In this document: piece by piece, positions 1-64,000 of the stretch
Position numbering within the stretch: the stretch's first letter is position 1
Layout of the letters: each line of letters opens with the position of its first letter
From: Phycicoccus sp. M110.8
GTDB lineage: Bacteria > Actinomycetota > Actinomycetes > Actinomycetales > Dermatophilaceae
Assembly (NCBI RefSeq): GCF_032464895.1
Contig: NZ_JAWDIC010000001.1
Location: 2,108,001-2,172,000, forward strand
DNA length: 64,000 nucleotides
Reading direction: 5' to 3'
Notes under the pieces: model-generated
What the model saw: only the letters and a program-made list of their open reading frames with translations
The model's database searches: none
What the model was told of the DNA's origin: nothing
Translations under genes and position numbers: made by a program

Positions 1-2285
1 CACTCGGCGGCCGGCCCGGCATACCCCTGCTCGGCGGCGGCGTGGAGGGTCCACTGCGGGTCGTAGAGGTGGGTGCGCCCGAGGGCGCACAGGTCGGCGC
101 GACCGGCGAGCAGGATCGAGTTGACGTCGTCGTACGAGGAGATGGCGCCGACCGCGATGACGGCGACACCAGCGGGCCGCGCGACCTCGTGGCGGATGCG
201 GTCGGCGAACGGTGTCTGGTACGACCGGCCGAACGCCGGCTTCTCGTCCTGGGTGACCTGGCCGGACGAGACGTCGATGGCCGCGGCGCCGTGCTCGATG
301 AAGGCGCGCGCGATCTCGACGGCGTCGTGCTCGGTGTTGCCGTCGGGGACCCAGTCGGTCGCCGAGATCCGCACGGTGACCGGCACCGGCTCGGGCACGA
401 CCTCGCGCACCGCGTCGAAGACCTCGAGCGGGAAGCGCAGCCTGTTCTCCAGCGACCCGCCGTACTCGTCGGTGCGCACGTTCGAGATCGGCGACAGGAA
501 GGACGACAGCAGGTAGCCGTGGGCCGCGTGCACCTCGACGAGGTCGAAGCCGGCCTCGACGCCACGTCGGGCGGCGTCCCGGAAGTCGGCGACGACCTTG
601 TCCATGTCGGCCCGGGTCATCTCGCGCGGCACGTGGGTGGCCTCGCCGTAGGGCAGCGCCGACGGGCCGACGACCTCCCAGTTGCCGTCGGGCAGCGGCT
701 CGTCCATGCCCTCCCACATGAGCTTCGTCGAGCCCTTGCGGCCGGAGTGGCCCAGCTGGAGCCCGATCTTGGCGGTGCTGCGCTCGTGCACGAACCGGGT
801 GATCCGCGCCCACGCGTCGCGCTGCTCGTCGTCCCACAGGCCGGGGCAGCCGAGGGTGATGCGGCCCTCGGGAGAGACGCAGGTCATCTCCGACATGACC
901 AGGCCGGCGCCGCCGAGGGCCTTGGAGCCCAGGTGCACGAGGTGGAACTCGCCCGGCACGCCGTCGACCGCGACGTACATGTCCATGGGGGAGAGCACGA
1001 CGCGGTTCTTCAGCTCCAGCGCGCCGATCCGCACCGGCTGGAACATCGCCGGCGCCTCCTCGTCCGGTGACGACGGGGCGGCGCTGCCGGCAGCCGCCGG
1101 CGCCGCGGCGAGGTCACCGGCGACCTGCCGTGCGTAGGCCGCCCGGATGCGGGCGGCGAACTCCGCGTCGCGCTCCTCGAGGTTGGCGTAGGTGATCCGG
1201 CGCGAGCGGGTGAGCAGGTTGAAGACGAACGAGTCGTGGTCCTGGTCGGCGGCGTACATCCCGATGTTCTCGAACCACTCCAGGCTGGCCTGGGCCGCGC
1301 GCTGGGTCGACTCCACGACCGGCTTGCGCTCCTCCTGGTATGCCGTGAGCGCCGCCTCGACGGTCGGGTGCTCGTGCAGGCAGGCGGCCAGGGCGAGGGC
1401 GTCCTCCATGGCCAGCTTGGTGCCGGAGCCGATGGAGAAGTGGGCGGTGTGGGCGGCGTCGCCGAGCAGCACGACGTTGCCGTGGTGCCAGGACTCGTTG
1501 CGGACCGTGGTGAAGCTGATCCACTTCGAGTTGTTCGTCAGGATGCGGTGGCCGTGCAGGTCGTCGGCGAAGATCTCGGCGACCCGCTGCACGGCGTACT
1601 CGTCGGAGACCCCGGGCGGGAAGACCTCGTGCTCGGTGCGGTCGAAACCCGCTGCGCGCCAGACGTCCTCGTGCATCTCGACGATGAAGGTCGAGCCCTG
1701 GTCGGAGTACGGGTACCCGTGGATCTGCATGGTCCCGAACTCGGTGTTGCGGACGATGAACTGGAACGCCTCGAAGACGAGGTCGGTGCCGAACCAGATG
1801 TACTTGTTGTGCCGGCGGTCGAGGCTGGGGCCGAAGGCGTCGGCATACCTCGTGCGCACCTGCGAGTTGAGGCCGTCGGCGGCCACGACGAGGTCGTGCG
1901 TCGCGCGCAGCTCCTCGGTGTCGGGCGCCTCGGTGCGGTAGTGGACGACCACGCCGAGCTCGGCGGCGCGGGCCTGGAGCAGCCGCAGCAGCTCCTTGCG
2001 GCTCATCGCCGCGAAGCCCTGGCCGCCGATCGTCGAGGACCGCCCGTCGACGCTGACGTCGATGTCGGTCCAGCGCGCGAACTGCCGCTCCATCGCGGCG
2101 TGGATCGTGGTGTCGGCGTTCTCGATCCCGCCGAGCGTCTCGTCGGAGAAGACGACGCCGAAGCCGAAGGTGTCGTCGGGGGCGTTGCGCTCCCAGACGG
2201 TGACCTCGTGGGCCGGGTCGAGCTGCTTCATCAGGGCGGCGAGGTAGAGCCCACCGGGCCCCCCGCCGACGACTGCGATCCTCAT
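1..2285 (-). CDS. Bifunctional aryl-CoA flavin monooxygenase / OYE-type oxidoreductase (3' end outside window)
   Basis: The protein fuses an FAD aromatic monooxygenase (about residues 1-390; start MRIAVVGGGPGGLYLA, motif GDAAHTAHFSIGSGTKLAMEDA) to an Old Yellow Enzyme/NADH:flavin oxidoreductase domain from about residue 414 (FQPVRIGALELKNRVV; catalytic-type HAAHGYLLSSFLSP). This architecture is known for salicylyl-CoA 5-hydroxylase and for 2-aminobenzoyl-CoA monooxygenase/reductase. About 761 residues are visible, so only the extreme C terminus is missing. The ATG overlaps the stop of the upstream CoA ligase (ATGA), so the two are translationally coupled. The ligase presumably supplies the CoA-thioester substrate. 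Salicylyl-CoA and anthraniloyl-CoA cannot be told apart from sequence alone. Confidence 0.88.
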   Translation of the reverse strand, partial: MRIAVVGGGPGGLYLAALMKQLDPAHEVTVWERNAPDDTFGFGVVFSDETLGGIENADTTIHAAMERQFARWTDIDVSVDGRSSTIGGQGFAAMSRKELLRLLQARAAELGVVVHYRTEAPDTEELRATHDLVVAADGLNSQVRTRYADAFGPSLDRRHNKYIWFGTDLVFEAFQFIVRNTEFGTMQIHGYPYSDQGSTFIVEMHEDVWRAAGFDRTEHEVFPPGVSDEYAVQRVAEIFADDLHGHRILTNNSKWISFTTVRNESWHHGNVVLLGDAAHTAHFSIGSGTKLAMEDALALAACLHEHPTVEAALTAYQEERKPVVESTQRAAQASLEWFENIGMYAADQDHDSFVFNLLTRSRRITYANLEERDAEFAARIRAAYARQVAGDLAAAPAAAGSAAPSSPDEEAPAMFQPVRIGALELKNRVVLSPMDMYVAVDGVPGEFHLVHLGSKALGGAGLVMSEMTCVSPEGRITLGCPGLWDDEQRDAWARITRFVHERSTAKIGLQLGHSGRKGSTKLMWEGMDEPLPDGNWEVVGPSALPYGEATHVPREMTRADMDKVVADFRDAARRGVEAGFDLVEVHAAHGYLLSSFLSPISNVRTDEYGGSLENRLRFPLEVFDAVREVVPEPVPVTVRISATDWVPDGNTEHDAVEIARAFIEHGAAAIDVSSGQVTQDEKPAFGRSYQTPFADRIRHEVARPAGVAVIAVGAISSYDDVNSILLAGRADLCALGRTHLYDPQWTLHAAAEQGYAGPAAE

Positions 2286-4015
2286 GACGTCTCCTTGCCG
2301 GCCGTGCCGGCGGTGTCGGACAGGCCGGCCGCGCCGGCGGTGTCGGCTGGGTCGGCCTGGGCGTGCTGCGCCTGCTCGCGCAGCTTGAAGTGCTGGAGCT
2401 TGCCGCTGGTGTTCCGGGGCAGCCGGTCGACGAAGCGGACCCGCCGCGGGTACTTGTACGGGGCGAGGGTGGCCTTGACGTGGTCCTGGATCTCGCGGAC
2501 CTTGGCGTCGTCGCCGACGACGCCCTCGCGCAGGACGACGAAGGCGCTGACGATCGAGCCGCGCTCGGCGTCGGGCTCGCCGACCACCCCGACCTCGACG
2601 ACGTCGGGGTGGGCGTCGATCGCCGCCTCGACCTCGGGAGCGCCGATGTTGTAGCCGGAGGAGACGATCATGCTGTCGGTGCGGGCGCGGTAGAAGAAGT
2701 AGCCGTCCTCGTCCTGCACGAAGGTGTCACCGGTGACGTTCCACCCGTCGACGACGTAGCCGAGCTGGCGCTCGTCGTCGAGGTAGCGGCAGCCCACCGG
2801 GCCGATCACCGCGAGGCGCCCCTCGGTGCCGGGCGGGACGGGACGGTCGTCGGGGCCGAGGATCGTGGCGCGGTACCCGGGGACCGGCCTGCCGGTGCTG
2901 CCCGCGCGGATGTCGTCGCCGGCCGCGGAGATGAAGATGTGCAGCATCTCGGTGGCGCCGATGCCGTCGATCACCTTGAGCCCCAGCTCGTGGTGGATCG
3001 TCTCCCACACGTCCTGGGCGATGTGCTCGCCGGCGCTGACGGCCTTGCGCAGGCCGCGCAGGCGCCCGAGGTTGCCGCTCTTGATGACCTGCTTGTATGC
3101 CGTGGGCGCGGTCGCGAGGACGGTCACCCCGTGCTCCTCGACGATCTCGGCGAGCTGGACCGGCGTGGCGGCCTCGGTGAGCAGGGCGCAGGCGCCGGCC
3201 CGCAGCGGGAAGACGACGAGCATGCCCAGCCCGAACGTGAAGGCGAACGGCGCGGTGCAGGCGACCACGTCGTCGGCCTCGAGGCGCAGGACGTGCCGGC
3301 CGAAGGTGTTGTCGATCGACAGGATGTCGCGCTGGAAGTGCGTGGTGATCTTGGGGACGCCGGTGCTGCCCGACGTCGGGCCGAAGAGGGCGACGTCGTC
3401 GGCTGCGGTGTCCACGGCCTCGAACTCGCCGGACTTCGTGGCAGCGCGGCGGGTGAGGTCGTCGGCGGAGTCGCCGGCGTAGGGGACGACGACCAGGTCG
3501 GGCGCGACGGTGTCACGCACGGCGTGGACGTCCTCGACGAAGCGGTGGTCGACGAGGGCGACCGACGGCTGTGTCTTCTCCACGATCGGCCCCAGCTCGC
3601 GGGCGCGCAGGGCGGCCATGGTCGTGACGACCACCCCGCCGGCCTTGAGCGTGCCGAGCCAGGCGGCGACGGTCCACGGCGTGTTGGGGGCGCGCAGCAG
3701 CACGCGGTTGCCCGGGACGAGCCCGAGGTCCTCGGTGAGGACGGCAGCGACCTGGTTGGTGCGGGTGAGCAGCTCGCCGTAGGTCCACACCGTGCCGTCG
3801 GGCGTGCGGAGCGCGGGGCGGTCAGGGCCGTGGGTGCGGATGGTCTCGTCGAGCAGCTCGACGGCGGCGTTGAGCCGCTCGGGGTACTGCAGGTCCGGGG
3901 TCGTGAACTCGAGCACCGGCCACTGCTCGGCCGGCGGCAGGTGGTCGCGGGCGAACGTGTCGACGTGGCCGCTCGGCGACAGGCCGGGCCGGGGACGGGT
4001 GGGGGTGGACGACAT
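2282..4015 (-). CDS. Aromatic acid-CoA ligase (benzoate/2-aminobenzoate-CoA ligase family)
   Basis: This 577-aa ANL-superfamily AMP-forming ligase has the P-loop-like motif PTSGSTGVPKITTH, GIGATEMLHIF in the A5 region, and the C-terminal hinge RTDSMIVSSGYNIGAPEVE, ending with the lysine motif RNTSGKLQ. It would activate an aromatic carboxylate to its CoA thioester. The reading frame stays open upstream, but the ATG at 4015 (MSSTPTRPRP) gives a 4-bp overlap with the thioesterase gene and a normal family length, so that start is chosen. Salicylate and anthranilate are the most likely substrates given the downstream monooxygenase/OYE fusion. Confidence 0.87.
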   Translation of the reverse strand: MSSTPTRPRPGLSPSGHVDTFARDHLPPAEQWPVLEFTTPDLQYPERLNAAVELLDETIRTHGPDRPALRTPDGTVWTYGELLTRTNQVAAVLTEDLGLVPGNRVLLRAPNTPWTVAAWLGTLKAGGVVVTTMAALRARELGPIVEKTQPSVALVDHRFVEDVHAVRDTVAPDLVVVPYAGDSADDLTRRAATKSGEFEAVDTAADDVALFGPTSGSTGVPKITTHFQRDILSIDNTFGRHVLRLEADDVVACTAPFAFTFGLGMLVVFPLRAGACALLTEAATPVQLAEIVEEHGVTVLATAPTAYKQVIKSGNLGRLRGLRKAVSAGEHIAQDVWETIHHELGLKVIDGIGATEMLHIFISAAGDDIRAGSTGRPVPGYRATILGPDDRPVPPGTEGRLAVIGPVGCRYLDDERQLGYVVDGWNVTGDTFVQDEDGYFFYRARTDSMIVSSGYNIGAPEVEAAIDAHPDVVEVGVVGEPDAERGSIVSAFVVLREGVVGDDAKVREIQDHVKATLAPYKYPRRVRFVDRLPRNTSGKLQHFKLREQAQHAQADPADTAGAAGLSDTAGTAGKETS

Positions 4016-4941
4016 CACGAGCCTCCGGAGCTGGTGCGGATCATGCCTTCCTGCACGACGGTCGCCAGGTGCTCGCCGTCGGGGGTGAAGAAGCGGCCGA
4101 GGCCCACACCACGGCCGGTGTCGGCGGCGACGGCCTCCTGCGCGTAGAGCAGCCAGCCGTCGAGGACGCCCGGACCGGGCGCGCGGTGGAACCACATGGC
4201 GTGGTCGAGGCTGGCCGTGACCAGGCCGGGCTGCGCCCACGGCACCCCGAGCACCCGCAGCACCGGCTCGAGGATCGTGTAGTCGCAGACATAGGCGAGC
4301 GCCGCGAGGTCGCGCTGCGCGTCGGTGAGCCCGTCGACCGGCCGCAGGGCGTCGAACGGCTTGACCCACACGGCCTGCTGGGGCGCGCGGCCGCCGTCGA
4401 CCTCGACGTAGACCGGGCCCGGGACGTGCCGCATGTCGAAGCTGCGCCCGCCCGCCCAGTACCCCTTGGACTCCGCGGTCATCGTCGTGCCGTCGCCCGG
4501 CACCACGTCCGCGAGGTATGCCGCGGAGCTGGGCAGCGACTCCGGTGCCGGTACGCCGGTGGGCGCGGCCGCGGCATACCGGCCTCCCTCCTCGCCGGCG
4601 GCGAAGCTGGCGAGGCAGGCGTAGGCGGGCTTGCCGTTCTGGAACGCGCGGACCTGCCTGGTCGCGTAGCCGCGTCCGTCGCGCAGTACCTCGACCTCGT
4701 AGGTGACCGGCGCCCCGATGTCGACCGGGCGCATGAAGTAGCTGTGCATCGAGTGCATGGCCTTGCCGTCGGTGACCGTGAGCATGGCCGCCGCGGCGGC
4801 CTGCGCCACCATGTCGCCGCCGTAGGCCTTCGGCCACGGGCACGGCTGGGTCGTGGCGGTGAAGGCCACGTCGAAGTGGTGCGGCTCGGTGGGGGTGAGG
4901 ACCAGCGCAGCGGCGAGGACCTCGGACGTGGGTCCGCTCAC
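4015..4941 (-). CDS. Acyl-CoA thioesterase II (TesB-type double hot-dog)
   Basis: The 308-aa protein has the two-hot-dog layout of TesB. The N-terminal half carries WPKAYGGDMVAQAAAAA and HSMHSYFMRPVDIGAP; the C-terminal half carries SLDHAMWFHRAPGPGVLDGWLLY and a D-x-x-G-R-G-V-G-L-G region. It probably releases CoA from a hydroxylated aryl-CoA, for example gentisyl-CoA to gentisate. The GTG start at 4941 overlaps the cupin stop by 4 bp (GTGA), and its own stop overlaps the ligase ATG, so the operon is tightly coupled. The longer open frame upstream (to 5058) lies inside the cupin gene and is not used. Confidence 0.85.
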   Translation of the reverse strand: MSGPTSEVLAAALVLTPTEPHHFDVAFTATTQPCPWPKAYGGDMVAQAAAAAMLTVTDGKAMHSMHSYFMRPVDIGAPVTYEVEVLRDGRGYATRQVRAFQNGKPAYACLASFAAGEEGGRYAAAAPTGVPAPESLPSSAAYLADVVPGDGTTMTAESKGYWAGGRSFDMRHVPGPVYVEVDGGRAPQQAVWVKPFDALRPVDGLTDAQRDLAALAYVCDYTILEPVLRVLGVPWAQPGLVTASLDHAMWFHRAPGPGVLDGWLLYAQEAVAADTGRGVGLGRFFTPDGEHLATVVQEGMIRTSSGGS

Positions 4942-5423
4942 GGGCGGTCCACCCAGTTGCGCAGGGCGGCGTCGTCGACCTGCGGGAGGTTGACGACGAT
5001 GTTCTCGGGGGTGCGCGTGGTCATCCAGGTGAGGGGGTTGTTGCGGTCGAGGTTGCACTCGACGTGGGGCATGAAGGGCGGCACGAAGACCCAGTCGCCC
5101 TCCTCCATGTCGAGGTAGTCCTCGAACCGCTCCCCGAAGTAGATGCGGGCCCGGCCGGAGAGGACGTAGCCGCCGGTCTCGGCCTCGCCGTGGTGGTGGG
5201 GGACCGAGCGGTAGCCGGCCTCGTTGCTGACCTTGCCGAACCAGAGCCGCTTCGCCGGCGTGTGCTGGATGCTGACGCCCGAGACGCGCGTGGCGCCGCC
5301 CGACTGGCCCGTGTCGCCGAGCTCTGAGCCGGCCCGGGTCACGACCGGGACGACGAGGCCGTTCTCGCTCGCCCAGGGGGTGGGGTCGCCCTCGAGCTGG
5401 TACTTGCTGAAGTCGGGTTCCAC
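4938..5423 (-). CDS. Single-domain cupin protein in aromatic CoA operon
   Basis: This 161-aa protein has one cupin barrel with metal-ligand-type motifs PHHHGEAETGGYVLSGRARI and VPPFMPHVECNL. Its role is probably dioxygenase-like or isomerase-like in the aromatic pathway. It is too short for a canonical gentisate 1,2-dioxygenase (about 350 aa, two cupins), so that name is not given. The GTG start at 5423 is chosen because a good ribosome site (GGAGCT) lies just upstream and because the upstream extension is low-complexity Arg/Ser-rich. Its stop overlaps the thioesterase start. Confidence 0.75.
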   Translation of the reverse strand: MEPDFSKYQLEGDPTPWASENGLVVPVVTRAGSELGDTGQSGGATRVSGVSIQHTPAKRLWFGKVSNEAGYRSVPHHHGEAETGGYVLSGRARIYFGERFEDYLDMEEGDWVFVPPFMPHVECNLDRNNPLTWMTTRTPENIVVNLPQVDDAALRNWVDRP

Positions 5424-5457
5424 GGGAGCTCCTTGGTCGTCAGGTGGGGCTGGGTCG

Positions 5458-6270
5458 TCAGGTGAGGCGGATCGTGTTGCGCAGCAGGCCGATGCCCTCG
5501 ATCTCGGTCTCGAGGACCTGCCCGTCGGCGAGGAAGCGCTGCGGGTCACGGGCGGTGCCGACCCCGCCCGGCGTGCCGGTGAGCACGAGGTCGCCGGGAC
5601 ACAGGACCGTGAAGGTCGAGATGTAGGCGAGCAGGTCGGCGGCGTCGAAGACCAGGGTCCCGGTGCTGTCGCGCTGCACCTCCTCGCCGTCGACGCGGCA
5701 GGTGATGGTCAGGCCGGCTGCCGGGTCGACCTCGTCGGGCGTGACGACGACCGGCCCGGTCGGGGTCGAGCGGTCCCACGCCTTGCCCTGGAACCACTGC
5801 AGCGTGCGGTATTGCCAGTCCCGCACCGAGACGTCGTTGGCGACCGTGTACCCGGCGATCGCGGCCGAGGCCGTCGCGCGGTCGGCCCGCCGGATCGTGC
5901 TGCCGACGACGACCGCCAGCTCCGCCTCCCAGTCGACGTCCACGTCGGCCGGCAGGTCGATGTCGTCCTTCGGGCCGACGAGGCTGTCGGCGTACTTGGC
6001 GAAGAGCGTCGGGTGCGTCGGTAGGTCGCGGCCAGTCTCGCGGATGTGCTCGCCGTAGTTGAGGCCGCAGCAGACGACCTTGCCGGGGCGGGGGAGCGGG
6101 GCGAGCACCTCGACGTCGTCGAGCAGGTCGCCGAGCGGGGCGCTGGCGTCGAGCCGGCCGCCGCCGGCGAGGTGCGCGGAGAGGTCGGGCGCCGCGAGCG
6201 CGCGCCAGCCGTCCGGGGTCCGCGCCGCGGCCGTGTTGGTGCCGCGCGTGGCGACGGTGCCGAACTGCAT
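5458..6270 (-). CDS. Fumarylacetoacetate hydrolase-family protein (fumarylpyruvate hydrolase candidate)
   Basis: The 270-aa protein has the FAH fold signatures CCGLNYGEHIRE, the metal-binding E-x-E segment DWEAELAVVVG, ANDVSVRDWQYR, and the C-terminal LTGTPGGVG. Family members cleave C-C bonds in fumarylpyruvate or acylpyruvates at the end of the gentisate and related ring-cleavage routes. It is the first gene of the leftward operon, 34 bp before the cupin. The ATG at 6270 sits close behind a TTGACG promoter element, so the transcript may have a very short leader or none. A different C-C hydrolase substrate is possible. Confidence 0.82.
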   Translation of the reverse strand: MQFGTVATRGTNTAAARTPDGWRALAAPDLSAHLAGGGRLDASAPLGDLLDDVEVLAPLPRPGKVVCCGLNYGEHIRETGRDLPTHPTLFAKYADSLVGPKDDIDLPADVDVDWEAELAVVVGSTIRRADRATASAAIAGYTVANDVSVRDWQYRTLQWFQGKAWDRSTPTGPVVVTPDEVDPAAGLTITCRVDGEEVQRDSTGTLVFDAADLLAYISTFTVLCPGDLVLTGTPGGVGTARDPQRFLADGQVLETEIEGIGLLRNTIRLT

Positions 6271-6434
6271 ATAGCGAGATTTTCACGATCGTCGTCAAAC
6301 GTCAATAGGTCCGCTAGGCTCTCCGTCGTGCCACGGCGCCCGGCGCCGACCACCCGGGCGTTCCGTGGACCCCGACGCGCACGCGAGTGCCCCGAGGGCG
6401 CCGACCGAGGACCTGTCCGACCGCTGGAGGACCC
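6271..6434. promoter_or_regulatory. Divergent promoter region of aromatic operon and ridA
   Basis: This AT-richer stretch lies between two divergent genes. On the minus strand TTGACG (near 6300) followed by AAAATCTCGCTATAT reads as a promoter pointing into the FAH gene. The palindrome ACGATCGT is embedded in it at about 6287-6294. It is a reasonable place for the PaaX-type regulator encoded nearby to bind, but no established PaaX consensus is visible. Confidence 0.45.
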
Positions 6435-6866
6435 ATGACCGCCAACCCACTCACCCCCGTCGCCGTCAACCCGGCGTCGCTGCCGGCGCCGAGCGGCTAC
6501 TCGCACGGGACGCTGTCCGGCAACACCCTCTACCTGGGCGGCCAGACCGCCCTGGACGCCGACATGCGGATCGTCCCGGGCGGGATCGTCGAGCAGTTCC
6601 GCCAGGCGTTCTCCAACGTCCTGGCGACCCTGGCCGAGGCCGGCGGCGTGCCGGAGGACCTCGTGAGCATCACGATCTACCTCACCGACATCCCGGACTA
6701 CCAGGCGCACGGCCGCGAGATCGGGCAGGTGTGGCGCGAGCTGGCCGGGCCGGTCTACCCCGCGATGGCGGGCATCGGCACGACGGCGCTGTGGCAGCCC
6801 GAGGCCATGATCGAGATCCTCGGCGTCGCCGTCATCCCGGACGAGCGGCTGAAGCCTGCGCGGTGA
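6435..6866 (+). CDS. RidA/YjgF-family protein with a non-canonical active site
   Basis: This 143-aa single-domain protein of the RidA family has GYSHGTLSGNTLYLGGQTALD at the N terminus and the trimer-core segment SNVLATLAEAGG. Canonical RidA imine deaminases carry an essential Arg in a P-A-R motif; here the aligned motif reads YPAMAGIG, so the Arg is replaced by Met. It may therefore not act as a general imine/enamine deaminase and may serve a pathway-specific hydrolase role. The ATG at 6435 follows GGAGGACCC. Its 3' end overlaps the convergent PaaX gene by 35 bp. Confidence 0.85.
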   Translation: MTANPLTPVAVNPASLPAPSGYSHGTLSGNTLYLGGQTALDADMRIVPGGIVEQFRQAFSNVLATLAEAGGVPEDLVSITIYLTDIPDYQAHGREIGQVWRELAGPVYPAMAGIGTTALWQPEAMIEILGVAVIPDERLKPAR

Positions 6867-7704
6867 CGAAGTCGTGCGCCGGCCCGGCCAGGGCGCGGTG
6901 CAGCGCGAAGAACGTCTCCGCCGCACGGGTCCCGGACCAGTCCTCCGGGAGCAGGTCGGTCGGCAGGCCGGGGTCGAGGTAGGGTAGGCGGCGCCACGCG
7001 GTCAGCGCCCGCAGGTGGTCGGCGAACGCCTCCCCGTCGCCCGGCCGGGCGACGGGCTTCCCGGCGGCTGCCGCCTCCCACCTGCGCAGGGCGGGCTCGT
7101 GCGCCTCGAGGAAGTCGTCGTAGAGCTGCTCGAGCGCGTCGAGGTCCCACCAGTGCGCGACCTTCGTCGCCGGGTCGCCGAAGGCGAGGTACTCCGCACG
7201 GAAGAGGTCGACGTACGGCTCCAGGCCGTCCGCCAACAGCGCTTCGCGGGTGTCCTGCGCGAGGTGCCCCGGCGCGATCCACACGCCCGACGACACGGTC
7301 CCGAACCCCAGCCACGACAGCCGCGCGCGCAGGGTGTGCCGCTTCTGCCGCTCGCTCTCGGGCACCGAGAACACGGCCAGCACCCAGTCCCGCTCGGAGG
7401 CGGGCCGGGTGGCGAAGATCCGGCGGTCGCCGAGCTCGAGGACGCGGCCGGCATACCCCGACAGCGCGTAGCCCGCCACGCCGTCGCGGCGCTCGGACTC
7501 GACGATGCCGCGCCGCTTGAGGCGGGTCAGTGCCGAGCGGACGGCCTGGTCGTCGACGCCGGCTGCGGCCATGAGCCGGATCAGCGCGCTGACGCTGATC
7601 CAGCCGCCGAGGTCGCGGACGTACAGCCCGAGCAGGGTGACGATGAGGGCCCGGGGTGGCTGGGGGCCGCGGTCGGCGCCGCCGTCGAGGTCCGTCGTCG
7701 TCAC
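6832..7704 (-). CDS. PaaX-family transcriptional regulator
   Basis: The 290-aa protein has the PaaX N-terminal winged HTH (residues about 15-85; ISVSALIRLMAAAGVDDQAV, SALTRLKRRGIVESE), the central SVPESERQKRHTLRARLSWLGFG segment and the C-terminal PaaX domain (WRRLPYLDPGLPTDLLPEDW). PaaX proteins repress phenylacetate and related aryl-CoA operons and are released by an aryl-CoA ligand. Its position beside a CoA-dependent aromatic operon suggests it controls genes 1-6270, with an aryl-CoA as inducer. It is divergent from the malic enzyme gene. Confidence 0.9.
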   Translation of the reverse strand: MTTTDLDGGADRGPQPPRALIVTLLGLYVRDLGGWISVSALIRLMAAAGVDDQAVRSALTRLKRRGIVESERRDGVAGYALSGYAGRVLELGDRRIFATRPASERDWVLAVFSVPESERQKRHTLRARLSWLGFGTVSSGVWIAPGHLAQDTREALLADGLEPYVDLFRAEYLAFGDPATKVAHWWDLDALEQLYDDFLEAHEPALRRWEAAAAGKPVARPGDGEAFADHLRALTAWRRLPYLDPGLPTDLLPEDWSGTRAAETFFALHRALAGPAHDFVTAQASAARPG

Positions 7705-7793
7705 GGGGGCACAGTAGCCCGTGGGCGAACCGGTGGACGGGGGTTGTCCGGCGAGGACGCCTGCCCGTAGTCTTCCGTCAGACAGAACCGTGA

Positions 7794-7808
7794 ATCCGTA
7801 TCGTGGAA
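7794..7808. promoter_or_regulatory. Probable IclR-type operator upstream of malic enzyme
   Basis: ATCCGTATCGTGGAA matches 13 of 15 positions of the inverted-repeat consensus TTCCRYRTYRCGGAA seen at the uricase, hyi and iclR promoters in this window. It ends 15 bp before the malic enzyme ATG, a position suited to repression. The assignment rests only on similarity. Confidence 0.45.
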
Positions 7809-7823
7809 GAACGAGGCCGACCG

Positions 7824-9218
7824 ATGCCTGCTCCGAGTCCCGGGTACTCCATCACCGTGCGCGCCGAGGCGCCCGCCGCGATCGACACGACGGGGGTGGT
7901 GGCCGCGGCGGTCGCGGAGGCCGGCGGCGCCCTCACCGCGCTCGACGTCGTGGAGTCGCGCGGGCAGAGCCTGGTCGTCGACGTCACGTGCAACGCCTCG
8001 GACGCCGACCACGCCGACCGCATCACCGCGCAGATCGCCGCCGTGCCCGGCGTCAAGGTGCGCAAGGTCAGTGACCGCACGTTCCTCCTGCACCTCGGCG
8101 GCAAGCTCGAGGTGGTGCCCAAGGTGCCGCTCAAGCACCGCGACGACCTGTCCCGCGCCTACACGCCCGGCGTCGCGCGCGTCTGCCTGGCCATCGCCGA
8201 GAACCCCGACGACGCAAGGCGCCTCACCATCAAGCGCAACACCGTCGCCGTCGTCACCGACGGGTCGGCGGTCCTGGGGCTGGGCAACATCGGCCCGGCG
8301 GCCGCGCTGCCGGTCATGGAGGGCAAGGCCGCGCTCTTCAAGCAGTTCGCGGGGGTGGACGCCTGGCCCGTCTGCCTCGACACCCAGGACACCGAGGAGA
8401 TCATCCGGACGGTCAAGGCGCTCGCCCCCGTCTACGGCGGCGTCAACCTCGAGGACATCTCCGCGCCGCGCTGCTTCGAGATCGAGCAGCGGCTGCGTGA
8501 CGAGCTGGACATCCCGGTCTTCCACGACGACCAGCACGGCACGGCCATCGTGGTGCTCGCCGCCCTCACCAACGCGCTGCGGGTCGTGGGCAAGAAGGTC
8601 GAGGACGTCCGGATCGTCGTCTCCGGGGTGGGCGCCGCGGGCCACGCGATCGTGCGCCTCCTCGACGCCCAGGGCGCGCGCGACATCGTGGGCTGCGACC
8701 GGCACGGCGCCCTCGACCCCGACGCGCAGCACAGCGACGAGTTCCGCGGCTGGATCGCCAGGAACACCAACCCCCGCAAGGTCCGCGGCACGCTGAAGGA
8801 GGTGCTCGCGGGCGCCGACATCTTCATCGGCGTCTCGGCCCCGAACCTCCTGGACGAGGACGACATCGCCGGCATGGCGCACGACGCGATCGTCTTCGCC
8901 CTGGCCAACCCCGATCCCGAGGTCGACCCCGTCGCTGCGAGCCGGCACGCCGCTGTGGTCGCGACCGGGCGGTCCGACTACGCCAACCAGATCAACAACG
9001 TGCTGGCCTTCCCCGGGTTCTTCCGCGGGCTGCTCGACGCCGGGGTCAGCGACATCACCGACGAGATGATGATCGCCGCGGCCACCGCCATCGCCGACTG
9101 CGTCCACCCGGATGAGCTCAACGCGAGCTTCATCGTGCCAAGCGTGTTCGACCCCGAGGTGGCGCCCGCGGTGGCGTCGGCCGTGCGGCACGCCGCCGGT
9201 GCAGAAGGGAAGGCCTGA
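7824..9218 (+). CDS. NAD(P)-dependent malic enzyme with N-terminal ACT domain
   Basis: This 464-aa protein oxidatively decarboxylates malate to pyruvate. Residues about 1-80 resemble an ACT regulatory domain. The malic domain follows ([49 protein letters not shown]), then a Rossmann NAD domain ([16 protein letters not shown]). The ATG at 7824 with GAGG seven bases upstream is preferred to the GTG at 7803. A probable IclR-type operator just upstream suggests co-regulation with malate synthase, which makes malate from the glyoxylate produced by purine breakdown. The DUF6986 gene follows after 3 bp. Confidence 0.92.
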
Positions 9219-9221
9219 CCG

Positions 9222-10478
9222 ATGACGTTCGACGCCACCGACCTCACCCGCGAGCTCGACGAGCGCCTTGTCGGCGCGGATTCCGCTCTGGCACAGGGTT
9301 TCCCGGGCGAGCGCCCCGACCGCCAGCCGGTCCACACCGTCTACGCCCCGGCCAGCCGGTACGACGCCGGCCTCGTGCCCCGGTGGGGCGAGGAGGCCCT
9401 GGCCGTCCTCGACGAGCACGGCGGGGACGCGCAGGCGTATGCCGCGCTGCTCGGCATCGCGCCCGACCTCGCCGAGGACGTGGTGGGCCGGGTGCGGGCC
9501 AAGCTCGCGGCCGAACCGGTCGAGGACCTGCGGATCGACTTCGAGGACGGCTACGGCTCGCCCGCGGACGACGTCGAGGACGCAGCGGTCGACGCGAGTG
9601 CCGCGGCCCTGCTGGAGTCGGTGCGTGGCGGGACGGCGGCGCCGTTCCACGGGATCCGGTTCAAGAGCTTCGAGGCGCCGACACGGGCGCGGGGCGTGCG
9701 GACGCTGGCGCGGTTCGTCGAGGCGGTCGCCGAGGACGGTGCGCTGCCGGACGGCTTCGTGGTCACGCTGCCCAAGGTGACGTCGGTCGAGCAGGTCGAG
9801 GCGATGGTCGTGGCCTGCGACCGGATCGAGTCGGGGCTCGGACTGCGTTCGAGGACAATAAGATTCGAGATCCAGGTCGAGACGCCGCAGGCGATCCTGG
9901 GGCCCGACGGCACCGCTCTCGTGGCGCGCATGGTCCACGCCGCGGCCGGCCGCTGCACCGGGCTGCACTACGGCACGTACGACTACTCCGCCTCTCTGGG
10001 CGTCGCGGCGGCATACCAGTCGATGGAGCACCCGGCCGCCGACCACGCCAAGGCGGTCATGCAGGTGGCGGCCGCCGGCACCGGGGTTCGGCTCTCGGAC
10101 GGCTCCACCAACATCCTGCCCATCGGCAGCCGCGAGGCCGTGCACGCGGGCTGGGCGCTGCACGCGCGGCTCGTCCGGCGCTCGCTCGAGCGTGGGTACT
10201 ACCAGGGGTGGGACCTCCACCCCGCCCAGCTGCCGAGCCGGTATGCCGCGACGTACGCCTTCTACCGCCAGGGCCTGCCGGCCGCTGCCGAGCGGCTGCG
10301 CAACTACGTCGGGCAGGTCGACTCCGGGGTGATGGACGAGCCCGCGACGGCCCGGGCACTCGCCGACTTCGTGGTGCGGGGTCTGGACTGTGGCGCCACG
10401 GACGACCCGGAGGTCAAGGAGCTGACGGGCATCGACCGGCACCGGCTGGACGTCCTGGCCAAGCGCGTCGGGGGGTAG
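9222..10478 (+). CDS. DUF6986 family, HpcH/CitE-like aldolase-lyase
   Basis: The 418-aa protein resembles the PEP/pyruvate-binding C-C lyase superfamily, with LRIDFEDGYG, the metal-ligand-like FEIQVETPQAIL and a long alpha/beta-barrel frame. Related proteins are often labelled aldolase or phosphoenolpyruvate kinase-like, without firm biochemistry. It begins 3 bp after the malic enzyme stop, so both are almost certainly one transcript. With malate synthase, glyoxylate carboligase and malic enzyme nearby, a substrate in glyoxylate/malate metabolism is a fair inference. The exact reaction is unknown. Confidence 0.8.
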   Translation: MTFDATDLTRELDERLVGADSALAQGFPGERPDRQPVHTVYAPASRYDAGLVPRWGEEALAVLDEHGGDAQAYAALLGIAPDLAEDVVGRVRAKLAAEPVEDLRIDFEDGYGSPADDVEDAAVDASAAALLESVRGGTAAPFHGIRFKSFEAPTRARGVRTLARFVEAVAEDGALPDGFVVTLPKVTSVEQVEAMVVACDRIESGLGLRSRTIRFEIQVETPQAILGPDGTALVARMVHAAAGRCTGLHYGTYDYSASLGVAAAYQSMEHPAADHAKAVMQVAAAGTGVRLSDGSTNILPIGSREAVHAGWALHARLVRRSLERGYYQGWDLHPAQLPSRYAATYAFYRQGLPAAAERLRNYVGQVDSGVMDEPATARALADFVVRGLDCGATDDPEVKELTGIDRHRLDVLAKRVGG

Positions 10479-10569
10479 CTCGCCGCGGGGTGATCGGACG
10501 ACGGTGGTCCGGGTCTCGATCTTGTTGGGCTGCACCGCGATTCGGTGCGGACAATCCTGTTGAAGGCGT

Positions 10570-10585
10570 TCGAACAGGTGTACGA
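10570..10585. promoter_or_regulatory. LexA/SOS box
   Basis: TCGAACAGGTGTACGA differs at a single base from the actinobacterial SOS consensus TCGAAC-N4-GTTCGA. It ends 7 bp before the ATG of the DUF222-HNH gene, so LexA binding would block its transcription. It also overlaps the coding sequence implied by the upstream GTG at 10545, arguing against that start. Confidence 0.72.
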
Positions 10586-10592
10586 TTGGGGA

Positions 10593-12095
10593 ATGTCGAC
10601 CACCCCACTCGCACAGGCCCGGGAGTCCCGGCAGCGTGCGCTGTGGGCCCGCACGGCGCAGGTCGCCGGGCGGCTGAACCGGGCCCAGGCGGAGCTCGTG
10701 GACGTCGCTGCCGAGCTGGTCGACGACGGCCTCTGGGGGGACGGCGGTTTCTCCTCGCCAGAGCACTACCTCGTCGTTCGGGCCGGCCTGTCACCGTCGC
10801 ATGCGCGGGACGTGGTGGCGATCGCCAAGCGGCGCACCGAGCTGACTGCTGCGGCCGAGGCGCTCGACGCCGGTGAGCTGTCGCTCGACCAGGTGGCGGT
10901 GCTGGCCCACGGCGTGCCGGCGACGCACCAGGCGTCTGCGACGGCGCTGGCCCGCGAGGCCACCGTGCCCCAGCTGCGCCGGGCCGTGGCGCGGCACGCC
11001 TTTCCCGCTGCGACTGCCGGCGATGGAGCCGACCCTGCAGATGCGGTCGCCGGGCCCGGGGCGGAGGATCCGGTGTCGGTGGTGCGCGAGGTGGACCCGA
11101 TGTCGCCTGCGGAGAAGCGGGCGTGTGCGAGGCCGCAGCTGTCAATGTCCTACGACGCCGACGGGCGCTTCCAGCTGCGGTACTCGGCGCCCGCGACCGT
11201 CGGCGCGCTCGTCGAGCAGGCGGTTCGCGAGGCCAAGGACGCCCTGTTCCTGCGACGCGGGGACACCAAGGGCGACGCCATTGGCGTGGAACGCCCACAC
11301 GACCCCGGCGCGGGCCTGCCCACGTACGCGGATGCGTTGGAGGAGGTGGCAGTGCGCTCGCTGGCGAGCGTGGAGTCGACGTCGCGGGCAGCGCACTACC
11401 GGGTGTACCTGCACCTCGACACGGACGGCGCCTGGGTGTCCGGCGGGCACGCGATCCCGTTGCGGCTGCTGGGCCGTCTCGTCTCCGACGGCGTGGTCCA
11501 GCCCGTCTGGGAGACCGAGGGCAAGCCGGTCTCGGTCGGTCGGGCCATGCGGATCCTGCCCGAGCGCAGCCGCCGCCTGGTCGTCGACCGCGACCGTGGG
11601 TGCCGGTTCCCCGGCTGCACCAGCACCCGGTTCGTCGAGGTTCACCACCTCGATGCCTGGGCCGACGGCGGGCGCACCGATCTGGACAACCAGGTCAGCC
11701 TCTGCACGGTGCACCACGACGGCATCGACCGCGGCGACCACGTCATCAGCGGCGATCCCTCCCGGCCGGACGGCCTCGTGGTCACCAACCGGTACGGCCT
11801 GCCCGTTCGGCCACCGCGACCCGCCGAGACCGCGCCACCACCGGGCGGCGACCCGCCGGGACCCGAGGACTGCTTCCGACCGCCCAGCGGAGGGCCGGTG
11901 CGCTGGAGCGACCTCGAGATCACGCCGGACGCGCAACGACCTGGTGAGCAACGCCCGTCGCCGCGGTGCGTGATCTCACCGGCGCAGGACCTCGCGTCGC
12001 CGGAGGAGCTCACGGCCCGCCTGCTGCAGGAATGGCAGGACGAGGTGGCCGCGAGCCGCGACTCGCTCGTCCGCGACAGCTTCCGTCGTCACTGA
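10593..12095 (+). CDS. DUF222 / HNH endonuclease (13E12-repeat type)
   Basis: The 500-aa protein has an N-terminal DUF222 region (about residues 1-300) and a C-terminal HNH nuclease motif: VVDRDRGCRFPGC, then VEVHHLDAWADGG, DNQVSLCTVHH. This is the layout of the 13E12-repeat family, which is multi-copy in many Actinobacteria and in Mycobacterium tuberculosis is linked to SOS control. The Pro-rich tail of about 100 residues is poorly conserved. The ATG at 10593 is chosen because an SOS box occupies the DNA just upstream. Function beyond a DNA-damage-inducible nuclease is not established. Confidence 0.88.
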   Translation: MSTTPLAQARESRQRALWARTAQVAGRLNRAQAELVDVAAELVDDGLWGDGGFSSPEHYLVVRAGLSPSHARDVVAIAKRRTELTAAAEALDAGELSLDQVAVLAHGVPATHQASATALAREATVPQLRRAVARHAFPAATAGDGADPADAVAGPGAEDPVSVVREVDPMSPAEKRACARPQLSMSYDADGRFQLRYSAPATVGALVEQAVREAKDALFLRRGDTKGDAIGVERPHDPGAGLPTYADALEEVAVRSLASVESTSRAAHYRVYLHLDTDGAWVSGGHAIPLRLLGRLVSDGVVQPVWETEGKPVSVGRAMRILPERSRRLVVDRDRGCRFPGCTSTRFVEVHHLDAWADGGRTDLDNQVSLCTVHHDGIDRGDHVISGDPSRPDGLVVTNRYGLPVRPPRPAETAPPPGGDPPGPEDCFRPPSGGPVRWSDLEITPDAQRPGEQRPSPRCVISPAQDLASPEELTARLLQEWQDEVAASRDSLVRDSFRRH

Positions 12096-12149
12096 CCGTG
12101 GTCGACGCGGTCGGGCCACGTCTCGTGCGGCGGACCCGGGGGAAGTACC

Positions 12150-12722
12150 GTGACCGACATGCGGGTGCGAGCGGAGTTCACCACCGAGCCGTTCCACGGG
12201 GAGGACGAGCACGTCCCCGCGCACGTGACCGCCGCGGCTGCCGCCCTGGTGGACGCCGGCCTCGAGCCCGACCTCGGCCCCCTGGGCACCGCGGTCGACG
12301 GTGAGGCGGACGCGGTCGTGACCGCGGTTGCCGACGCGGTGCGGGCGGCCCTCGCCCAGGGCGCCACCCGGGTGACCCTCACGGTCAGCGACCTCGCTGC
12401 ACCGCTCGGCGAGACGCGGGCGCCCCAGCTGGCCGCGGCCCGCCGCCGGGGCACCTCTCGCCGCGCCGCAGCACCCCCGGCCACCGACCTGTCGGACGGG
12501 CTGGCCCGGCTCATCGCGGCGGTCGAGGAGGAGCTCGGCAGTCCGCTTGCCGACCTGCCCCGGGCGGGCAAGCAGCAGGCCGTGCGGCTGCTCGAGGAGC
12601 GGGGCGCGTTCGAGATGCGCCGCAGCGCCGAGACCGTCGCGGAGGCCATGGGCCTCACCCGGTTCACCGTCTACAACTACCTCAACCGGGTCCGCGAGCC
12701 CGTGGAGCCCCCGGCCAGCTGA
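12150..12722 (+). CDS. Thiamine-binding-like (YkoF/MTH1187) domain fused to DauR/YheO-type HTH
   Basis: Residues about 5-90 (RAEFTTEPFHGEDEHVPAHV, GPLGTAVDGEADAV) resemble the small ferredoxin-like thiamine-binding domain. Residues about 110-185 form a DauR/YheO-like HTH (LPRAGKQQAVRLLEERGAFEM, SAETVAEAMGLTRFTVYNYL). It therefore looks like a ligand-responsive DNA-binding protein. It sits directly upstream of the uricase operon and points toward it, so it is a candidate reader of the TCAACA-N3-TGTTGA operator there. The GTG at 12150 follows GGGGGAAG; an ATG three codons later is an alternative. Confidence 0.78.
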   Translation: MTDMRVRAEFTTEPFHGEDEHVPAHVTAAAAALVDAGLEPDLGPLGTAVDGEADAVVTAVADAVRAALAQGATRVTLTVSDLAAPLGETRAPQLAAARRRGTSRRAAAPPATDLSDGLARLIAAVEEELGSPLADLPRAGKQQAVRLLEERGAFEMRRSAETVAEAMGLTRFTVYNYLNRVREPVEPPAS

Positions 12723-12820
12723 GCCGCTTGCCGGCTGGGCCCGGTCGCGGGTGCCGGTGATGTCTGAATTGGGTGCCCGTACCCCCTTCCCGAGACCCCG
12801 GTCGTCCGCCACACTCCTTT

Positions 12821-12835
12821 TCAACAAACTGTTGA
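12821..12835. promoter_or_regulatory. Operator TCAACA-N3-TGTTGA at uricase promoter
   Basis: TCAACAAACTGTTGA is a perfect 6-bp inverted repeat with a 3-bp spacer. It overlaps the -35 hexamer TTGACG (12832-12837). The same 15-mer, in reverse complement, lies inside the xanthine dehydrogenase promoter (29789-29803), so one regulator probably controls both operons. Confidence 0.7.
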
Positions 12836-12860
12836 CGCGGCTCCGCCGTCCACCTATCGT
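12832..12860 (+). promoter_or_regulatory. Uricase operon promoter
   Basis: TTGACG (12832-12837), a 17-bp spacer and TATCGT (12855-12860) form a good sigma-70-like promoter. Its -35 lies in the TCAACA-N3-TGTTGA operator, and TTCCR-type sites follow the -10, consistent with dual control. Confidence 0.65.
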
Positions 12861-12895
12861 TCCATCATTCGTAAATTGGTTTCCGCATCACGGAA
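12860..12895. promoter_or_regulatory. Two IclR-type operator sites at uricase promoter
   Basis: TTCCGCATCACGGAA (12881-12895) is an inverted repeat of the family also found at hyi and iclR/aceB. A weaker copy, TTCCATCATTCGTAA (12860-12874), lies immediately upstream and abuts the -10. Their location at and just past the expected transcription start fits repression. Confidence 0.65.
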
Positions 12896-13059
12896 TCAGG
12901 AACCGACCGGCGCACTCATCCCAGCGCCACGCGGCATACCGGCCCACAGGCCTCGTGTCGCGGCACACGGCCCCGCATCGAGCGGGCGCCCGGACCCGAA
13001 CCCATCCGCCCCGGCACCTGCCGCGTGGCCCGACGGAGCACCCGCGAGGAGCACCTGTC

Positions 13060-13968
13060 ATGACCTACGTCCTCGGACCCAACCAGTACGGCAAGGCGGA
13101 GAACCGCGTCGTGCGGATCTACCGCGACACGGCCCGTCACGAGATCCGCGACCTCAACGTCTCCAGCGCCCTGCGCGGCGACTTCACCGACGCGCACGTC
13201 ACCGGCGACCAGGCCAACGTCCTGCCGACCGACACCCAGAAGAACACGGCGTTCGCCTTCGCCAAGCAGCACGGCATCACCTCCCCGGAGGACTACGCCC
13301 TCGCCCTCGGCTCCCGCTTCCTCGACGTCACGCCGGCCGCCACGGCCAGCCGCGTCGAGGTCGAGGAGTACGCCTGGGACCGCATCGACGTGGGCGGCCA
13401 GGGCCACGACCACGCCTTCGCCCGCCGCGGCGGCGAGGTGCGCACCACCGTGGTGACCCAGGACCGCAGCGGCGACACCCCGCGCCAGTGGGTGGTGTCC
13501 GGCCTCAAGGACCTCGTCGTCCTGAAGTCGACCGGCTCGGAGTTCAAGGGCTTCCTCCAGGACGAGTACACGACCCTGCAGGAGACCGACGACCGCATCC
13601 TCGCCACCTCGCTCGTCGCCCGCTGGCGCTACGAGACCACCGAGGGCGTCGACTGGAACAAGTCCTTCGACGACATCCGCACGGTGCTGCTCGAGACCTT
13701 CGCGACGACCTACAGCCACGCGCTGCAGCAGTCGCTCTACGCCATGGGCTCCGCGGTCCTCGAGGCCCACCCCGAGGTCGCCGAGATCAAGTTCTCCGCG
13801 CCCAACAAGCACCACTTCCTCGTCGACCTCAGCCCGTTCGGGGTCGAGAACGACGGCGAGGTGTTCATCGCCGCCGACCGGCCGTACGGCCTCATCGAGG
13901 CCACGGTGCAGCGCGAGGGCGGGTCGGACGCCGGCGACGCCTGGCTCACCGTCCCGGGCTTCTGCTGA
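13060..13968 (+). CDS. pucL: Urate oxidase (uricase)
   Basis: This 302-aa cofactor-free uricase converts urate to 5-hydroxyisourate. It shows the two T-fold halves with LPTDTQKNTAFAFAK (catalytic Thr/Lys region) and the classical SGLKDLVVLKSTGSEFKGF and KFSAPNKHHFLVDL segments. The ATG at 13060 follows GAGGAG. The long open frame upstream (from 12547) overlaps the HTH gene and is not used. It is the first gene of an operon with two permeases, OHCU decarboxylase and HIU hydrolase, which together take urate to allantoin. Confidence 0.95.
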   Translation: MTYVLGPNQYGKAENRVVRIYRDTARHEIRDLNVSSALRGDFTDAHVTGDQANVLPTDTQKNTAFAFAKQHGITSPEDYALALGSRFLDVTPAATASRVEVEEYAWDRIDVGGQGHDHAFARRGGEVRTTVVTQDRSGDTPRQWVVSGLKDLVVLKSTGSEFKGFLQDEYTTLQETDDRILATSLVARWRYETTEGVDWNKSFDDIRTVLLETFATTYSHALQQSLYAMGSAVLEAHPEVAEIKFSAPNKHHFLVDLSPFGVENDGEVFIAADRPYGLIEATVQREGGSDAGDAWLTVPGFC

Positions 13969-13975
13969 GGCCGGC

Positions 13976-15433
13976 ATGCGACTGAGCAAGCGGACAACGA
14001 CGTCCGCGCCCCGCACCGGCCGCCAGCACACCGGCCGCCCCGAGGACCAGAAGTACGGTCCCGGACCCCTGCTCGCCTACGGCACCCAGCACATCCTGAC
14101 CATGTACGGCGGGGTCATCGCGCCCCCGCTCATCGTCGGCGGTGCCGCCGGCCTCAAGCCCACCGACATGGCCCTGCTCGTCACGGCCGGCCTGTTCGTC
14201 AGCGGTCTCGCGACCCTGCTGCAGACCCTCGGCCTCGGCCCGTTCGGCAGCCGCCTGCCGATCGTCCAGGGCATCTCCTTCGCCAGCGTCTCGACCATGG
14301 TGGCGATCGCGAGCGAGGGCGGCCTGCGCCCGGTCTTCGGCTCGATCATCGTCGCGGGGCTCATCGGACTGGTGGCGTCGTCGTTCTTCGCCCAGCTCGT
14401 CCGGCTCTTCCCGGCCGTCGTCACCGGCACCATCATCACGGTCATCGGGCTGTCCCTCCTGCCCGTCGCGTTCCGGTGGGCGATGGGCAACAACGACAAG
14501 GCCCCCGACTTCGGGTCGGTCGGCAACATCGGCTTCGCCGGGCTGACGCTCCTCGTCATCCTCGTGATCAGCCGGGTCTTCCAGGGGGCGGTCTCACGCC
14601 TGTCGATCCTCATCGGCCTCGTCGTGGGCACCGTCATCGCGGCCCTCACCGGACGCGCCGACTTCTCCAACGTCGGCGACGCCAAGATCGTCGCGCTGCC
14701 GCAGCTGTTCCACTTCGGCTCGCCGACGTTCCAGGCCGGCGCGATCGTGTCGATGACGATCGTCGTCTTCGTCATCATGACCGAGACCACGGCCGACATC
14801 CTCGCCATCGGCGAGATCGTCGGCACCCCGGTCGACGCCCGCCGCGTCGCCGACGGGCTGCGCGCCGACATGGCTGCCACGACCGTCGCCCCGGTGTTCG
14901 GCACCTTCCCCGCCAGCGCCTTCGCGCAGAACGTCGGCCTGGTCGCGCTCACCGGCATCAAGAGCCGGTATGCCGTGGCGGCCGGGGGCGGGGTCCTCCT
15001 CCTGCTCGGGCTGCTCCCCGTGGTGGGAGCGGTCGTCGCGGCGATTCCCTACCCGGTGCTCGGCGGTGCCGGCATCGTGCTGTTCGGCTCGGTGGCCGCC
15101 AGCGGGATCCGCACGCTGTCCCGGGTGAAGTACCACGACAACCTCAACATGGTCATCGTCTCGGTGGCCGTCGCCGTCGGCATCATCCCGATCGCGGCGC
15201 CGACCTTCTGGGACCGCTTCCCGGACTGGTTCGCGACGATCATGCACTCGGGCATCAGCGCGACCGCGGTCGTCGCCGTCCTGCTCAACGTGCTCTTCAA
15301 CGAGGTCAGGGCCGGCAACCGGCCCGGCGCCTCGGTGTTCGCCGCCGCCGAGAGCGAGAAGGACGAGCTCGGCGACACCCTCGACGACGAGCTCCGCGGG
15401 GAGAAGCGCCCCGTGCCCGGCTCGCGTCGCTGA
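13976..15433 (+). CDS. NCS2 nucleobase:cation symporter (urate/xanthine permease)
   Basis: The 485-aa membrane protein of the NCS2/NAT family has about 14 hydrophobic segments from residue 35, an early GTQHILTMYGG motif, LPIVQGISFASV, and the NAT signature region around FAQNVGLVALTGIKSRY. The E-T-T segment preceding it is typical of bacterial xanthine/urate carriers. It starts 7 bp after the uricase stop, so it most likely imports urate. The charged C-terminal tail is cytoplasmic. Substrate choice between urate and xanthine is not decidable by eye. Confidence 0.88.
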   Translation: MRLSKRTTTSAPRTGRQHTGRPEDQKYGPGPLLAYGTQHILTMYGGVIAPPLIVGGAAGLKPTDMALLVTAGLFVSGLATLLQTLGLGPFGSRLPIVQGISFASVSTMVAIASEGGLRPVFGSIIVAGLIGLVASSFFAQLVRLFPAVVTGTIITVIGLSLLPVAFRWAMGNNDKAPDFGSVGNIGFAGLTLLVILVISRVFQGAVSRLSILIGLVVGTVIAALTGRADFSNVGDAKIVALPQLFHFGSPTFQAGAIVSMTIVVFVIMTETTADILAIGEIVGTPVDARRVADGLRADMAATTVAPVFGTFPASAFAQNVGLVALTGIKSRYAVAAGGGVLLLLGLLPVVGAVVAAIPYPVLGGAGIVLFGSVAASGIRTLSRVKYHDNLNMVIVSVAVAVGIIPIAAPTFWDRFPDWFATIMHSGISATAVVAVLLNVLFNEVRAGNRPGASVFAAAESEKDELGDTLDDELRGEKRPVPGSRR

Positions 15434-15554
15434 GACCCCGGCGGGCGGCGCAGCCCCCGGGGCGCGCCGGCCGCCGGCAGCACCACCCCCGCACCACAGA
15501 TCGAGAACAGCCCCACCCCATCCCGACCCTTCTGCCGGAAGGAAGGTGCCTGTC

Positions 15555-17489
15555 ATGAGCGCAGCCACCGACACACCCCGCACCACCTCACGCCCGTCCC
15601 GCCACCCCGTCGACGAGGTCCTGCCCGTCCCACGGCTCGCCGTCTACGGCTTCCAGCACGTCCTGGCGTTCTACGCCGGCGCGGTCATCGTGCCGATCCT
15701 GCTCGCCAGCGCCATCGGGCTGTCGACCCAGCAGCTGATCCACCTCATCAACGCCGACCTCTTCACGTGCGGCATCGCCTCGATCATCCAGTCCGTCGGG
15801 TTCTGGAAGGTGGGCGTCAAGCTGCCCCTCCTGCAGGGCGTGACCTTCACCGCGGTGTCGCCGATGATCGCGATCGGCCTCGCGGCCGGTGGCGGCACCG
15901 ACGGCCTGCTCGTCATCTACGGCGCGGTCATCGTCGCCGGGCTCTTCACCTTCCTCATCGCCCCGTACTTCAGCCGGCTCATCCGGTTCTTCCCACCGGT
16001 CGTCACCGGGTCGGTCATCACGATCATCGGCCTGGCCCTGCTGCCCGTGGCCGCGGCGGACGCGGCCGGCGGAGCCGGCCCGACGCTGCACCCCGAGAGC
16101 GGCGCCAACCTGGCATACGCCATCGGCACCCTCGCCCTGATCGTCGCGATCCAGCGCATCTTCAAGGGGTTCATGGCCACCGTCGCGGTCCTGGTGGGCC
16201 TCGTCGTCGGCACTCTCGTCGCCTGGGCCCTGGGCGACGCCAACTTCGACGCGGTGTCGGGCTCCGGCTGGGTGGGCGTCACGACGCCGTTCCACTTCGG
16301 CTGGCCCAAGTTCTCGATCGCCGCGATCATCTCGATGATCGTCGTCATGCTCATCACCGCCGTCGAGACGACGGGTGATGTCTTCGCCACCGGCGAGATC
16401 GTCGAGAAGCGGGTCGGCCGCGAGGACATCGCGCGGGCGCTGCGGGCCGACGGCCTGTCCACCACCATCGGTGGCGTCTTCAACTCCTTCCCCTACACCT
16501 GCTTCGCCGAGAACGTCGGCCTCGTCCGGCTGACCCGGGTCAAGAGCCGCTACGTGGTCGCGTCGGCCGGCGCGATCATGATCCTCATCGGGCTCATCCC
16601 GAAGGCGGGCGCCATCGTCGCGGGCATCCCGCACCCGGTGCTCGGCGGCGCGGCCCTGGCGATGTTCGCGACCGTCGCGGTCGTCGGCTTCCAGACGCTG
16701 TCGAAGGTCGACTTCCACGACCACCGCAACGTCGTCATCGTCGCCACGAGCGTCGGCCTGGCGATGTACGTCACCGCCCAGCCGGACGTCTCCAAGGCCG
16801 TCCCGCAGTGGGCGCAGATCATCCTCGGCTCGGGCATCACCCTGGGCTCGATCACCGCGATCGTCCTGAACCTGCTGTTCCACCACATCGGCAAGAGCCG
16901 CGGCCCGGCCGTTGCCGGCGCTCCGGGCAGCGGGCTCGTCCGGCTGGCCGAGGTGAACGCGATGTCGCGCGAGCAGTTCGTCGACACCTTCGGCGGCCTC
17001 TTCCAGGGGCCGCGGTGGGCAGCCGAGCGCGCCTACGACAGCCGGCCGTTCAGTGACACGACCGACCTGCGCCGCTCGTTCCAGGAGGCGCTGTTCTCGG
17101 CGACCACGGAGGAGCAGCGGCAGCTCATCGACTCCTACCCCGACCTCGGCGCCGAGAGCGTGGCGGAGGGCATGGAGGGCCACGGCTCGCTCGTCGACCA
17201 GGCCTCGCTCGGCCTGACCCGCCTCGACGAGAAGGCGCAGGGCGAGCTGGCCGACCTCACCAGCCGGTACCGCGACCGGTTCGGCTTCCCCCTGGTGACC
17301 TGCGTGCGCGACCGCGACTCCTTCGAGCAGATCGTGCGGGCAGGATGGGACCGGCTCGAGAACTCCGAGTCGCAGGAGCACGCCGCTGCGCTCGTGGAGA
17401 TCGCCAAGATCGCCGGGTACCGGTTCGACGACCTCGTCGCCGACGCCAACCCGATCCACGCCGCTCGTGCCCGCTTCGCCCACGACTGA
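15555..17489 (+). CDS. NCS2 purine permease fused to a degenerate OHCU-decarboxylase-like domain
   Basis: Residues about 15-450 are a second NCS2 permease (YGFQHVLAFYAGAVIVP, VKLPLLQGVTFTAVS, FAENVGLVRLTRVKSRY). Residues about 468-640 match the OHCU decarboxylase fold (MSREQFVDTFGGLFQGPRW, then SYPDLGAESVAEG and SLVDQASLGLTRL). In active enzymes the catalytic pair is a His in H-P-x-x-G and a Glu in E-Q, 20 residues apart (H66/E86 in the next gene). Here the aligned residues are Tyr528 and Asp548, also 20 apart. The domain may be non-catalytic or altered in function. The ATG at 15555 follows GGAAGGAAGG; the GTG at 15546 overlaps that site. Confidence 0.85.
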   Translation: MSAATDTPRTTSRPSRHPVDEVLPVPRLAVYGFQHVLAFYAGAVIVPILLASAIGLSTQQLIHLINADLFTCGIASIIQSVGFWKVGVKLPLLQGVTFTAVSPMIAIGLAAGGGTDGLLVIYGAVIVAGLFTFLIAPYFSRLIRFFPPVVTGSVITIIGLALLPVAAADAAGGAGPTLHPESGANLAYAIGTLALIVAIQRIFKGFMATVAVLVGLVVGTLVAWALGDANFDAVSGSGWVGVTTPFHFGWPKFSIAAIISMIVVMLITAVETTGDVFATGEIVEKRVGREDIARALRADGLSTTIGGVFNSFPYTCFAENVGLVRLTRVKSRYVVASAGAIMILIGLIPKAGAIVAGIPHPVLGGAALAMFATVAVVGFQTLSKVDFHDHRNVVIVATSVGLAMYVTAQPDVSKAVPQWAQIILGSGITLGSITAIVLNLLFHHIGKSRGPAVAGAPGSGLVRLAEVNAMSREQFVDTFGGLFQGPRWAAERAYDSRPFSDTTDLRRSFQEALFSATTEEQRQLIDSYPDLGAESVAEGMEGHGSLVDQASLGLTRLDEKAQGELADLTSRYRDRFGFPLVTCVRDRDSFEQIVRAGWDRLENSESQEHAAALVEIAKIAGYRFDDLVADANPIHAARARFAHD

Positions 17490-17499
17490 GGAGGACGGC

Positions 17500-17994
17500 G
17501 TGACCCTGACGGAGTTCAACACGCTGCCGCCGCAGGACGCGGACGCGGTGCTCACCCGGTGCCTCCCGGTGCCGCGGTGGGTGGCCGCCGTCCGTGACGG
17601 CCGCCCGTATGCCGAGTGGCCCGAGCTCGAGGCCCAGGCGGCCGAGGCCGCTGGTCACCTCGACGACGGCGAGCTCGACGACGCGCTGGCCGGGCACCCG
17701 CGGATCGGGGAGCGGGCGTCCTCGCCCGCCCACCACGCGGAGGCCAGCGCGCGCGAGCAGTCCGGGGTCGACGGGTCCGACGCCGAGGTGGCGCGGGCGC
17801 TCGCCGAGGGCAACGCGGCATACGAACGGCGCTTCGGGCGGGTGTTCATCATCCGTGCCGCGGGCCGGTCGGCCCCCGAGGTGCTGGCCGAGCTCGACCG
17901 CCGGCTCGGCAACGACGACGACACCGAGCGCGACGAGACCGTCCGACAGCTGCGCGAGATCGCGCTGCTCCGACTCCGGGAGGTGGCCTCCTGA
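17500..17994 (+). CDS. 2-oxo-4-hydroxy-4-carboxy-5-ureidoimidazoline (OHCU) decarboxylase
   Basis: The 164-aa protein decarboxylates OHCU to S-allantoin. It has the catalytic His in GHPRIG (H66) and Glu in SAREQSGV (E86), and the helical C-terminal half typical of the family. The GTG at 17500 is chosen for the GAGGAG just upstream, which overlaps the end of the permease-fusion gene. It overlaps the HIU hydrolase start (TGATG). Having this complete enzyme next to the degenerate fused copy argues that the fused domain has another role. Confidence 0.92.
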   Translation: MTLTEFNTLPPQDADAVLTRCLPVPRWVAAVRDGRPYAEWPELEAQAAEAAGHLDDGELDDALAGHPRIGERASSPAHHAEASAREQSGVDGSDAEVARALAEGNAAYERRFGRVFIIRAAGRSAPEVLAELDRRLGNDDDTERDETVRQLREIALLRLREVAS

Positions 17995-18320
17995 TGGGGA
18001 CCCTCAGCACGCACGTCCTCGACACCAGCCTGGGCCGGCCCGCCCGGGGGGTGGCCATCCGGCTCGAGACGGCGGCCGGTGAGCCCCTCGGCGACGGCGT
18101 GACCGACGCCGACGGACGGGTCGGCACGATCGGTCCGGAGCGGATGGAGGCCGGCGACTACCGGCTGCGTTTCGCCTCCGGCGACTACTTCGCCGCGCAG
18201 GGGACCGCCGGGTTCTACCCCGAGGTCGTCGTGGTGTTCACGATCGGCGACGCCGACCAGCACTACCACGTGCCGGTGCTGCTCAACCCCTACGGCTACA
18301 GCACCTACCGGGGCAGCTGA
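17994..18320 (+). CDS. 5-hydroxyisourate hydrolase (transthyretin-like)
   Basis: This 108-aa protein hydrolyses 5-hydroxyisourate to OHCU. It has the family signatures LSTHVLDTSLGRPA at the N terminus, HYHVPVLLNPYGYSTY and the C-terminal tetrapeptide YRGS. The start overlaps the OHCU decarboxylase stop. It is the last gene of the urate operon and is followed by a strong hairpin. Confidence 0.95.
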   Translation: MGTLSTHVLDTSLGRPARGVAIRLETAAGEPLGDGVTDADGRVGTIGPERMEAGDYRLRFASGDYFAAQGTAGFYPEVVVVFTIGDADQHYHVPVLLNPYGYSTYRGS

Positions 18321-18325
18321 CCCTG

Positions 18326-18353
18326 CCCGGCGCGACCCACGGGTCGCGCCGGG
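18326..18353 (+). terminator. Hairpin terminator after urate operon
   Basis: A perfect 13-bp inverted repeat, CCCGGCGCGACCC with GGGTCGCGCCGGG and 2 bp between, begins 6 bp after the stop. There is no T-run, as is usual in high-GC actinobacteria. Confidence 0.75.
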
Positions 18354-18386
18354 CGCGGCCCTCGTGGGCCGCGGCGCCGCCGGCGG

Positions 18387-18400
18387 CCGGATATATCCGG
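18387..18400. repeat. Palindrome CCGGATATATCCGG
   Basis: A 14-bp perfect palindrome lies between the terminator and the hyi promoter. ATATAT is rare in this GC-rich DNA; similar GATATA strings occur upstream of the NCS1 permease (27283-27300) and at the iclR start (37865-37871). It may be a protein site, but this is unproven. Confidence 0.35.
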
Positions 18401-18430
18401 GCCGCAGCGTGAGACGCCCCCCGGCGACGG

Positions 18431-18495
18431 TTGACGCCGCCGGAGGACGACTCCTACCCTCTCACTAGTTGGAAAACAGATTCCGCATTGCGGAA
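18431..18495 (+). promoter_or_regulatory. hyi-glxR-gcl promoter and IclR-type operator
   Basis: TTGACG (18431-18436), an 18-bp spacer and TACCCT (18455-18460) form the promoter. The inverted repeat TTCCGCATTGCGGAA (18481-18495) lies just after the expected start site, where a bound repressor would block transcription. The same family of sites occurs at uricase and at iclR/aceB. Confidence 0.65.
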
Positions 18496-18527
18496 ACAGT
18501 GATCGAAGCACGGAACGGACGGGGACG

Positions 18528-19361
18528 ATGACCACGAGCGACCACGGACTGCGCTACGAGGCGAACTGCTCGCTGCTCTTCACGGAGGTGCCGCTGCTCG
18601 AGCGGCCGGCCGCGGCGAAGGCGGAGGGGTTCGACGCCATCGAGTTCTGGTGGCCCTGGCCGGACCAGCCGGTCCCGTCCGACGCCGAGGTCGACGCCTT
18701 CGTGGCCGCGGTCCGCGACGCCGGGGTCCAGCTGGTCGGGCTCAACTTCTTCGCCGGCGACCTGGCCGGCCCGGACTGCGGTGTGCTGTCCGTCCCGGAC
18801 CGCGTGCAGCAGTTCCGCGACAACGTCGACGTGACCGTCGGCATCGGCGAGCAGCTCGGCGTGCAGGCGTTCAACGCGCTCTTCGGCAACCGGGTCGACG
18901 GCGCGAGCCCCGAGCAGCAGGACGAGCTCGGCCGGGAGTCGATCGCGTTCGCCGCCAAGGCCGCCGACCGGGTCGGCGCCTCGGTCCTCGTCGAGGCCGT
19001 CAGCGGCCCCAAGCCGTACCCGCTGCGCACCGCCGCGGACGCGGTCGCCGTCGTCGACGACGTGCGGGCGACCGGCGCCGCGAACGTCGGCTTCCTGCTC
19101 GACCTGTTCCACCTCGCCGCCAACGGCGACGACGTCGACGCCGCGATCGCCACCTACGCCGACCGCACCCTGCACGTCCAGGTCGCCGACTTCCCCGGCC
19201 GCGGGGAGCCCGGCACCGGCGAGCTCGACCTCCAGCGCCACCTGGGCGACCTCGCGCAGCGCGGGTATGCCGGGTGGGTGGGCCTGGAGTACAAGCCCAC
19301 CACCGCGACCACCCCCGAGAGCCTCGCCTGGCTCCCGCGCGAGCGCCGCGCCGCGCGCTGA
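18528..19361 (+). CDS. hyi: Hydroxypyruvate isomerase
   Basis: The 277-aa TIM-barrel protein of the xylose isomerase-like superfamily has RYEANCSLLFTEVPLLERP, GFDAIEFWWPWP, LVGLNFFAGDL, the metal-ligand-type VLVEAVSGPKPYPL and a C-terminal GLEYKPT motif. It interconverts hydroxypyruvate and tartronate semialdehyde. It leads a gene set with tartronate semialdehyde reductase, glyoxylate carboligase and glycerate kinase, the glycerate pathway for glyoxylate. The ATG at 18528 follows GGGGACG and an IclR-type operator. Confidence 0.9.
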   Translation: MTTSDHGLRYEANCSLLFTEVPLLERPAAAKAEGFDAIEFWWPWPDQPVPSDAEVDAFVAAVRDAGVQLVGLNFFAGDLAGPDCGVLSVPDRVQQFRDNVDVTVGIGEQLGVQAFNALFGNRVDGASPEQQDELGRESIAFAAKAADRVGASVLVEAVSGPKPYPLRTAADAVAVVDDVRATGAANVGFLLDLFHLAANGDDVDAAIATYADRTLHVQVADFPGRGEPGTGELDLQRHLGDLAQRGYAGWVGLEYKPTTATTPESLAWLPRERRAAR

Positions 19362-19379
19362 CCCACCCACGACCGGGAT

Positions 19380-19421
19380 CGGGGGTGCAGGAGTGACGCA
19401 TCCGTCACGGCCGCACCCCCG
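19380..19421 (+). terminator. Hairpin between hyi and glxR
   Basis: CGGGGGTGC and GCACCCCCG (9 bp) enclose a smaller TGACG/CGTCA stem. It may be a partial terminator or an mRNA-stability element tuning glxR/gcl relative to hyi. Confidence 0.45.
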
Positions 19422-19445
19422 AACCCTCACAGCAAGGAGCACGAC

Positions 19446-20330
19446 ATGAGCACCATCGCCTTCATCGGACTCGGCATCATGGGCAGCCCCATGGCGGTCC
19501 ACCTGCAGAACGCCGGGCACGACGTCGTCGGCTACAACCCCAGCCCCGAGAAGACCAAGCCCCTCGTCGAGGCCGGGGGACGCGCCGCGGAGTCCGTGGC
19601 CGACGCCGTCCGTGACGCCGAGGTCGTCGCGGTCATGGTCCCCGACAGCCCCGACGTGCAGGACGTGCTCCTCGGCGAGGAGGGCGTGTTCGCCTCCGCC
19701 AAGGAGGGGACCCTCGTCATCGACTTCTCCAGCATCCGGCCCGACGTCACGGTCGAGCTCGCCAAGGCCGCCCGGGACAAGGGGTTCCGGCTCCTCGACG
19801 CGCCGGTCTCCGGTGGTGAGGCGGGCGCGAAGAACGCCGCGCTGTCGATCATGGTCGGCGGGTCCGCCGAGGACTTCGCCGCGGCCAAGCCGGTCTTCGA
19901 CGCCGTCGGCAAGACCGTCGTCCACGTCGGCAGCAACGGTGCCGGCCAGACGGTCAAGGCGGCCAACCAGCTCATCGTCGCCGCGAACATCCAGGCGCTC
20001 GCCGAGGCGGTCGTCTTCCTCCAGGCCTACGACGTGGACCTGCAGGCCGCGCTCGACGTCCTCGGCGGCGGCCTCGCCGGCTCGAAGGTCCTGGACCAGA
20101 AGCGCGACAACATGGCCAGGGGCAGCTTCGAGCCCGGGTTCCGGATCGACCTGCACCACAAGGACCTCGGCATCGTGACCTCGGCGGCCCGCGAGGCCGG
20201 CGTGGTCGTACCCGTCGGCGCGCTCGTCGCGCAGCTCATGGCCTCCGCCCGCGCCAACGGCGACGGCGGCCTGGACCACTCCGGCCTGCTGCGCGGCGTG
20301 CAGCGGCTCTCCGGCCGGCTCGACTCCTGA
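19446..20330 (+). CDS. glxR: 2-hydroxy-3-oxopropionate (tartronate semialdehyde) reductase
   Basis: This 294-aa beta-hydroxyacid dehydrogenase reduces tartronate semialdehyde to glycerate. It has the N-terminal NAD(P) motif [17 protein letters not shown], the substrate-binding [16 protein letters not shown] and the catalytic-lysine helix [12 protein letters not shown]. It lies between hydroxypyruvate isomerase and glyoxylate carboligase, which fixes its substrate within this broad family. The ATG is preceded by AAGGAG. Confidence 0.93.
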
Positions 20331-20385
20331 GCCGACCCCCCTCTCGCCACCCGGCACACCCAGACCTCGCACCAGGAGAACTCCC

Positions 20386-22164
20386 ATGGCACGCATGACC
20401 GCGGCCCAGGCAGCCGTCGAGATCCTCAAGAAGGAGGGGGTGACGAACGTCTTCGGCCTGCCGGGGGCGGCGATCAACCCCTTCTACAAGGCGATGAAGA
20501 CCAACGGCGGCCTGCACCACACGCTCGCCCGCCACGTCGAGGGCGCCTCGCACATGGCGGAGGGCTACACCCGCGCCAAGCCGGGCAACATCGGCGTCTG
20601 CGTCGGAACCTCGGGGCCAGCCGGCACCGACATGATCACCGGGCTCTACTCGGCGAGCGCCGACTCGATCCCGATCCTGTGCATCACCGGGCAGGCCCCT
20701 GTGGCCAAGCTGCACAAGGAGGACTTCCAGGCGGTCGACATCGCCTCGATCGCCAAGCCGCTCACCAAGATGGCGGTCACGGTTCTCGAGCCGGCCCAGG
20801 TGCCGGGGACGTTCCAGCAGGCGTTCCACCTCATGCGGTCGGGTCGCCCCGGCCCGGTCCTCATCGACCTGCCGATCGACGTGCAGATGGCCGAGATCGA
20901 GTTCGACGTCGAGACCTACGAGCCGCTGCCGGTCTACAAGCCGGCCGCGACCCGGGCCCAGGTGGAGAAGGCGCTCGACCTGCTCGAGGCGGGCGACAAG
21001 CCGCTGATCGTCGCCGGCGGCGGCGTCATCAACGCCGACGCGGCCGACCTCCTGCTCGAGCTGGCGGAGCTGACCGGCGTCCCCGTCGTCCCCACCCTCA
21101 TGGGCTGGGGCACCGTCCCGGACGACCACCCGCTCAACGCCGGCATGGTCGGGCTGCAGACGAGCCACCGCTACGGCAACGCCACGATGCTCGAGTCCGA
21201 CGTCGTCCTGGGCATCGGCAACCGCTGGGCGAACCGCCACACCGGCGACCTCGAGACCTACACGCAGGGCCGCACCTTCGTGCACGTCGACATCGAGCCG
21301 ACCCAGATCGGCCGGGTCTTCGCCCCCGACTACGGCATCGTCTCCGACGCGAAGGCCGCGCTCGAGCTGTTCGTCGCCGCCGCCCGCGAGCGCAAGGAGG
21401 CCGGGCGCCTCAAGGACCGCTCGCAGTGGGCCCAGGCCTGCCAGGACCGCAAGCGGACCCTGCTGCGCCGCACCAACTTCGACGTGACCCCGATCAAGCC
21501 GCAGCGGGTCTACCAGGAGATGAACCGCGCCTTCGGCCGCGACGTCCGCTACGTCTCGACCATCGGCCTGTCCCAGATCCAGGCGGCCCAGCTGCTGCAC
21601 GTCTACAAGGACCGGCGCTGGATCAACGCCGGCCAGGCCGGGCCGCTCGGCTGGACCGTCCCGGCCGCGATCGGCGTCGCCACCGCGTGCCCGGACGAGA
21701 CCGTCGTCGCGCTCTCGGGTGACTACGACTTCCAGTTCATGATCGAGGAGCTGGCGGTCGGCGCGCAGTTCAACGTCCCCTACGTCCACGTCCTGGTGAA
21801 CAACGCGTACCTCGGCCTCATCCGGCAGAGCCAGCGCGGGTTCGACATGGACTACTGCGTCCAGCTGTCCTTCGACAACCTCAACAGCCCCGAGGTCGGC
21901 GGCTACGGCGTCGACCACGTCAAGGTCGTCGAAGGCCTGGGCTGCAAGGCGATCCGCGTCACCGACCCCGACGAGATCCTGCCCGCGCTCGAGAAGGCCC
22001 AAGGCATGGCGCAGGAGTACCGCGTGCCCGTCGTCGTCGAGGTCATCCTCGAGCGCGTCACCAACGTCTCGATGGGCACCTCGATCGCGAACGTCACCGA
22101 GTTCGAGGACCTCGCCGAGCACGGCGAGCACGCCCCGACCTCGGTCTTCGCCAACCTGGACTGA
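20386..22164 (+). CDS. gcl: Glyoxylate carboligase
   Basis: The 592-aa ThDP-dependent enzyme condenses two glyoxylates to tartronate semialdehyde and CO2. It starts with [20 protein letters not shown] and has the ThDP-binding motif [15 protein letters not shown]...NN. In the usual catalytic-glutamate position the sequence reads [13 protein letters not shown], with Val in place of Glu, the hallmark of Gcl. It is preceded by AGGAGAA and followed 7 bp later by glycerate kinase. It disposes of the glyoxylate made by ureide breakdown. Confidence 0.95.
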
Positions 22165-22171
22165 GGTCGTC

Positions 22172-23302
22172 GTGCCCCGCGTCCTGCTCGCCCCCGACAA
22201 GTTCAAGGGCACCCTCACCGCGGCCGAGGTGGCGGCCCACCTCGAGGCCGGCCTCCGCTCGGTGGTGCCGGACCTCGAGGTGGCCGTCGTCCCCGTCGCC
22301 GACGGGGGCGACGGCACCCTGGCCGCGGCCGAGGCAGCCGGGTTCGAGCGCGTGCAGGTGCGGGCCACCGGCCCGACGGGTATGCCGTGCTGGGCCGCCT
22401 ACGGGCGGCGCGGCGACGAGGCCGTCGTCGAGCTCGCCGAGGTCTCCGGCCTCGCCCGGCTGGGGGAGGGCGAGCTCGCACCGCTCACCGCCACCAGCCG
22501 CGGCACGGGCGACCTCGTGGCCGCCGCCCTCGACGCCGGCTGTCGCCGGGTCGTCGTCGGCATCGGCGGCAGCGCGAGCACCGACGGCGGCGCCGGCCTC
22601 CTCCAAGGGCTCGGGGCGCGGATCAGCGGCCGGCGAGGCCGGGCGCTGCACGCCGGGGGCGGGCCGCTGGTCGACGTCGTGTCGCTCGACCTCACGGAGC
22701 TGCACCCGGGCCTGGCCTCCGCGGAGCTCGTCGTCGCGTGCGACGTCGACAACCCCCTCACCGGACCCAGCGGTGCGGCGGCGGTCTACGGGCCGCAGAA
22801 GGGCGCCACCCCCGACGACGTGCAGGCGCTCGACGTCGCCCTGTCGGCGTGGGCCGACGTCGTCGCCCGGGCCACCGGGCGGGACCTCCGCAACCTCCCG
22901 GGCGCGGGCGCGGCCGGCGGTGTCGGGTTCGCGCTCCTCGCCGTCCTCGGCGCCCGCGCACAGCCCGGCGCCGAGCTCGTCGCCCAGCTGACCGGCCTCG
23001 CCGACGCCGTCTGCTCCGCCGACCTGGTCGTGACCGGTGAGGGCTCGCTCGACGAGCAGACCCTGCACGGCAAGGCCCCGGCGGCCGTGGCGGCGCTGGC
23101 GCGGGACAAGGGCGTGCCCGTGGTCGCCGTGGCCGGTCGGGTCGCCCTCGACCAGCCGGCGCTGCGCGCAGCCGGCGTCGGCACGGCATACGCGCTGCTG
23201 GCGGCGGCCGCCGACGAGCGGGAGGCGTTCGAACGTCCCGGGCCGCTCCTCGAGCGGATCGGTGCCCGCATCGCCCGCGAGCACCTGGTGGGTGCGTCGT
23301 GA
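22172..23302 (+). CDS. glxK: Glycerate kinase (GarK/GlxK type)
   Basis: The 376-aa protein phosphorylates glycerate to 2-phosphoglycerate. Family I glycerate kinase features are [67 protein letters not shown] and [18 protein letters not shown]. The GTG start lies 7 bp after gcl, and its stop overlaps the next gene by 4 bp. It completes the route from glyoxylate into lower glycolysis. Confidence 0.93.
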
Positions 23303-24222
23303 GGGTGGCGCGGGTGGGTCCGGCCGGTGCCGAGCGACCGGTCGTCGTCGCCGCCGACGGCACCCTGCTCGACCTCGGTGGCGTGACCTCCGACGTCGAC
23401 GCCGCGTTCCTCGGCTCGCTGGCCGGCGTCGACCCCTCCTCGCTGCCGGTCCTCGCCGCCCCGGGCGACCAGGACGGGCCACGCTTCGGTGCGCCGGTCA
23501 CCCGCCCGGGCAAGGTCGTCGGGATCGGCCTCAACTACCGCGACCACGCCGCCGAGGCCGGGATGCCGCTGCCGACCGAGCCGGTGGTCTTCCTCAAGGC
23601 GCCCACCTCGGTGAGCGGCGCGACCGACGACGTCGTCATGGTCCCCGGCTCGACCACCACCGACTACGAGGTCGAGCTCGGCGTCGTCATGGGGCGCGAG
23701 CTTCGGGGCGAGACCGACCCGGCGCGCGCGCTCGCCGCGGTGGCCGGCTACGTCCTCGCCCAGGACGTGTCCGACCGGGCGCTCCAGCTCGAGCGCGGCG
23801 GCACGTGGACCAAGGGCAAGTCGGCGGACACCTTCTGTCCGCTCGGCCCCTGGCTGGTGACGCCCGACGAGCTCGGCCCGGGCGGGCCCGCCGCGGTGCG
23901 GCTGCGGCTCACGGTCGACGGGGAGCAGCGCCAGGACGGCTGCACCTCCGACATGGTCTTCGGCGTCGGCGAGCTCCTCTGCTACACCAGCGGCGTCATG
24001 ACCCTCGAGCCTGGCGACGTCGTGCTCACCGGCACGCCGGCCGGGGTCGCGATGGGCCGCCCCGAACCTCGCCCGTACCTGCGCCACGGCCAGGTCGTCG
24101 AGGCCGACGGCGGCGTGCTCGGCCGGCAGCGGACCCGCGTGGTCGACCCCGCCCGCGCCCGGCCCGCGGAACCCCGTGGCGCCGCACCCATGGTCCTCGA
24201 CGAGGAGGCAGCGGCAGGATGA
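23299..24222 (+). CDS. Fumarylacetoacetate hydrolase-family protein, ureidoglycolate lyase candidate
   Basis: The 307-aa FAH-fold protein has [18 protein letters not shown], the metal E-x-E segment [22 protein letters not shown] and [11 protein letters not shown]. Some FAH-family proteins in ureide clusters are assigned as ureidoglycolate lyase. Here the gene is coupled by 4-bp overlap to glycerate kinase, lies before allantoinase, and no other ureidoglycolate-cleaving gene is visible, so that role is a reasonable inference. An acylpyruvase role cannot be excluded. The frame reads to within the allantoinase 5' region. Confidence 0.72.
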
Positions 24223-24293
24223 CCGGTACTGGTTACATGGCATTCAACCGCGCACCCGGCACCCCGGCACCGCGGTCGAGCGAGAGGAGTCCC

Positions 24294-25634
24294 GTGACCG
24301 AGCAGGTGGCGTTCCGCGCCCGACGGGCCGTCGTCGGCGACCGCGAGGTGGCGGCGACGGTGGTCGTGGCAGACGGCCGGGTCGTCGCGGTGGAGCCGTA
24401 CGACGCCGAGGTCGCCGACGGCACGACCGTCGTCGAGCTGGCCCCGGACGAGGTCCTGCTCCCCGGGCTGGTCGACACGCACGTGCACGTCAACGAGCCC
24501 GGTCGCACCGACTGGGAGGGCTTCGCCAGCGCCACCCGGGCCGCCGCGGCCGGGGGCGTGACGACGATCATCGACATGCCGCTCAACAGCATCCCCCCGA
24601 CCACCACGGTCGAGGCGCTGCGCACCAAGCAGGACGTGGCGCGCGACCAGGCGTACGTCGACGTGGGTTTCTGGGGCGGAGCCATCCCGGGGAACGTCCC
24701 GGACCTGCGCCCGCTGCACGACGCCGGCGTCTTCGGGTTCAAGTGCTTCCTGCTCCACTCCGGGGTCGACGAGTTCCCCCATCTCACGACGCCGCAGATG
24801 CGCGAGGCGCTCGCCGAGATCGCGTCGTTCGACGGGCTGCTCATCGTCCACGCCGAGGACGCCGAGGTGATCGACGCGTCGGTGTCCCCAGGTGGCAGGG
24901 CGTATGCCGACTTCCTCGGCTCCCGGCCCCGCGAGGCCGAGGAGCGCGCCATCCGCACCGTCGTCGACGCCGTGCGCGACACCGGCGGCCGGGCGCACAT
25001 CCTGCACCTGTCCGACGCGGACGCGATCCCGATGCTGGCCGACGCCCGCGCCGAGGGGCTCGCCCTGTCGGTCGAGACGTGCCCGCACTACCTGACCCTC
25101 GAGGCCGAGGGCATCCCCGACGGCGCCACACAGTTCAAGTGCTGCCCGCCGATCCGCGAGCACGAGAACCGCGACCGCCTCTGGCAGGGCCTGGCCGACG
25201 GCACGATCGCGACGATCGTGTCCGACCACTCGCCGAGCACGGCCGACCTCAAGCTGCTCGACGTCGGCGACTTCGGGCAGGCGTGGGGCGGCATCGCCGG
25301 GCTCCAGCTGGGCCTGCCGGCCATCTGGTCCGAGGCGCGCGAGCGGGGCCACGACCTCGTCGACGTCGTGCGCTGGATGGGCCGCAACACCGCCGACCAG
25401 GTCGGCCTGCACGACCGCGGCCGGATCGAGGTGGGCGCGACCGCGGACCTCGTGGTCTTCGCGCCGGACGAGCGGTTCACCGTGGACGTCGCCGCCCTGC
25501 ACCACAAGAACCCCGTGTCGGCGTATGCCGGTCGCGAGCTCACCGGGGTCGTGCGCCAGACCTGGCTGCACGGCATCCCCGTCGACACCGATGACGCCCC
25601 CCGCGGGCAGCTCCTGAGGAGAGGACAGCCATGA
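24294..25634 (+). CDS. allB: Allantoinase
   Basis: The 446-aa cyclic amidohydrolase opens allantoin to allantoate. Metal-binding [17 protein letters not shown], the carboxylated-lysine segment [24 protein letters not shown] and the catalytic Asp in TIVSDHSPS are all present. GTG at 24294 is chosen for the strong GAGAGGAG upstream; an ATG at 24219 would overlap the FAH stop (ATGA) and add 25 residues. Its stop overlaps the allE start. Confidence 0.93.
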
Positions 25635-26473
25635 CCGCCGCCACGCCGCCCCGGTACCACGTGCCCACGGGGGGCCTGCCGCCCCAGACGCAGCTGACGA
25701 CCGACCGCGCGGTCTTCACCGAGGCCTACGCCGTCCTGCCACGCGGCACGATGACGGACATCGTGACCAGCCAGCTGCCGTTCTGGGAGCAGACGCGGCT
25801 GTGGGTGATCGCGCGCCCGCTGTCCGGGTTCGCCGAGACGTTCTCGCAGTACATCGTCGAGGTGCAGCCCGGCGGCGGCTCGGACCGCCCCGAGGGCGAC
25901 CCGGGCGCCGAGGGCGTGCTCTTCGTCGTGGGCGGCACCCTGACGCTCACCCTCGACGACACCGCGCACGAGCTCGCGCCCGGTGGCTACGCGTTCATCC
26001 CGCCGGGCCAGCGCTGGACGCTGCACAACACCGGCGACGAGGCCGCGACCTTCCACTGGGTCCGCAAGGCCTACCAGCGGGTCGAGGGCATCGACGTGCC
26101 CGAGGCGTTCGTGACCAACGAGGCCGACGTCGAGGGTGGCGAGATGCCCGACACCGACGGCGCCTGGACCACCCAGCGCTTCGTCGACCCGATGGACGTG
26201 CGCCACGACATGCACGTCAACATCGTCAACTTCGAGCCCGGTGGGGCCATCCCCTTCCCCGAGACCCACGTCATGGAGCACGGCCTCTACGTCCTCGAGG
26301 GCAAGGCCGTCTACCTGCTCAACAACGACTGGGTCGAGGTGCAGGAGGGCGACTTCATGTGGTTGCGCGCGTTCTGCCCCCAGGCCTGCTATGCAGGAGG
26401 CCCTGGACGGTTCCGCTACCTGCTGTACAAGGACGTCAACCGGCACGCGGTGCTGAGCCGGCAGCTGCTCTGA
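25631..26473 (+). CDS. allE: (S)-ureidoglycine aminohydrolase (bicupin)
   Basis: The 280-aa bicupin protein has the Mn-site-like C-terminal cupin [20 protein letters not shown] and an N-terminal cupin with [16 protein letters not shown]. It converts S-ureidoglycine to S-ureidoglycolate plus ammonia, downstream of allantoate amidohydrolase. It overlaps allantoinase by 4 bp. Its presence implies an AllC-type allantoate route, yet allC is not in this window. The 3' end, including the stop codon, is duplicated in tandem. Confidence 0.9.
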
Positions 26474-26493
26474 CCCGTCAGCTGCTCTGACCC
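26462..26493. repeat. 17-bp-period tandem duplication spanning the allE stop
   Basis: CAGCTGCTCTGACCC occurs at 26462-26476 and again at 26479-26493, separated by GT. The first copy holds the allE stop codon. Comparable duplications sit at two other gene ends in this window (45231-45332 and 47577-47614). Confidence 0.85.
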
Positions 26494-26512
26494 CACGGGA
26501 AGGGGAAGGCCC

Positions 26513-27223
26513 ATGACCCAGCCGCGGCGACGGTCGGGGATCGTCGGCCTGCTCGTGCGCCCCGAGGGGTACGTCTCGGGGCCGCAGGTCCTCTCCGAGC
26601 TGCGGCGGGTCATCGCCTCCGGTGAGGTGCCCCCGGGCAGCCCCATCCCGCTGGACGACGTCGCGGCGTTCTTCGGCGTCAGCCTCATCCCGGTGCGCGA
26701 GGCGCTCAAGACCCTCCTCGGGGAGGGCCTGCTCGAGCACCAGCCGCGACTCGGGTACACCGTCACCCAGCTCAGCCCCGCCGAGATCGACGAGCTCTAC
26801 GTCGTCCGCGGTGCGCTCGAGGCCGCGGCGCTCGACGCGGCCGTCCACAACGCCGGCGCCGCCGACCACGAGCGCGCGGCCCGGGCGCACGCCCGCATGG
26901 GTGAGGCGGTCGAGGCCGCGGACGCCGAGGGCTTCCAGCGCGCGAGCCGCGAGTTCCACATGGCCCTGCTGGAGCCGTGCCGTATGCCGCGCCTGCTCCA
27001 CATGCTCGACATCGCCTGGAACGTCACCGAGCCGGTCCAGACGATGATGCGGGTCACTGACGCGGAACGTGCCCACATGCGGGCGGACCACGAGGAGATG
27101 CTCGCGGCGTTCGTCGCCCGCGACGCTGACCGCCTGCGCGAGACGGCGCAGGCGCACCACGAGCGCCTGTGCGCCGCCGTGACGCGCGGTGGCACGGGCG
27201 CTCCGCACCAGCCCCCGGGCTGA
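26513..27223 (+). CDS. GntR/FadR-family transcriptional regulator
   Basis: The 236-aa protein has an N-terminal winged HTH (VLSELRRVIASGEVPPGSPI, FFGVSLIPVREALKTLLGEGL) and a C-terminal FCD effector domain with metal-type residues (LEAAALDAAV, FHMALLEPCRMPRLLHML). FadR-subgroup members sense small carboxylates. It follows the allantoin genes and precedes the NCS1 permease gene on the same strand, so it is a candidate regulator of allantoin transport or catabolism. The ATG follows AAGGGGAAGG. Confidence 0.87.
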   Translation: MTQPRRRSGIVGLLVRPEGYVSGPQVLSELRRVIASGEVPPGSPIPLDDVAAFFGVSLIPVREALKTLLGEGLLEHQPRLGYTVTQLSPAEIDELYVVRGALEAAALDAAVHNAGAADHERAARAHARMGEAVEAADAEGFQRASREFHMALLEPCRMPRLLHMLDIAWNVTEPVQTMMRVTDAERAHMRADHEEMLAAFVARDADRLRETAQAHHERLCAAVTRGGTGAPHQPPG

Positions 27224-27280
27224 CCCCACGCTGTCGGTGCCACGGCCGGGCGGGTCGACAGGGGCGTCCGCGCGGGGCCG

Positions 27281-27340
27281 GCAGATATACGCAGATATAC
27301 GGTTCACGGCATTCCCCGGAATCCGTTGTCTCCCTAGTGT
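27281..27340 (+). promoter_or_regulatory. NCS1 permease promoter region with GCAGATATAC tandem repeat
   Basis: GCAGATATAC is repeated exactly (27281-27290, 27291-27300). It is followed by the inverted repeat ATTCC-CC-GGAAT (27311-27322) and by TTCCCC (27312-27317), a 17-bp spacer and TAGTGT (27335-27340) as a possible promoter. This compact array suggests tight control of the transporter-racemase pair. The binding protein is unknown; GntR at 26513 is a candidate. Confidence 0.45.
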
Positions 27341-27369
27341 TTGAGCAATTCTCAGACCGGGAGGTCAGC

Positions 27370-28917
27370 ATGACCCAGATCCAGCAGCCACTGAGCGAGT
27401 CCGCCGCCGACGCCGCCGGCTTCGCGACCCACCACGGCCCCCACGACCACGGGGCGGGCACGGGGCTGATCAAGCCCTCGTACGACCCCCGCCTGGCCAA
27501 CGAGGACCTCGCACCCCTCAAGGACCAGAACTGGTCCTGGTACAACATCTTCGCGTTCTGGATGTCCGACGTGCACAGCGTCGGCGGCTACGTCACCGCC
27601 GGCAGCCTGTTCGCCCTCGGCCTCACGAGCTGGCAGGTCTTCATCTGCCTCATCGTCGGCATCACCATCGTGCTCGGCTTCTGCAACCTGGTCGCCAAGC
27701 CCAGCCAGCGCACCGGTGTCCCGTACCCGGTCATCTGCCGTGCAGTGTTCGGCGTCCTCGGCGCCAACATCCCCGCCATCATCCGCGGCCTCATCGCGGT
27801 CGCCTGGTACGGCATCCAGACCTACCTCGCGTCCGCCTCGCTCGACATCCTGCTCGTGCGGATCTGGCCCAACCTCGAGCCGTACTCCAACGTCGCGCAG
27901 CACGGTTTCCTCGGCCTCTCGGCCCTCGGTTACGTCACGTTCGCGATCCTGTGGGTCGCGCAGGCCGCGGTCTTCTGGACCGGCATGGACACCATCCGCC
28001 GGTTCATCGACTTCGCCGGACCGGCCGTCTACGTCGTGATGATCGCGCTGTGCGTCTACCTGCTGTCCAAGGCGGGCTGGAGCGTCGACCTCAACCTGTC
28101 GAACCACACGCTCTCCGGCACCTCGGTGTTCACGACGATGCTCGCCGCGACGGCGCTGGTCGTCTCCTACTTCTCCGGGCCGATGCTCAACTTCGGTGAC
28201 TTCTCCCGCTACGGCAAGACCTTCAAGGCGGTCAAGCAGGGCAACTTCTGGGGCCTGCCGGTCAACTTCGTCTTCTTCTCGCTGCTGACCGTCCTCACCG
28301 CGGCGGCGACCCTGCCGGTCTACGGCAAGCTCATCACCGACCCGGTCGAGACCGTCGGCCACATCGACAACACCTACGCCCTCGTGCTCGCGGCACTGAC
28401 CTTCGCGACCGCGACCATCGGCATCAACATCGTCGCCAACTTCGTCAGCCCCGCGTTCGACTTCTCCAACGTGGCGCCGCAGAAGATCAGCTGGCGGATG
28501 GGCGGCATGATCGCCGCCGTCGGGTCGGTGCTGCTCACCCCGTGGAACCTCTACAACAACCCCGAGACGATCCACTACACGCTGGACACCCTCGGCGCCT
28601 TCATCGGCCCGCTGTTCGGGGTGCTCATCGCGCACTACTACGCCGTGCACAAGCAGCGGGTCTGCATCGACGACCTCTTCACGCTCGACCCCTCCGGTGC
28701 CTACCACTACAAGCGCGGCTACAACCCGCCCGCCATCATCGCCACGGCCCTCGCGGCCCTGTGCGCCCTGGCCGTCGTCTTCGTCCCCGGCGCCAAGGTG
28801 CTCGACGACTACAGCTGGTTCATCGGGTGTGGTGTCGGCTTCGTGGCCTACGCCCTGATCGCCCCGCGGATGGGTGTCTCGGACCGCGTCCTCGACTCGA
28901 AGAAGTGCGTCAAGTGA
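27370..28917 (+). CDS. NCS1-family allantoin/hydantoin/nucleobase permease
   Basis: The 515-aa membrane protein of the NCS1 family has about 12 helices, with NEDLAPLKDQNWSWYNIFAF preceding TM1, FWMSDVHSVGGY, VAWYGIQTYLASAS, the family-typical GPMLNFGDFSRYGKTF and NFVSPAFDFSN. PucI/Mhp1-type members carry allantoin or hydantoins. The downstream racemase overlaps it by 4 bp, so the pair probably handles allantoin or hydantoin uptake. The ATG at 27370 follows GGGAGG; the frame upstream overlaps the GntR gene and is not coding. Confidence 0.88.
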   Translation: MTQIQQPLSESAADAAGFATHHGPHDHGAGTGLIKPSYDPRLANEDLAPLKDQNWSWYNIFAFWMSDVHSVGGYVTAGSLFALGLTSWQVFICLIVGITIVLGFCNLVAKPSQRTGVPYPVICRAVFGVLGANIPAIIRGLIAVAWYGIQTYLASASLDILLVRIWPNLEPYSNVAQHGFLGLSALGYVTFAILWVAQAAVFWTGMDTIRRFIDFAGPAVYVVMIALCVYLLSKAGWSVDLNLSNHTLSGTSVFTTMLAATALVVSYFSGPMLNFGDFSRYGKTFKAVKQGNFWGLPVNFVFFSLLTVLTAAATLPVYGKLITDPVETVGHIDNTYALVLAALTFATATIGINIVANFVSPAFDFSNVAPQKISWRMGGMIAAVGSVLLTPWNLYNNPETIHYTLDTLGAFIGPLFGVLIAHYYAVHKQRVCIDDLFTLDPSGAYHYKRGYNPPAIIATALAALCALAVVFVPGAKVLDDYSWFIGCGVGFVAYALIAPRMGVSDRVLDSKKCVK

Positions 28918-29648
28918 CCATCCGGATCAGCGTGGTCAACCCCAACACCACGCAGTCGATGACCGCCCTGATCGAGGCGGAGGCCCGCAGGGTCGCCGCC
29001 CCCGACACGGTGGTGACGGGCCGGACGCCGGCGATGGGGCCGGCGTCGATCGAGAGCCACTACGACGAGGCGCTCGCAGTGCCCGGCCTGCTCCAGGTCG
29101 TCCGCGAGGACACCGAGGCCGACGCGTTTGTCCTGGCCTGCTTCGGGGACCCGGGTCTGGACGCCGCCCGCGAGGCGGCGTCCCGGCCGGTCATCGGGAT
29201 CGCGGAGGCGGCGATGAAGACCGCATCGCTGCTCGGGCGCTCGTTCAGCGTCGTGACGACGCTGAGCCGGACCGTCGGCCGGGCGTGGGACCTCACCCGG
29301 GTCTACGGGCTGGAGCGGCAGTGCGCCGGCGTCCACGCCTGCGACATCCCCGTCCTCGAGCTCGACGAGGACCGCGACCGGACGTATGCCGTGATCCTCT
29401 CGTTCGCCAAGACGGCGATGGCCCAGGACGGCAGCGACGCGGTGGTGCTCGGCTGCGCGGGGATGGCCGGCCTGCCCGAGCTGCTCACCGCCGAGCTCGG
29501 TGTGCCGGTCGTCGACGGGGTGGCCGCCGCCACGGTGATGGCCGAGGGGCTGGTGCGGCTCGGCCTCCAGCCGTCGACGCACGGGGAGCTCGCGCCCCCG
29601 CCGCCCAAGGCGTACACCGGCATCCTCGCCGGCTTCGGCCGCGGCTGA
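28914..29648 (+). CDS. Asp/Glu/hydantoin (allantoin) racemase
   Basis: The 244-aa protein belongs to the Asp/Glu-hydantoin racemase superfamily. It shows VVNPNTTQSMTALIEAEARR, the first catalytic-Cys region FVLACFGDPGLDAA and the second VVLGCAGMAGLPELL. It would interconvert R- and S-allantoin (spontaneous racemisation is slow) or hydantoins. The GTG start overlaps the permease stop by 4 bp. A strong terminator follows. Confidence 0.9.
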   Translation: MTIRISVVNPNTTQSMTALIEAEARRVAAPDTVVTGRTPAMGPASIESHYDEALAVPGLLQVVREDTEADAFVLACFGDPGLDAAREAASRPVIGIAEAAMKTASLLGRSFSVVTTLSRTVGRAWDLTRVYGLERQCAGVHACDIPVLELDEDRDRTYAVILSFAKTAMAQDGSDAVVLGCAGMAGLPELLTAELGVPVVDGVAAATVMAEGLVRLGLQPSTHGELAPPPPKAYTGILAGFGRG

Positions 29649-29682
29649 GGTCCGGGCGCCGAGGCCCCCAGGCCCCCTACGT

Positions 29683-29720
29683 CCCCGGATCGCCCTGCCG
29701 GCAGCACGGGCGATCCGGGG
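29683..29720 (+). terminator. Hairpin terminator after racemase gene
   Basis: CCCCGGATCGCCC and GGGCGATCCGGGG form a perfect 13-bp stem around a 12-nt loop. Confidence 0.8.
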
Positions 29721-29722
29721 TC

Positions 29723-29777
29723 ACACCGCGGACGCGGTGTCGGGAGCGGGATTCCACCTGGTGAAATCCCGCTCCCG
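29723..29777. repeat. Two further inverted repeats before the xdh promoter
   Basis: ACACCGC-GGAC-GCGGTGT occupies 29723-29740. It abuts a 37-bp palindrome at 29741-29777 whose 18-nt arms (CGGGAGCGGGATTCCACC and its partner) match at 17 of 18 positions around a single central T. With the terminator this makes three consecutive inverted repeats in 95 bp, ending 6 bp before the xdhA -35. A roadblock, insulator or operator role is possible. Confidence 0.65.
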
Positions 29778-29783
29778 AAACCC

Positions 29784-29813
29784 TTGATTCAACAGTTTGT
29801 TGAGAGCTACCGT
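29784..29813 (+). promoter_or_regulatory. xdhA promoter with TCAACA-N3-TGTTGA operator
   Basis: TTGATT (29784-29789), an 18-bp spacer and TACCGT (29808-29813) form the likely promoter. TCAACAGTTTGTTGA (29789-29803) fills the spacer and is the exact reverse complement of the uricase operator, so a bound protein would exclude RNA polymerase. The leader runs about 120 bp to the ATG. Confidence 0.65.
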
Positions 29814-29940
29814 CGTCGGAACCTCGGCGGCCGTTGTTCTGCATGGATAACCGACGGCCCGCTTCACGCACCGAACCATGCACCGGCCCGGACGGGCTGG
29901 TGGATGATGGACCCCGAGGACGGGGCGACGGGAGCGCGCG

Positions 29941-31433
29941 ATGGCTGCGAACGACGGACACGGCGGCGGACACCAGGTCACGGTCAACGGGGGGATCTGC
30001 TCGCTGCAGGGCACCGACCCGGCGACCAACGCCCTGGACTGGCTGCGCGGCCAGGGGCTCACCGGAGCCAAGGAGGGCTGCGCCGAGGGCGAGTGCGGCG
30101 CCTGCTCGGTGATGGTGGCCCGCCCCGACGGGGATGGCGGCACCCGCTGGACCGCTGTCAACGCCTGCCTCGTCCCGGCCGCCGCCCTCGACGGCCAGGA
30201 GGTCGTCACCTCCGAGGGCCTGGGCACTCCTGAGGAGCTCCACCCCGTGCAGCGGGAGATGGCGGTGCGCGGTGGCTCGCAGTGCGGCTACTGCACCCCC
30301 GGATTCGTCTGCAGCATGGCCGCCGAGTTCTACCGGCCCGACCGGACGCCCACGGCGGCGGCGGAGGGCGACGGCCAGCGTGCGCACGACGCGGGTGGCG
30401 ACCACGAGTGCGGGCCGAACGGGTTCGACCTGCACGCCCTGTCCGGCAACCTGTGCCGCTGCACCGGGTACCGGCCGATCCGCGACGCGGCCTATGCCCT
30501 CGGCACCCCGGAGGCGGGCGACCCCTTCGCCGCCCGGGTCCGCGAGCCCGCTCCCGCCGCGGCCTCCACCCGGCTGACCGGTGCCAGCGGCACCTACGCC
30601 CGCCCGGCCGACCTCGCCGAGGCGCTGGGACTGCTCGCCGAGCGCCCGGACGCCGTCCTGGTCGCCGGCTCGACCGACTGGGGCGTGGAGACGAACATCC
30701 GCGGCTCACGGGCTGCCTTCGCCATCGGGATCGACCGGCTGCCCGAGCTGCGCACCCTCGACGTCGGCGACGACGTCATCGAGGTCGGCGCGGCCCTGAG
30801 CCTGTCCGAGGTCGAGCGCGGGCTCGCCCGACGGATCCCGTTGCTGGACCAGCTCTTCCCGCAGTTCGCCTCGCGGCTCATCCGCAACGGCGCCACCATC
30901 GGCGGCAACCTCGGCACCGGCTCGCCGATCGGCGACACCCCACCGGCCCTGCTGGCCCTCGAGGCCGAGCTCGTGCTCGCCTCCGCCGGTGGGGAGCGGG
31001 TCGTCGCCCTCGCCGACTACTTCACCGGCTACCGCCAGACCGTCCGCGAGCCCGGCGAGCTGATCCGAGCGGTGCGGATCCCGTTGCCGCTCAGCGGGGT
31101 CACCGCCTTCCACAAGGTCGCCAAGCGTCGGTTCGACGACATCTCCAGCGTCGCCGTCGGGTTCGCCCTCGACGTCGTCGACGGGGTGGTGGCCAAGGCC
31201 CGCATCGGCCTGGGCGGGGTCGCCGCGACGCCCATCCGCGCCCTGGCCACCGAGGCCGCCCTCGAGGGCCGGCCCTGGACCCGTGAGACGGCGCGCGCCG
31301 CCGCGGCGGTGATGCGCACCGAGGGGACACCGATGGACGACCACCGCGCCAGCGCGGCATACCGGGCGGCGACCCTCGGCACCGCCCTGCTCAAGCTCCA
31401 TGCCGACACCGCGACCCCGCAGGAGGTGGGGGC

Positions 31434-31437
<4 letters not shown>
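29941..31437 (+). CDS. xdhA: Xanthine dehydrogenase small subunit (2Fe-2S plus FAD domains)
   Basis: The 498-aa protein carries the plant-type [2Fe-2S] motif CAEGECGACSV and the second cluster motifs CGYCTPGF and CRCTGYRP in the first 190 residues. A FAD-binding domain follows (GSTDWGVETN, RNGATIGGNLGTGSPIGDTPP). It passes electrons from the Mo centre to NAD. The start codon is ATG. It overlaps xdhB by 4 bp. An acidic insert rich in Ala/Gly/Asp lies between the iron-sulphur motifs. Confidence 0.94.
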
Positions 31438-33893
<2,456 letters not shown>

Positions 33894-33894
33894 G

Positions 33895-34706
<812 letters not shown>

Positions 34707-34710
<4 letters not shown>

Positions 34711-36014
34711 TCATCCGCGCGACCGTCCTCGACACCCCGACGGACCCGTTCGCCGGTGGGGAGCTGCGCTCGGAGGAGGACTGCGGCCTGCTCGTCGAGC
34801 ACGGCGTCATCACGGCCCGCGGGCCGTTCGCCGAGGTCCGCGCCGCCCACCGCGAGGAGGAGGTGCTCGACCTGCGCGAGGGCATGGTCCTGCCCGGGCT
34901 CGTGGACACCCACGTCCACTTCCCGCAGGTGCGCGTCATCGGCGGTCTCGGCATGCCGCTGCTCGACTGGCTCGACCAGTGCGCCCTGCCGGAGGAGATC
35001 CGGATGCGCGAGGTCGACTACGCCCGCGGCGTGGCCCGCGACTTCGTCACCGGCCTGGTCGACGCCGGCACCACCACGGCCCTCGTCTTCGGCTCGCACT
35101 TCGCGTCGGCCGTCGACGTCATGTTCGAGGCCGCGGACCTCTGGGGGCTGCGCGTCGCGACGGGCCTGGTCACCTCCGACCGCATCCTGCCCGAGCCGCT
35201 GCTCACCACGCCCGAGCGGGCGCACGAGGAGGCGCGCGGCCTCGCCGCCCGCTGGCACGGCAAGGGCCGCCTGCGGTATGCCGTGACGCCGCGGTTCTCG
35301 CTGTCGGCGAGCGACGCCCTGCTCGAGTCGTGCGCCGCGACGATGTCCGAGCTCGAGGGTGCGCTGTTCACCTCCCACGTCAACGAGAACCTCCGCGAGA
35401 TCGAGGAGGTCGGTGCGCTGTTCGACGGGGCGTCCTACGTCGACACCTACGACCGCCACGGCCTCGTGGGGCGCCGCTCCGTCCTGGCGCACAACGTGCA
35501 CCCGACCGACGCCGAGCTCGCCACGCTGGCGGCCAGAGACGCGTCCGTGGCCCACTGCCCGACGAGCAACGCAGCCCTGGGCTCGGGGCTGTTCCCGCTC
35601 CGGCGGCACGTCGAGGCGGGTGTGCGGGTCGGGATGGGCTCGGACGTCGGCGCCGGCACCGGGTTCTCGATGCTCAAGGAGGGGCTACAGGCGTACTTCA
35701 TGCAGCGGCTGCTGGCCGACGAGGGCCTGCCGCTCACGTCCGCGCACCTGCTGTGGCTGTGCACCGCGGCGGGGGCGCAGGCGCTCGGTCTGGACGACGA
35801 GGTCGGCGACCTGTCGGTGGGCAAGCAGTTCGACGCGGTCTGGCTGCTGCCGGAGGCGGGTGACCCGCTCGCCGTCGGCCTCGGCAACGCCAAGTCGCCG
35901 CTCGACGCCCTGTCCAAGGTGTTCGCGCTCGGGACGACCTCGGACGTCGCGGGGGTGTGGGTCGGCGGCGACCAGATCGCCGCGAGCCGCTGGCGGATGC
36001 CGCCCCGCCGCTGA
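34707..36014 (+). CDS. guaD: Guanine deaminase
   Basis: The 435-aa amidohydrolase deaminates guanine to xanthine, feeding xanthine dehydrogenase directly upstream. Zinc-site residues appear in DTHVHFPQ, TSHVNENLREIEEV, AHNVHPTDAE and MGSDVGAGTGFSML; HCPTSNAALGSGLFPL is a family signature. The GTG start overlaps xdhC by 4 bp. The operon ends at a large inverted repeat shared with the convergent malate synthase gene. Confidence 0.93.
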
Positions 36015-36055
36015 GCCCAGTCCCCGAGCCCCCGTCCCAGCCGGCCGGCATACGC

Positions 36056-36121
36056 AATCTTGGGCCAACATTCGCGCAGCGGGTGAAGGTTCACCCGCCC
36101 ACGGAATGTTGGCCCAAGATT
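36056..36121. terminator. Bidirectional terminator between guaD and aceB
   Basis: AATCTTGGGCCAACATTC and GAATGTTGGCCCAAGATT (18 bp, perfect) enclose an inner CGGGTGAA/TTCACCCG stem. It lies between convergent genes and would terminate both. Confidence 0.75.
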
Positions 36122-36139
36122 CGCGGACGGTGGACGCGG

Positions 36140-37756
<1,617 letters not shown>

Positions 37757-37818
37757 GCCTGTCCTCGGGTCTCGATGGGGAGGGTGCCACCGTCGAGCAC
37801 GGCGGCGGGCTACGATTG

Positions 37819-37833
37819 TTCCATGATACGGAA
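37819..37833. promoter_or_regulatory. IclR-type operator between aceB and iclR
   Basis: TTCCATGATACGGAA is a member of the TTCCRYRTYRCGGAA family in this window. It lies in the only intergenic space between the divergent aceB and iclR genes, which suggests control of aceB and autoregulation of iclR. Confidence 0.65.
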
Positions 37834-37873
37834 TCTTCCTTTCACTGGCATCCGCCGCGGGGCAGATATATGA
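37823..37873 (+). other. Possible 16-codon leader ORF ahead of iclR
   Basis: ATG at 37823 (inside the operator) opens a 16-residue frame, MIRNLPFTGIRRGADI, whose TGA overlaps the iclR ATG. Translational coupling would be possible, but no ribosome site is visible and the ORF may be chance. Confidence 0.25.
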
Positions 37874-38706
37874 GCGCCGCGACGTCCGGAGCCGGGGCCG
37901 CGGCTGCCGGTCCCGGGGCCGCGGCTGCCGGTCCCGGCAGCGCCGGTGCGAAGGGGACCGGTGGCGTCCAGTCGCTCGAGCGCGCCTTCGCGATCCTCGA
38001 GACGATGGCCGACGCCGGCGGTGTCATCAGCCTGTCGCAGCTCGCGAACGACGCCCAGCTCCCGCTGCCGACCATCCACCGACTCGTGCGCACGCTGGTC
38101 GACCTCGGCTACGTCCGGCAGGAGGCGTCGCGCCAGTACTCGCTCGGCCCGCGCCTGATCCGCCTCGGCGACACGACCTCGCGCATGCTCGGGCGCTGGG
38201 CCCGGCCGCACATGGAGCGCCTGGCCCACGAGCTCGGCGAGTCGGTCAACCTCGCCATGCTCGACGGCGACCAGATCGTCTACGTCGGCCAGGTCATGGC
38301 GTCGCGGAACTCGATGCGCATGTTCACCGAGGTCGGCCGCCGGGTGCTGCCCCACTCCACCGGTGTCGGCAAGGCGATCATGGCCTCGATGGACCGCGAC
38401 GAGGTGCTCGCGCTGCTCGACCGCACCGGCATGCCGGCGATGACCAGCCACACGATCACGACGCCCGAGGCGTTCGTCGCCGAGCTGGACCGCACGCTCG
38501 AGCGTGGGTACGCCCTGGACGAGGGGGAGCAGGAGGTCGGCGTCCGGTGCGTGGCCGTGGCCGTGCCCGGTGCGCCGCAGCCGCTCGCCCTGTCGGTCTC
38601 CGGCCCGCTGCCGCGGATGACCGACGACTTCGTCGCCGAGGCCGTCGCCCCGCTGCACCAGGCGGCCGAGGCCGTCGCCGCGCAGATGAGGGGAGCCACC
38701 GGCTGA
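37870..38706 (+). CDS. IclR-family regulator of glyoxylate/allantoin genes (AllR-like)
   Basis: The 278-aa protein has a winged HTH (GVQSLERAFAILETMADAGG, LSQLANDAQLPLPTIHRLVRTL) and the IclR effector domain (LGPRLIRLGDTTSRML, LPHSTGVGKAIMAS, GYALDEGEQEVGVRCVAVAV). Family members such as AllR sense glyoxylate or allantoin and repress allantoin/glyoxylate genes. The ATG at 37870 is preferred; the frame from a TTG at 37816 would run through the operator. An Ala/Gly-rich leader of about 30 residues precedes the HTH. The predicted regulon is uricase, hyi-gcl, aceB and malic enzyme. Confidence 0.88.
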   Translation: MSAATSGAGAAAAGPGAAAAGPGSAGAKGTGGVQSLERAFAILETMADAGGVISLSQLANDAQLPLPTIHRLVRTLVDLGYVRQEASRQYSLGPRLIRLGDTTSRMLGRWARPHMERLAHELGESVNLAMLDGDQIVYVGQVMASRNSMRMFTEVGRRVLPHSTGVGKAIMASMDRDEVLALLDRTGMPAMTSHTITTPEAFVAELDRTLERGYALDEGEQEVGVRCVAVAVPGAPQPLALSVSGPLPRMTDDFVAEAVAPLHQAAEAVAAQMRGATG

Positions 38707-38825
38707 GCCGCGCCGTGCCGGTCCGCTGACGGAGGAGCCAACAGTCGCCGTCGGCGGCGTGAACTCTGTGCAGGACAGGGGCTCTCGCGCCCTCCTCCGG
38801 CTCGGCGGGAGGCACGCTGGGCCCC

Positions 38826-39701
38826 ATGGCATACGGCGGAGGGTCCCTGCCGCTCGCGGTCGCGCACCGTGGCGGCGCCGGCCTCGCCCCGGAGAACACC
38901 CTGGCGGCGTTCGAGCGGGCCGCGGCGCTGGGCTTCCGCTACCTCGAGACCGACGTCCGGCTCACCGCCGACGGGCAGCTGCTCTGCTTCCACGACGCGA
39001 CGCTGGACCGCGTGACCGGCCTGCGCGGCCCGGTCCGGCGGCACACCCTGGCGCAGGTGCGGGCCACCCGGGTCGACGGTCACGAGCCGGTGGTGACCCT
39101 GCGCGAGGCGCTCGCCGCGCTGCCCGGGGCGGCGTTCACCGTCGACCTCAAGGAGCGCGCAGCCATCGCGCCGCTGGCGGACCTGCTGCAGGACAGGGAC
39201 GTCCGCGACCGCGTCTGTGTCGCCGGCGCGTGGGACGACTGGCTGGACGAGCTGCGTGCGCGGGTACCGGGGGTGCGCACGGCGCTCGGGTGGCGGTCAC
39301 TCACCGCGCTGGTGACCTCGGCCCACGCGCGGATGCCGTGTGCCCGGCGGTTCGCGACGGCGGAGTTCGCGCACGTGCCGCTGCGGGTGGGGCGGGTGCC
39401 GGTGTTCGCGGAGCGGCTCGTCGTGGGCGCCCACCGGATCGGGGTGCGGGTCGTCGTGTGGACGGTCGACGACCCGGCCGTCATGACGCGCCTGCTGGAC
39501 GCCGGCGTCGACGGCGTGATCACCGACCGGCCGGACGTCCTGCGCGAGGTGCTGGTGGCGCGGGGGCAGTGGGCGCCCATGACCATCGCGCCGAGCGACC
39601 CGCCCCGACCGGCCACGAACGGCGCAGCGCCCGGCCCGCTCGGGTGCGGGTCGGGCGCCGGTGGTGCGGTGCCGGTCAGGACAGGTTCTGCAGCGCCTTG
39701 A
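38826..39701 (+). CDS. Glycerophosphodiester phosphodiesterase
   Basis: The 291-aa cytosolic GDPD-type TIM barrel has AVAHRGGAGLAPENTLAAFERA, LETDVRLTADGQLLCFHDATLDRVT and the C-terminal VVVWTVDDPAVMTRLLDAGVDGVITDRPD pieces. Catalytic HRG and E-x-D residues are present. It would release glycerol 3-phosphate from lipid-derived diesters. The last 40 residues are Pro/Gly-rich and overlap the convergent DUF2383-like gene by 26 bp. No link to the purine locus is seen. Confidence 0.88.
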   Translation: MAYGGGSLPLAVAHRGGAGLAPENTLAAFERAAALGFRYLETDVRLTADGQLLCFHDATLDRVTGLRGPVRRHTLAQVRATRVDGHEPVVTLREALAALPGAAFTVDLKERAAIAPLADLLQDRDVRDRVCVAGAWDDWLDELRARVPGVRTALGWRSLTALVTSAHARMPCARRFATAEFAHVPLRVGRVPVFAERLVVGAHRIGVRVVVWTVDDPAVMTRLLDAGVDGVITDRPDVLREVLVARGQWAPMTIAPSDPPRPATNGAAPGPLGCGSGAGGAVPVRTGSAAP

Positions 39702-40122
39702 CCTCGTCGCGCGCCGCCACGACGGCGGTGTGCTGCTGCTGGACGAGCGAACGGAACCCGTCGCTGAGGTCGTCCTCCTCCAGCGCCTTCTCGTACTCGG
39801 ACACGGCGTGGTCCTCACCCGTGACCGCGGCGCCGATCACGCCGGAGGCGTCGTCGCCGGTGAGGGCGTCCTTGAGCGAGAGCCAGCCACGGTGCAGCGC
39901 GGCCGTCGCGGTGCCGCCCTTGTCCACGTCGTCGCCGTACTCGTGACCCATGGCCACGATGTCGCGGGCGAAGCCGGCCCGCTGCTCCGACAGGCGCTGG
40001 AACGTCGCGGCGGCCTCCGGGTGGTCGCTGTCGCGCAGCTTGTCCGCGGCCGAGGCGAAGCCCTTCTCGCCGTCCTTGAGGGTCTCGACGAGCTCCTTGG
40101 CGACCTTTGCGTCAGCTGACAT
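39676..40122 (-). CDS. DUF2383/PA2169-like four-helix-bundle protein
   Basis: The 148-aa all-helical protein has the layout of the PA2169/DUF2383 family (ferritin-like bundle): VAKELVETLKDGEKGFASAA, FQRLSEQRAGFARDIVAMG, LHRGWLSLKDAL, EDHAVSEYEKALEE. The function of the family is unknown; members often appear in stress-related loci. The ATG follows AAGGAGT. Its 3' end overlaps the GDPD gene. Confidence 0.8.
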   Translation of the reverse strand: MSADAKVAKELVETLKDGEKGFASAADKLRDSDHPEAAATFQRLSEQRAGFARDIVAMGHEYGDDVDKGGTATAALHRGWLSLKDALTGDDASGVIGAAVTGEDHAVSEYEKALEEDDLSDGFRSLVQQQHTAVVAARDEVKALQNLS

Positions 40123-40275
40123 GCGGTACTCCTTCGGTGTCGGTCGGCCCTGCGTGTCGGGCCGACCTCGCGTCTGTGTGGTCCTTCGACCCTGACACAG
40201 GACCCACGTTCTCGCAGGTCACGCGGGTGTGGCGTCCTGCAGCCCGGTTGTACCCGTTTCCCGTCCGGCGCAACC

Positions 40276-41514
40276 GTGGGGGTCGTATCGTCGGCCGGGG
40301 CGCTGCTCCTCGACCCGGGAGCGCGAGTGGTGGGGGTGGACGTGGACGGCCCGAGGACGATCAGCACGCGCGAGGAGCTCGACGCGGCCCTCGGGGTCCT
40401 GCGGGAACGCGGCGGCGACCCCGAGGCCTTCGAGCGCGACCTCCTGGCCCTGGCCCCATCCGTGGTGCGACCGGTCGGGGCCACCGCCCTGCTCCGGATG
40501 GCACGGCTTGGGTGGGAGGCGTATGCAGCGCCGGCGCCGGTGCCGTCGGCGGAACCGCTGCGGTTCCTCGGCCGGCCGCAGCAGCCCTCCGCGCCCCGGG
40601 AGCCGGGGACTGGGGGACCGCGCACCGCACCAGACCCGGGAGAGACGCAGTGGCGGTACCTGCGCTACCTGGCCGACGACGTGCGGGCGTTCGCGGCACG
40701 GTGTGGCGAGCCCCTGTCGGGGGTGGTGGCCGAGAGCGTCGGGGTCTACGTCGCCCTGCTGGGGCGGGACGACTTCCGCGAGGTCCTCGGCTGGAGCCGG
40801 TCCCAGGACGCGCACGCCCTGGCTGCCCTCGTCCACGACCGCACGGCCCGCGTCTTCGGGGTGGGCGCCCTGGAGCCCGCGGTCGAGCAGCTGCTCTTCC
40901 GTTGGCTGCACCTCGCGACGTACGCGGAGGTGACGCCGGACGACCTGGCGGAGCAGGCCGCGCGAAGGGAGCTGCGGACGGCGCACGAGGCGCTGCCGGC
41001 CCACGAGGTGGCCGTGATGACCTGCGAGGTACCGATCGCAGGCCTGCCGATCGACGAGCTCTGCGACCGCGTGCTCCAGGCCGGGCTGCCCGTCCAGGCC
41101 CTGACGGGCGACGCCGACGCCGGGGACGCCGGGGATGCCGGGGACGCCGAGCGGCTGGACCTCACCGCCCTCGTGGAAGACGCACCCGGTGCAGACCTCG
41201 CGACCCTCGACAAGCGCCTCTGGCACCACCTGCTGCGCTGGCTTTCCGACCGGGACGTCGTCGTCACCGCGGTACGGTTCGCGATCGCCCGGGACTACGT
41301 CCACGAGGTGGTCCGTGACCTCGGTCGCCGCCACACGGACCTCTCGATGCACCCGGTCCTGCACGCCCACTTCGTCGCGATGCTGATGCTCCGCCGCGAG
41401 CTGCCCGTCGGGCTGCCGGACGAGCTGGCCCTGCTCGCCTGGGCCTGCGACCAGGTGCCCCTCGGCCTGGCGCTCCACCCGTTCCTGGGGGCGAGGGCCG
41501 CCATGCTGGCCTGA
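40276..41514 (+). CDS. Hypothetical protein, mostly helical
   Basis: This product of up to 412 aa is not recognised. It has an N-terminal stretch ISTREELDAALGVLRERGG, a Pro/Gly-rich linker at about residues 95-125, a helical C-terminal part and a DAGDAGDAGDAE low-complexity insert near residue 290. Codon use (GC-rich third positions) supports real coding. No ribosome site precedes the GTG at 40276; GTG codons around 40327-40342 are alternatives. No membrane segment or motif suggests a function. Confidence 0.6.
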   Translation: MGVVSSAGALLLDPGARVVGVDVDGPRTISTREELDAALGVLRERGGDPEAFERDLLALAPSVVRPVGATALLRMARLGWEAYAAPAPVPSAEPLRFLGRPQQPSAPREPGTGGPRTAPDPGETQWRYLRYLADDVRAFAARCGEPLSGVVAESVGVYVALLGRDDFREVLGWSRSQDAHALAALVHDRTARVFGVGALEPAVEQLLFRWLHLATYAEVTPDDLAEQAARRELRTAHEALPAHEVAVMTCEVPIAGLPIDELCDRVLQAGLPVQALTGDADAGDAGDAGDAERLDLTALVEDAPGADLATLDKRLWHHLLRWLSDRDVVVTAVRFAIARDYVHEVVRDLGRRHTDLSMHPVLHAHFVAMLMLRRELPVGLPDELALLAWACDQVPLGLALHPFLGARAAMLA

Positions 41515-41585
41515 CCGGGCGCGCCCGGGAGCCGGCGGCCCACGACCGGTCCACGGACGGCTCGAGGCGGCCAGGCCCTTCGGTC

Positions 41586-42137
41586 TCAGGGAAGGCTGCG
41601 GCCGAGGAAGAGGGCGCCCGGGAAGGTGTCGTCCAGGACCTCGAACCCGAGCCGGCCGTAGAACCGCACCGCGCGTTCGTTGGCCGTCCCGACGCCGAGG
41701 TGCAGCCCGGGTGACCCGGCGGCCGCGAGCTGGGCGAAGAGCCGTTCGAGCAGCACGCGACCCCAGCCGCCGCCCTGCCAGCGCGGCAGCAGGTCGACGT
41801 GCAGGTGCGACGGGTGCTGCGCGACCACGTGGGCCGGCGCGATGGGTGGCTCGTGCAGCAGGTGCACGAGCCGGGCGTCCGCGGTCCCCTCGGGCGCCGA
41901 GCCCTCAGGGTGGGCCGACCGAAGGGTCGGCCACCACTCGCGCTCGCAGCGTGCCTCGAACGCCCGGGTGTCGAGGGTCCCCACGACGTAGCCCTCCGCC
42001 CCCGCGCCGTCGTCGAGCACGGACGCGAGCTCGGGCTCGAGCTCGAGGTAGGCACCCAGGTAGACCTCGGGCAGGAGCTGCGGCACGGCATACAGGTCGC
42101 TGGCGTCCTCGCCGTTGGCCCCGGTGCGCACGCACAC
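41586..42137 (-). CDS. GNAT-family N-acetyltransferase (5' end unclear)
   Basis: The 183-aa frame has the GNAT acetyl-CoA motif LLPRWQGGGWGRVLLERLF followed by GVGTANERAVRFYGRLGFE. A typical GNAT N terminus, VRGYTPRDRAALYDV, is encoded just upstream (42138-42180), but no in-frame ATG, GTG or TTG exists between the preceding stop (the acs TGA, same frame) and the GTG at 42137. The true start could be a CTG or another rare codon, or this genuine GNAT could be slightly damaged at its 5' end. It lies downstream of the acs terminator. Confidence 0.72.
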   Translation of the reverse strand: MCVRTGANGEDASDLYAVPQLLPEVYLGAYLELEPELASVLDDGAGAEGYVVGTLDTRAFEARCEREWWPTLRSAHPEGSAPEGTADARLVHLLHEPPIAPAHVVAQHPSHLHVDLLPRWQGGGWGRVLLERLFAQLAAAGSPGLHLGVGTANERAVRFYGRLGFEVLDDTFPGALFLGRSLP

Positions 42138-42198
42138 GTCGTAGAGCGCGGCCCGGTCGCGCGGCGTGTACCCGCGAACCGGGCCGGCCCCGAACCCG

Positions 42199-42227
42199 CC
42201 CGGTGGCCCCGTGTCGGGGCCACCGGG
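42199..42227 (-). terminator. Terminator after acs
   Basis: CCCGGTGGCCCCG and CGGGGCCACCGGG form a perfect 13-bp stem with a TGT loop, 52 bp past the acs stop. Confidence 0.8.
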
Positions 42228-42278
42228 CAGCTGGTCGCGCGGCGGCTCCCCGGCGGGGCCGCCCGTGGGGGCGATGGC

Positions 42279-44225
<1,947 letters not shown>

Positions 44226-44376
44226 GGTGGACCTCCTGGCATCAACGGCAGGCGGCTCGGCGGGCGAGCACGCGGGTACCCGCCCAGCCAACCCGCATCC
44301 GCCGCGTGGGACAAGGGGAGGGGGAGCTCGGCTCGACCGACGGACGGTTGTGGCGCCGGGCGGCTACCCTCGCGTC

Positions 44377-45240
44377 GTGACCGAGAAGACGGCACCGCTC
44401 GCCGCGACCACGCAGGACCGGCCGGGCCGCGCCTCCGGCGCTGCCGTCGGGTGGCGGCGCACGTCGCGCAGGGTGTGGCCGTGGGTGGCCGTCGTGGTCG
44501 GCGCGGTGCTGTGGTGGCCGGCCGGCTTCTGGGGCCTGGAGGTCTGGCCGCGGCTGCCGCTGCGTCCGCTCGACGGCGACCTGCTGCTCCTGGGGGCGAC
44601 GGCTGCGGCGGCCTCGGTGTCGCTGGTGGTGCGCTCGCCCTGGCCCCGGTTCTTCATCGTCATCGGCTGGAGCGCACTGGGCTGGCTGGTCAGTGCTCCC
44701 TCGCACGACACCTACCCCGACGAGCGACAGTCGCTGGCACTGATCCTGGCCGGCAGCGCGTTCGTCGGGATCGTCCTCGGTGCCCGCGGGCACAAGGGAC
44801 CGCTCGGCGCGGCCGGTGCCCTGGCGTTCGTGGCGGGGTTCTCGCCCGCGACCTGGCCGCACGGGGCGCCGCTGGCCGTGGCCCTCGCGCTGCCGTTCGC
44901 GGTGGCGACCTGGCACCGCGTCGCGCCGACGGTGCTGAGCGTGCTCAAGGTGCTGGTCACCTGGCTGGTGGCGGCCCTGCTCGCGGCCGCCTGCCGGTAC
45001 GGCTGGGACGTGCTGCACCCGCGGATGGACATCGGGTCGCGTCGCGGCGAGGCCCGGGTCGTGGCGAACGCCTGCTGGGACTTCGTGCGGACCCAGTGGT
45101 GGACCTCGAGCGAGGCGATGCTGCGCGCGCAGGCCGGCTGGTTCTGGGTGGCCCTGGTGCTGGCCGTGGCGATCGCGGCGACGCGCGCGGTCACGGGACG
45201 GGTGCGGGGCCGGACCGCAGCGGGGCAGAAGCGGTCCTGA
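44377..45240 (+). CDS. Integral membrane protein of unknown function
   Basis: The 287-aa protein has about seven hydrophobic segments (WPWVAVVVGAVLWWPAGFW, LLLLGATAAAASVSLVV, LALILAGSAFVGIVLGARG, VLVTWLVAALLAAACRYG, WFWVALVLAVAIAATRAV) after a cytoplasmic N terminus of about 25 residues. No family is recognised. It starts with GTG at 44377, divergent from acs. The last codons and stop form the first unit of a six-copy 17-bp tandem repeat. Confidence 0.7.
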   Translation: MTEKTAPLAATTQDRPGRASGAAVGWRRTSRRVWPWVAVVVGAVLWWPAGFWGLEVWPRLPLRPLDGDLLLLGATAAAASVSLVVRSPWPRFFIVIGWSALGWLVSAPSHDTYPDERQSLALILAGSAFVGIVLGARGHKGPLGAAGALAFVAGFSPATWPHGAPLAVALALPFAVATWHRVAPTVLSVLKVLVTWLVAALLAAACRYGWDVLHPRMDIGSRRGEARVVANACWDFVRTQWWTSSEAMLRAQAGWFWVALVLAVAIAATRAVTGRVRGRTAAGQKRS

Positions 45241-45332
45241 CAGCCAGGCGGTCCTGGCACGTGGGCGGACCTGACAGCCAGGCGGACCTGACACAGAAGC
45301 GGACCTGACAGCGAAGCGGTCCTGACGGCACG
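45231..45332. repeat. Six exact-length 17-bp tandem repeats at a gene end
   Basis: Six units with a strict 17-bp period start at 45231, 45248, 45265, 45282, 45299 and 45316. The core is GCGGWCCTGACAGCCAG with variation mainly in the last third. The first unit contains the stop codon of the membrane protein gene. A 17-bp period is not a codon multiple, so this is an untranslated VNTR-like array. Confidence 0.9.
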
Positions 45333-45368
45333 GTGCCGTGCCCCCTGCTGCGGGGACACGGCACCGTG
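45329..45368. terminator. Hairpin between convergent genes
   Basis: CACGGTGCCGTG-CCCC pairs with GGGG-A-CACGGCACCGTG across a short loop. It lies between the tandem repeats and the actP stop and can serve both strands. Confidence 0.7.
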
Positions 45369-45386
45369 GTCGGGGAAGCCTTGCGG

Positions 45387-47036
45387 CTAGTGGCTGGTCG
45401 CCTTCTCGGCACCGTGGCCGGTCAGCGAGCGGACCTCCATCTCGGCGAACTTCGCCTCGTTGTGCTCGCTGCTCGTGACCGTCCCGATCCAGCCGAGCAG
45501 GAACCCGACCGGGATCGAGACGATGCCGGGGTTGTCGAGCGCGAACCAGTGGAAGTCGGTGCCCTGCAGCATCGACAGCGACTTGCCGGTCACCGGGTCG
45601 ACCGGCTTGCCCGACACCACCGGGCTGAAGACGATCAGCGTCAGCGCGGTGATGAGCCCGCCGTAGATGGACCACAGCGCTCCGCGGGTGTTGAACCGGC
45701 GCCAGAACAGCGAGTACAGGATCGTCGGCAGGTTCGCGCTCGCGGCGATGGCGAAGGCGAGGGCGACGAGGAACGCGACGTTCTGGCCGTTGGCGAGGAT
45801 GCCGCCGAGGATCGCGAGGATGCCGATGACGACCGCGGTGATGCGGGCGACCCGGACCTCGTCGGCCTGGGTGGCGGTGCCCTCCTTGATGACCGAGTTG
45901 TAGATGTCGTGGCTGAGGCTGGCGCTGGCCGTTATGGTCAGACCCGCCACGACCGCGAGGATCGTCGCGAAGGCGACCGCCGAGATGATGCCCAGCAGCA
46001 GCTCGCCGCCGAGCTCGTAGGCCAGCAGCGGTGCGGCGGAGTTCGCCTTGCCCGGCGCGGCCGCGATCTCCTTGGGCCCGACGAGGGCGGCCGCGCCGTA
46101 GCCCAGCACCAGGGTGAACAGGTAGAAGATGCCGATCAGCCAGATCGCCCACACGACCGAGCGGCGCGCCTCCTTCGACGACGGCACGGTGTAGAAGCGC
46201 ATCAGCACGTGGGGCAGGCCCGCGGTGCCGAGGACGAGGGCGAGCGACAGGCTGATGAAGTCGATCTTCGTCGTGCCGGTCTTGCCGTACTGCAGCCCCG
46301 GGTCGAGCACCTTCTTGCCGCCGGACGCCTCCACCGCGTCACCGAACAGCGAGCTGAGGTTGACCCCGAACTTGCCCAGCACCCACAGGAACATCACGCC
46401 GGCGCCGATGATGAGCAGCACCGCCTTGATGATCTGCACCCACGTCGTGCCCTTCATGCCGCCGATGAGAACGTAGGCGATCATCAGGATGCCGACGACC
46501 GCGATGACCAGGGACTGGCCGGCCTTGTCCTCGATGCCCAGCAGCAGCGCGACGAGGCCGCCGGCGCCGGACATCTGCGCGAGCAGGTAGAAGAAGCAGA
46601 CGGCGAGGGTCGAGATGGCCGCCGCCATCCGGACCGGGCGCTGCCGCAGCCGGAACGACAGCACGTCGGCCATCGTGTACTTGCCCGCGTTGCGCAGCAG
46701 CTCGGCGACGAGCAGCAGGGCCACGAGCCAGGCCACGAGGAACCCGATCGAGTACAGGAAGCCGTCGTAGCCGTTGAGCGCGATCGCACCGGCGATGCCG
46801 AGGAAGCTGGCCGCCGACAGGTAGTCGCCGGCGATGGCGATCCCGTTCTGCTGCCCGGTGAACGCCCGCCCGCCGGCGTAGAAGTCCGCGGCGGACCGGT
46901 TGTTCCGCGAAGCCCGGATGACGATGCCCAGCGTGATGACGACGAAGATGCCGAAGATCGTGATGTTGAGGGTGGGGCTGCCGACGTCGGTTGCGGCGAC
47001 GAGCGCGGGCGCGGTCCCCTGGACGAGCGCGGTCAC
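45387..47036 (-). CDS. actP: Cation/acetate symporter ActP (SSS family)
   Basis: The 549-aa sodium:solute symporter has 13-14 helices, with DFYAGGRAFTGQQNGIAIAGDYLSAASFLGI at the start (read here as DFYAGGRAF and GDYLSAASFLGI), LVLGTAGLPHVLMRFYTVPS and GLTITASASLSHDIYN, all typical of ActP/MctC monocarboxylate carriers. The GTG at 47036 overlaps the DUF485 gene stop. Acetate, propionate or pyruvate are likely substrates. It is co-transcribed with its small DUF485 partner. Confidence 0.92.
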   Translation of the reverse strand: MTALVQGTAPALVAATDVGSPTLNITIFGIFVVITLGIVIRASRNNRSAADFYAGGRAFTGQQNGIAIAGDYLSAASFLGIAGAIALNGYDGFLYSIGFLVAWLVALLLVAELLRNAGKYTMADVLSFRLRQRPVRMAAAISTLAVCFFYLLAQMSGAGGLVALLLGIEDKAGQSLVIAVVGILMIAYVLIGGMKGTTWVQIIKAVLLIIGAGVMFLWVLGKFGVNLSSLFGDAVEASGGKKVLDPGLQYGKTGTTKIDFISLSLALVLGTAGLPHVLMRFYTVPSSKEARRSVVWAIWLIGIFYLFTLVLGYGAAALVGPKEIAAAPGKANSAAPLLAYELGGELLLGIISAVAFATILAVVAGLTITASASLSHDIYNSVIKEGTATQADEVRVARITAVVIGILAILGGILANGQNVAFLVALAFAIAASANLPTILYSLFWRRFNTRGALWSIYGGLITALTLIVFSPVVSGKPVDPVTGKSLSMLQGTDFHWFALDNPGIVSIPVGFLLGWIGTVTSSEHNEAKFAEMEVRSLTGHGAEKATSH

Positions 47037-47380
47037 AGGTCCACCCCCTGCTCCTCGAGGCGCTCGTGCAGCTCGGCGGCCCGCGGGTCTAACTCGCGGT
47101 CGGCCCAGCGGGCGTAGAGCATCGTGATGACGAACGTCGAGACGAACTGGCCGAGCCCGAAGATGAGGCCCACGTTGATGTTGCCGAACACCTTCGTGGA
47201 CATGAAGTCGTGCGCGTACGTCGACAGCAGGACGTACAGGAAGTACCACGCCAGGAACAGCGCGGTCATGGGGAAGACGAATCTGCGGAACCGGGTCCGC
47301 AGCTCAGCGAACTCCTCGGACCGTTGCAGGTCGAGGTAGCGGTCGCTGTCCGTGCGAGCGTCGTTGCTCACGGCAGGCAC
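47033..47380 (-). CDS. DUF485 membrane protein, ActP partner
   Basis: The 115-aa protein has two membrane segments (FPMTALFLAWYFLYVLLSTY and GLIFGLGQFVSTFVITMLYA) after a charged N terminus with SEEFAELRTRFRRF, the DUF485 signature. DUF485 genes are usually coupled to actP, as here with a 4-bp overlap. A role in symporter assembly or function is inferred from this constant association. Confidence 0.9.
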   Translation of the reverse strand: MPAVSNDARTDSDRYLDLQRSEEFAELRTRFRRFVFPMTALFLAWYFLYVLLSTYAHDFMSTKVFGNINVGLIFGLGQFVSTFVITMLYARWADRELDPRAAELHERLEEQGVDL

Positions 47381-47576
47381 CTCCAGTGGTCGCGCGGGCC
47401 ACTCCCGCGTTGCGCGCCACTGTGGCGCCGGTCACCCCGCCGGGGGAGGGATGCCGGGCCGCCTCTCGGCGTACGGGGGACGCGGTCGCCAGGTGGTGCG
47501 CGGGCGTGCGCCGAGCGGTCGTCCCCGCGCGACGAACGGGCGCCCCAGGGGCCGGCGGTGGCTGGTCCGCCTGAGT

Positions 47577-47614
47577 CGAGGACGGGTCAGCCCCACCGAG
47601 GACGGGTCAGCCCC
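47577..47614. repeat. 20-bp-period duplication spanning a stop codon
   Basis: CGAGGACGGGTCAGCCCC occurs at 47577-47594 and 47597-47614. The second copy contains the stop of the second ActP-like gene. Confidence 0.8.
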
Positions 47615-49136
47615 GGTCGAGGGCCAGGTCCTCGGGGGTGTGCAGCCGCACCATGGTCCGCGCCGTGTGGCGCGGGATGCGGCCCGGGGTCGCGAGGGAG
47701 ACGAGGACGCTCGTCGCGAAGGCCAGCGGGATCGTCCAGGCCGCCGGCTGCCCGAGCAGCGCCCCCGGCCAGCCGTCGATCGGCCCGGCCAGCACCGTGA
47801 TCCCGACCGCGGCGGCCGCCAGCACGCCGCCGACGACCAGCCCCGCTGCCGCTCCCACCGTCGACAGGCCGCGCCACCAGGAGCCGAGGACCAGCAGCGG
47901 GCAGAAGGTCGACGCCGCGACGGCGAACGCCAGGCTCACCATCGTCGCCAGGCCCACGGGCTCGACGACGCGCGATGCGGCATACGGCACCACCACGGCC
48001 AGCACCGCCGCGAGCCGGAAGCCCTGCACCGTCGTGGCGTCGTGCGACGTCACGCGCGCGAGCCGCGCCCGCAGGACGTCCTGGTCGAGCACGCCGGCGA
48101 CGGAGATGGTCAGGCCGCTGGCGGTCGAGAGGAACGCGGCGAACGCCCCGCCCGCCAGCACCGCCGACAGGACCTCGCCGCCAGCCCCCTCCAGCACCCG
48201 CCCCGGCAGGCTGAGCATGACGGTGTCGGGGGCGGTGCCCGCGGGCAGGCGGGGCAGGTAGACGCGGCCGAAGAGGCCGTAGAGCGGCGGGAAGAGGTAG
48301 AAGACGCCGAGCAGGGCGACGACGGTCAGCGTGGTCCGGCGGGCGGCCCGGCCGTCGGGGTTGGTGTAGAAGCGGACCAGAACGTGCGGCAGCCCCATGG
48401 TGCCGAGGGCCAGCGCCAGCAGCAGGCTGTAGGTCGCGTACACGGGGTGGCCCTGGCCGGCGAGCCCGTGCAGTGGCTGGGCCCACCCCGGGTCGGAGCG
48501 CAGGACGTCCGGGGCGGGCGTGCCGTCGCCGACCCAGACGGCCAGCAGCACGAACGCCGGGACAGCGATGGCGGTGAGCTTGATCCAGTACTGCACCGCC
48601 TGGACGAGCGTGATCGAGCGCATGCCGCCGGCGGCGACGTTGGCGACCACGACGACCGCGACGACGAGCCCGCCGAGCCAGGACGGCGCGCCCGTCACCG
48701 CCCGCAGCGCGAGCCCCGCGCCCTGGAGCTGCGGCAGCAGGTAGAGCCAGCCGATGCCCACGACGAGCAGCGAGCACAGGCGCCGGATCGCGGTGGACTC
48801 CAGCCGTGCCTCGGCGAAGTCGGCGAGGGTGTACGCCCCGGAGCGCCGCAGCGGGGCAGCGACCAGGACCAGCAGCACGACGTAGCCGACGGTGTACCCG
48901 ACCGGGAACCACAGCATGTCGAGCCCGCCGGTGTAGACGAGCCCCGCGATGCCGAGAAAGCTTGCGGCAGAGAGGTACTCGCCGCCGATGGCGCTGGCGT
49001 TGCGATAGGGCGTGACGGTGCGGCCGGCGACGTAGAAGTCGCTCGTGGTGCGCGACAGGCGCAGCCCGAAGGCGCCCACCGCGAGCGTCACCGTGCAGAC
49101 CAGGACGATGGCGACGACGCCGTATGCCGTGTTCAC
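47607..49136 (-). CDS. Second ActP-like sodium:solute symporter
   Basis: The 509-aa SSS-family protein has DFYVAGRTVTPYRNASAIGG, GEYLSAASFLGIAGLVYTGG, LALGTMGLPHVLVRFYTNPD and GLTISVAGVLDQDVLRA. It is a divergent paralogue of the 45387-47036 symporter. Because the neighbouring genes are a small membrane protein and a LytS/LytTR pair, it may be a regulated high-affinity or sensor-linked carrier for acetate, pyruvate or lactate. The 3' end carries a stop-codon duplication. Confidence 0.88.
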   Translation of the reverse strand: MNTAYGVVAIVLVCTVTLAVGAFGLRLSRTTSDFYVAGRTVTPYRNASAIGGEYLSAASFLGIAGLVYTGGLDMLWFPVGYTVGYVVLLVLVAAPLRRSGAYTLADFAEARLESTAIRRLCSLLVVGIGWLYLLPQLQGAGLALRAVTGAPSWLGGLVVAVVVVANVAAGGMRSITLVQAVQYWIKLTAIAVPAFVLLAVWVGDGTPAPDVLRSDPGWAQPLHGLAGQGHPVYATYSLLLALALGTMGLPHVLVRFYTNPDGRAARRTTLTVVALLGVFYLFPPLYGLFGRVYLPRLPAGTAPDTVMLSLPGRVLEGAGGEVLSAVLAGGAFAAFLSTASGLTISVAGVLDQDVLRARLARVTSHDATTVQGFRLAAVLAVVVPYAASRVVEPVGLATMVSLAFAVAASTFCPLLVLGSWWRGLSTVGAAAGLVVGGVLAAAAVGITVLAGPIDGWPGALLGQPAAWTIPLAFATSVLVSLATPGRIPRHTARTMVRLHTPEDLALDRG

Positions 49137-49200
49137 GCCTCGTCCCTGCCGCCGCCCCGCGCCGGGTGCCCCGCAGCGCCGGGAGCCGTGGTCGCGCGCG

Positions 49201-49584
49201 TCACCGTCGCCCCACCTCGCGGCTGAACTGTGCCTCCACCCGCTCCGAGGCGCGCACGTAGTACCGGGCGACGACGAGCGCGACCGGGTAGACCACGAGG
49301 GCCAGCACCAGCCACGCCAACGGCACCCCGCCCAGGGACAGCGCCCGGGTCGCAGGCACCAGGAGGAACAGCAGGGGCAGCCCGCCGAGGCCGACCGCGC
49401 CGAACGCCAGCACCTGCAGGGCGAGCCGCAGCTGTGCGGCCATGAGTCCCGACATGTAGACCTCGCCGAGGGTGCTCTGTTCGTCGAGGTCCCGGGTCAG
49501 CGGCCGCGGGGTGCTGCGGGTGGGGGCGTCGCGCCGGCTCGAGGTGACGCGCACCCGCTGCGGCGGCTCCTCGCGCTCGCTCAC
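49201..49584 (-). CDS. Small two-helix membrane protein partner of symporter
   Basis: The 127-aa protein has a polar N terminus of about 45 residues and two hydrophobic stretches (LALQVLAFGAVGLGGLPLLFL and LAWLVLALVVYPVALVVARYY). It takes the DUF485 position relative to the second symporter (64 bp upstream of it) but has weak similarity to DUF485. The GTG at 49584 overlaps the response regulator stop by 4 bp, coupling signalling and transport genes. Confidence 0.78.
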   Translation of the reverse strand: MSEREEPPQRVRVTSSRRDAPTRSTPRPLTRDLDEQSTLGEVYMSGLMAAQLRLALQVLAFGAVGLGGLPLLFLLVPATRALSLGGVPLAWLVLALVVYPVALVVARYYVRASERVEAQFSREVGRR

Positions 49585-50399
49585 GGCCCCGTTCCCGGCG
49601 TCGGCCTCGGGGCGCGCAGCAGCCGGTCGCGCAGCTCGCGCGTGTGCCGGCGGCTCACCTGCAGCTCGACGTCCTCGAGGACCACGCTGCAGCGCCCGTG
49701 CTCCATGCGGACCTCGCGCACGTGGGGCAGCGACACCAGCGTGCTGCGGTGGATGCGCACGAAACCCGCTGCAGCCCAACGCTCCTCGAGCGTTGACAGC
49801 GGGATGCGGACGAGGTGCGAGCCGGTGTCGGTGTGCAGCCGGGCGTAGTCGCCCTGGGCCTGCGCGTAGCGGATCCGGCTGCGGGCCACGAACCGCGTCA
49901 CCCCGGCCAGCTCGACGGGGATCGTCTCGTCGTCGGGCTCGGTGCGCGGCGCGGGGGGACCGGGCTCGCGCGCGGCGACCACGCGGCGTACGGCCTCCGC
50001 GAGGCGGTCCGCCCGCACAGGCTTCATCACGTAGTCGGTGGCCTCGACCGCGAAGGCGTCGACCGCGTGCTTGTCGTGCGCCGTGACGAAGACGACCTGC
50101 GGACGCTGGCTGAAGCGAGCGATGACCCGCGCGAGCTCCATGCCGTCGAGCCCGGGCATCGAGATGTCGGAGAAGACGACGTCGACGTCGCCGGCGTCCA
50201 GGGCCCGCAGGGCGTCCGCCCCGCTGGAGGCGGTGCGCACCTCGCGGACCCGGGTGTCCTGCCGCAGCAGCCAGCTGAGCTCCTCGAGGGCGGGCGCCTC
50301 GTCGTCGACGACGAGGGCGCGCAGGGCCGGACCCGCGGCGCCGCCGTCGGCGTCCTGCGGGCGGACGGGCTCCGGGTCTGCGGAGGGGGCGCCGGCCAC
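49581..50399 (-). CDS. LytTR-family response regulator
   Basis: The 272-aa protein has a receiver domain (residues about 27-145; acidic pocket VVDDE, phosphoacceptor VVFSDISMPGLDGMELA, FVTAHDKHAVDAF, lysine in DYVMKPVRAD) and a C-terminal LytTR DNA-binding domain (ARLHTDTGSHLVRIPLSTLE, FVRIHRSTLVSLPHV). It pairs with the LytS-type kinase 9 bp upstream. The downstream symporter genes are its probable targets. Confidence 0.93.
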   Translation of the reverse strand: MAGAPSADPEPVRPQDADGGAAGPALRALVVDDEAPALEELSWLLRQDTRVREVRTASSGADALRALDAGDVDVVFSDISMPGLDGMELARVIARFSQRPQVVFVTAHDKHAVDAFAVEATDYVMKPVRADRLAEAVRRVVAAREPGPPAPRTEPDDETIPVELAGVTRFVARSRIRYAQAQGDYARLHTDTGSHLVRIPLSTLEERWAAAGFVRIHRSTLVSLPHVREVRMEHGRCSVVLEDVELQVSRRHTRELRDRLLRAPRPTPGTGP

Positions 50400-50408
50400 G
50401 GGCGAAGC

Positions 50409-51611
50409 CTACGTGGTGGCGTGGACGCCGGGCGCGTACTTGGGCACCCGGAAGGTGACCTTGGTGCCCGCGCCCGGGGCGGTCTCGACGACGAGGCCGA
50501 AGTCGTCGCCGTAGACCTGGCGCAGCCGGGCGTCGACGTTGCCGAGCCCGATGCTGTCGGCGTCGGCGTGGCCGTCGAGCGCAGCCCGGACGACGACCGG
50601 GTCGGAGCCGACGCCGTCGTCCTCGACCGTGATGGTCGCCGCGGCTCCGTCGTCCGTGGCGACGATCCGCACCTGGCCGCCGCCCTCCTTGCCGGCGAGG
50701 CCGTGGCGCACGGCGTTCTCGACCAGTGGCTGGATCGCGAGGTAGGGCACGGTGACCGGCAGCACCTCGGGGGCCACCAGCAGCGAGATCCGCAGCCGGT
50801 CGCCGAACCGCGCCTGCTCGAGGGTGAGGTACCGCTCGACGTTCCGCAGCTCCTCGGCGAGGGTGGTGAACGCGCCGCCGCGCCGCAGCGCGTACCGGGT
50901 GAAGTCCGCGAACTCCAGCAGCAGCTCGCGCGCCCGGGCCGGGTCGGTCCGGACGAACGTCGCGATCGCCGCGAGGGCGTTGTAGATGAAGTGCGGGCTG
51001 ATCTGGGCGCGCAGGGCGCGCAGCTCGGCCTCCATGGCCCGGCTGCGCTGGTGGCCGAGCTCGGCGAGCTCGGCCTGGGTCGCCATCCAGCCCGCCACCT
51101 CCTCGGTCGCCCGGGCGAGCCCCGCCGACGCCTGCGGCCCGTATGCCGTGATGGCCGCCACCACGCGGTCGCCGGTGACGACTGGGGCCACGACAGCGGT
51201 GCGCACCGGGCAGTCGGGGTCCGGGCACTGCACCCGGTCCGGGCCCAGGACGATGGTGCGGCCCGAGCGCAGGACCTCGGCCGCGTGCTGCGGGGCCGCG
51301 GCGGTGTGCTGGTCGGGGAGTCCGTCGGCCGCCACGAGCCCCGTGCCGTCGCACACGGCGACCGCCGGTGCGCCGAGCAGGCTGCGAAGGTGGCGGGCCG
51401 CCTTGGCGGTGCCCTCGGGAGTGAGCCCGTCCTGCAGGTGCCGGGCGGCGAGGGAGGCGGTGTGCAGCGTGCGGTAGGTGGCCTGGTCCACGTCGGAGAC
51501 GAACCCGCGGCGGGCGCTGCGGCCCTGGTGGACCAGCCGCACCAGCGCGTAGAGGAGCGCCATCGCGCCCGCGACGACGATGGCGGTGGGGACGGAGAAG
51601 CTGCCCGACAC
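50409..51611 (-). CDS. LytS-type sensor histidine kinase
   Basis: The 400-aa kinase has one N-terminal membrane segment (PTAIVVAGAMALLYALVRLV), a GAF-like sensor (LGAPAVAVCDGTGLVAADGL; a CPDPDCP motif could bind metal), then a His_kinase domain with the H-box ISPHFIYNALAAIATFVR and ATPase N-box PLVENAVRHGLAG. With the LytTR regulator it resembles pyruvate/acetate-sensing systems next to transporters. GTG at 51611 is chosen; upstream reading continues only as GC-rich antisense. Confidence 0.9.
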   Translation of the reverse strand: MSGSFSVPTAIVVAGAMALLYALVRLVHQGRSARRGFVSDVDQATYRTLHTASLAARHLQDGLTPEGTAKAARHLRSLLGAPAVAVCDGTGLVAADGLPDQHTAAAPQHAAEVLRSGRTIVLGPDRVQCPDPDCPVRTAVVAPVVTGDRVVAAITAYGPQASAGLARATEEVAGWMATQAELAELGHQRSRAMEAELRALRAQISPHFIYNALAAIATFVRTDPARARELLLEFADFTRYALRRGGAFTTLAEELRNVERYLTLEQARFGDRLRISLLVAPEVLPVTVPYLAIQPLVENAVRHGLAGKEGGGQVRIVATDDGAAATITVEDDGVGSDPVVVRAALDGHADADSIGLGNVDARLRQVYGDDFGLVVETAPGAGTKVTFRVPKYAPGVHATT

Positions 51612-51768
51612 AGGGGAACTGTAGGGCGCAGGGCATCCCGGTGGGTGTCGTCCGGTGGCGCACAGGGGTGGTCGCCGGTGAACGGCCGCCGTCACGCGCG
51701 CGTGGGCGCCGCTGTCCGCGGGGTGGCTGCCTGCGCTCGGTGGCAGCCGCCTCTCTAGGCTGCTGGAC

Positions 51769-52611
51769 GTGGTCGACGTCGCCTCCTCCCTCACCGCCCT
51801 GGGCGAGCTGCCCGGCATACCCGAGAAGGTCGCGGCCGCGCGGCAGGCGTGCGAGCAGCTGCGTTGGCACGAGGCGCTGCGCCGACGGATCCCTGAAGCG
51901 GCGGCGGAGTCGCGGGTGCGCGGTGCCCAGGCGAGCGCCGCCCTCGAGGGGGCGACCGTGCCGCTCGACCTGGTCCGCGACGTGGTGCGCGGAGCGGCGC
52001 AGTGGCCCCTCGAGCCGGACCCCGTCGAGCAGGTGGCCCGGAGCGCGGTCCAGGCGACCGCCGAGAGCGAGCACGTGCGGGCGCTCGTCTCGTCGGCGCC
52101 CCTGCAGGCCCTGGCGCGGCTGCACGTCGCCGCGGCCGCCGGCCTCGTGGCCGCCGACCAGCTCGGTCGCCCGCGCACGGGGGACGAGGTCAGCGCGGAG
52201 TTCACCGACCTCGGGCCCGCCCCGGACGCCGCGTCGCTGGCGGCGCGGCTCGAGTCCCTGACCGCGGTCCTCACCGTCGACGCGGCCGTGCCCGCCCTCG
52301 TCGTCGCGGCCGTCGCCCACGCGGAGGTGGTCACGGCGCGGCCGTTCGTGCGTGGTAACGGCGTGGTCGCCCGGGCGCTGGCCCGCGCGGTCGTCCAGGC
52401 CCGTGGGCTCGACCCCACGGGAGTCGCGGTCGTGGAGGCGGGCCACGCCGCCCAGGGCGGGCCGGCGTACCTCGGTGCGCTCGCGGCATACGCCACCGGC
52501 TCCGGCGCAGGAGTGGGGCTGTGGATCGAGCACAGCGCCGACGCGCTCGTCGCGGCGGCCGGTGCCGGGGTCGAGGTCTGCGACGCCGTCCGCGCCGGCC
52601 GGCTGACCTGA
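51769..52611 (+). CDS. Degenerate Fic-like protein
   Basis: The 280-aa protein resembles actinobacterial Fic-fold proteins found next to Tad loci. The inhibitory-helix-like region RGAQASAALEGATVPLD is retained. The Fic core reads ARPFVRGNGVVARAL where active enzymes have H-P-F-x-x-G-N-G-R-x-x-R, so the catalytic His and the first Arg are lost while F and GNG remain. AMPylation activity is therefore unlikely; a binding or structural role is possible. GTG is the start. Confidence 0.72.
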   Translation: MVDVASSLTALGELPGIPEKVAAARQACEQLRWHEALRRRIPEAAAESRVRGAQASAALEGATVPLDLVRDVVRGAAQWPLEPDPVEQVARSAVQATAESEHVRALVSSAPLQALARLHVAAAAGLVAADQLGRPRTGDEVSAEFTDLGPAPDAASLAARLESLTAVLTVDAAVPALVVAAVAHAEVVTARPFVRGNGVVARALARAVVQARGLDPTGVAVVEAGHAAQGGPAYLGALAAYATGSGAGVGLWIEHSADALVAAAGAGVEVCDAVRAGRLT

Positions 52612-53420
52612 GACCGGTTCCCTCCGGGCGGGCTCCCGCGCAGGCGCGCGCCCATGCCCACCCGGTCACGGATTGCTGAGCGGCCGCGGACGGCTGACCT
52701 GCGGCGACGCGCTCGGCGCGCACCCGGGACCAAAGTCAAGGCTTACGTTGCCCCGCCGACAGGGGTAGACATGAGGTAAGTCGACGTACGCGAGTCCGAC
52801 GACCACCGCGATCCTCCTCGGGCACCCACGCGCGGGCAGTCCACTGGTGGACCGATCGTGGGCGGGCTTGTCCCGCTGCGACAACTGAGTGCACGCCTGG
52901 TAACCCGAGCCGGGTCGCGGTCGATGGCACCTCGCACGAGCGGGGTGCCATCCCGCGTCCGGGCTCGGCCGGCCGCCCCCGCGGCTCGGCCCGTGCCCGT
53001 CCGGGGCTTGCGCCGTGCCGACCGCCGCGGATCGCGGGTGGCTGGGTTCGGGTGGCTGGGGTCGTGGCCCCCGGTGCTGACGCCGGGCGGCTGGGGCCCG
53101 TCGGGCCCCACCCGCCTCTCCCGTCCGCGGGCTCGCCACGCCGGGCGCGTGGCGAGTTGCGGTTGAAGGCTAAATGGTCCACGATTGGTCCGTTCGCTCC
53201 CCCTCGGGGTCGAGCGGACCGGCGCACCTGCTCCTCCCCCCCGGAGCATGGCGCGTCGACGGCCCCGGTTGTCCCCCCGACCGGGGCCGTCCCCTTTTCC
53301 GGCACAGGTCCGACTCGGCGTCGCCCGCCCTCGTCCACAGGGTGCGGACGTGTCCTGGTTCGTCCACAGCCCCGGGGCCTCGTCCTGTCAGCGCCCGCCG
53401 TCCCGCACGACGCTGGCGGC
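52612..53420. promoter_or_regulatory. 809-bp gene-free region upstream of Tad genes
   Basis: No open frame here looks coding. GGGACCAAAGTC (52726-52737) resembles a NarL/DevR-type half-palindromic box, followed by AAGGCTTACGTTGCC. Near 53168-53192 the sequence TAAATGGTCCACGATTGGTCC carries a repeated TGGTCC. These could be control sites of the pilus operon. No riboswitch is recognised. Confidence 0.4.
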
Positions 53421-54266
53421 ATGGACCACCACGTGATCGGTGTCGTGGGCGCCTCCGGAGGCCTGGGGGCGTCGACGCTGGCCGTCGCCCTCGCCGTCCG
53501 CGCTGGCCCCCTCGTCGGCGTCAGCGCCTGTGTCGACGGGCGACCCCGCGCCGGTGGTGTCGACGTCACCGCCTGCGTGGAGCACCTGCCCGGGCTGCGT
53601 TGGGGCGACCTCGCCGACCTGCGCGGCCGGGTCGACGGTGCCGCACTGCTGCGGGCCCTGCCCGGCGAGGGGTCCCTGCGCGTGCTGGCCGCGCGGGGCG
53701 ACCCGCCGGGCTCCGTCACCGTGCGTGCAGCGGTCGAGGGGCTGGCGACGGTGGCCGGCCTCGTGGTCCTCGACACCGGCGCCGATCCGGAGCTGCTGGA
53801 CCTGTGCACCGCGGTGGTGGTGCTCGCGGGCGTGAGTGCCCGGCGGCTGGCGGACGCGGGCGCGCTGGTCCAGCGGGGTGTGCTGCCGGGTGACGCGCTG
53901 CTCGTCCTGCGCGGCGCCCGCCGGGAGCCGGTCGCCCCTGAGGACGTGGCCGTGCACCTGGACCTGCCGCTCGCCGGGGTCCTGCGGGACGACCCGCGGG
54001 TTCGTGCCGACGAGGACCGGGCCCGGCTGCCGGGCTCCCGGGCGCGCGGTGCCGTCGAGTCGGTGGCCGACCGGTTGCTGGCGCTCGCGGGGGTGGCGAG
54101 GGCGCAGCGGGCGGCCGTCGCGACCACGACCACCGTCGCGACCACCGTCGGGCCCGGTGGCCCGCTGACGTCGCCGTCCACGCCGTCCACGCCGTCCTCG
54201 GCCTCCTCGGCGTCCTCGGGACCGGGCGCCGAGCCGGCTGCCGTGAGCCGCGGGGGTGGGCTGTGA
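53421..54266 (+). CDS. Ssd/CpaE-like MinD-family protein of the Tad locus
   Basis: The 281-aa protein has an atypical Walker A, VGASGGLGASTLAVALA, lacking the signature lysines of MinD, as in the septum-site determining (Ssd, CpaE-like) proteins that precede Tad pilus ATPases in Actinobacteria. GLVVLDTGADPEL fits the Walker B position. It would position the pilus machine. The ATG at 53421 is chosen; the frame upstream is non-coding. GTGA overlap couples it to cpaF. Confidence 0.85.
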   Translation: MDHHVIGVVGASGGLGASTLAVALAVRAGPLVGVSACVDGRPRAGGVDVTACVEHLPGLRWGDLADLRGRVDGAALLRALPGEGSLRVLAARGDPPGSVTVRAAVEGLATVAGLVVLDTGADPELLDLCTAVVVLAGVSARRLADAGALVQRGVLPGDALLVLRGARREPVAPEDVAVHLDLPLAGVLRDDPRVRADEDRARLPGSRARGAVESVADRLLALAGVARAQRAAVATTTTVATTVGPGGPLTSPSTPSTPSSASSASSGPGAEPAAVSRGGGL

Positions 54267-55150
54267 CCCGGTCTCCCGCCGAGCGCGGCGGGCTCGGGTC
54301 GGCCGCACCCGGGCAGCGCCGGGCGATCGCCGACCAGATCCGACAGGGCCTCGCCCCGGACGAGCACCTCGTGGGGGCGGTGGCCGCCGTGGACACCGCG
54401 ACACTCGGGGCCGCCGGCGTCCGAGCCGCCCGCGAACGGCTGGCGGCGGAGGTGCTGGGGGCAGGCCCGCTCGAGCCGATGCTGGTCGACCCCGACGTCA
54501 CCGACGTGCTCGTCAACGGTGACGGCTCGGTCTGGGTCGACCGCGGGGACGGTCTCGCGCGGGCCGACGTGCGCCTCGAGGACCCCGGTGCGGCCCGCCG
54601 CCTGGCCGTCCGGCTCGCCGGGCTGGCCGGACGGCGGCTCGACGAGAGCCAGCCCTGGGTGGACGGGCTGCTGCCCGGCAGCGTCCGCCTCCACGCGATC
54701 CTCCCGCCGCTCGTCGAGGGTGGCGCCCACGTGAGCCTGCGGGTTCCGCGGGCCCGCGCCGACGGGCTCCGCGCCCTGCGTGCCTCGGGCATGTTCGGGT
54801 CCGAGACGGAGGAGCTGCTGCGGCGCCTGGTGCTCGCCCGGTGCTCGTTCGTCGTGACGGGTGGGACGGGGTGCGGCAAGACGACCCTGCTCGCCGCCCT
54901 GCTGGCGGAGGTCCCCCACGCGGAGCGGCTCGTCCTCGTCGAGGACGTGCGCGAGCTCCAGGTGGGCCACCCCCACGTCGTGCGGCTGCAGGGCCGTGGC
55001 GCCAACGTCGAGGGCCGCGGGGCCGTCGGGCTCGTCGACCTGGTGCGACAGGCGCTGCGCATGCGGCCCGACCGGCTCGTGGTGGGGGAGGTGCGTGGCG
55101 CGGAGGTCCGCGAGATGCTCGCCGCGCTCAACACCGGGCACGAGGGCGGC
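54263..55150 (+). pseudogene. Tad/Flp pilus ATPase CpaF/TadA, 3'-truncated by insertion
   Basis: The 296 retained codons include the N-terminal domain and the core ATPase: Walker A TGGTGCGKTTLLAAL, the Asp box VLVEDVRELQVGHPHV, Walker B-type RPDRLVVGEVRGAEV. The normal text continues ALNTGHEGGCGTVHANSA; here it breaks after ALNTGHEGG, exactly where an IS-like terminus begins. At least 90 residues (the C-terminal ATPase part) are lost, and tadB/tadC do not follow. The pilus would not be assembled unless another copy exists. Confidence 0.82.
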
Positions 55151-55229
55151 TGTCAGAAACGGCCCAACATGACACTTCACGGGTGATCATGACACTCGGC
55201 TGGCACTGATTCTGGCTCATCATGACACT
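55151..55229. mobile_element. Terminus of an IS21-like element
   Basis: The cpaF break begins with TGTCAG and contains three direct copies of CATGACACT at 55168-55176, 55188-55196 and 55221-55229. Multiple short internal repeats next to a TGT end are typical of IS21-family termini. No istA/istB genes follow, so this is a remnant, or the end of a larger composite region that runs past the window. Exact family assignment is tentative. Confidence 0.5.
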
Positions 55230-55324
55230 TGAAGTGCCTGCAAATCGGCACAAGATGGGCACAGTGATGAGCCGAACTTGAACATCCGCTCATGCCGCGA
55301 GCCGCGTGCTCATCCGCAGTGTGG

Positions 55325-55665
55325 TTAGCCGACGGGCGTCTCAGGGAGGGGTACCAGGTATCGATCCCAGATGACGGCTTTGCGGTAGGGGCCGAGACCG
55401 TCGGCGGCGAACTGCGGTGATCGAACTCGACGGAGTACTCCACCTCATCAGGTCGAGGATGTGCGTTGCGTGGCGCAGCCGGGGTGAACGTCGCGTCGAT
55501 CGTGCCTTCGAATTCTTCGCGCCATGGACCGTCCCACGTCTCGGCCCTTATGACCAGCACCCGGGTGCTGACAGGTAAAGCATCCTCTGGCCAAGGCCCA
55601 TCCAGGCGATGGCCCACGATCGTCAAGGGCTTCGCGGTCACGCGTGGACTGACCCCGTACCTCAT
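55325..55665 (-). pseudogene. Frameshifted hypothetical (immunity-like) gene
   Basis: From ATG 55665 the frame reads MRYGVSPRVTAKPLTIVGHR and continues to PDEVEYSVEFD. A one-base loss near 55418-55419 then moves the natural ending, PQFAADGLGPYRKAVIW followed by DRYLVPLPETPVG and TAA, into another frame. Without the shift it would be about 113 aa. The family is not recognised. Third-position GC is lower than in the 1-55 kb region. It could be real decay or a sequencing indel. Confidence 0.55.
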
Positions 55666-55755
55666 CGCTAGTCATGGCCGCCAGGCATCGGCGCGGGGAT
55701 CGATCGGGTCCCACCTAAGGCTCTCGGCCCAACGGCCTGCCGGTTTGCCGTCATG

Positions 55756-56224
55756 ATGTCGGCACGCTTCTCGCCTGGGGACGTCGCTCTATCGAACTCG
55801 TGCCGTTGGGTTATCAGTTCCCAGATCACCCTGGAGGGGGAGGCGAGTGGAACTGGGACGCAAACTGGCTCGTGATCCGCGGGAACGTCTGCGATGAGGA
55901 TCTCTTCTGGAGCTTCGAAGACCCCAGTCTGACCACGCGAGATGCTTACGAACTGCTGACGTGGCTTCGGGCAGTTGCCGACGGACGCCCAGCCAGTCGA
56001 TACGTGGACTTCACTGAGCCGAACGTGCACCTCGAGCTGGTGTCACGGACTGATCGAGAGATCGCTCTACTCGTCTTCTTCTCGCAGGAGTCCTCGCCGC
56101 CCGGCTCCGTTGGCGAGATCCGATTCGGCGAAGGTCACCAAGTTCCGGTGTGGCTCGACCCGGCATCGCTCCACCGTGCTGCCGAGAGTGGGAAAGCGAA
56201 CTCGCCGCCTTTCCGCAGCGGTAA
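55756..56224 (+). pseudogene. WapI-family immunity protein gene with two frameshifts
   Basis: The centre (ELVPLGYQFPDHPGGGGEWN, WDANWLVIRGNV, LTTRDAYELLTWLRAVADG) resembles WapI-family immunity proteins of polymorphic toxin systems. The natural N terminus MSARFSPGDVAL lies in another frame, joined near 55790. The natural C terminus WESELAAFPQR plus TAA lies in a third frame, joined near 56188. Each junction fits loss of one base. No cognate toxin gene is visible. The middle frame alone (GTG 55800 to 56333) gives an unnatural Pro-rich tail. Confidence 0.6.
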
Positions 56225-56423
56225 GACTGCGGCAGTCCCGCCCGCGGTGAAGCCCCGCTCCCTGCCGCCACCCGCGCGCGTTGGCAACGACGGTGTCCCA
56301 TACCCTCTCATCGCCTCCCGACCTGACGGGTAATGAGGCGGACACGCGGCCCGCCTGCCCGAGGCTGTCGGTTGCGCAGCGGACACTGGCACCGGCATGA
56401 CCGCACAGAGGGGGTCGCAGACG

Positions 56424-58178
56424 ATGACCGATGCCAAGAAGATGGCGCTGGAGTGGGCGCACCTCACCCAGCCCGAGTTCGACCGGCTCGCCGAGCAGCT
56501 CATCCACCGCAAGTTCCGGAACGCCCGGGTGGAACCGGTCGACGGCCGTGGCGGCGACGCGGGCATCGACGTCCTCAAGGTGGACTCCGACGGCCACACG
56601 ACGATCTTCCAACTGAAGTTCTTCCTCGACGGGTTCTCAGGCAGAAACCGGGCCCGGCAGCGCCAGATCCGCGACTCCCTGACCTCCGCGCTCGCGCACC
56701 AGCCAGATCAGTGGGTCCTCGTGCTGCCCTCAAAGCTGACTCGGCCGGACTGGGCGTTCATCTCCAAGCTACGCCTTGAGACGGACACGACCATCACGGT
56801 GTGGCACCAGACCGTTCTGGACGACCTGCTCATCGAGCATCCGGACGTACTCAACGTGATGCGTCGCGACCACGCGACCATCGAGCTGCTGAAGCAGCTC
56901 GGCCTTGAGAAGGCTGCACTGACCGAGCCGGAGCATCTGGCCGAGCGAGTGGCCGGACTAGGCGACGTGGTCGACTCGGTCGACCCGCACTGGACGTTCG
57001 ACTTCTCCCGCGAGGGCAACACCGTGGTACAGACCCTGCGCGCCAAGCACGCCGACGCCGCCACCTTCAGCCCGGTGACGCTGAAGTTCGACACGGTCTT
57101 GGGACCAGCCCACACCCGCCTGCACCACGACATGACCCGCACCCTCGGATACGGCCTGGCCGGGTCGGTCACGCTACCCGCCGGGACGGTCAAGAACTTC
57201 CGCATCGACGGGCCACCGCTGGTCCGTCGAGGTGCCACGGATGACGTGCAGGTGTCGTGGACGATCCCGCTGAACAGCAACGTTGCGGGGACCCCCGTCG
57301 TCGTCACCCTCACCGACCCCGCGGGGAACCGGGTCGGCACTCACCGCGGCAAGGCCGTCGACGGGTCTCTAGGTGTCATGGGGAACTCTCTTCAAGCCCT
57401 GTTTCACGACACCCTCACCCTGACCTACCTGGTCCCGCACGAGGCGGCAGGCACCTGCCGGTTGGACCTGTCCTGGGACGTCGGCGGCGCAGCCGGCTCC
57501 CCCGCTGTCCTGCGCCGCGCCACCCAGATGGTGTTCGACCTCGCCACCGCCTCCGACATGCGCGTCACCATCGACGGCGCGCAACTGCTGCACGCGTGGA
57601 CCACCACGAGTTTCGCCATGCCCAACGGTGAGGACTGGCTCGCCGAGCTCCGTGAGCTGAACGAGCTCGCTGACGACCTCGACGTCATCAACCGTGCCAC
57701 CGGCGATGACATCCCCATCCCGGCCTCCATGACCACCCAGGAGCGCATCTACCTGCGCTGCGCACGTCTCATGCTCGAGGGTCAGTGCGTCATGACCCCC
57801 GACGTGCGGTCGTTCACATTCACCCTCAAGGCAGGGCTGGACGTCACCGAACCTGGCCTGAGTCAGTTGCTGAACGATGCTGAAGGGCAGATCCGCATCA
57901 CCCACGAGCCGTGGACGCCGACGATCGCCGGTCACACGCTGCAGCTGCCTGACACGCTCCTGTGGCACCCCAACATGCGCTTGCGGAACCGTGCGAAGGT
58001 GCGATCGCAGGTCATTGCCGGCATGGAGACGGCGGCCAACATCGAACCGGCCGACGGGACCACCTTCCGGATGTTCATGCCGAGCCGCGTGGCCGACCCG
58101 GACCGACCACTCTCACCGGTGCCCTGGAACCTCACCGGCATCGACGAGGAAGTGCCTAGGCCCGGCGCAGCCGGCTAA
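56424..58178 (+). CDS. Mrr-like PD-(D/E)XK nuclease with large C-terminal domain
   Basis: The 584-aa protein starts with a restriction endonuclease-like fold: FDRLAEQLIHRKF, the catalytic Asp motif GRGGDAGIDV (D49) and QLKFF (Q63, K65), as in Mrr-type enzymes. The remaining 430 residues are rich in predicted beta strands (TFSPVTLKFDTVLG, DDVQVSWTIPLNSN, HTLQLPDTLLWHP) with no recognised family; they may sense or bind a partner. ATG 56424 is chosen for GAGGGGG nine bases upstream; ATG 56397 adds nine residues. It is intact, unlike the two genes before it. A defence role is likely. Confidence 0.78.
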   Translation: MTDAKKMALEWAHLTQPEFDRLAEQLIHRKFRNARVEPVDGRGGDAGIDVLKVDSDGHTTIFQLKFFLDGFSGRNRARQRQIRDSLTSALAHQPDQWVLVLPSKLTRPDWAFISKLRLETDTTITVWHQTVLDDLLIEHPDVLNVMRRDHATIELLKQLGLEKAALTEPEHLAERVAGLGDVVDSVDPHWTFDFSREGNTVVQTLRAKHADAATFSPVTLKFDTVLGPAHTRLHHDMTRTLGYGLAGSVTLPAGTVKNFRIDGPPLVRRGATDDVQVSWTIPLNSNVAGTPVVVTLTDPAGNRVGTHRGKAVDGSLGVMGNSLQALFHDTLTLTYLVPHEAAGTCRLDLSWDVGGAAGSPAVLRRATQMVFDLATASDMRVTIDGAQLLHAWTTTSFAMPNGEDWLAELRELNELADDLDVINRATGDDIPIPASMTTQERIYLRCARLMLEGQCVMTPDVRSFTFTLKAGLDVTEPGLSQLLNDAEGQIRITHEPWTPTIAGHTLQLPDTLLWHPNMRLRNRAKVRSQVIAGMETAANIEPADGTTFRMFMPSRVADPDRPLSPVPWNLTGIDEEVPRPGAAG

Positions 58179-58340
58179 CTTCCGGCCGGTCCGCCGTGCT
58201 CGCGGTATCGGCCGGCCGCGCTACCTGCGTCGCGTCGCAAGGAACCGCGCGTCGGGGAGCGAACACCCCTTCGTTCCCGGACGCGGCCGAACCGTTGGCC
58301 CTCAGATTGCCGGGGCCACCGCGGCGCTGGCAGGGGTCGG

Positions 58341-59120
58341 TCAGTCGTCAATCCAGTCGTCGTGGTTGGTCCTCCAGCGCGCCAGCCGCCACCGCAGTGG
58401 GCCACCCGGCACCACCGCCGTGACAAGTTCCATGCTCCAGTGACCGCGCACGTCGACCGGCTGGTGTGGTGCCCCGGCGTACACGGTGTACGGAATGTCG
58501 ACGTAAACCAGGACTTGCATCCCAGGGTGCTCGCCCGGGTACCTCCACGAGCCGAGCACCTTCATCGTGTAGTTCCGCAGCGGCTCAGCGCGGATGAACC
58601 GTTTCTGGTCATCCCGCCAGGAGAATCCCCACGTCGCCTTGTTCGCCTTCACCTGGGCCGCGAACGCCTGGTGCACCGCCGGAGTCATCTCCGACGCCCA
58701 GTCCGCGGGGTCCCTGGTCACCGGCAGCATTTTCATGTCGTAGGTCGACCTGCGCATGAAGTCGTTTAGCCACTCCAAGGCGTCGCGCTGCTCAGCCCGG
58801 GAGAATCCGGACAGGTTGTCGTCCAGCGCCAGCTTCGGCTCAGCCGTGTCGAGGCTCGGGTCGCTCCCGGCCCGAGGGTCACGACCGCCCTTGCGCTTGG
58901 CGATTGCCGCCGCTTCGACGTCCATGGTGGCTAGCTCGGCCTTGGACGGCTCGGTCGGCTCAGCAGCGGCTGAAGGCGCCCCGGACTTGGTCGCGGTAGA
59001 AGCTGCGGTGCTGGCGTGGGTGAGAGTCGGTGTGGCCGCCGAACCGCCACCGCCGCACGCGCTCAAGCACGCAGCGGCAACCATCACCCCCGCGAGCGTC
59101 CGTCCCCAGAACGCGTCCAT
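58341..59120 (-). CDS. Predicted lipoprotein of unknown function
   Basis: The 259-aa product has a signal peptide (FWGRTLAGVMVAAACLSAC) ending in the lipobox LSAC, followed by a Ser/Thr/Ala-rich spacer. The folded part has FSRAEQRDALEWLNDFMRRS and a C-terminal beta-rich portion (MQVLVYVDIPYTVYAGAP, HWSMELVTAVVPGG) reminiscent of NTF2-like or conjugation accessory folds. No family is assigned. ATG 59120 is chosen for the signal peptide; a GTG two codons earlier is possible. Confidence 0.75.
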   Translation of the reverse strand: MDAFWGRTLAGVMVAAACLSACGGGGSAATPTLTHASTAASTATKSGAPSAAAEPTEPSKAELATMDVEAAAIAKRKGGRDPRAGSDPSLDTAEPKLALDDNLSGFSRAEQRDALEWLNDFMRRSTYDMKMLPVTRDPADWASEMTPAVHQAFAAQVKANKATWGFSWRDDQKRFIRAEPLRNYTMKVLGSWRYPGEHPGMQVLVYVDIPYTVYAGAPHQPVDVRGHWSMELVTAVVPGGPLRWRLARWRTNHDDWIDD

Positions 59121-59668
59121 GCGCACGCACGCACGATATCCGTCGACGAGCGCCACTGTTCTGCAAACGCCGCTTACCCCCAGGCGCGGGCCGCGGTCGA
59201 GGCGTACTCGGGCGAGACCTGGCAGTGGCGATTCGAGCGGCGGCGAGCGAGGGCGACGCCAGCGCGTCAGGTGCCCGGCGCGTCTTGCGGCGCCGCAGAG
59301 GCATCCCAAGGGAGTGCGACGTTGTCGTGGTCGTGGCGAAGGCGCGCTCGGATCGCGTCAGCGAAGCCGGGGCTTTCAAGAACGACGCCGAGGACGCGTC
59401 GTCCCACTCGAGGCGAATCAGCTTCACCGTCGAACCCGGGTGACCCTCGTGATGTGCAGGCCGGGTTGCCGTCGGTTAGCCACCGCTCGTGGGTGTTGTT
59501 GAAGTCGAGCCCTCGGGACGCGAGGGTGTGTTGTGCGCCCTCGCCGAGGGTCGCCTTGTCCAGGGCGGGCCTTGGAGCTCGGGCCGTCACGAACACGGGG
59601 CGGTCCGCTCGTGCACTGACTGGTTGCCGAGAAGTTGCGATGTCAGCACCTGCTGCCAGCCTGAGCTC
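59121..59668. other. 548-bp stretch without a supported gene
   Basis: Several frames are open on both strands, none with a ribosome site and recognisable protein. A minus-strand frame ending at 59267 contains GRRVLGVVLESPGFADAI and DNVALPWDAS, which look protein-like, so a decayed small gene is possible. Confidence 0.4.
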
Positions 59669-60487
59669 ATGGTGGTCAACCTCCTTCCGGGCACCGACGC
59701 CCCAACTGCCCTGAACGCTCTCTCCTGGGTGAAGAACGAACTGAGCTCTGTCGGGTCGGGGGACGTTGCGACGGTTCATAACGCCTACCTTCGATGGGCG
59801 AACGACGCTGCCGACCACTTGGGTCGGAGCTTTGACCCGGCTGAGGTTGATCGGCTTGTGCTGACGCCGCGCCACTGGGCGCTCCAGGCCATGGTCCCGG
59901 GACCGTACTCAGCCCTGATGTCGCTGGTTCAGCTTGAAGTTCGAGAGGCGACACATCGCCTCGAGGGCGCCTTGACGGCGCTGTCCGAAAGGTTCGAGCA
60001 GTGGCGTCGGACCCCTGGCGTGCTGGTAGTGCCGGACACGAACGTCTACCTGCACCACCGCATGGAGTTCGACGATGTGGACTGGGCCGGCGTGGCGCAG
60101 GCGCAAAACCACGTTCAGGTGAACGTGGTTCTTCCGATGCTTGTCATTGACGAGCTGGACCGACACAAGCGAACCAACCAGCGCACCCGCGCACGCAGCG
60201 CCCTTCGGCGCATCAACGCGCTGGTTCCTGACTCAGGTATCTCGGCCACCCTGGCGCCAGGGCATGGGAGCGCAGGTCCAACCGTGATTCACCTCCTCCT
60301 TGACGACCCGCGTCACGTTCGGCTGCCGCACCCGGACAGTGAGCTCGTCGACCGCGCTCAGGCGCTTGCGGGACTTACCGGCAGACCGGTCACGCTGATC
60401 ACATTCGACACGGCCATGGCGGTGCGTGCCCGCGCCGCGAAGCTCCAGGTGTGCCACCTCGACCTCGCTGACGAGAAGGCTCCCTGA
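59669..60487 (+). CDS. PIN-domain nuclease
   Basis: The 272-aa protein has a helical N-terminal half (residues 1-115) and a PIN domain with acidic metal residues in VVPDTNVYLHHR, MLVIDELDRHKR, SELVDRAQALAG and LITFDTAMAVRARA. PIN enzymes are Mg-dependent ribonucleases; the long N-terminal extension makes a simple VapC toxin unlikely, and no antitoxin gene adjoins it. ATG 59669 is chosen as the first good start before the conserved helix region; ribosome site weak. The next 276 bp show no gene. Confidence 0.82.
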   Translation: MVVNLLPGTDAPTALNALSWVKNELSSVGSGDVATVHNAYLRWANDAADHLGRSFDPAEVDRLVLTPRHWALQAMVPGPYSALMSLVQLEVREATHRLEGALTALSERFEQWRRTPGVLVVPDTNVYLHHRMEFDDVDWAGVAQAQNHVQVNVVLPMLVIDELDRHKRTNQRTRARSALRRINALVPDSGISATLAPGHGSAGPTVIHLLLDDPRHVRLPHPDSELVDRAQALAGLTGRPVTLITFDTAMAVRARAAKLQVCHLDLADEKAP

Positions 60488-60763
60488 GGCAGCGCGGACC
60501 GCGCCGGCCGCTGCGGGCGTCGTCCCGGCGACAGGTGGCCCCCGCCTGCGCGGGGACGGCGCCGAGGCTCACCGCGATGGGTGCCGCTTCATGAGTCGCA
60601 TGGCTCCGGTGATGACCAGGCGCCAGCGGGCCATCGGCTCGCTGCAGCCGAAGTGGTCGGCGACGGCAGCGACGTCCATGCCGGACGGCTGGGGCCAAGC
60701 ACCGGCATGCCTCGGCGTATCCGGGGGCGAGTGCCGCGACGGCGGCTCGGGCACCATGAAGCC

Positions 60764-61111
60764 ATGCGCGGTGGTGAGTTTCTCCCCTTCCATGGCCACG
60801 TCGTGTGGCTGACGAAGGAACAGGGCGGCCGCGACTCGGGGCCGCCCGCGACTCCGGAGGACCAGGACTACGTGGCGACCGGATTCGTCCCGCCAGCGCC
60901 GCTCGAGTCCGGTCTGGCTTCGGTGGTGCTGCGAGTGAGGGACCGAACAGCGTTTCGGTCGCCCGCGGACGCGTGCTGGCTGGTGGTCGACAACGTCCCG
61001 CCGCACCAGGTAGGGCCCGGTGACATCATCGTGGTCACTGAGGGACAGCGGACGGTCGCATACTTCCACGTCAGTGACGTTGACTCGGACGTGCCTGGAC
61101 CCGAGCGCTGA
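60764..61111 (+). CDS. Stand-alone EF-Tu domain III-like protein
   Basis: The 115-aa beta protein has GHVVWLTKEQGGRDSGPP near the N terminus and VTEGQRTVAYFHVSDV at the C terminus. These resemble the first (VLTKEEGGRHTPF) and last (REGGRTVGAGVV) strands of EF-Tu domain III, with the usual PGD turn preserved (VGPGDIIVV). No GTPase domain is present. Function unknown; it may bind tRNA-like or EF-Ts/toxin partners. The start is taken at ATG 60764. Confidence 0.65.
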   Translation: MRGGEFLPFHGHVVWLTKEQGGRDSGPPATPEDQDYVATGFVPPAPLESGLASVVLRVRDRTAFRSPADACWLVVDNVPPHQVGPGDIIVVTEGQRTVAYFHVSDVDSDVPGPER

Positions 61112-61217
61112 ACCCCCAGCGAGCGCGGCTGTTTCCACGTGGGCCCTCGGTTCCACCGCCGTCGGCCCGGGGCCCCGGACGAACTCCCATCAGTGCCAGC
61201 TGCCGCGAGCGGCGCCG

Positions 61218-61964
61218 TTACGGCCGGTTGTGCGCTCGCAGGTGTGACCGCAGACGAAGGACCTTCGCCGGGCAGCGCGGGCACTGCACCAGGGGCCGGG
61301 CGCTCTCCCACTCCTCGACGGTTGCTGGCCACCACCAGCGCAACTGCCCAGCGACTCCGTACCGGCCGTCCTCGGTGGGGAATGTGCCTCGGGCAAGTTT
61401 CTGGAAGATGTTCGCCGCCGACCACCCGAACCGGTCGCTGACGTCACCGGTCGTCAGCCGGGGTGGCAGGCCCTCCAACGCGCGAGCCAGCTGCGTGGGT
61501 CCGAGCCCGGTGCTCGCGGCGATCTGCTCCGGGGGTTCGCCTGCAAGCCACGCCTGCTCCACGCTTCGGCGGACCAGGTCAGGCACGCCGACCTTGTCGG
61601 GCAGACCATGAAGGACCAGGCGGTGCCCGGCTCGACGTGGCCGCATGGGTGCGACGTCGTGGGAGTACCGCAACGCGACCGACAACGCTGTCCGTGGGAG
61701 CTGGTCACCCTCGAGGTTCGCGTGGGCGCGCGCCTTGATGACCGCCGGGGGGAACCCTGCCAGGCGCATCGCGACCATGCGGTAGTCGCGGGCGGTGAGG
61801 AAGTCGCTGCGCGCAAGGGTCAACCGCACCCACCCGGCCGCCGCGTCCGCGTGCCATTGCCGTCCGTCGCGCGGCACGCCGGCGGTGCGCAGCTCGCGCT
61901 CAAGGGTGGCGGCCCAGGCCGGGGCCAGCCGCCATTCCTGCAAAAGCTGGCGCGTTGTCGGCAT
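61218..61964 (-). CDS. HTH protein with C-terminal C2H2-like zinc finger
   Basis: The 248-aa protein has helical repeats with HTH-like segments (EQIAASTGLGPTQLARALEG, TTGDVSDRFGWSAANIFQKL) and ends in CPRCPAKVLRLRSHLRAH, a C-x2-C-x9-H-x3-H pattern that could bind zinc. It looks like a DNA-binding protein of a mobile region. ATG 61964 has GGAGGGGG upstream. Neither target nor family is recognised. Confidence 0.7.
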   Translation of the reverse strand: MPTTRQLLQEWRLAPAWAATLERELRTAGVPRDGRQWHADAAAGWVRLTLARSDFLTARDYRMVAMRLAGFPPAVIKARAHANLEGDQLPRTALSVALRYSHDVAPMRPRRAGHRLVLHGLPDKVGVPDLVRRSVEQAWLAGEPPEQIAASTGLGPTQLARALEGLPPRLTTGDVSDRFGWSAANIFQKLARGTFPTEDGRYGVAGQLRWWWPATVEEWESARPLVQCPRCPAKVLRLRSHLRAHNRP

Positions 61965-62138
61965 CGCGTCCCCCTCCTTCGCGCCGGCGTGCACTGGCAC
62001 CGTACTGCTCTCGAGGCGCCCCGACGGCTCACGCACTGCGGGCGCAAGCCCGACTCGTCCCCCGTACACGGTCGGCACGGTGCCCACATGGCATGGCCCG
62101 GGGGGCGAGTCCCGTCACGCGGGTTGTTACGCGCTCTG

Positions 62139-62414
62139 TTACCGGGGTTCCGCGACTCCGCCGGACCGGGCAGAGCGGGCCCGCTGCGCGGCGGTACGAC
62201 GCCTACGCACCCGGTACACCAGGGACGGCGCGTACTCCAACGCCGCTTGCCTCTGCAGCAGCGCGTTGAGCCGCTGGTAGTACCCGTTAGCGCTCCACCC
62301 GAACACCACCCGGATGGCCTGTTCCTTGGCGCCAGCACCGGGGAAGGCCGCGGCTTCGAAGTCCAGCAGTTCGCGCTCGAGCGCGGTCAGCTCGTCCTTG
62401 GCCGGATCTGCCAT
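62139..62414 (-). CDS. DUF3263 protein
   Basis: The 91-aa protein matches the actinobacterial DUF3263 pattern: LTALERELLDFEAAAF, GAKEQAIRVVFGWSANGYYQRLN (read as GAKEQAIRVVFGWS and YYQRLNALL) and LVYRVRRRR. The helices resemble a sigma-4-like HTH. The function is unknown, though it is common in actinobacterial chromosomes. It lies downstream of an ECF sigma and anti-sigma-like gene pair on the same strand. Confidence 0.82.
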   Translation of the reverse strand: MADPAKDELTALERELLDFEAAAFPGAGAKEQAIRVVFGWSANGYYQRLNALLQRQAALEYAPSLVYRVRRRRTAAQRARSARSGGVAEPR

Positions 62415-62478
62415 GTCGTGAGTGTATGGCTCTACACGTAGCTCGCGCAGGCCGTCGCGGCGGACGGCTTGTGCGTGG

Positions 62479-63504
62479 TCAGTTGGGCGCTGCGGCGACC
62501 TGGTGCTGGCGCCCTTGAGCGTCGGTCCAGCTCACTGCGGCTGGGGCGTGGGGTTTGGAGGTGCCGGTGCGGTACTCGCCTACGACGGCGCGCCACTGGT
62601 TGGTGGCGGCGCTGAGCTGGGTGATGGTGACGGCTTGCGCGCCGACCGGGAAGTGGAAGTCGACGTTGGTGGCGCCGGGTGGGATGGCGGCGATGATGCG
62701 AGCTCCGGACGGGGTTGCCGGGTCGTCGCCGGGGAGTTGGATCCGGTCGAGGAATGCGGCGGCGCTGGTGCCGAGCGGGTGGGAGCTCCAGGTCATGCCG
62801 TCGTTCGTTTCGGCGTAGCCGAAGAAGCCGGCGCGCTGGTCGATCCACGTCATCCCTTGTTGACCGGTCAGGTTTGAGCGGTACGGCCGTGAAGGGAGGT
62901 TCCCGGCAGGACCTGCCAGGGTGCCGGTGGGTGTGGCGAACACCATGCCGTGGAATCCGGCTGCGTCGTTGGGGTTGTCGAACTGGCGGATGAACGGCAC
63001 TCGCCCTCCGGGCAGCGGTTGCCCCTGGGTTCCTGTCATGCCTTGGGTCAGGGCGGGGTTGAGCAGGTCGTGCGGGTGGCCGGTCAGGGTGCGGGTCACG
63101 CCGACGATGACTCCGGCACGGCGGTTCGCGGCGGGGGCCCATGTCTCCATGCCGTCACCGAGGCGCAGGACGGCGTAGCGTTCGTATGTTTTGGCGCCGA
63201 GCTGTTTGCCGCTGACTTCGACTTCGCCGTCGGGTTGGGTTCGGAAGCGGAACGCGAACCCTTCGAATGCGATGTTGACGGTGCCGTTGGTGGTGCTGGC
63301 GCCGGCGGGGACCGCGGTCTGGTCGCCTGAGGAGTCGGCCAGGCCCCACGCGGTGCCGGTGGCGACGACCGCGACGAGGGCGGCGGCCGCTGCGACCCGG
63401 CGCGTCCGCTGCCGTCGGCGTACCCGGGTGATGGTGGTGCCGGGGTCGACGTGCATGGGTGGCAGGGCGACGGTTTCGAGGTAGTCGGTCAGGTCAGTGG
63501 ACAT
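62479..63504 (-). CDS. Membrane-anchored anti-sigma-like protein
   Basis: The 341-aa protein has a cytoplasmic N terminus of about 45 residues (TDLTDYLETVALPPMHVDPG), one membrane segment (VAAAAALVAVVATGTAWGL) and a large extracytoplasmic beta-rich domain. It overlaps the ECF sigma gene end by 11 bp, the arrangement of SigE-family sigma/anti-sigma pairs. The N-terminal part lacks a clear zinc anti-sigma motif, so the role is inferred from position. Confidence 0.72.
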   Translation of the reverse strand: MSTDLTDYLETVALPPMHVDPGTTITRVRRRQRTRRVAAAAALVAVVATGTAWGLADSSGDQTAVPAGASTTNGTVNIAFEGFAFRFRTQPDGEVEVSGKQLGAKTYERYAVLRLGDGMETWAPAANRRAGVIVGVTRTLTGHPHDLLNPALTQGMTGTQGQPLPGGRVPFIRQFDNPNDAAGFHGMVFATPTGTLAGPAGNLPSRPYRSNLTGQQGMTWIDQRAGFFGYAETNDGMTWSSHPLGTSAAAFLDRIQLPGDDPATPSGARIIAAIPPGATNVDFHFPVGAQAVTITQLSAATNQWRAVVGEYRTGTSKPHAPAAVSWTDAQGRQHQVAAAPN

Positions 63505-63991
63505 GTTCGCTGTCCTCCCGGTGGATGAATGCACGGAGCTTGGCTGCGCCTTTGGACGCGCTGGACTTCACGGCGCCGACGCTGATGCCGAGGTGGGCGG
63601 CGACGTCCGCTTCGGACATGCCGACGTAGTACCGCAGGGTCACCACCTGCCGTTCGCGCGGCGGCAGCTGTGCCAGGAGCCGAGCCAGGTAGGTGTGGTC
63701 TTGGGCGTTGTGGTCGCGCCATCCGGGGTCGGGAACGTCGGCGACGACGGTTTCACGTCTGTGTTCGCGGGTCTGGTCGCGGTGCAGGTTCAGCATGACG
63801 GTGCGCGTGTAGGCGAGGGGGTCGCCGTCGCGGACCCGCCGCCATCGAGGCAGGACCTTCTCCAACGCGCCCTGTACGAGGTCTTGGGCGGCGTGGGCCT
63901 CACCGCACAGGAACCACGCGGCCCGAAGCAGCCGTGGGGATGCCTGCTGAACGAACGCTGCGAACTCTGCCTCCACCTGGTCCTGGCCCAT
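63494..63991 (-). CDS. ECF RNA polymerase sigma factor (SigE family)
   Basis: The 165-aa protein has region 2 (LLRAAWFLCGEAHAAQDLVQGALEKVL) and region 4 (LAQLPPRERQVVTLRYYVG, DVAAHLGISVGAVKSSASKG) of actinobacterial SigE-family ECF factors. ATG 63991 is only 9 bp from the window end; a GTG one codon earlier is possible. The next gene encodes its presumed membrane regulator. Its stimulus is unknown. Confidence 0.9.
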   Translation of the reverse strand: MGQDQVEAEFAAFVQQASPRLLRAAWFLCGEAHAAQDLVQGALEKVLPRWRRVRDGDPLAYTRTVMLNLHRDQTREHRRETVVADVPDPGWRDHNAQDHTYLARLLAQLPPRERQVVTLRYYVGMSEADVAAHLGISVGAVKSSASKGAAKLRAFIHREDSEHVH

Positions 63992-64000
63992 CACACCCCC

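Follow-up and report, generated by a model that had tools for sequence, protein, structure and literature searches.

An over-represented octamer with variant words in related genera is a putative DNA uptake sequence in Phycicoccus sp. M110.8

Sequence-specific uptake of DNA is named for two families, the Pasteurellaceae and the Neisseriaceae, in the portion of a 2016 review drawn on here (PMC5031613). In the Neisseriaceae, the minor pilin ComP is the receptor of the DNA uptake sequence (DUS). Inverted pairs of DUS are described as acting in terminators (PMC3630211, PMC2397512), and the distance between DUS in the meningococcus is given as about 1,500 nt (PMC2397512). Regarding actinobacteria, tad genes are reported to be required for transformation of Micrococcus luteus (PMC4322843).

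Investigation of the window, the whole 64-kb stretch of DNA from Phycicoccus sp. M110.8 analysed here, revealed 36 exact copies of GTATGCCG/CGGCATAC, 19 on the plus and 17 on the minus strand, all within 1-52.5 kb (the first at position 17, the last ending at 52,491; Table 1). The original prediction, made from the letters of the window, had counted by hand 38 copies of GTATGCC/GGCATAC, 36 of them extending to the octamer, and both figures were reproduced. It had expected about two copies by chance; dinucleotide shuffles of the window (n = 100) gave a mean of 1.12 and a maximum of 4 and a third-order Markov model gave 1.6, with CGGCATAC being the top 8-mer of the window by z (27.1). As it had also described, copies occur both in and between genes, 34/36 within called genes and 2/36 intergenic (12932 and 36046), gene calls throughout being those of a home-made ORF caller and not an annotation. 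The 4.1-Mb genome contains 2,476 copies, about 20 times the expectation, and the near-even split between strands that had been noted in the window extends to the whole genome (1234 and 1242); the reversed word, used as a control, occurs 135 times (74 and 61). In a 435-kb sample, from which the island locus L013 was left out, 264 sites were detected vs 13.1 expected under the third-order Markov model. The mean gap in the genome sample was 1,589 bp (~1.6 kb, CV 0.86), in agreement with the predicted density of about one copy per 1.5 kb, and short gaps were rarer than random. Comparison of the flanks of 74 non-coding sites, after removal of duplicate flanks, revealed a weak [CT]G.G extension and nothing else past the 8-mer. 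Illumina adapter contamination, considered because CGGCATAC occurs within an adapter, was ruled out since the genomic copies have diverse flanks. No such motif in Actinomycetota was reported in the literature covered (titles and starts of abstracts, with most subscription journals and preprints outside the scope), and primers and unrelated text were among the matches listed for the bare motif letters.

Table 1. Positions of the GTATGCCG copies and of the features around the interrupted tadA in the window.
Feature	Position	Strand	Coding context	Remarks
GTATGCCG copy 1	17..24	-	GYAG	
GTATGCCG copy 2	1338..1345	+	TAY	
GTATGCCG copy 3	1841..1848	-	RYAD	
GTATGCCG copy 4	3095..3102	+	TAY	
GTATGCCG copy 5	4516..4523	+	AAY	
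GTATGCCG copy 6	4572..4579	-	RYAA	
GTATGCCG copy 7	7449..7456	-	GYAG	
GTATGCCG copy 8	9437..9444	+	AYAA	
GTATGCCG copy 9	10009..10016	-	AAY	
GTATGCCG copy 10	10241..10248	+	RYAA	
GTATGCCG copy 11	12932..12939	-	intergenic	
GTATGCCG copy 12	14968..14975	+	RYAV	
GTATGCCG copy 13	17607..17614	+	PYAE	
GTATGCCG copy 14	17816..17823	-	AAY	
GTATGCCG copy 15	19265..19272	+	GYAG	
GTATGCCG copy 16	22380..22387	+	GMP	
GTATGCCG copy 17	23184..23191	-	TAY	
GTATGCCG copy 18	24902..24909	+	AYAD	same site in 6/9 congeners
GTATGCCG copy 19	25523..25530	+	AYAG	same site in 3/9 congeners
GTATGCCG copy 20	26982..26989	+	RMP	same site in 1/6 congeners
GTATGCCG copy 21	29384..29391	+	TYAV	same site in 5/6 congeners
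GTATGCCG copy 22	31355..31362	-	AAY	same site in 6/9 congeners
GTATGCCG copy 23	32228..32235	+	GYAA	same site in 8/9 congeners
GTATGCCG copy 24	34605..34612	-	IGIP	same site in 0/9 congeners
GTATGCCG copy 25	35276..35283	+	RYAV	same site in 9/9 congeners
GTATGCCG copy 26	36046..36053	-	intergenic	
GTATGCCG copy 27	36292..36299	-	EYAG	same site in 6/9 congeners
GTATGCCG copy 28	42086..42093	-	LYAV	same site in 1/1 congener
GTATGCCG copy 29	43386..43393	+	AAY	same site in 2/8 congeners
GTATGCCG copy 30	43910..43917	-	TYAD	same site in 5/8 congeners
GTATGCCG copy 31	44007..44014	+	AAY	same site in 3/8 congeners
GTATGCCG copy 32	47978..47985	-	PYAA	same site in 4/7 congeners
GTATGCCG copy 33	49122..49129	+	TAY	same site in 1/7 congeners
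GTATGCCG copy 34	51141..51148	+	TAY	same site in 3/7 congeners
GTATGCCG copy 35	51813..51820	-	PGIP	same site in 1/7 congeners
GTATGCCG copy 36, last in window	52484..52491	-	AAY	same site in 6/7 congeners
Presumed TadZ-like gene, Flp/Tad pilus locus	53421..54266	+		congener counterpart in the same place before tadA, e.g. L096 3289-4029
tadA/cpaF 5' part (T2SSE ATPase)	54263..55150	+		PF00437 1.5e-41; interrupted at 55,150
Target-site duplication GCGGC, 5 bp	55146..55150	.		repeated at island far end, L094 9002-9006
Tn7-like island, left 8.85 kb	55151..64000	.		both ends carry TGACACT repeats and resemble each other in inverted orientation

All genomes of the genus (11/11) are enriched in GTATGCCG, with 625-3,986 copies each. 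Inverted pairs of the word 3-20 nt apart numbered 7-90 per genome vs 0.4-16.6 by chance, a 3-18x excess seen in every one of the eleven, and these pairs are predicted to form terminator-like stem-loops. The sites are conserved at orthologous positions: for 28 genes of the window beyond 24 kb, in pairs of at least 50% identity, GTATGCCG was kept in 70/135 comparisons (52%) vs 14,900/62,438 (24%) for control 8-mers, which were taken from the commonest motif frame only, and control Tyr-Ala 8-mers were kept in 33/152.

Regarding distribution, many genera of the host family carry GTATGCCG (family sample, with G004 and G009 left out). In 31 sample sets of the family, other words were found above their codon-controlled expectation in nine and GTATGCCG heads five more, while no clear word was detected in 17/31, covering ten genera wholly. 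Variant words one to three bases from GTATGCCG are present in several other genera (GGATGCCG, GTACGCCG, GTATGCGG, CGATGCGG), and CGAAGGGG, five bases away, in two genera. We infer that these words and GTATGCCG belong, as dialects, to a single system. GGAGCCGG ranked second in G016 under codon control (z 6.6), and further words were seen in G078 (GTACGGCG) and G130 (GTAGACCG/GGTCTACG). A TadA tree built from 21 sequences contains three groups of sister genera whose words are shared (support 1.000, 0.979 and 0.917), and the carriers of GTATGCCG are not one clade; members of the same genus can disagree, a word being present in G066 but not in G018, and in G057 but not in G089. Inverted pairs of the words of other genera, in small samples, amounted to four in six sets, three of the sets having none. 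The codons that make up GTACGCCG and GGATGCCG are preferred ones, and both words retain a sizeable codon-driven baseline, with composition and the usage of codons or dipeptides contributing in part to each; GTACGCCG showed no clear non-coding excess in G057 (1 vs 0.5).

Beyond the host family, GGATGCCG exceeded 300 per Mb in 20/22 genomes of family f19 vs 1/272 others (hand count, per-Mb figures from rounded genome sizes). Family f19 would appear to be the Microbacteriaceae because Microbacterium has its word: in Microbacterium sp. UFMG61, analysed with L142 left out of 15 loci, there were 2,998 copies of GGATGCCG vs 188. A density of 382 per Mb was observed for GGATGCCG in G011 of genus g2. 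The word scan covered the 15 of 19 loci longer than 10 kb in the other families and the 49 of 80 named loci of at least 15 kb. Propioniciclava possibly has the word GGACGCCG/CCGGACGC. Among the 80 of 99 mixed loci that measure at least 12 kb, some unrelated 8-mers also reached high z, mostly as local repeats, and a single 20-kb sample is therefore weak evidence.

The original prediction had reported no copies in 55.15-64 kb, and there are indeed none in 55,151-64,000, because a 57.9-kb Tn7-like island starts there, the boundary at 55,150 being exact, and not through any property of the motif. The whole island (57,851 bp, C1:2163151-2221001) is inserted in tadA, encoding the Flp pilus ATPase, and contains four copies of GTATGCCG, none of them in its left 8.85 kb, vs ~36 expected at the mean gap, so that depletion in recently acquired DNA was observed for this one island. 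Tn7-like transposons encode TnsA, TnsB, TnsC/TniB and TniQ, their inverted ends contain internal repeats and they are flanked by a 5-bp duplication. The island likewise has inverted ends and a 5-bp duplication, and its far end carries TnsA-like, TniB and TniQ genes, the latter two clear, while the TnsA-like match was below the cut-off (21.7 vs 26.5 bits) and no Pfam match was obtained for the protein that occupies the position of TnsB (796 aa). Against the best TadA match in each of eight congeners, the 5' part of tadA shows 75-80% identity, and the remaining part of the gene lies beyond the island (L094 9016-9477, i.e., C1:2221016-2221477). The preceding ORF, which we take to be TadZ-like, had no Pfam match.

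Genes encoding ComEC and ComEA and a Tad locus with pilin genes are present in the genome. Across the family, ComEC was detected in 145/149 genomes and a TadA match in 147/149; in f19, each of the 22 genomes tested has ComEC, G215 with its low GGATGCCG count among them. Presence of the machinery does not track the motif, since both ComEC and TadA are equally present in motif-poor genomes, and it fails as a predictor. The tadA gene is interrupted in the studied strain and in G001 and frame-shifted in G006, which have 2,476, 1,192 and 1,468 copies of GTATGCCG, respectively, and G007 has an uninterrupted tadA frame, yet the fewest copies in the genus (625). Thus, no clean relation between copy number and tadA integrity was found within the genus.

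We consider that GTATGCCG probably serves a naturally transformable actinobacterium as a DNA uptake sequence that occurs in dialects, in the manner of the DUS of Neisseria, and uptake would be the cause of the observed pattern. The original prediction had left uptake, nucleoid-protein and methylation signals side by side; uptake is now best supported, given the dialects, the inverted stem-loop pairs, the even spacing, the near-absence from the island and the competence genes, none of the results speaks for methylation, and a nucleoid role stays a rival. A receptor at the cell surface, located perhaps on the Flp/Tad competence pilus or linked to ComEA, would prefer free DNA containing GTATGCCG, the pilus and ComEA/ComEC would import the tagged DNA, and recombination would exchange it for its homologous counterpart. 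Alleles that contain the word would be donated more often, so that the word would spread and be maintained through molecular drive, selection for self-DNA or both, and related genera may have changed the specificity at one to three positions (GGATGCCG, GTACGCCG, GTATGCGG, CGATGCGG) or at five (CGAAGGGG).

It is unlikely that GTATGCCG is instead the site of a chromosome-organising (nucleoid) or other abundant DNA-binding protein co-evolving with its site. Such a protein would agree with the fairly even genome-wide spacing, the lack of strand polarity and the conservation of sites at orthologous positions, and its drift could be reflected in the base shifts between genera; however, it does not readily explain why exact copies number in the thousands and lie within genes as well, where they cost rare codons, and it has no obvious need of stem-loop pairs, a known habit of uptake sequences. 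A Chi-like recombination hotspot for an enzyme of the RecBCD/AddAB/AdnAB type is improbable, even though an 8-base non-palindromic word dense over the chromosome would suit one. Sites of the Chi type usually favour the leading strand and are oriented with replication, whereas strands in the sample were balanced (129/135; chi2 for heterogeneity 6.7 among 20 stretches from contigs C1 and C2), and local strand balance had a correlation of -0.20 with GC skew; inverted stem-loop pairs are, to our knowledge, no feature of Chi. The balance of strands, genome-wide and locally, rules out a strand-polar signal of the KOPS/FRS type, in line with the earlier argument against FtsK-type polar sequences.

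HIP1 in cyanobacteria is an over-represented palindromic word, and a comparable mutational, repair or methylation process creating or protecting GTATGCCG, although compatible with its occurrence in coding and non-coding DNA alike and with the lineage-specific variants, is improbable here. From a base-by-base process one would expect a marked halo of one-mismatch words, but just six of the 24 single-base variants were at 1.5-3x expectation and the other 18 at <=1.43x; the word is not palindromic, differing from its own reverse complement; and in the comparison of orthologues TAT stays TAT in 56/65 cases within GTATGCCG and in 1/23 elsewhere.

The possibility that the excess is an artefact of composition or of the way codons or dipeptides are used can practically be dismissed: most coding copies (188/212) do encode Tyr-Ala or Ala-Tyr, but 50 synonymous-codon shuffles of the 435-kb sample (again with L013 left out), which keep proteins and hence dipeptides fixed, yielded 7.2 +/- 2.6 copies vs 212, and non-coding density exceeds coding, the 10.7% of DNA outside called genes containing 46/264 sites (46 vs 2.7 expected). 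Codon and dipeptide bias thus does not account for the excess, which persists under this control as it does under the third-order Markov model, the two expectations against which the original prediction had proposed to set it. It had also pointed to unusual codons in the copies; of the codons of the sample, 120/159 TAT, 19/32 ATA and 68/868 GCA lie inside GTATGCCG.

Whether many Actinomycetota use sequence-tagged transformation, with a Flp/Tad-associated receptor, an 8-base self word and dialects across genera and at least two families (GTATGCCG in the host family, GGATGCCG in Microbacterium and f19, possibly GGACGCCG/CCGGACGC in Propioniciclava), is in our judgement evenly balanced. If they do, uptake sequences would have a further, Gram-positive origin independent of the Neisseriaceae and Pasteurellaceae, and the word would have altered codon use to the point where the majority of sampled TAT codons sit inside it. 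Confirmation would add a Gram-positive case to a phenomenon known to date from two Gram-negative families and, with a different pilus, a new instance of the evolution of self-recognition in bacterial sex. It would allow predictions as to which environmental actinobacteria can be transformed, and by means of which tag, a practical lever for genera that are hard to transform, and the many natural word shifts would offer a route to the receptor by comparison of pilins and ComEA between sister genera.

KOPS/FRS polar sequences have strong strand polarity. GTATGCCG resembles Chi, KOPS/FRS and HIP1 in being an over-represented word of octamer scale, and differs from them in that it lacks strand polarity, is non-palindromic and has stem-loop pairs and variant words. 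Similarity to the transformation system of Micrococcus luteus lies in the actinobacterial host and in ComEA/ComEC with a Tad locus; the phrase 'uptake sequence' is absent from the main text of that paper (PMC4322843). Like the uptake signal sequence (USS) of the Pasteurellaceae, for which a minor-pilin receptor is proposed (PMC12616744), GTATGCCG is short, very abundant and has putative dialects, but its sequence is unrelated and only the weak extension accompanies the core. The 12-mer DUS ATGCCGTCTGAA (PMC5031613) shares the letters ATGCCG with GTATGCCG, which is probably a coincidence. Similarly to the DUS of the Neisseriaceae as described, GTATGCCG has hundreds to thousands of copies, inverted stem-loop pairs, spacing of ~1.5 kb and absence from recent acquisitions (PMC3630211, PMC2397512), which in our data is a near-absence from one island. 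DUS dialects are described as differing by few bases and following clades (PMC3630211, PMC2397512), while the variant words here involve shifts of one to three or of five bases, words being shared within three sister-genus groups, G018 and G089 being without the word of their congener. Unlike DUS, of 10-12 bases, GTATGCCG has a core of eight, its hosts are high-GC Gram-positive bacteria, and the putative pilus is Flp/Tad and not type IVa.

Counting of the 8-mer GTATGCCG in the window (C1:2,108,001-2,172,000 of an assembly of 4,117,279 bases in seven contigs) revealed 36 exact copies between positions 17 and 52,491, 19 on the plus and 17 on the minus strand, compared with 1.12 in shuffled sequences and 1.6 expected under a third-order Markov model, which bears out both the number and the near-even strand split of the original prediction. 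Over the whole genome the two strands carry 1,234 and 1,242 copies, which makes one every 1.66 kb or so; the reversed word occurs 74 and 61 times. In 435 kb of this genome (the window up to 55.1 kb and 19 further stretches) there were 264 copies against a Markov expectation of 13.1, with a mean gap of 1,589 bp (CV 0.86) and a scarcity of short gaps, 16 of 244 being below 200 bp where 28.9 were expected. The strands are balanced over the 20 stretches (129/135, chi2 6.7 for 20) and do not track GC skew (r = -0.20), which at the level of these local stretches argues against Chi-like and KOPS-like signals, as had been proposed for polar sequences.

Codon or dipeptide bias, named in the original prediction as a possible full explanation of the excess, is ruled out, since synonymous-codon shuffling of 399 called genes, every protein kept unchanged, gave 7.2 +/- 2.6 copies (maximum 12 in 50 runs) against 212 real coding copies. 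These correspond to 0.55 per kb of the 388.7 kb of coding sequence, with six more copies at edges, while the 46.4 kb called non-coding holds 46 copies (0.99 per kb). As anticipated, coding copies mostly read Tyr-Ala (120) or x-Ala-Tyr (68) through unusual codons; the word contains 120 of 159 TAT, 19 of 32 ATA and 68 of 868 GCA codons, and thus the word, not tyrosine codon choice, lies behind most TAT in the sampled genes.

When 28 window genes lying between 24 and 55 kb were compared with those of nine congeners, a copy of the window genome had its counterpart at the corresponding codons in 70 of 135 cases (52%), against identity of 14,900 of 62,438 control 8-mers (24%), taken in the frame that the motif uses most, and of 33 of 152 control Tyr-Ala 8-mers. 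Where the tyrosine is conserved, TAT remains TAT in 56 of 65 cases within the word and in 1 of 23 outside it. Most sites are gone (4 kept, 11 lost) in G007, a genome up to 90% identical to the window genome over stretches of this region and with the lowest copy number in the genus.

All 11 genomes of the genus, including the window genome, are enriched in the word (625 to 3,986 copies). In the family, at least 300 copies were counted by hand in 85 of 149 genomes and fewer in 64, these motif-poor genomes mostly reaching a few-fold of their own control at most; outside the family, none of 273 genomes exceeded 177 copies (hand count; 297 genomes of the order). The word followed after 3 to 20 bases by its reverse complement occurs 23 times in the window genome, and counts for the ten remaining genomes of the genus range from 7 to 90; word frequency predicts 0.4 to 16.6 across all 11, an excess of 3 to 18 times over chance, and perfect stem-loops such as GTATGCCGCGTGGTCACCACGCGGCATAC are common among the pairs listed.

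A codon-controlled 8-mer search over 31 sample sets of the family placed GTATGCCG at the top in five, found other words standing out in nine and no clear word in 17.

Other words in the family (g, genus; copies observed and expected under codon control)
Word	Genus	Observed	Expected
GGATGCCG	g27	60	10.5
GGATGCCG	g17	42	7.7
CGAAGGGG	g37	37	5.9
CGAAGGGG	g38	40	5.2
GTATGCGG	g21	22	2.4
CGATGCGG	Kytococcus	61	12.3
GTACGCCG	g24, g40, one g48 genome	39 to 50	9 to 12

Four of these words are one to three bases away from GTATGCCG, and CGAAGGGG is five away. Words are common to sister genera in the TadA tree (g27 and g17, support 1.000; g37 and g38, 0.979; g24, g40 and g48, 0.917). In g40 the related GGCGTACG slightly outscores GTACGCCG, in g48 GTACGCCG shows no non-coding excess, and the word of a congener is absent in G018 (g9) and G089 (g48). 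Inverted pairs of the other words are sparse in these smaller samples, with four in six sets and none in three of them. No clear word was found at 40 to 58 kb per set in g2, g3, g10, g11, g14, g15, g20, g41, g45 and g49; in g20 GTATGCCG is mildly over-represented (293 vs 130), and GGATGCCG is abundant in G011 of g2 (1,336 vs 310). A hand count also put GGATGCCG above 300 per Mb in 20 of 22 genomes of another family, f19, and in 1 of 272 outside it; the word stands at 57 vs 13 under codon control in G186, the one f19 genome so controlled, and reaches 1,491 + 1,507 vs 93 + 95 in Microbacterium sp. UFMG61. In a single 21-kb locus (L149) of Propioniciclava tarda, a species in which GGATGCCG is no higher than baseline, CCGGACGC/GGACGCCG occur 44 vs 7 and 45 vs 10 times under codon control and are a possible uptake-like word of another lineage. 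Further words are enriched in motif-poor members of motif-rich genera, GTACGGCG in G078 (L057-L058) and GTAGACCG in G130 (L069-L070, L112), and are possibly recent switches.

The right end of the window is free of the motif, in line with the original prediction; it is the start of a 57,851-bp element with a GC content of 0.686, which over its whole length holds four copies, where the mean gap would give about 36. Its similar, inverted ends (TGTC...GGCCCAAC.TGACACTT) carry TGACACT repeats, a 5-bp target duplication (GCGGC) flanks it, and its far end encodes TniB, TniQ and a TnsA-like protein (below cut-off), with a 796-aa protein lacking a Pfam match at the TnsB position; it appears to be a Tn7-like island. 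It is inserted in tadA, the ATPase gene of the Flp pilus (Tad) locus, an assembly error being improbable here in view of the duplication. The tadA gene is hit repeatedly, with a separate interruption in G001, and together with G006, whose shifted frame could be a sequencing error, it is broken in three of the nine genomes of the genus with the locus read.

Coordinates of features at the island, tad and competence loci (L, fetched locus)
Feature	Position	Observation
Island start	window 55,151
Island parts	window 55146-64000; L013; L093; L094 1-9006
Remainder of tadA	L094 9,016	together with T2SSF gene, second pilus-assembly gene, DUF4244, TadE-like gene, further small gene
Island ORFs	L093 8518-18662	very long (924 and 2,037 aa), then small Hint-like piece; similar in look to large modular secreted proteins
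Fic/DOC-family protein (PF02661)	window 51769-52611	homologue near tad locus in 13 other loci
tadA of G001	L258 ~2,400-2,500, reversed strand	interrupted elsewhere, by sequence with a different end
tadA of G006	L257 2,381-2,900	frame appears shifted near LLPGG
ComEC match of G009, a motif-rich congener	G009:C1:1517076-1517881	in two pieces

Contig C2 of the window genome carries the genes for ComEC and ComEA, and matches to ComEC and TadA were found in 145 and 147 of the 149 family genomes, some of the TadA matches maybe being paralogues. Transformation of Micrococcus luteus is described as requiring tad genes (PMC4322843). The best account of GTATGCCG is that of an uptake sequence, in which a putative receptor tied to the pilus or ComEA would read the word, and biased uptake with recombination would spread it. 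As the machine is also present in motif-poor genomes, the difference between rich and poor would lie in receptor specificity or competence regulation. That about 2,500 copies persist although tadA of this strain is broken is consistent with recent insertion of the island, but a function independent of the pilus would explain this persistence equally well.

A review names two families in which uptake is sequence-specific (PMC5031613), and a literature search by title and start of abstract, with most subscription journals and preprints outside its coverage, returned no uptake sequence reported in actinobacteria. In Neisseria, closely spaced inverted pairs of the uptake sequence (DUS) act as terminators (PMC3630211, PMC2397512), and GTATGCCG likewise forms closely spaced inverted pairs. 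The sequence-level features examined for DUS and for the USS of Pasteurellaceae are found for GTATGCCG, save the clade pattern of the words, clean here in part only, and the tie to the competence machine, ComEC and TadA being nearly universal, motif-poor genomes included, and tadA of the window genome being broken. Judged by its sequence-level features, GTATGCCG would work like a DUS, and membership of DUS/USS is not claimed.
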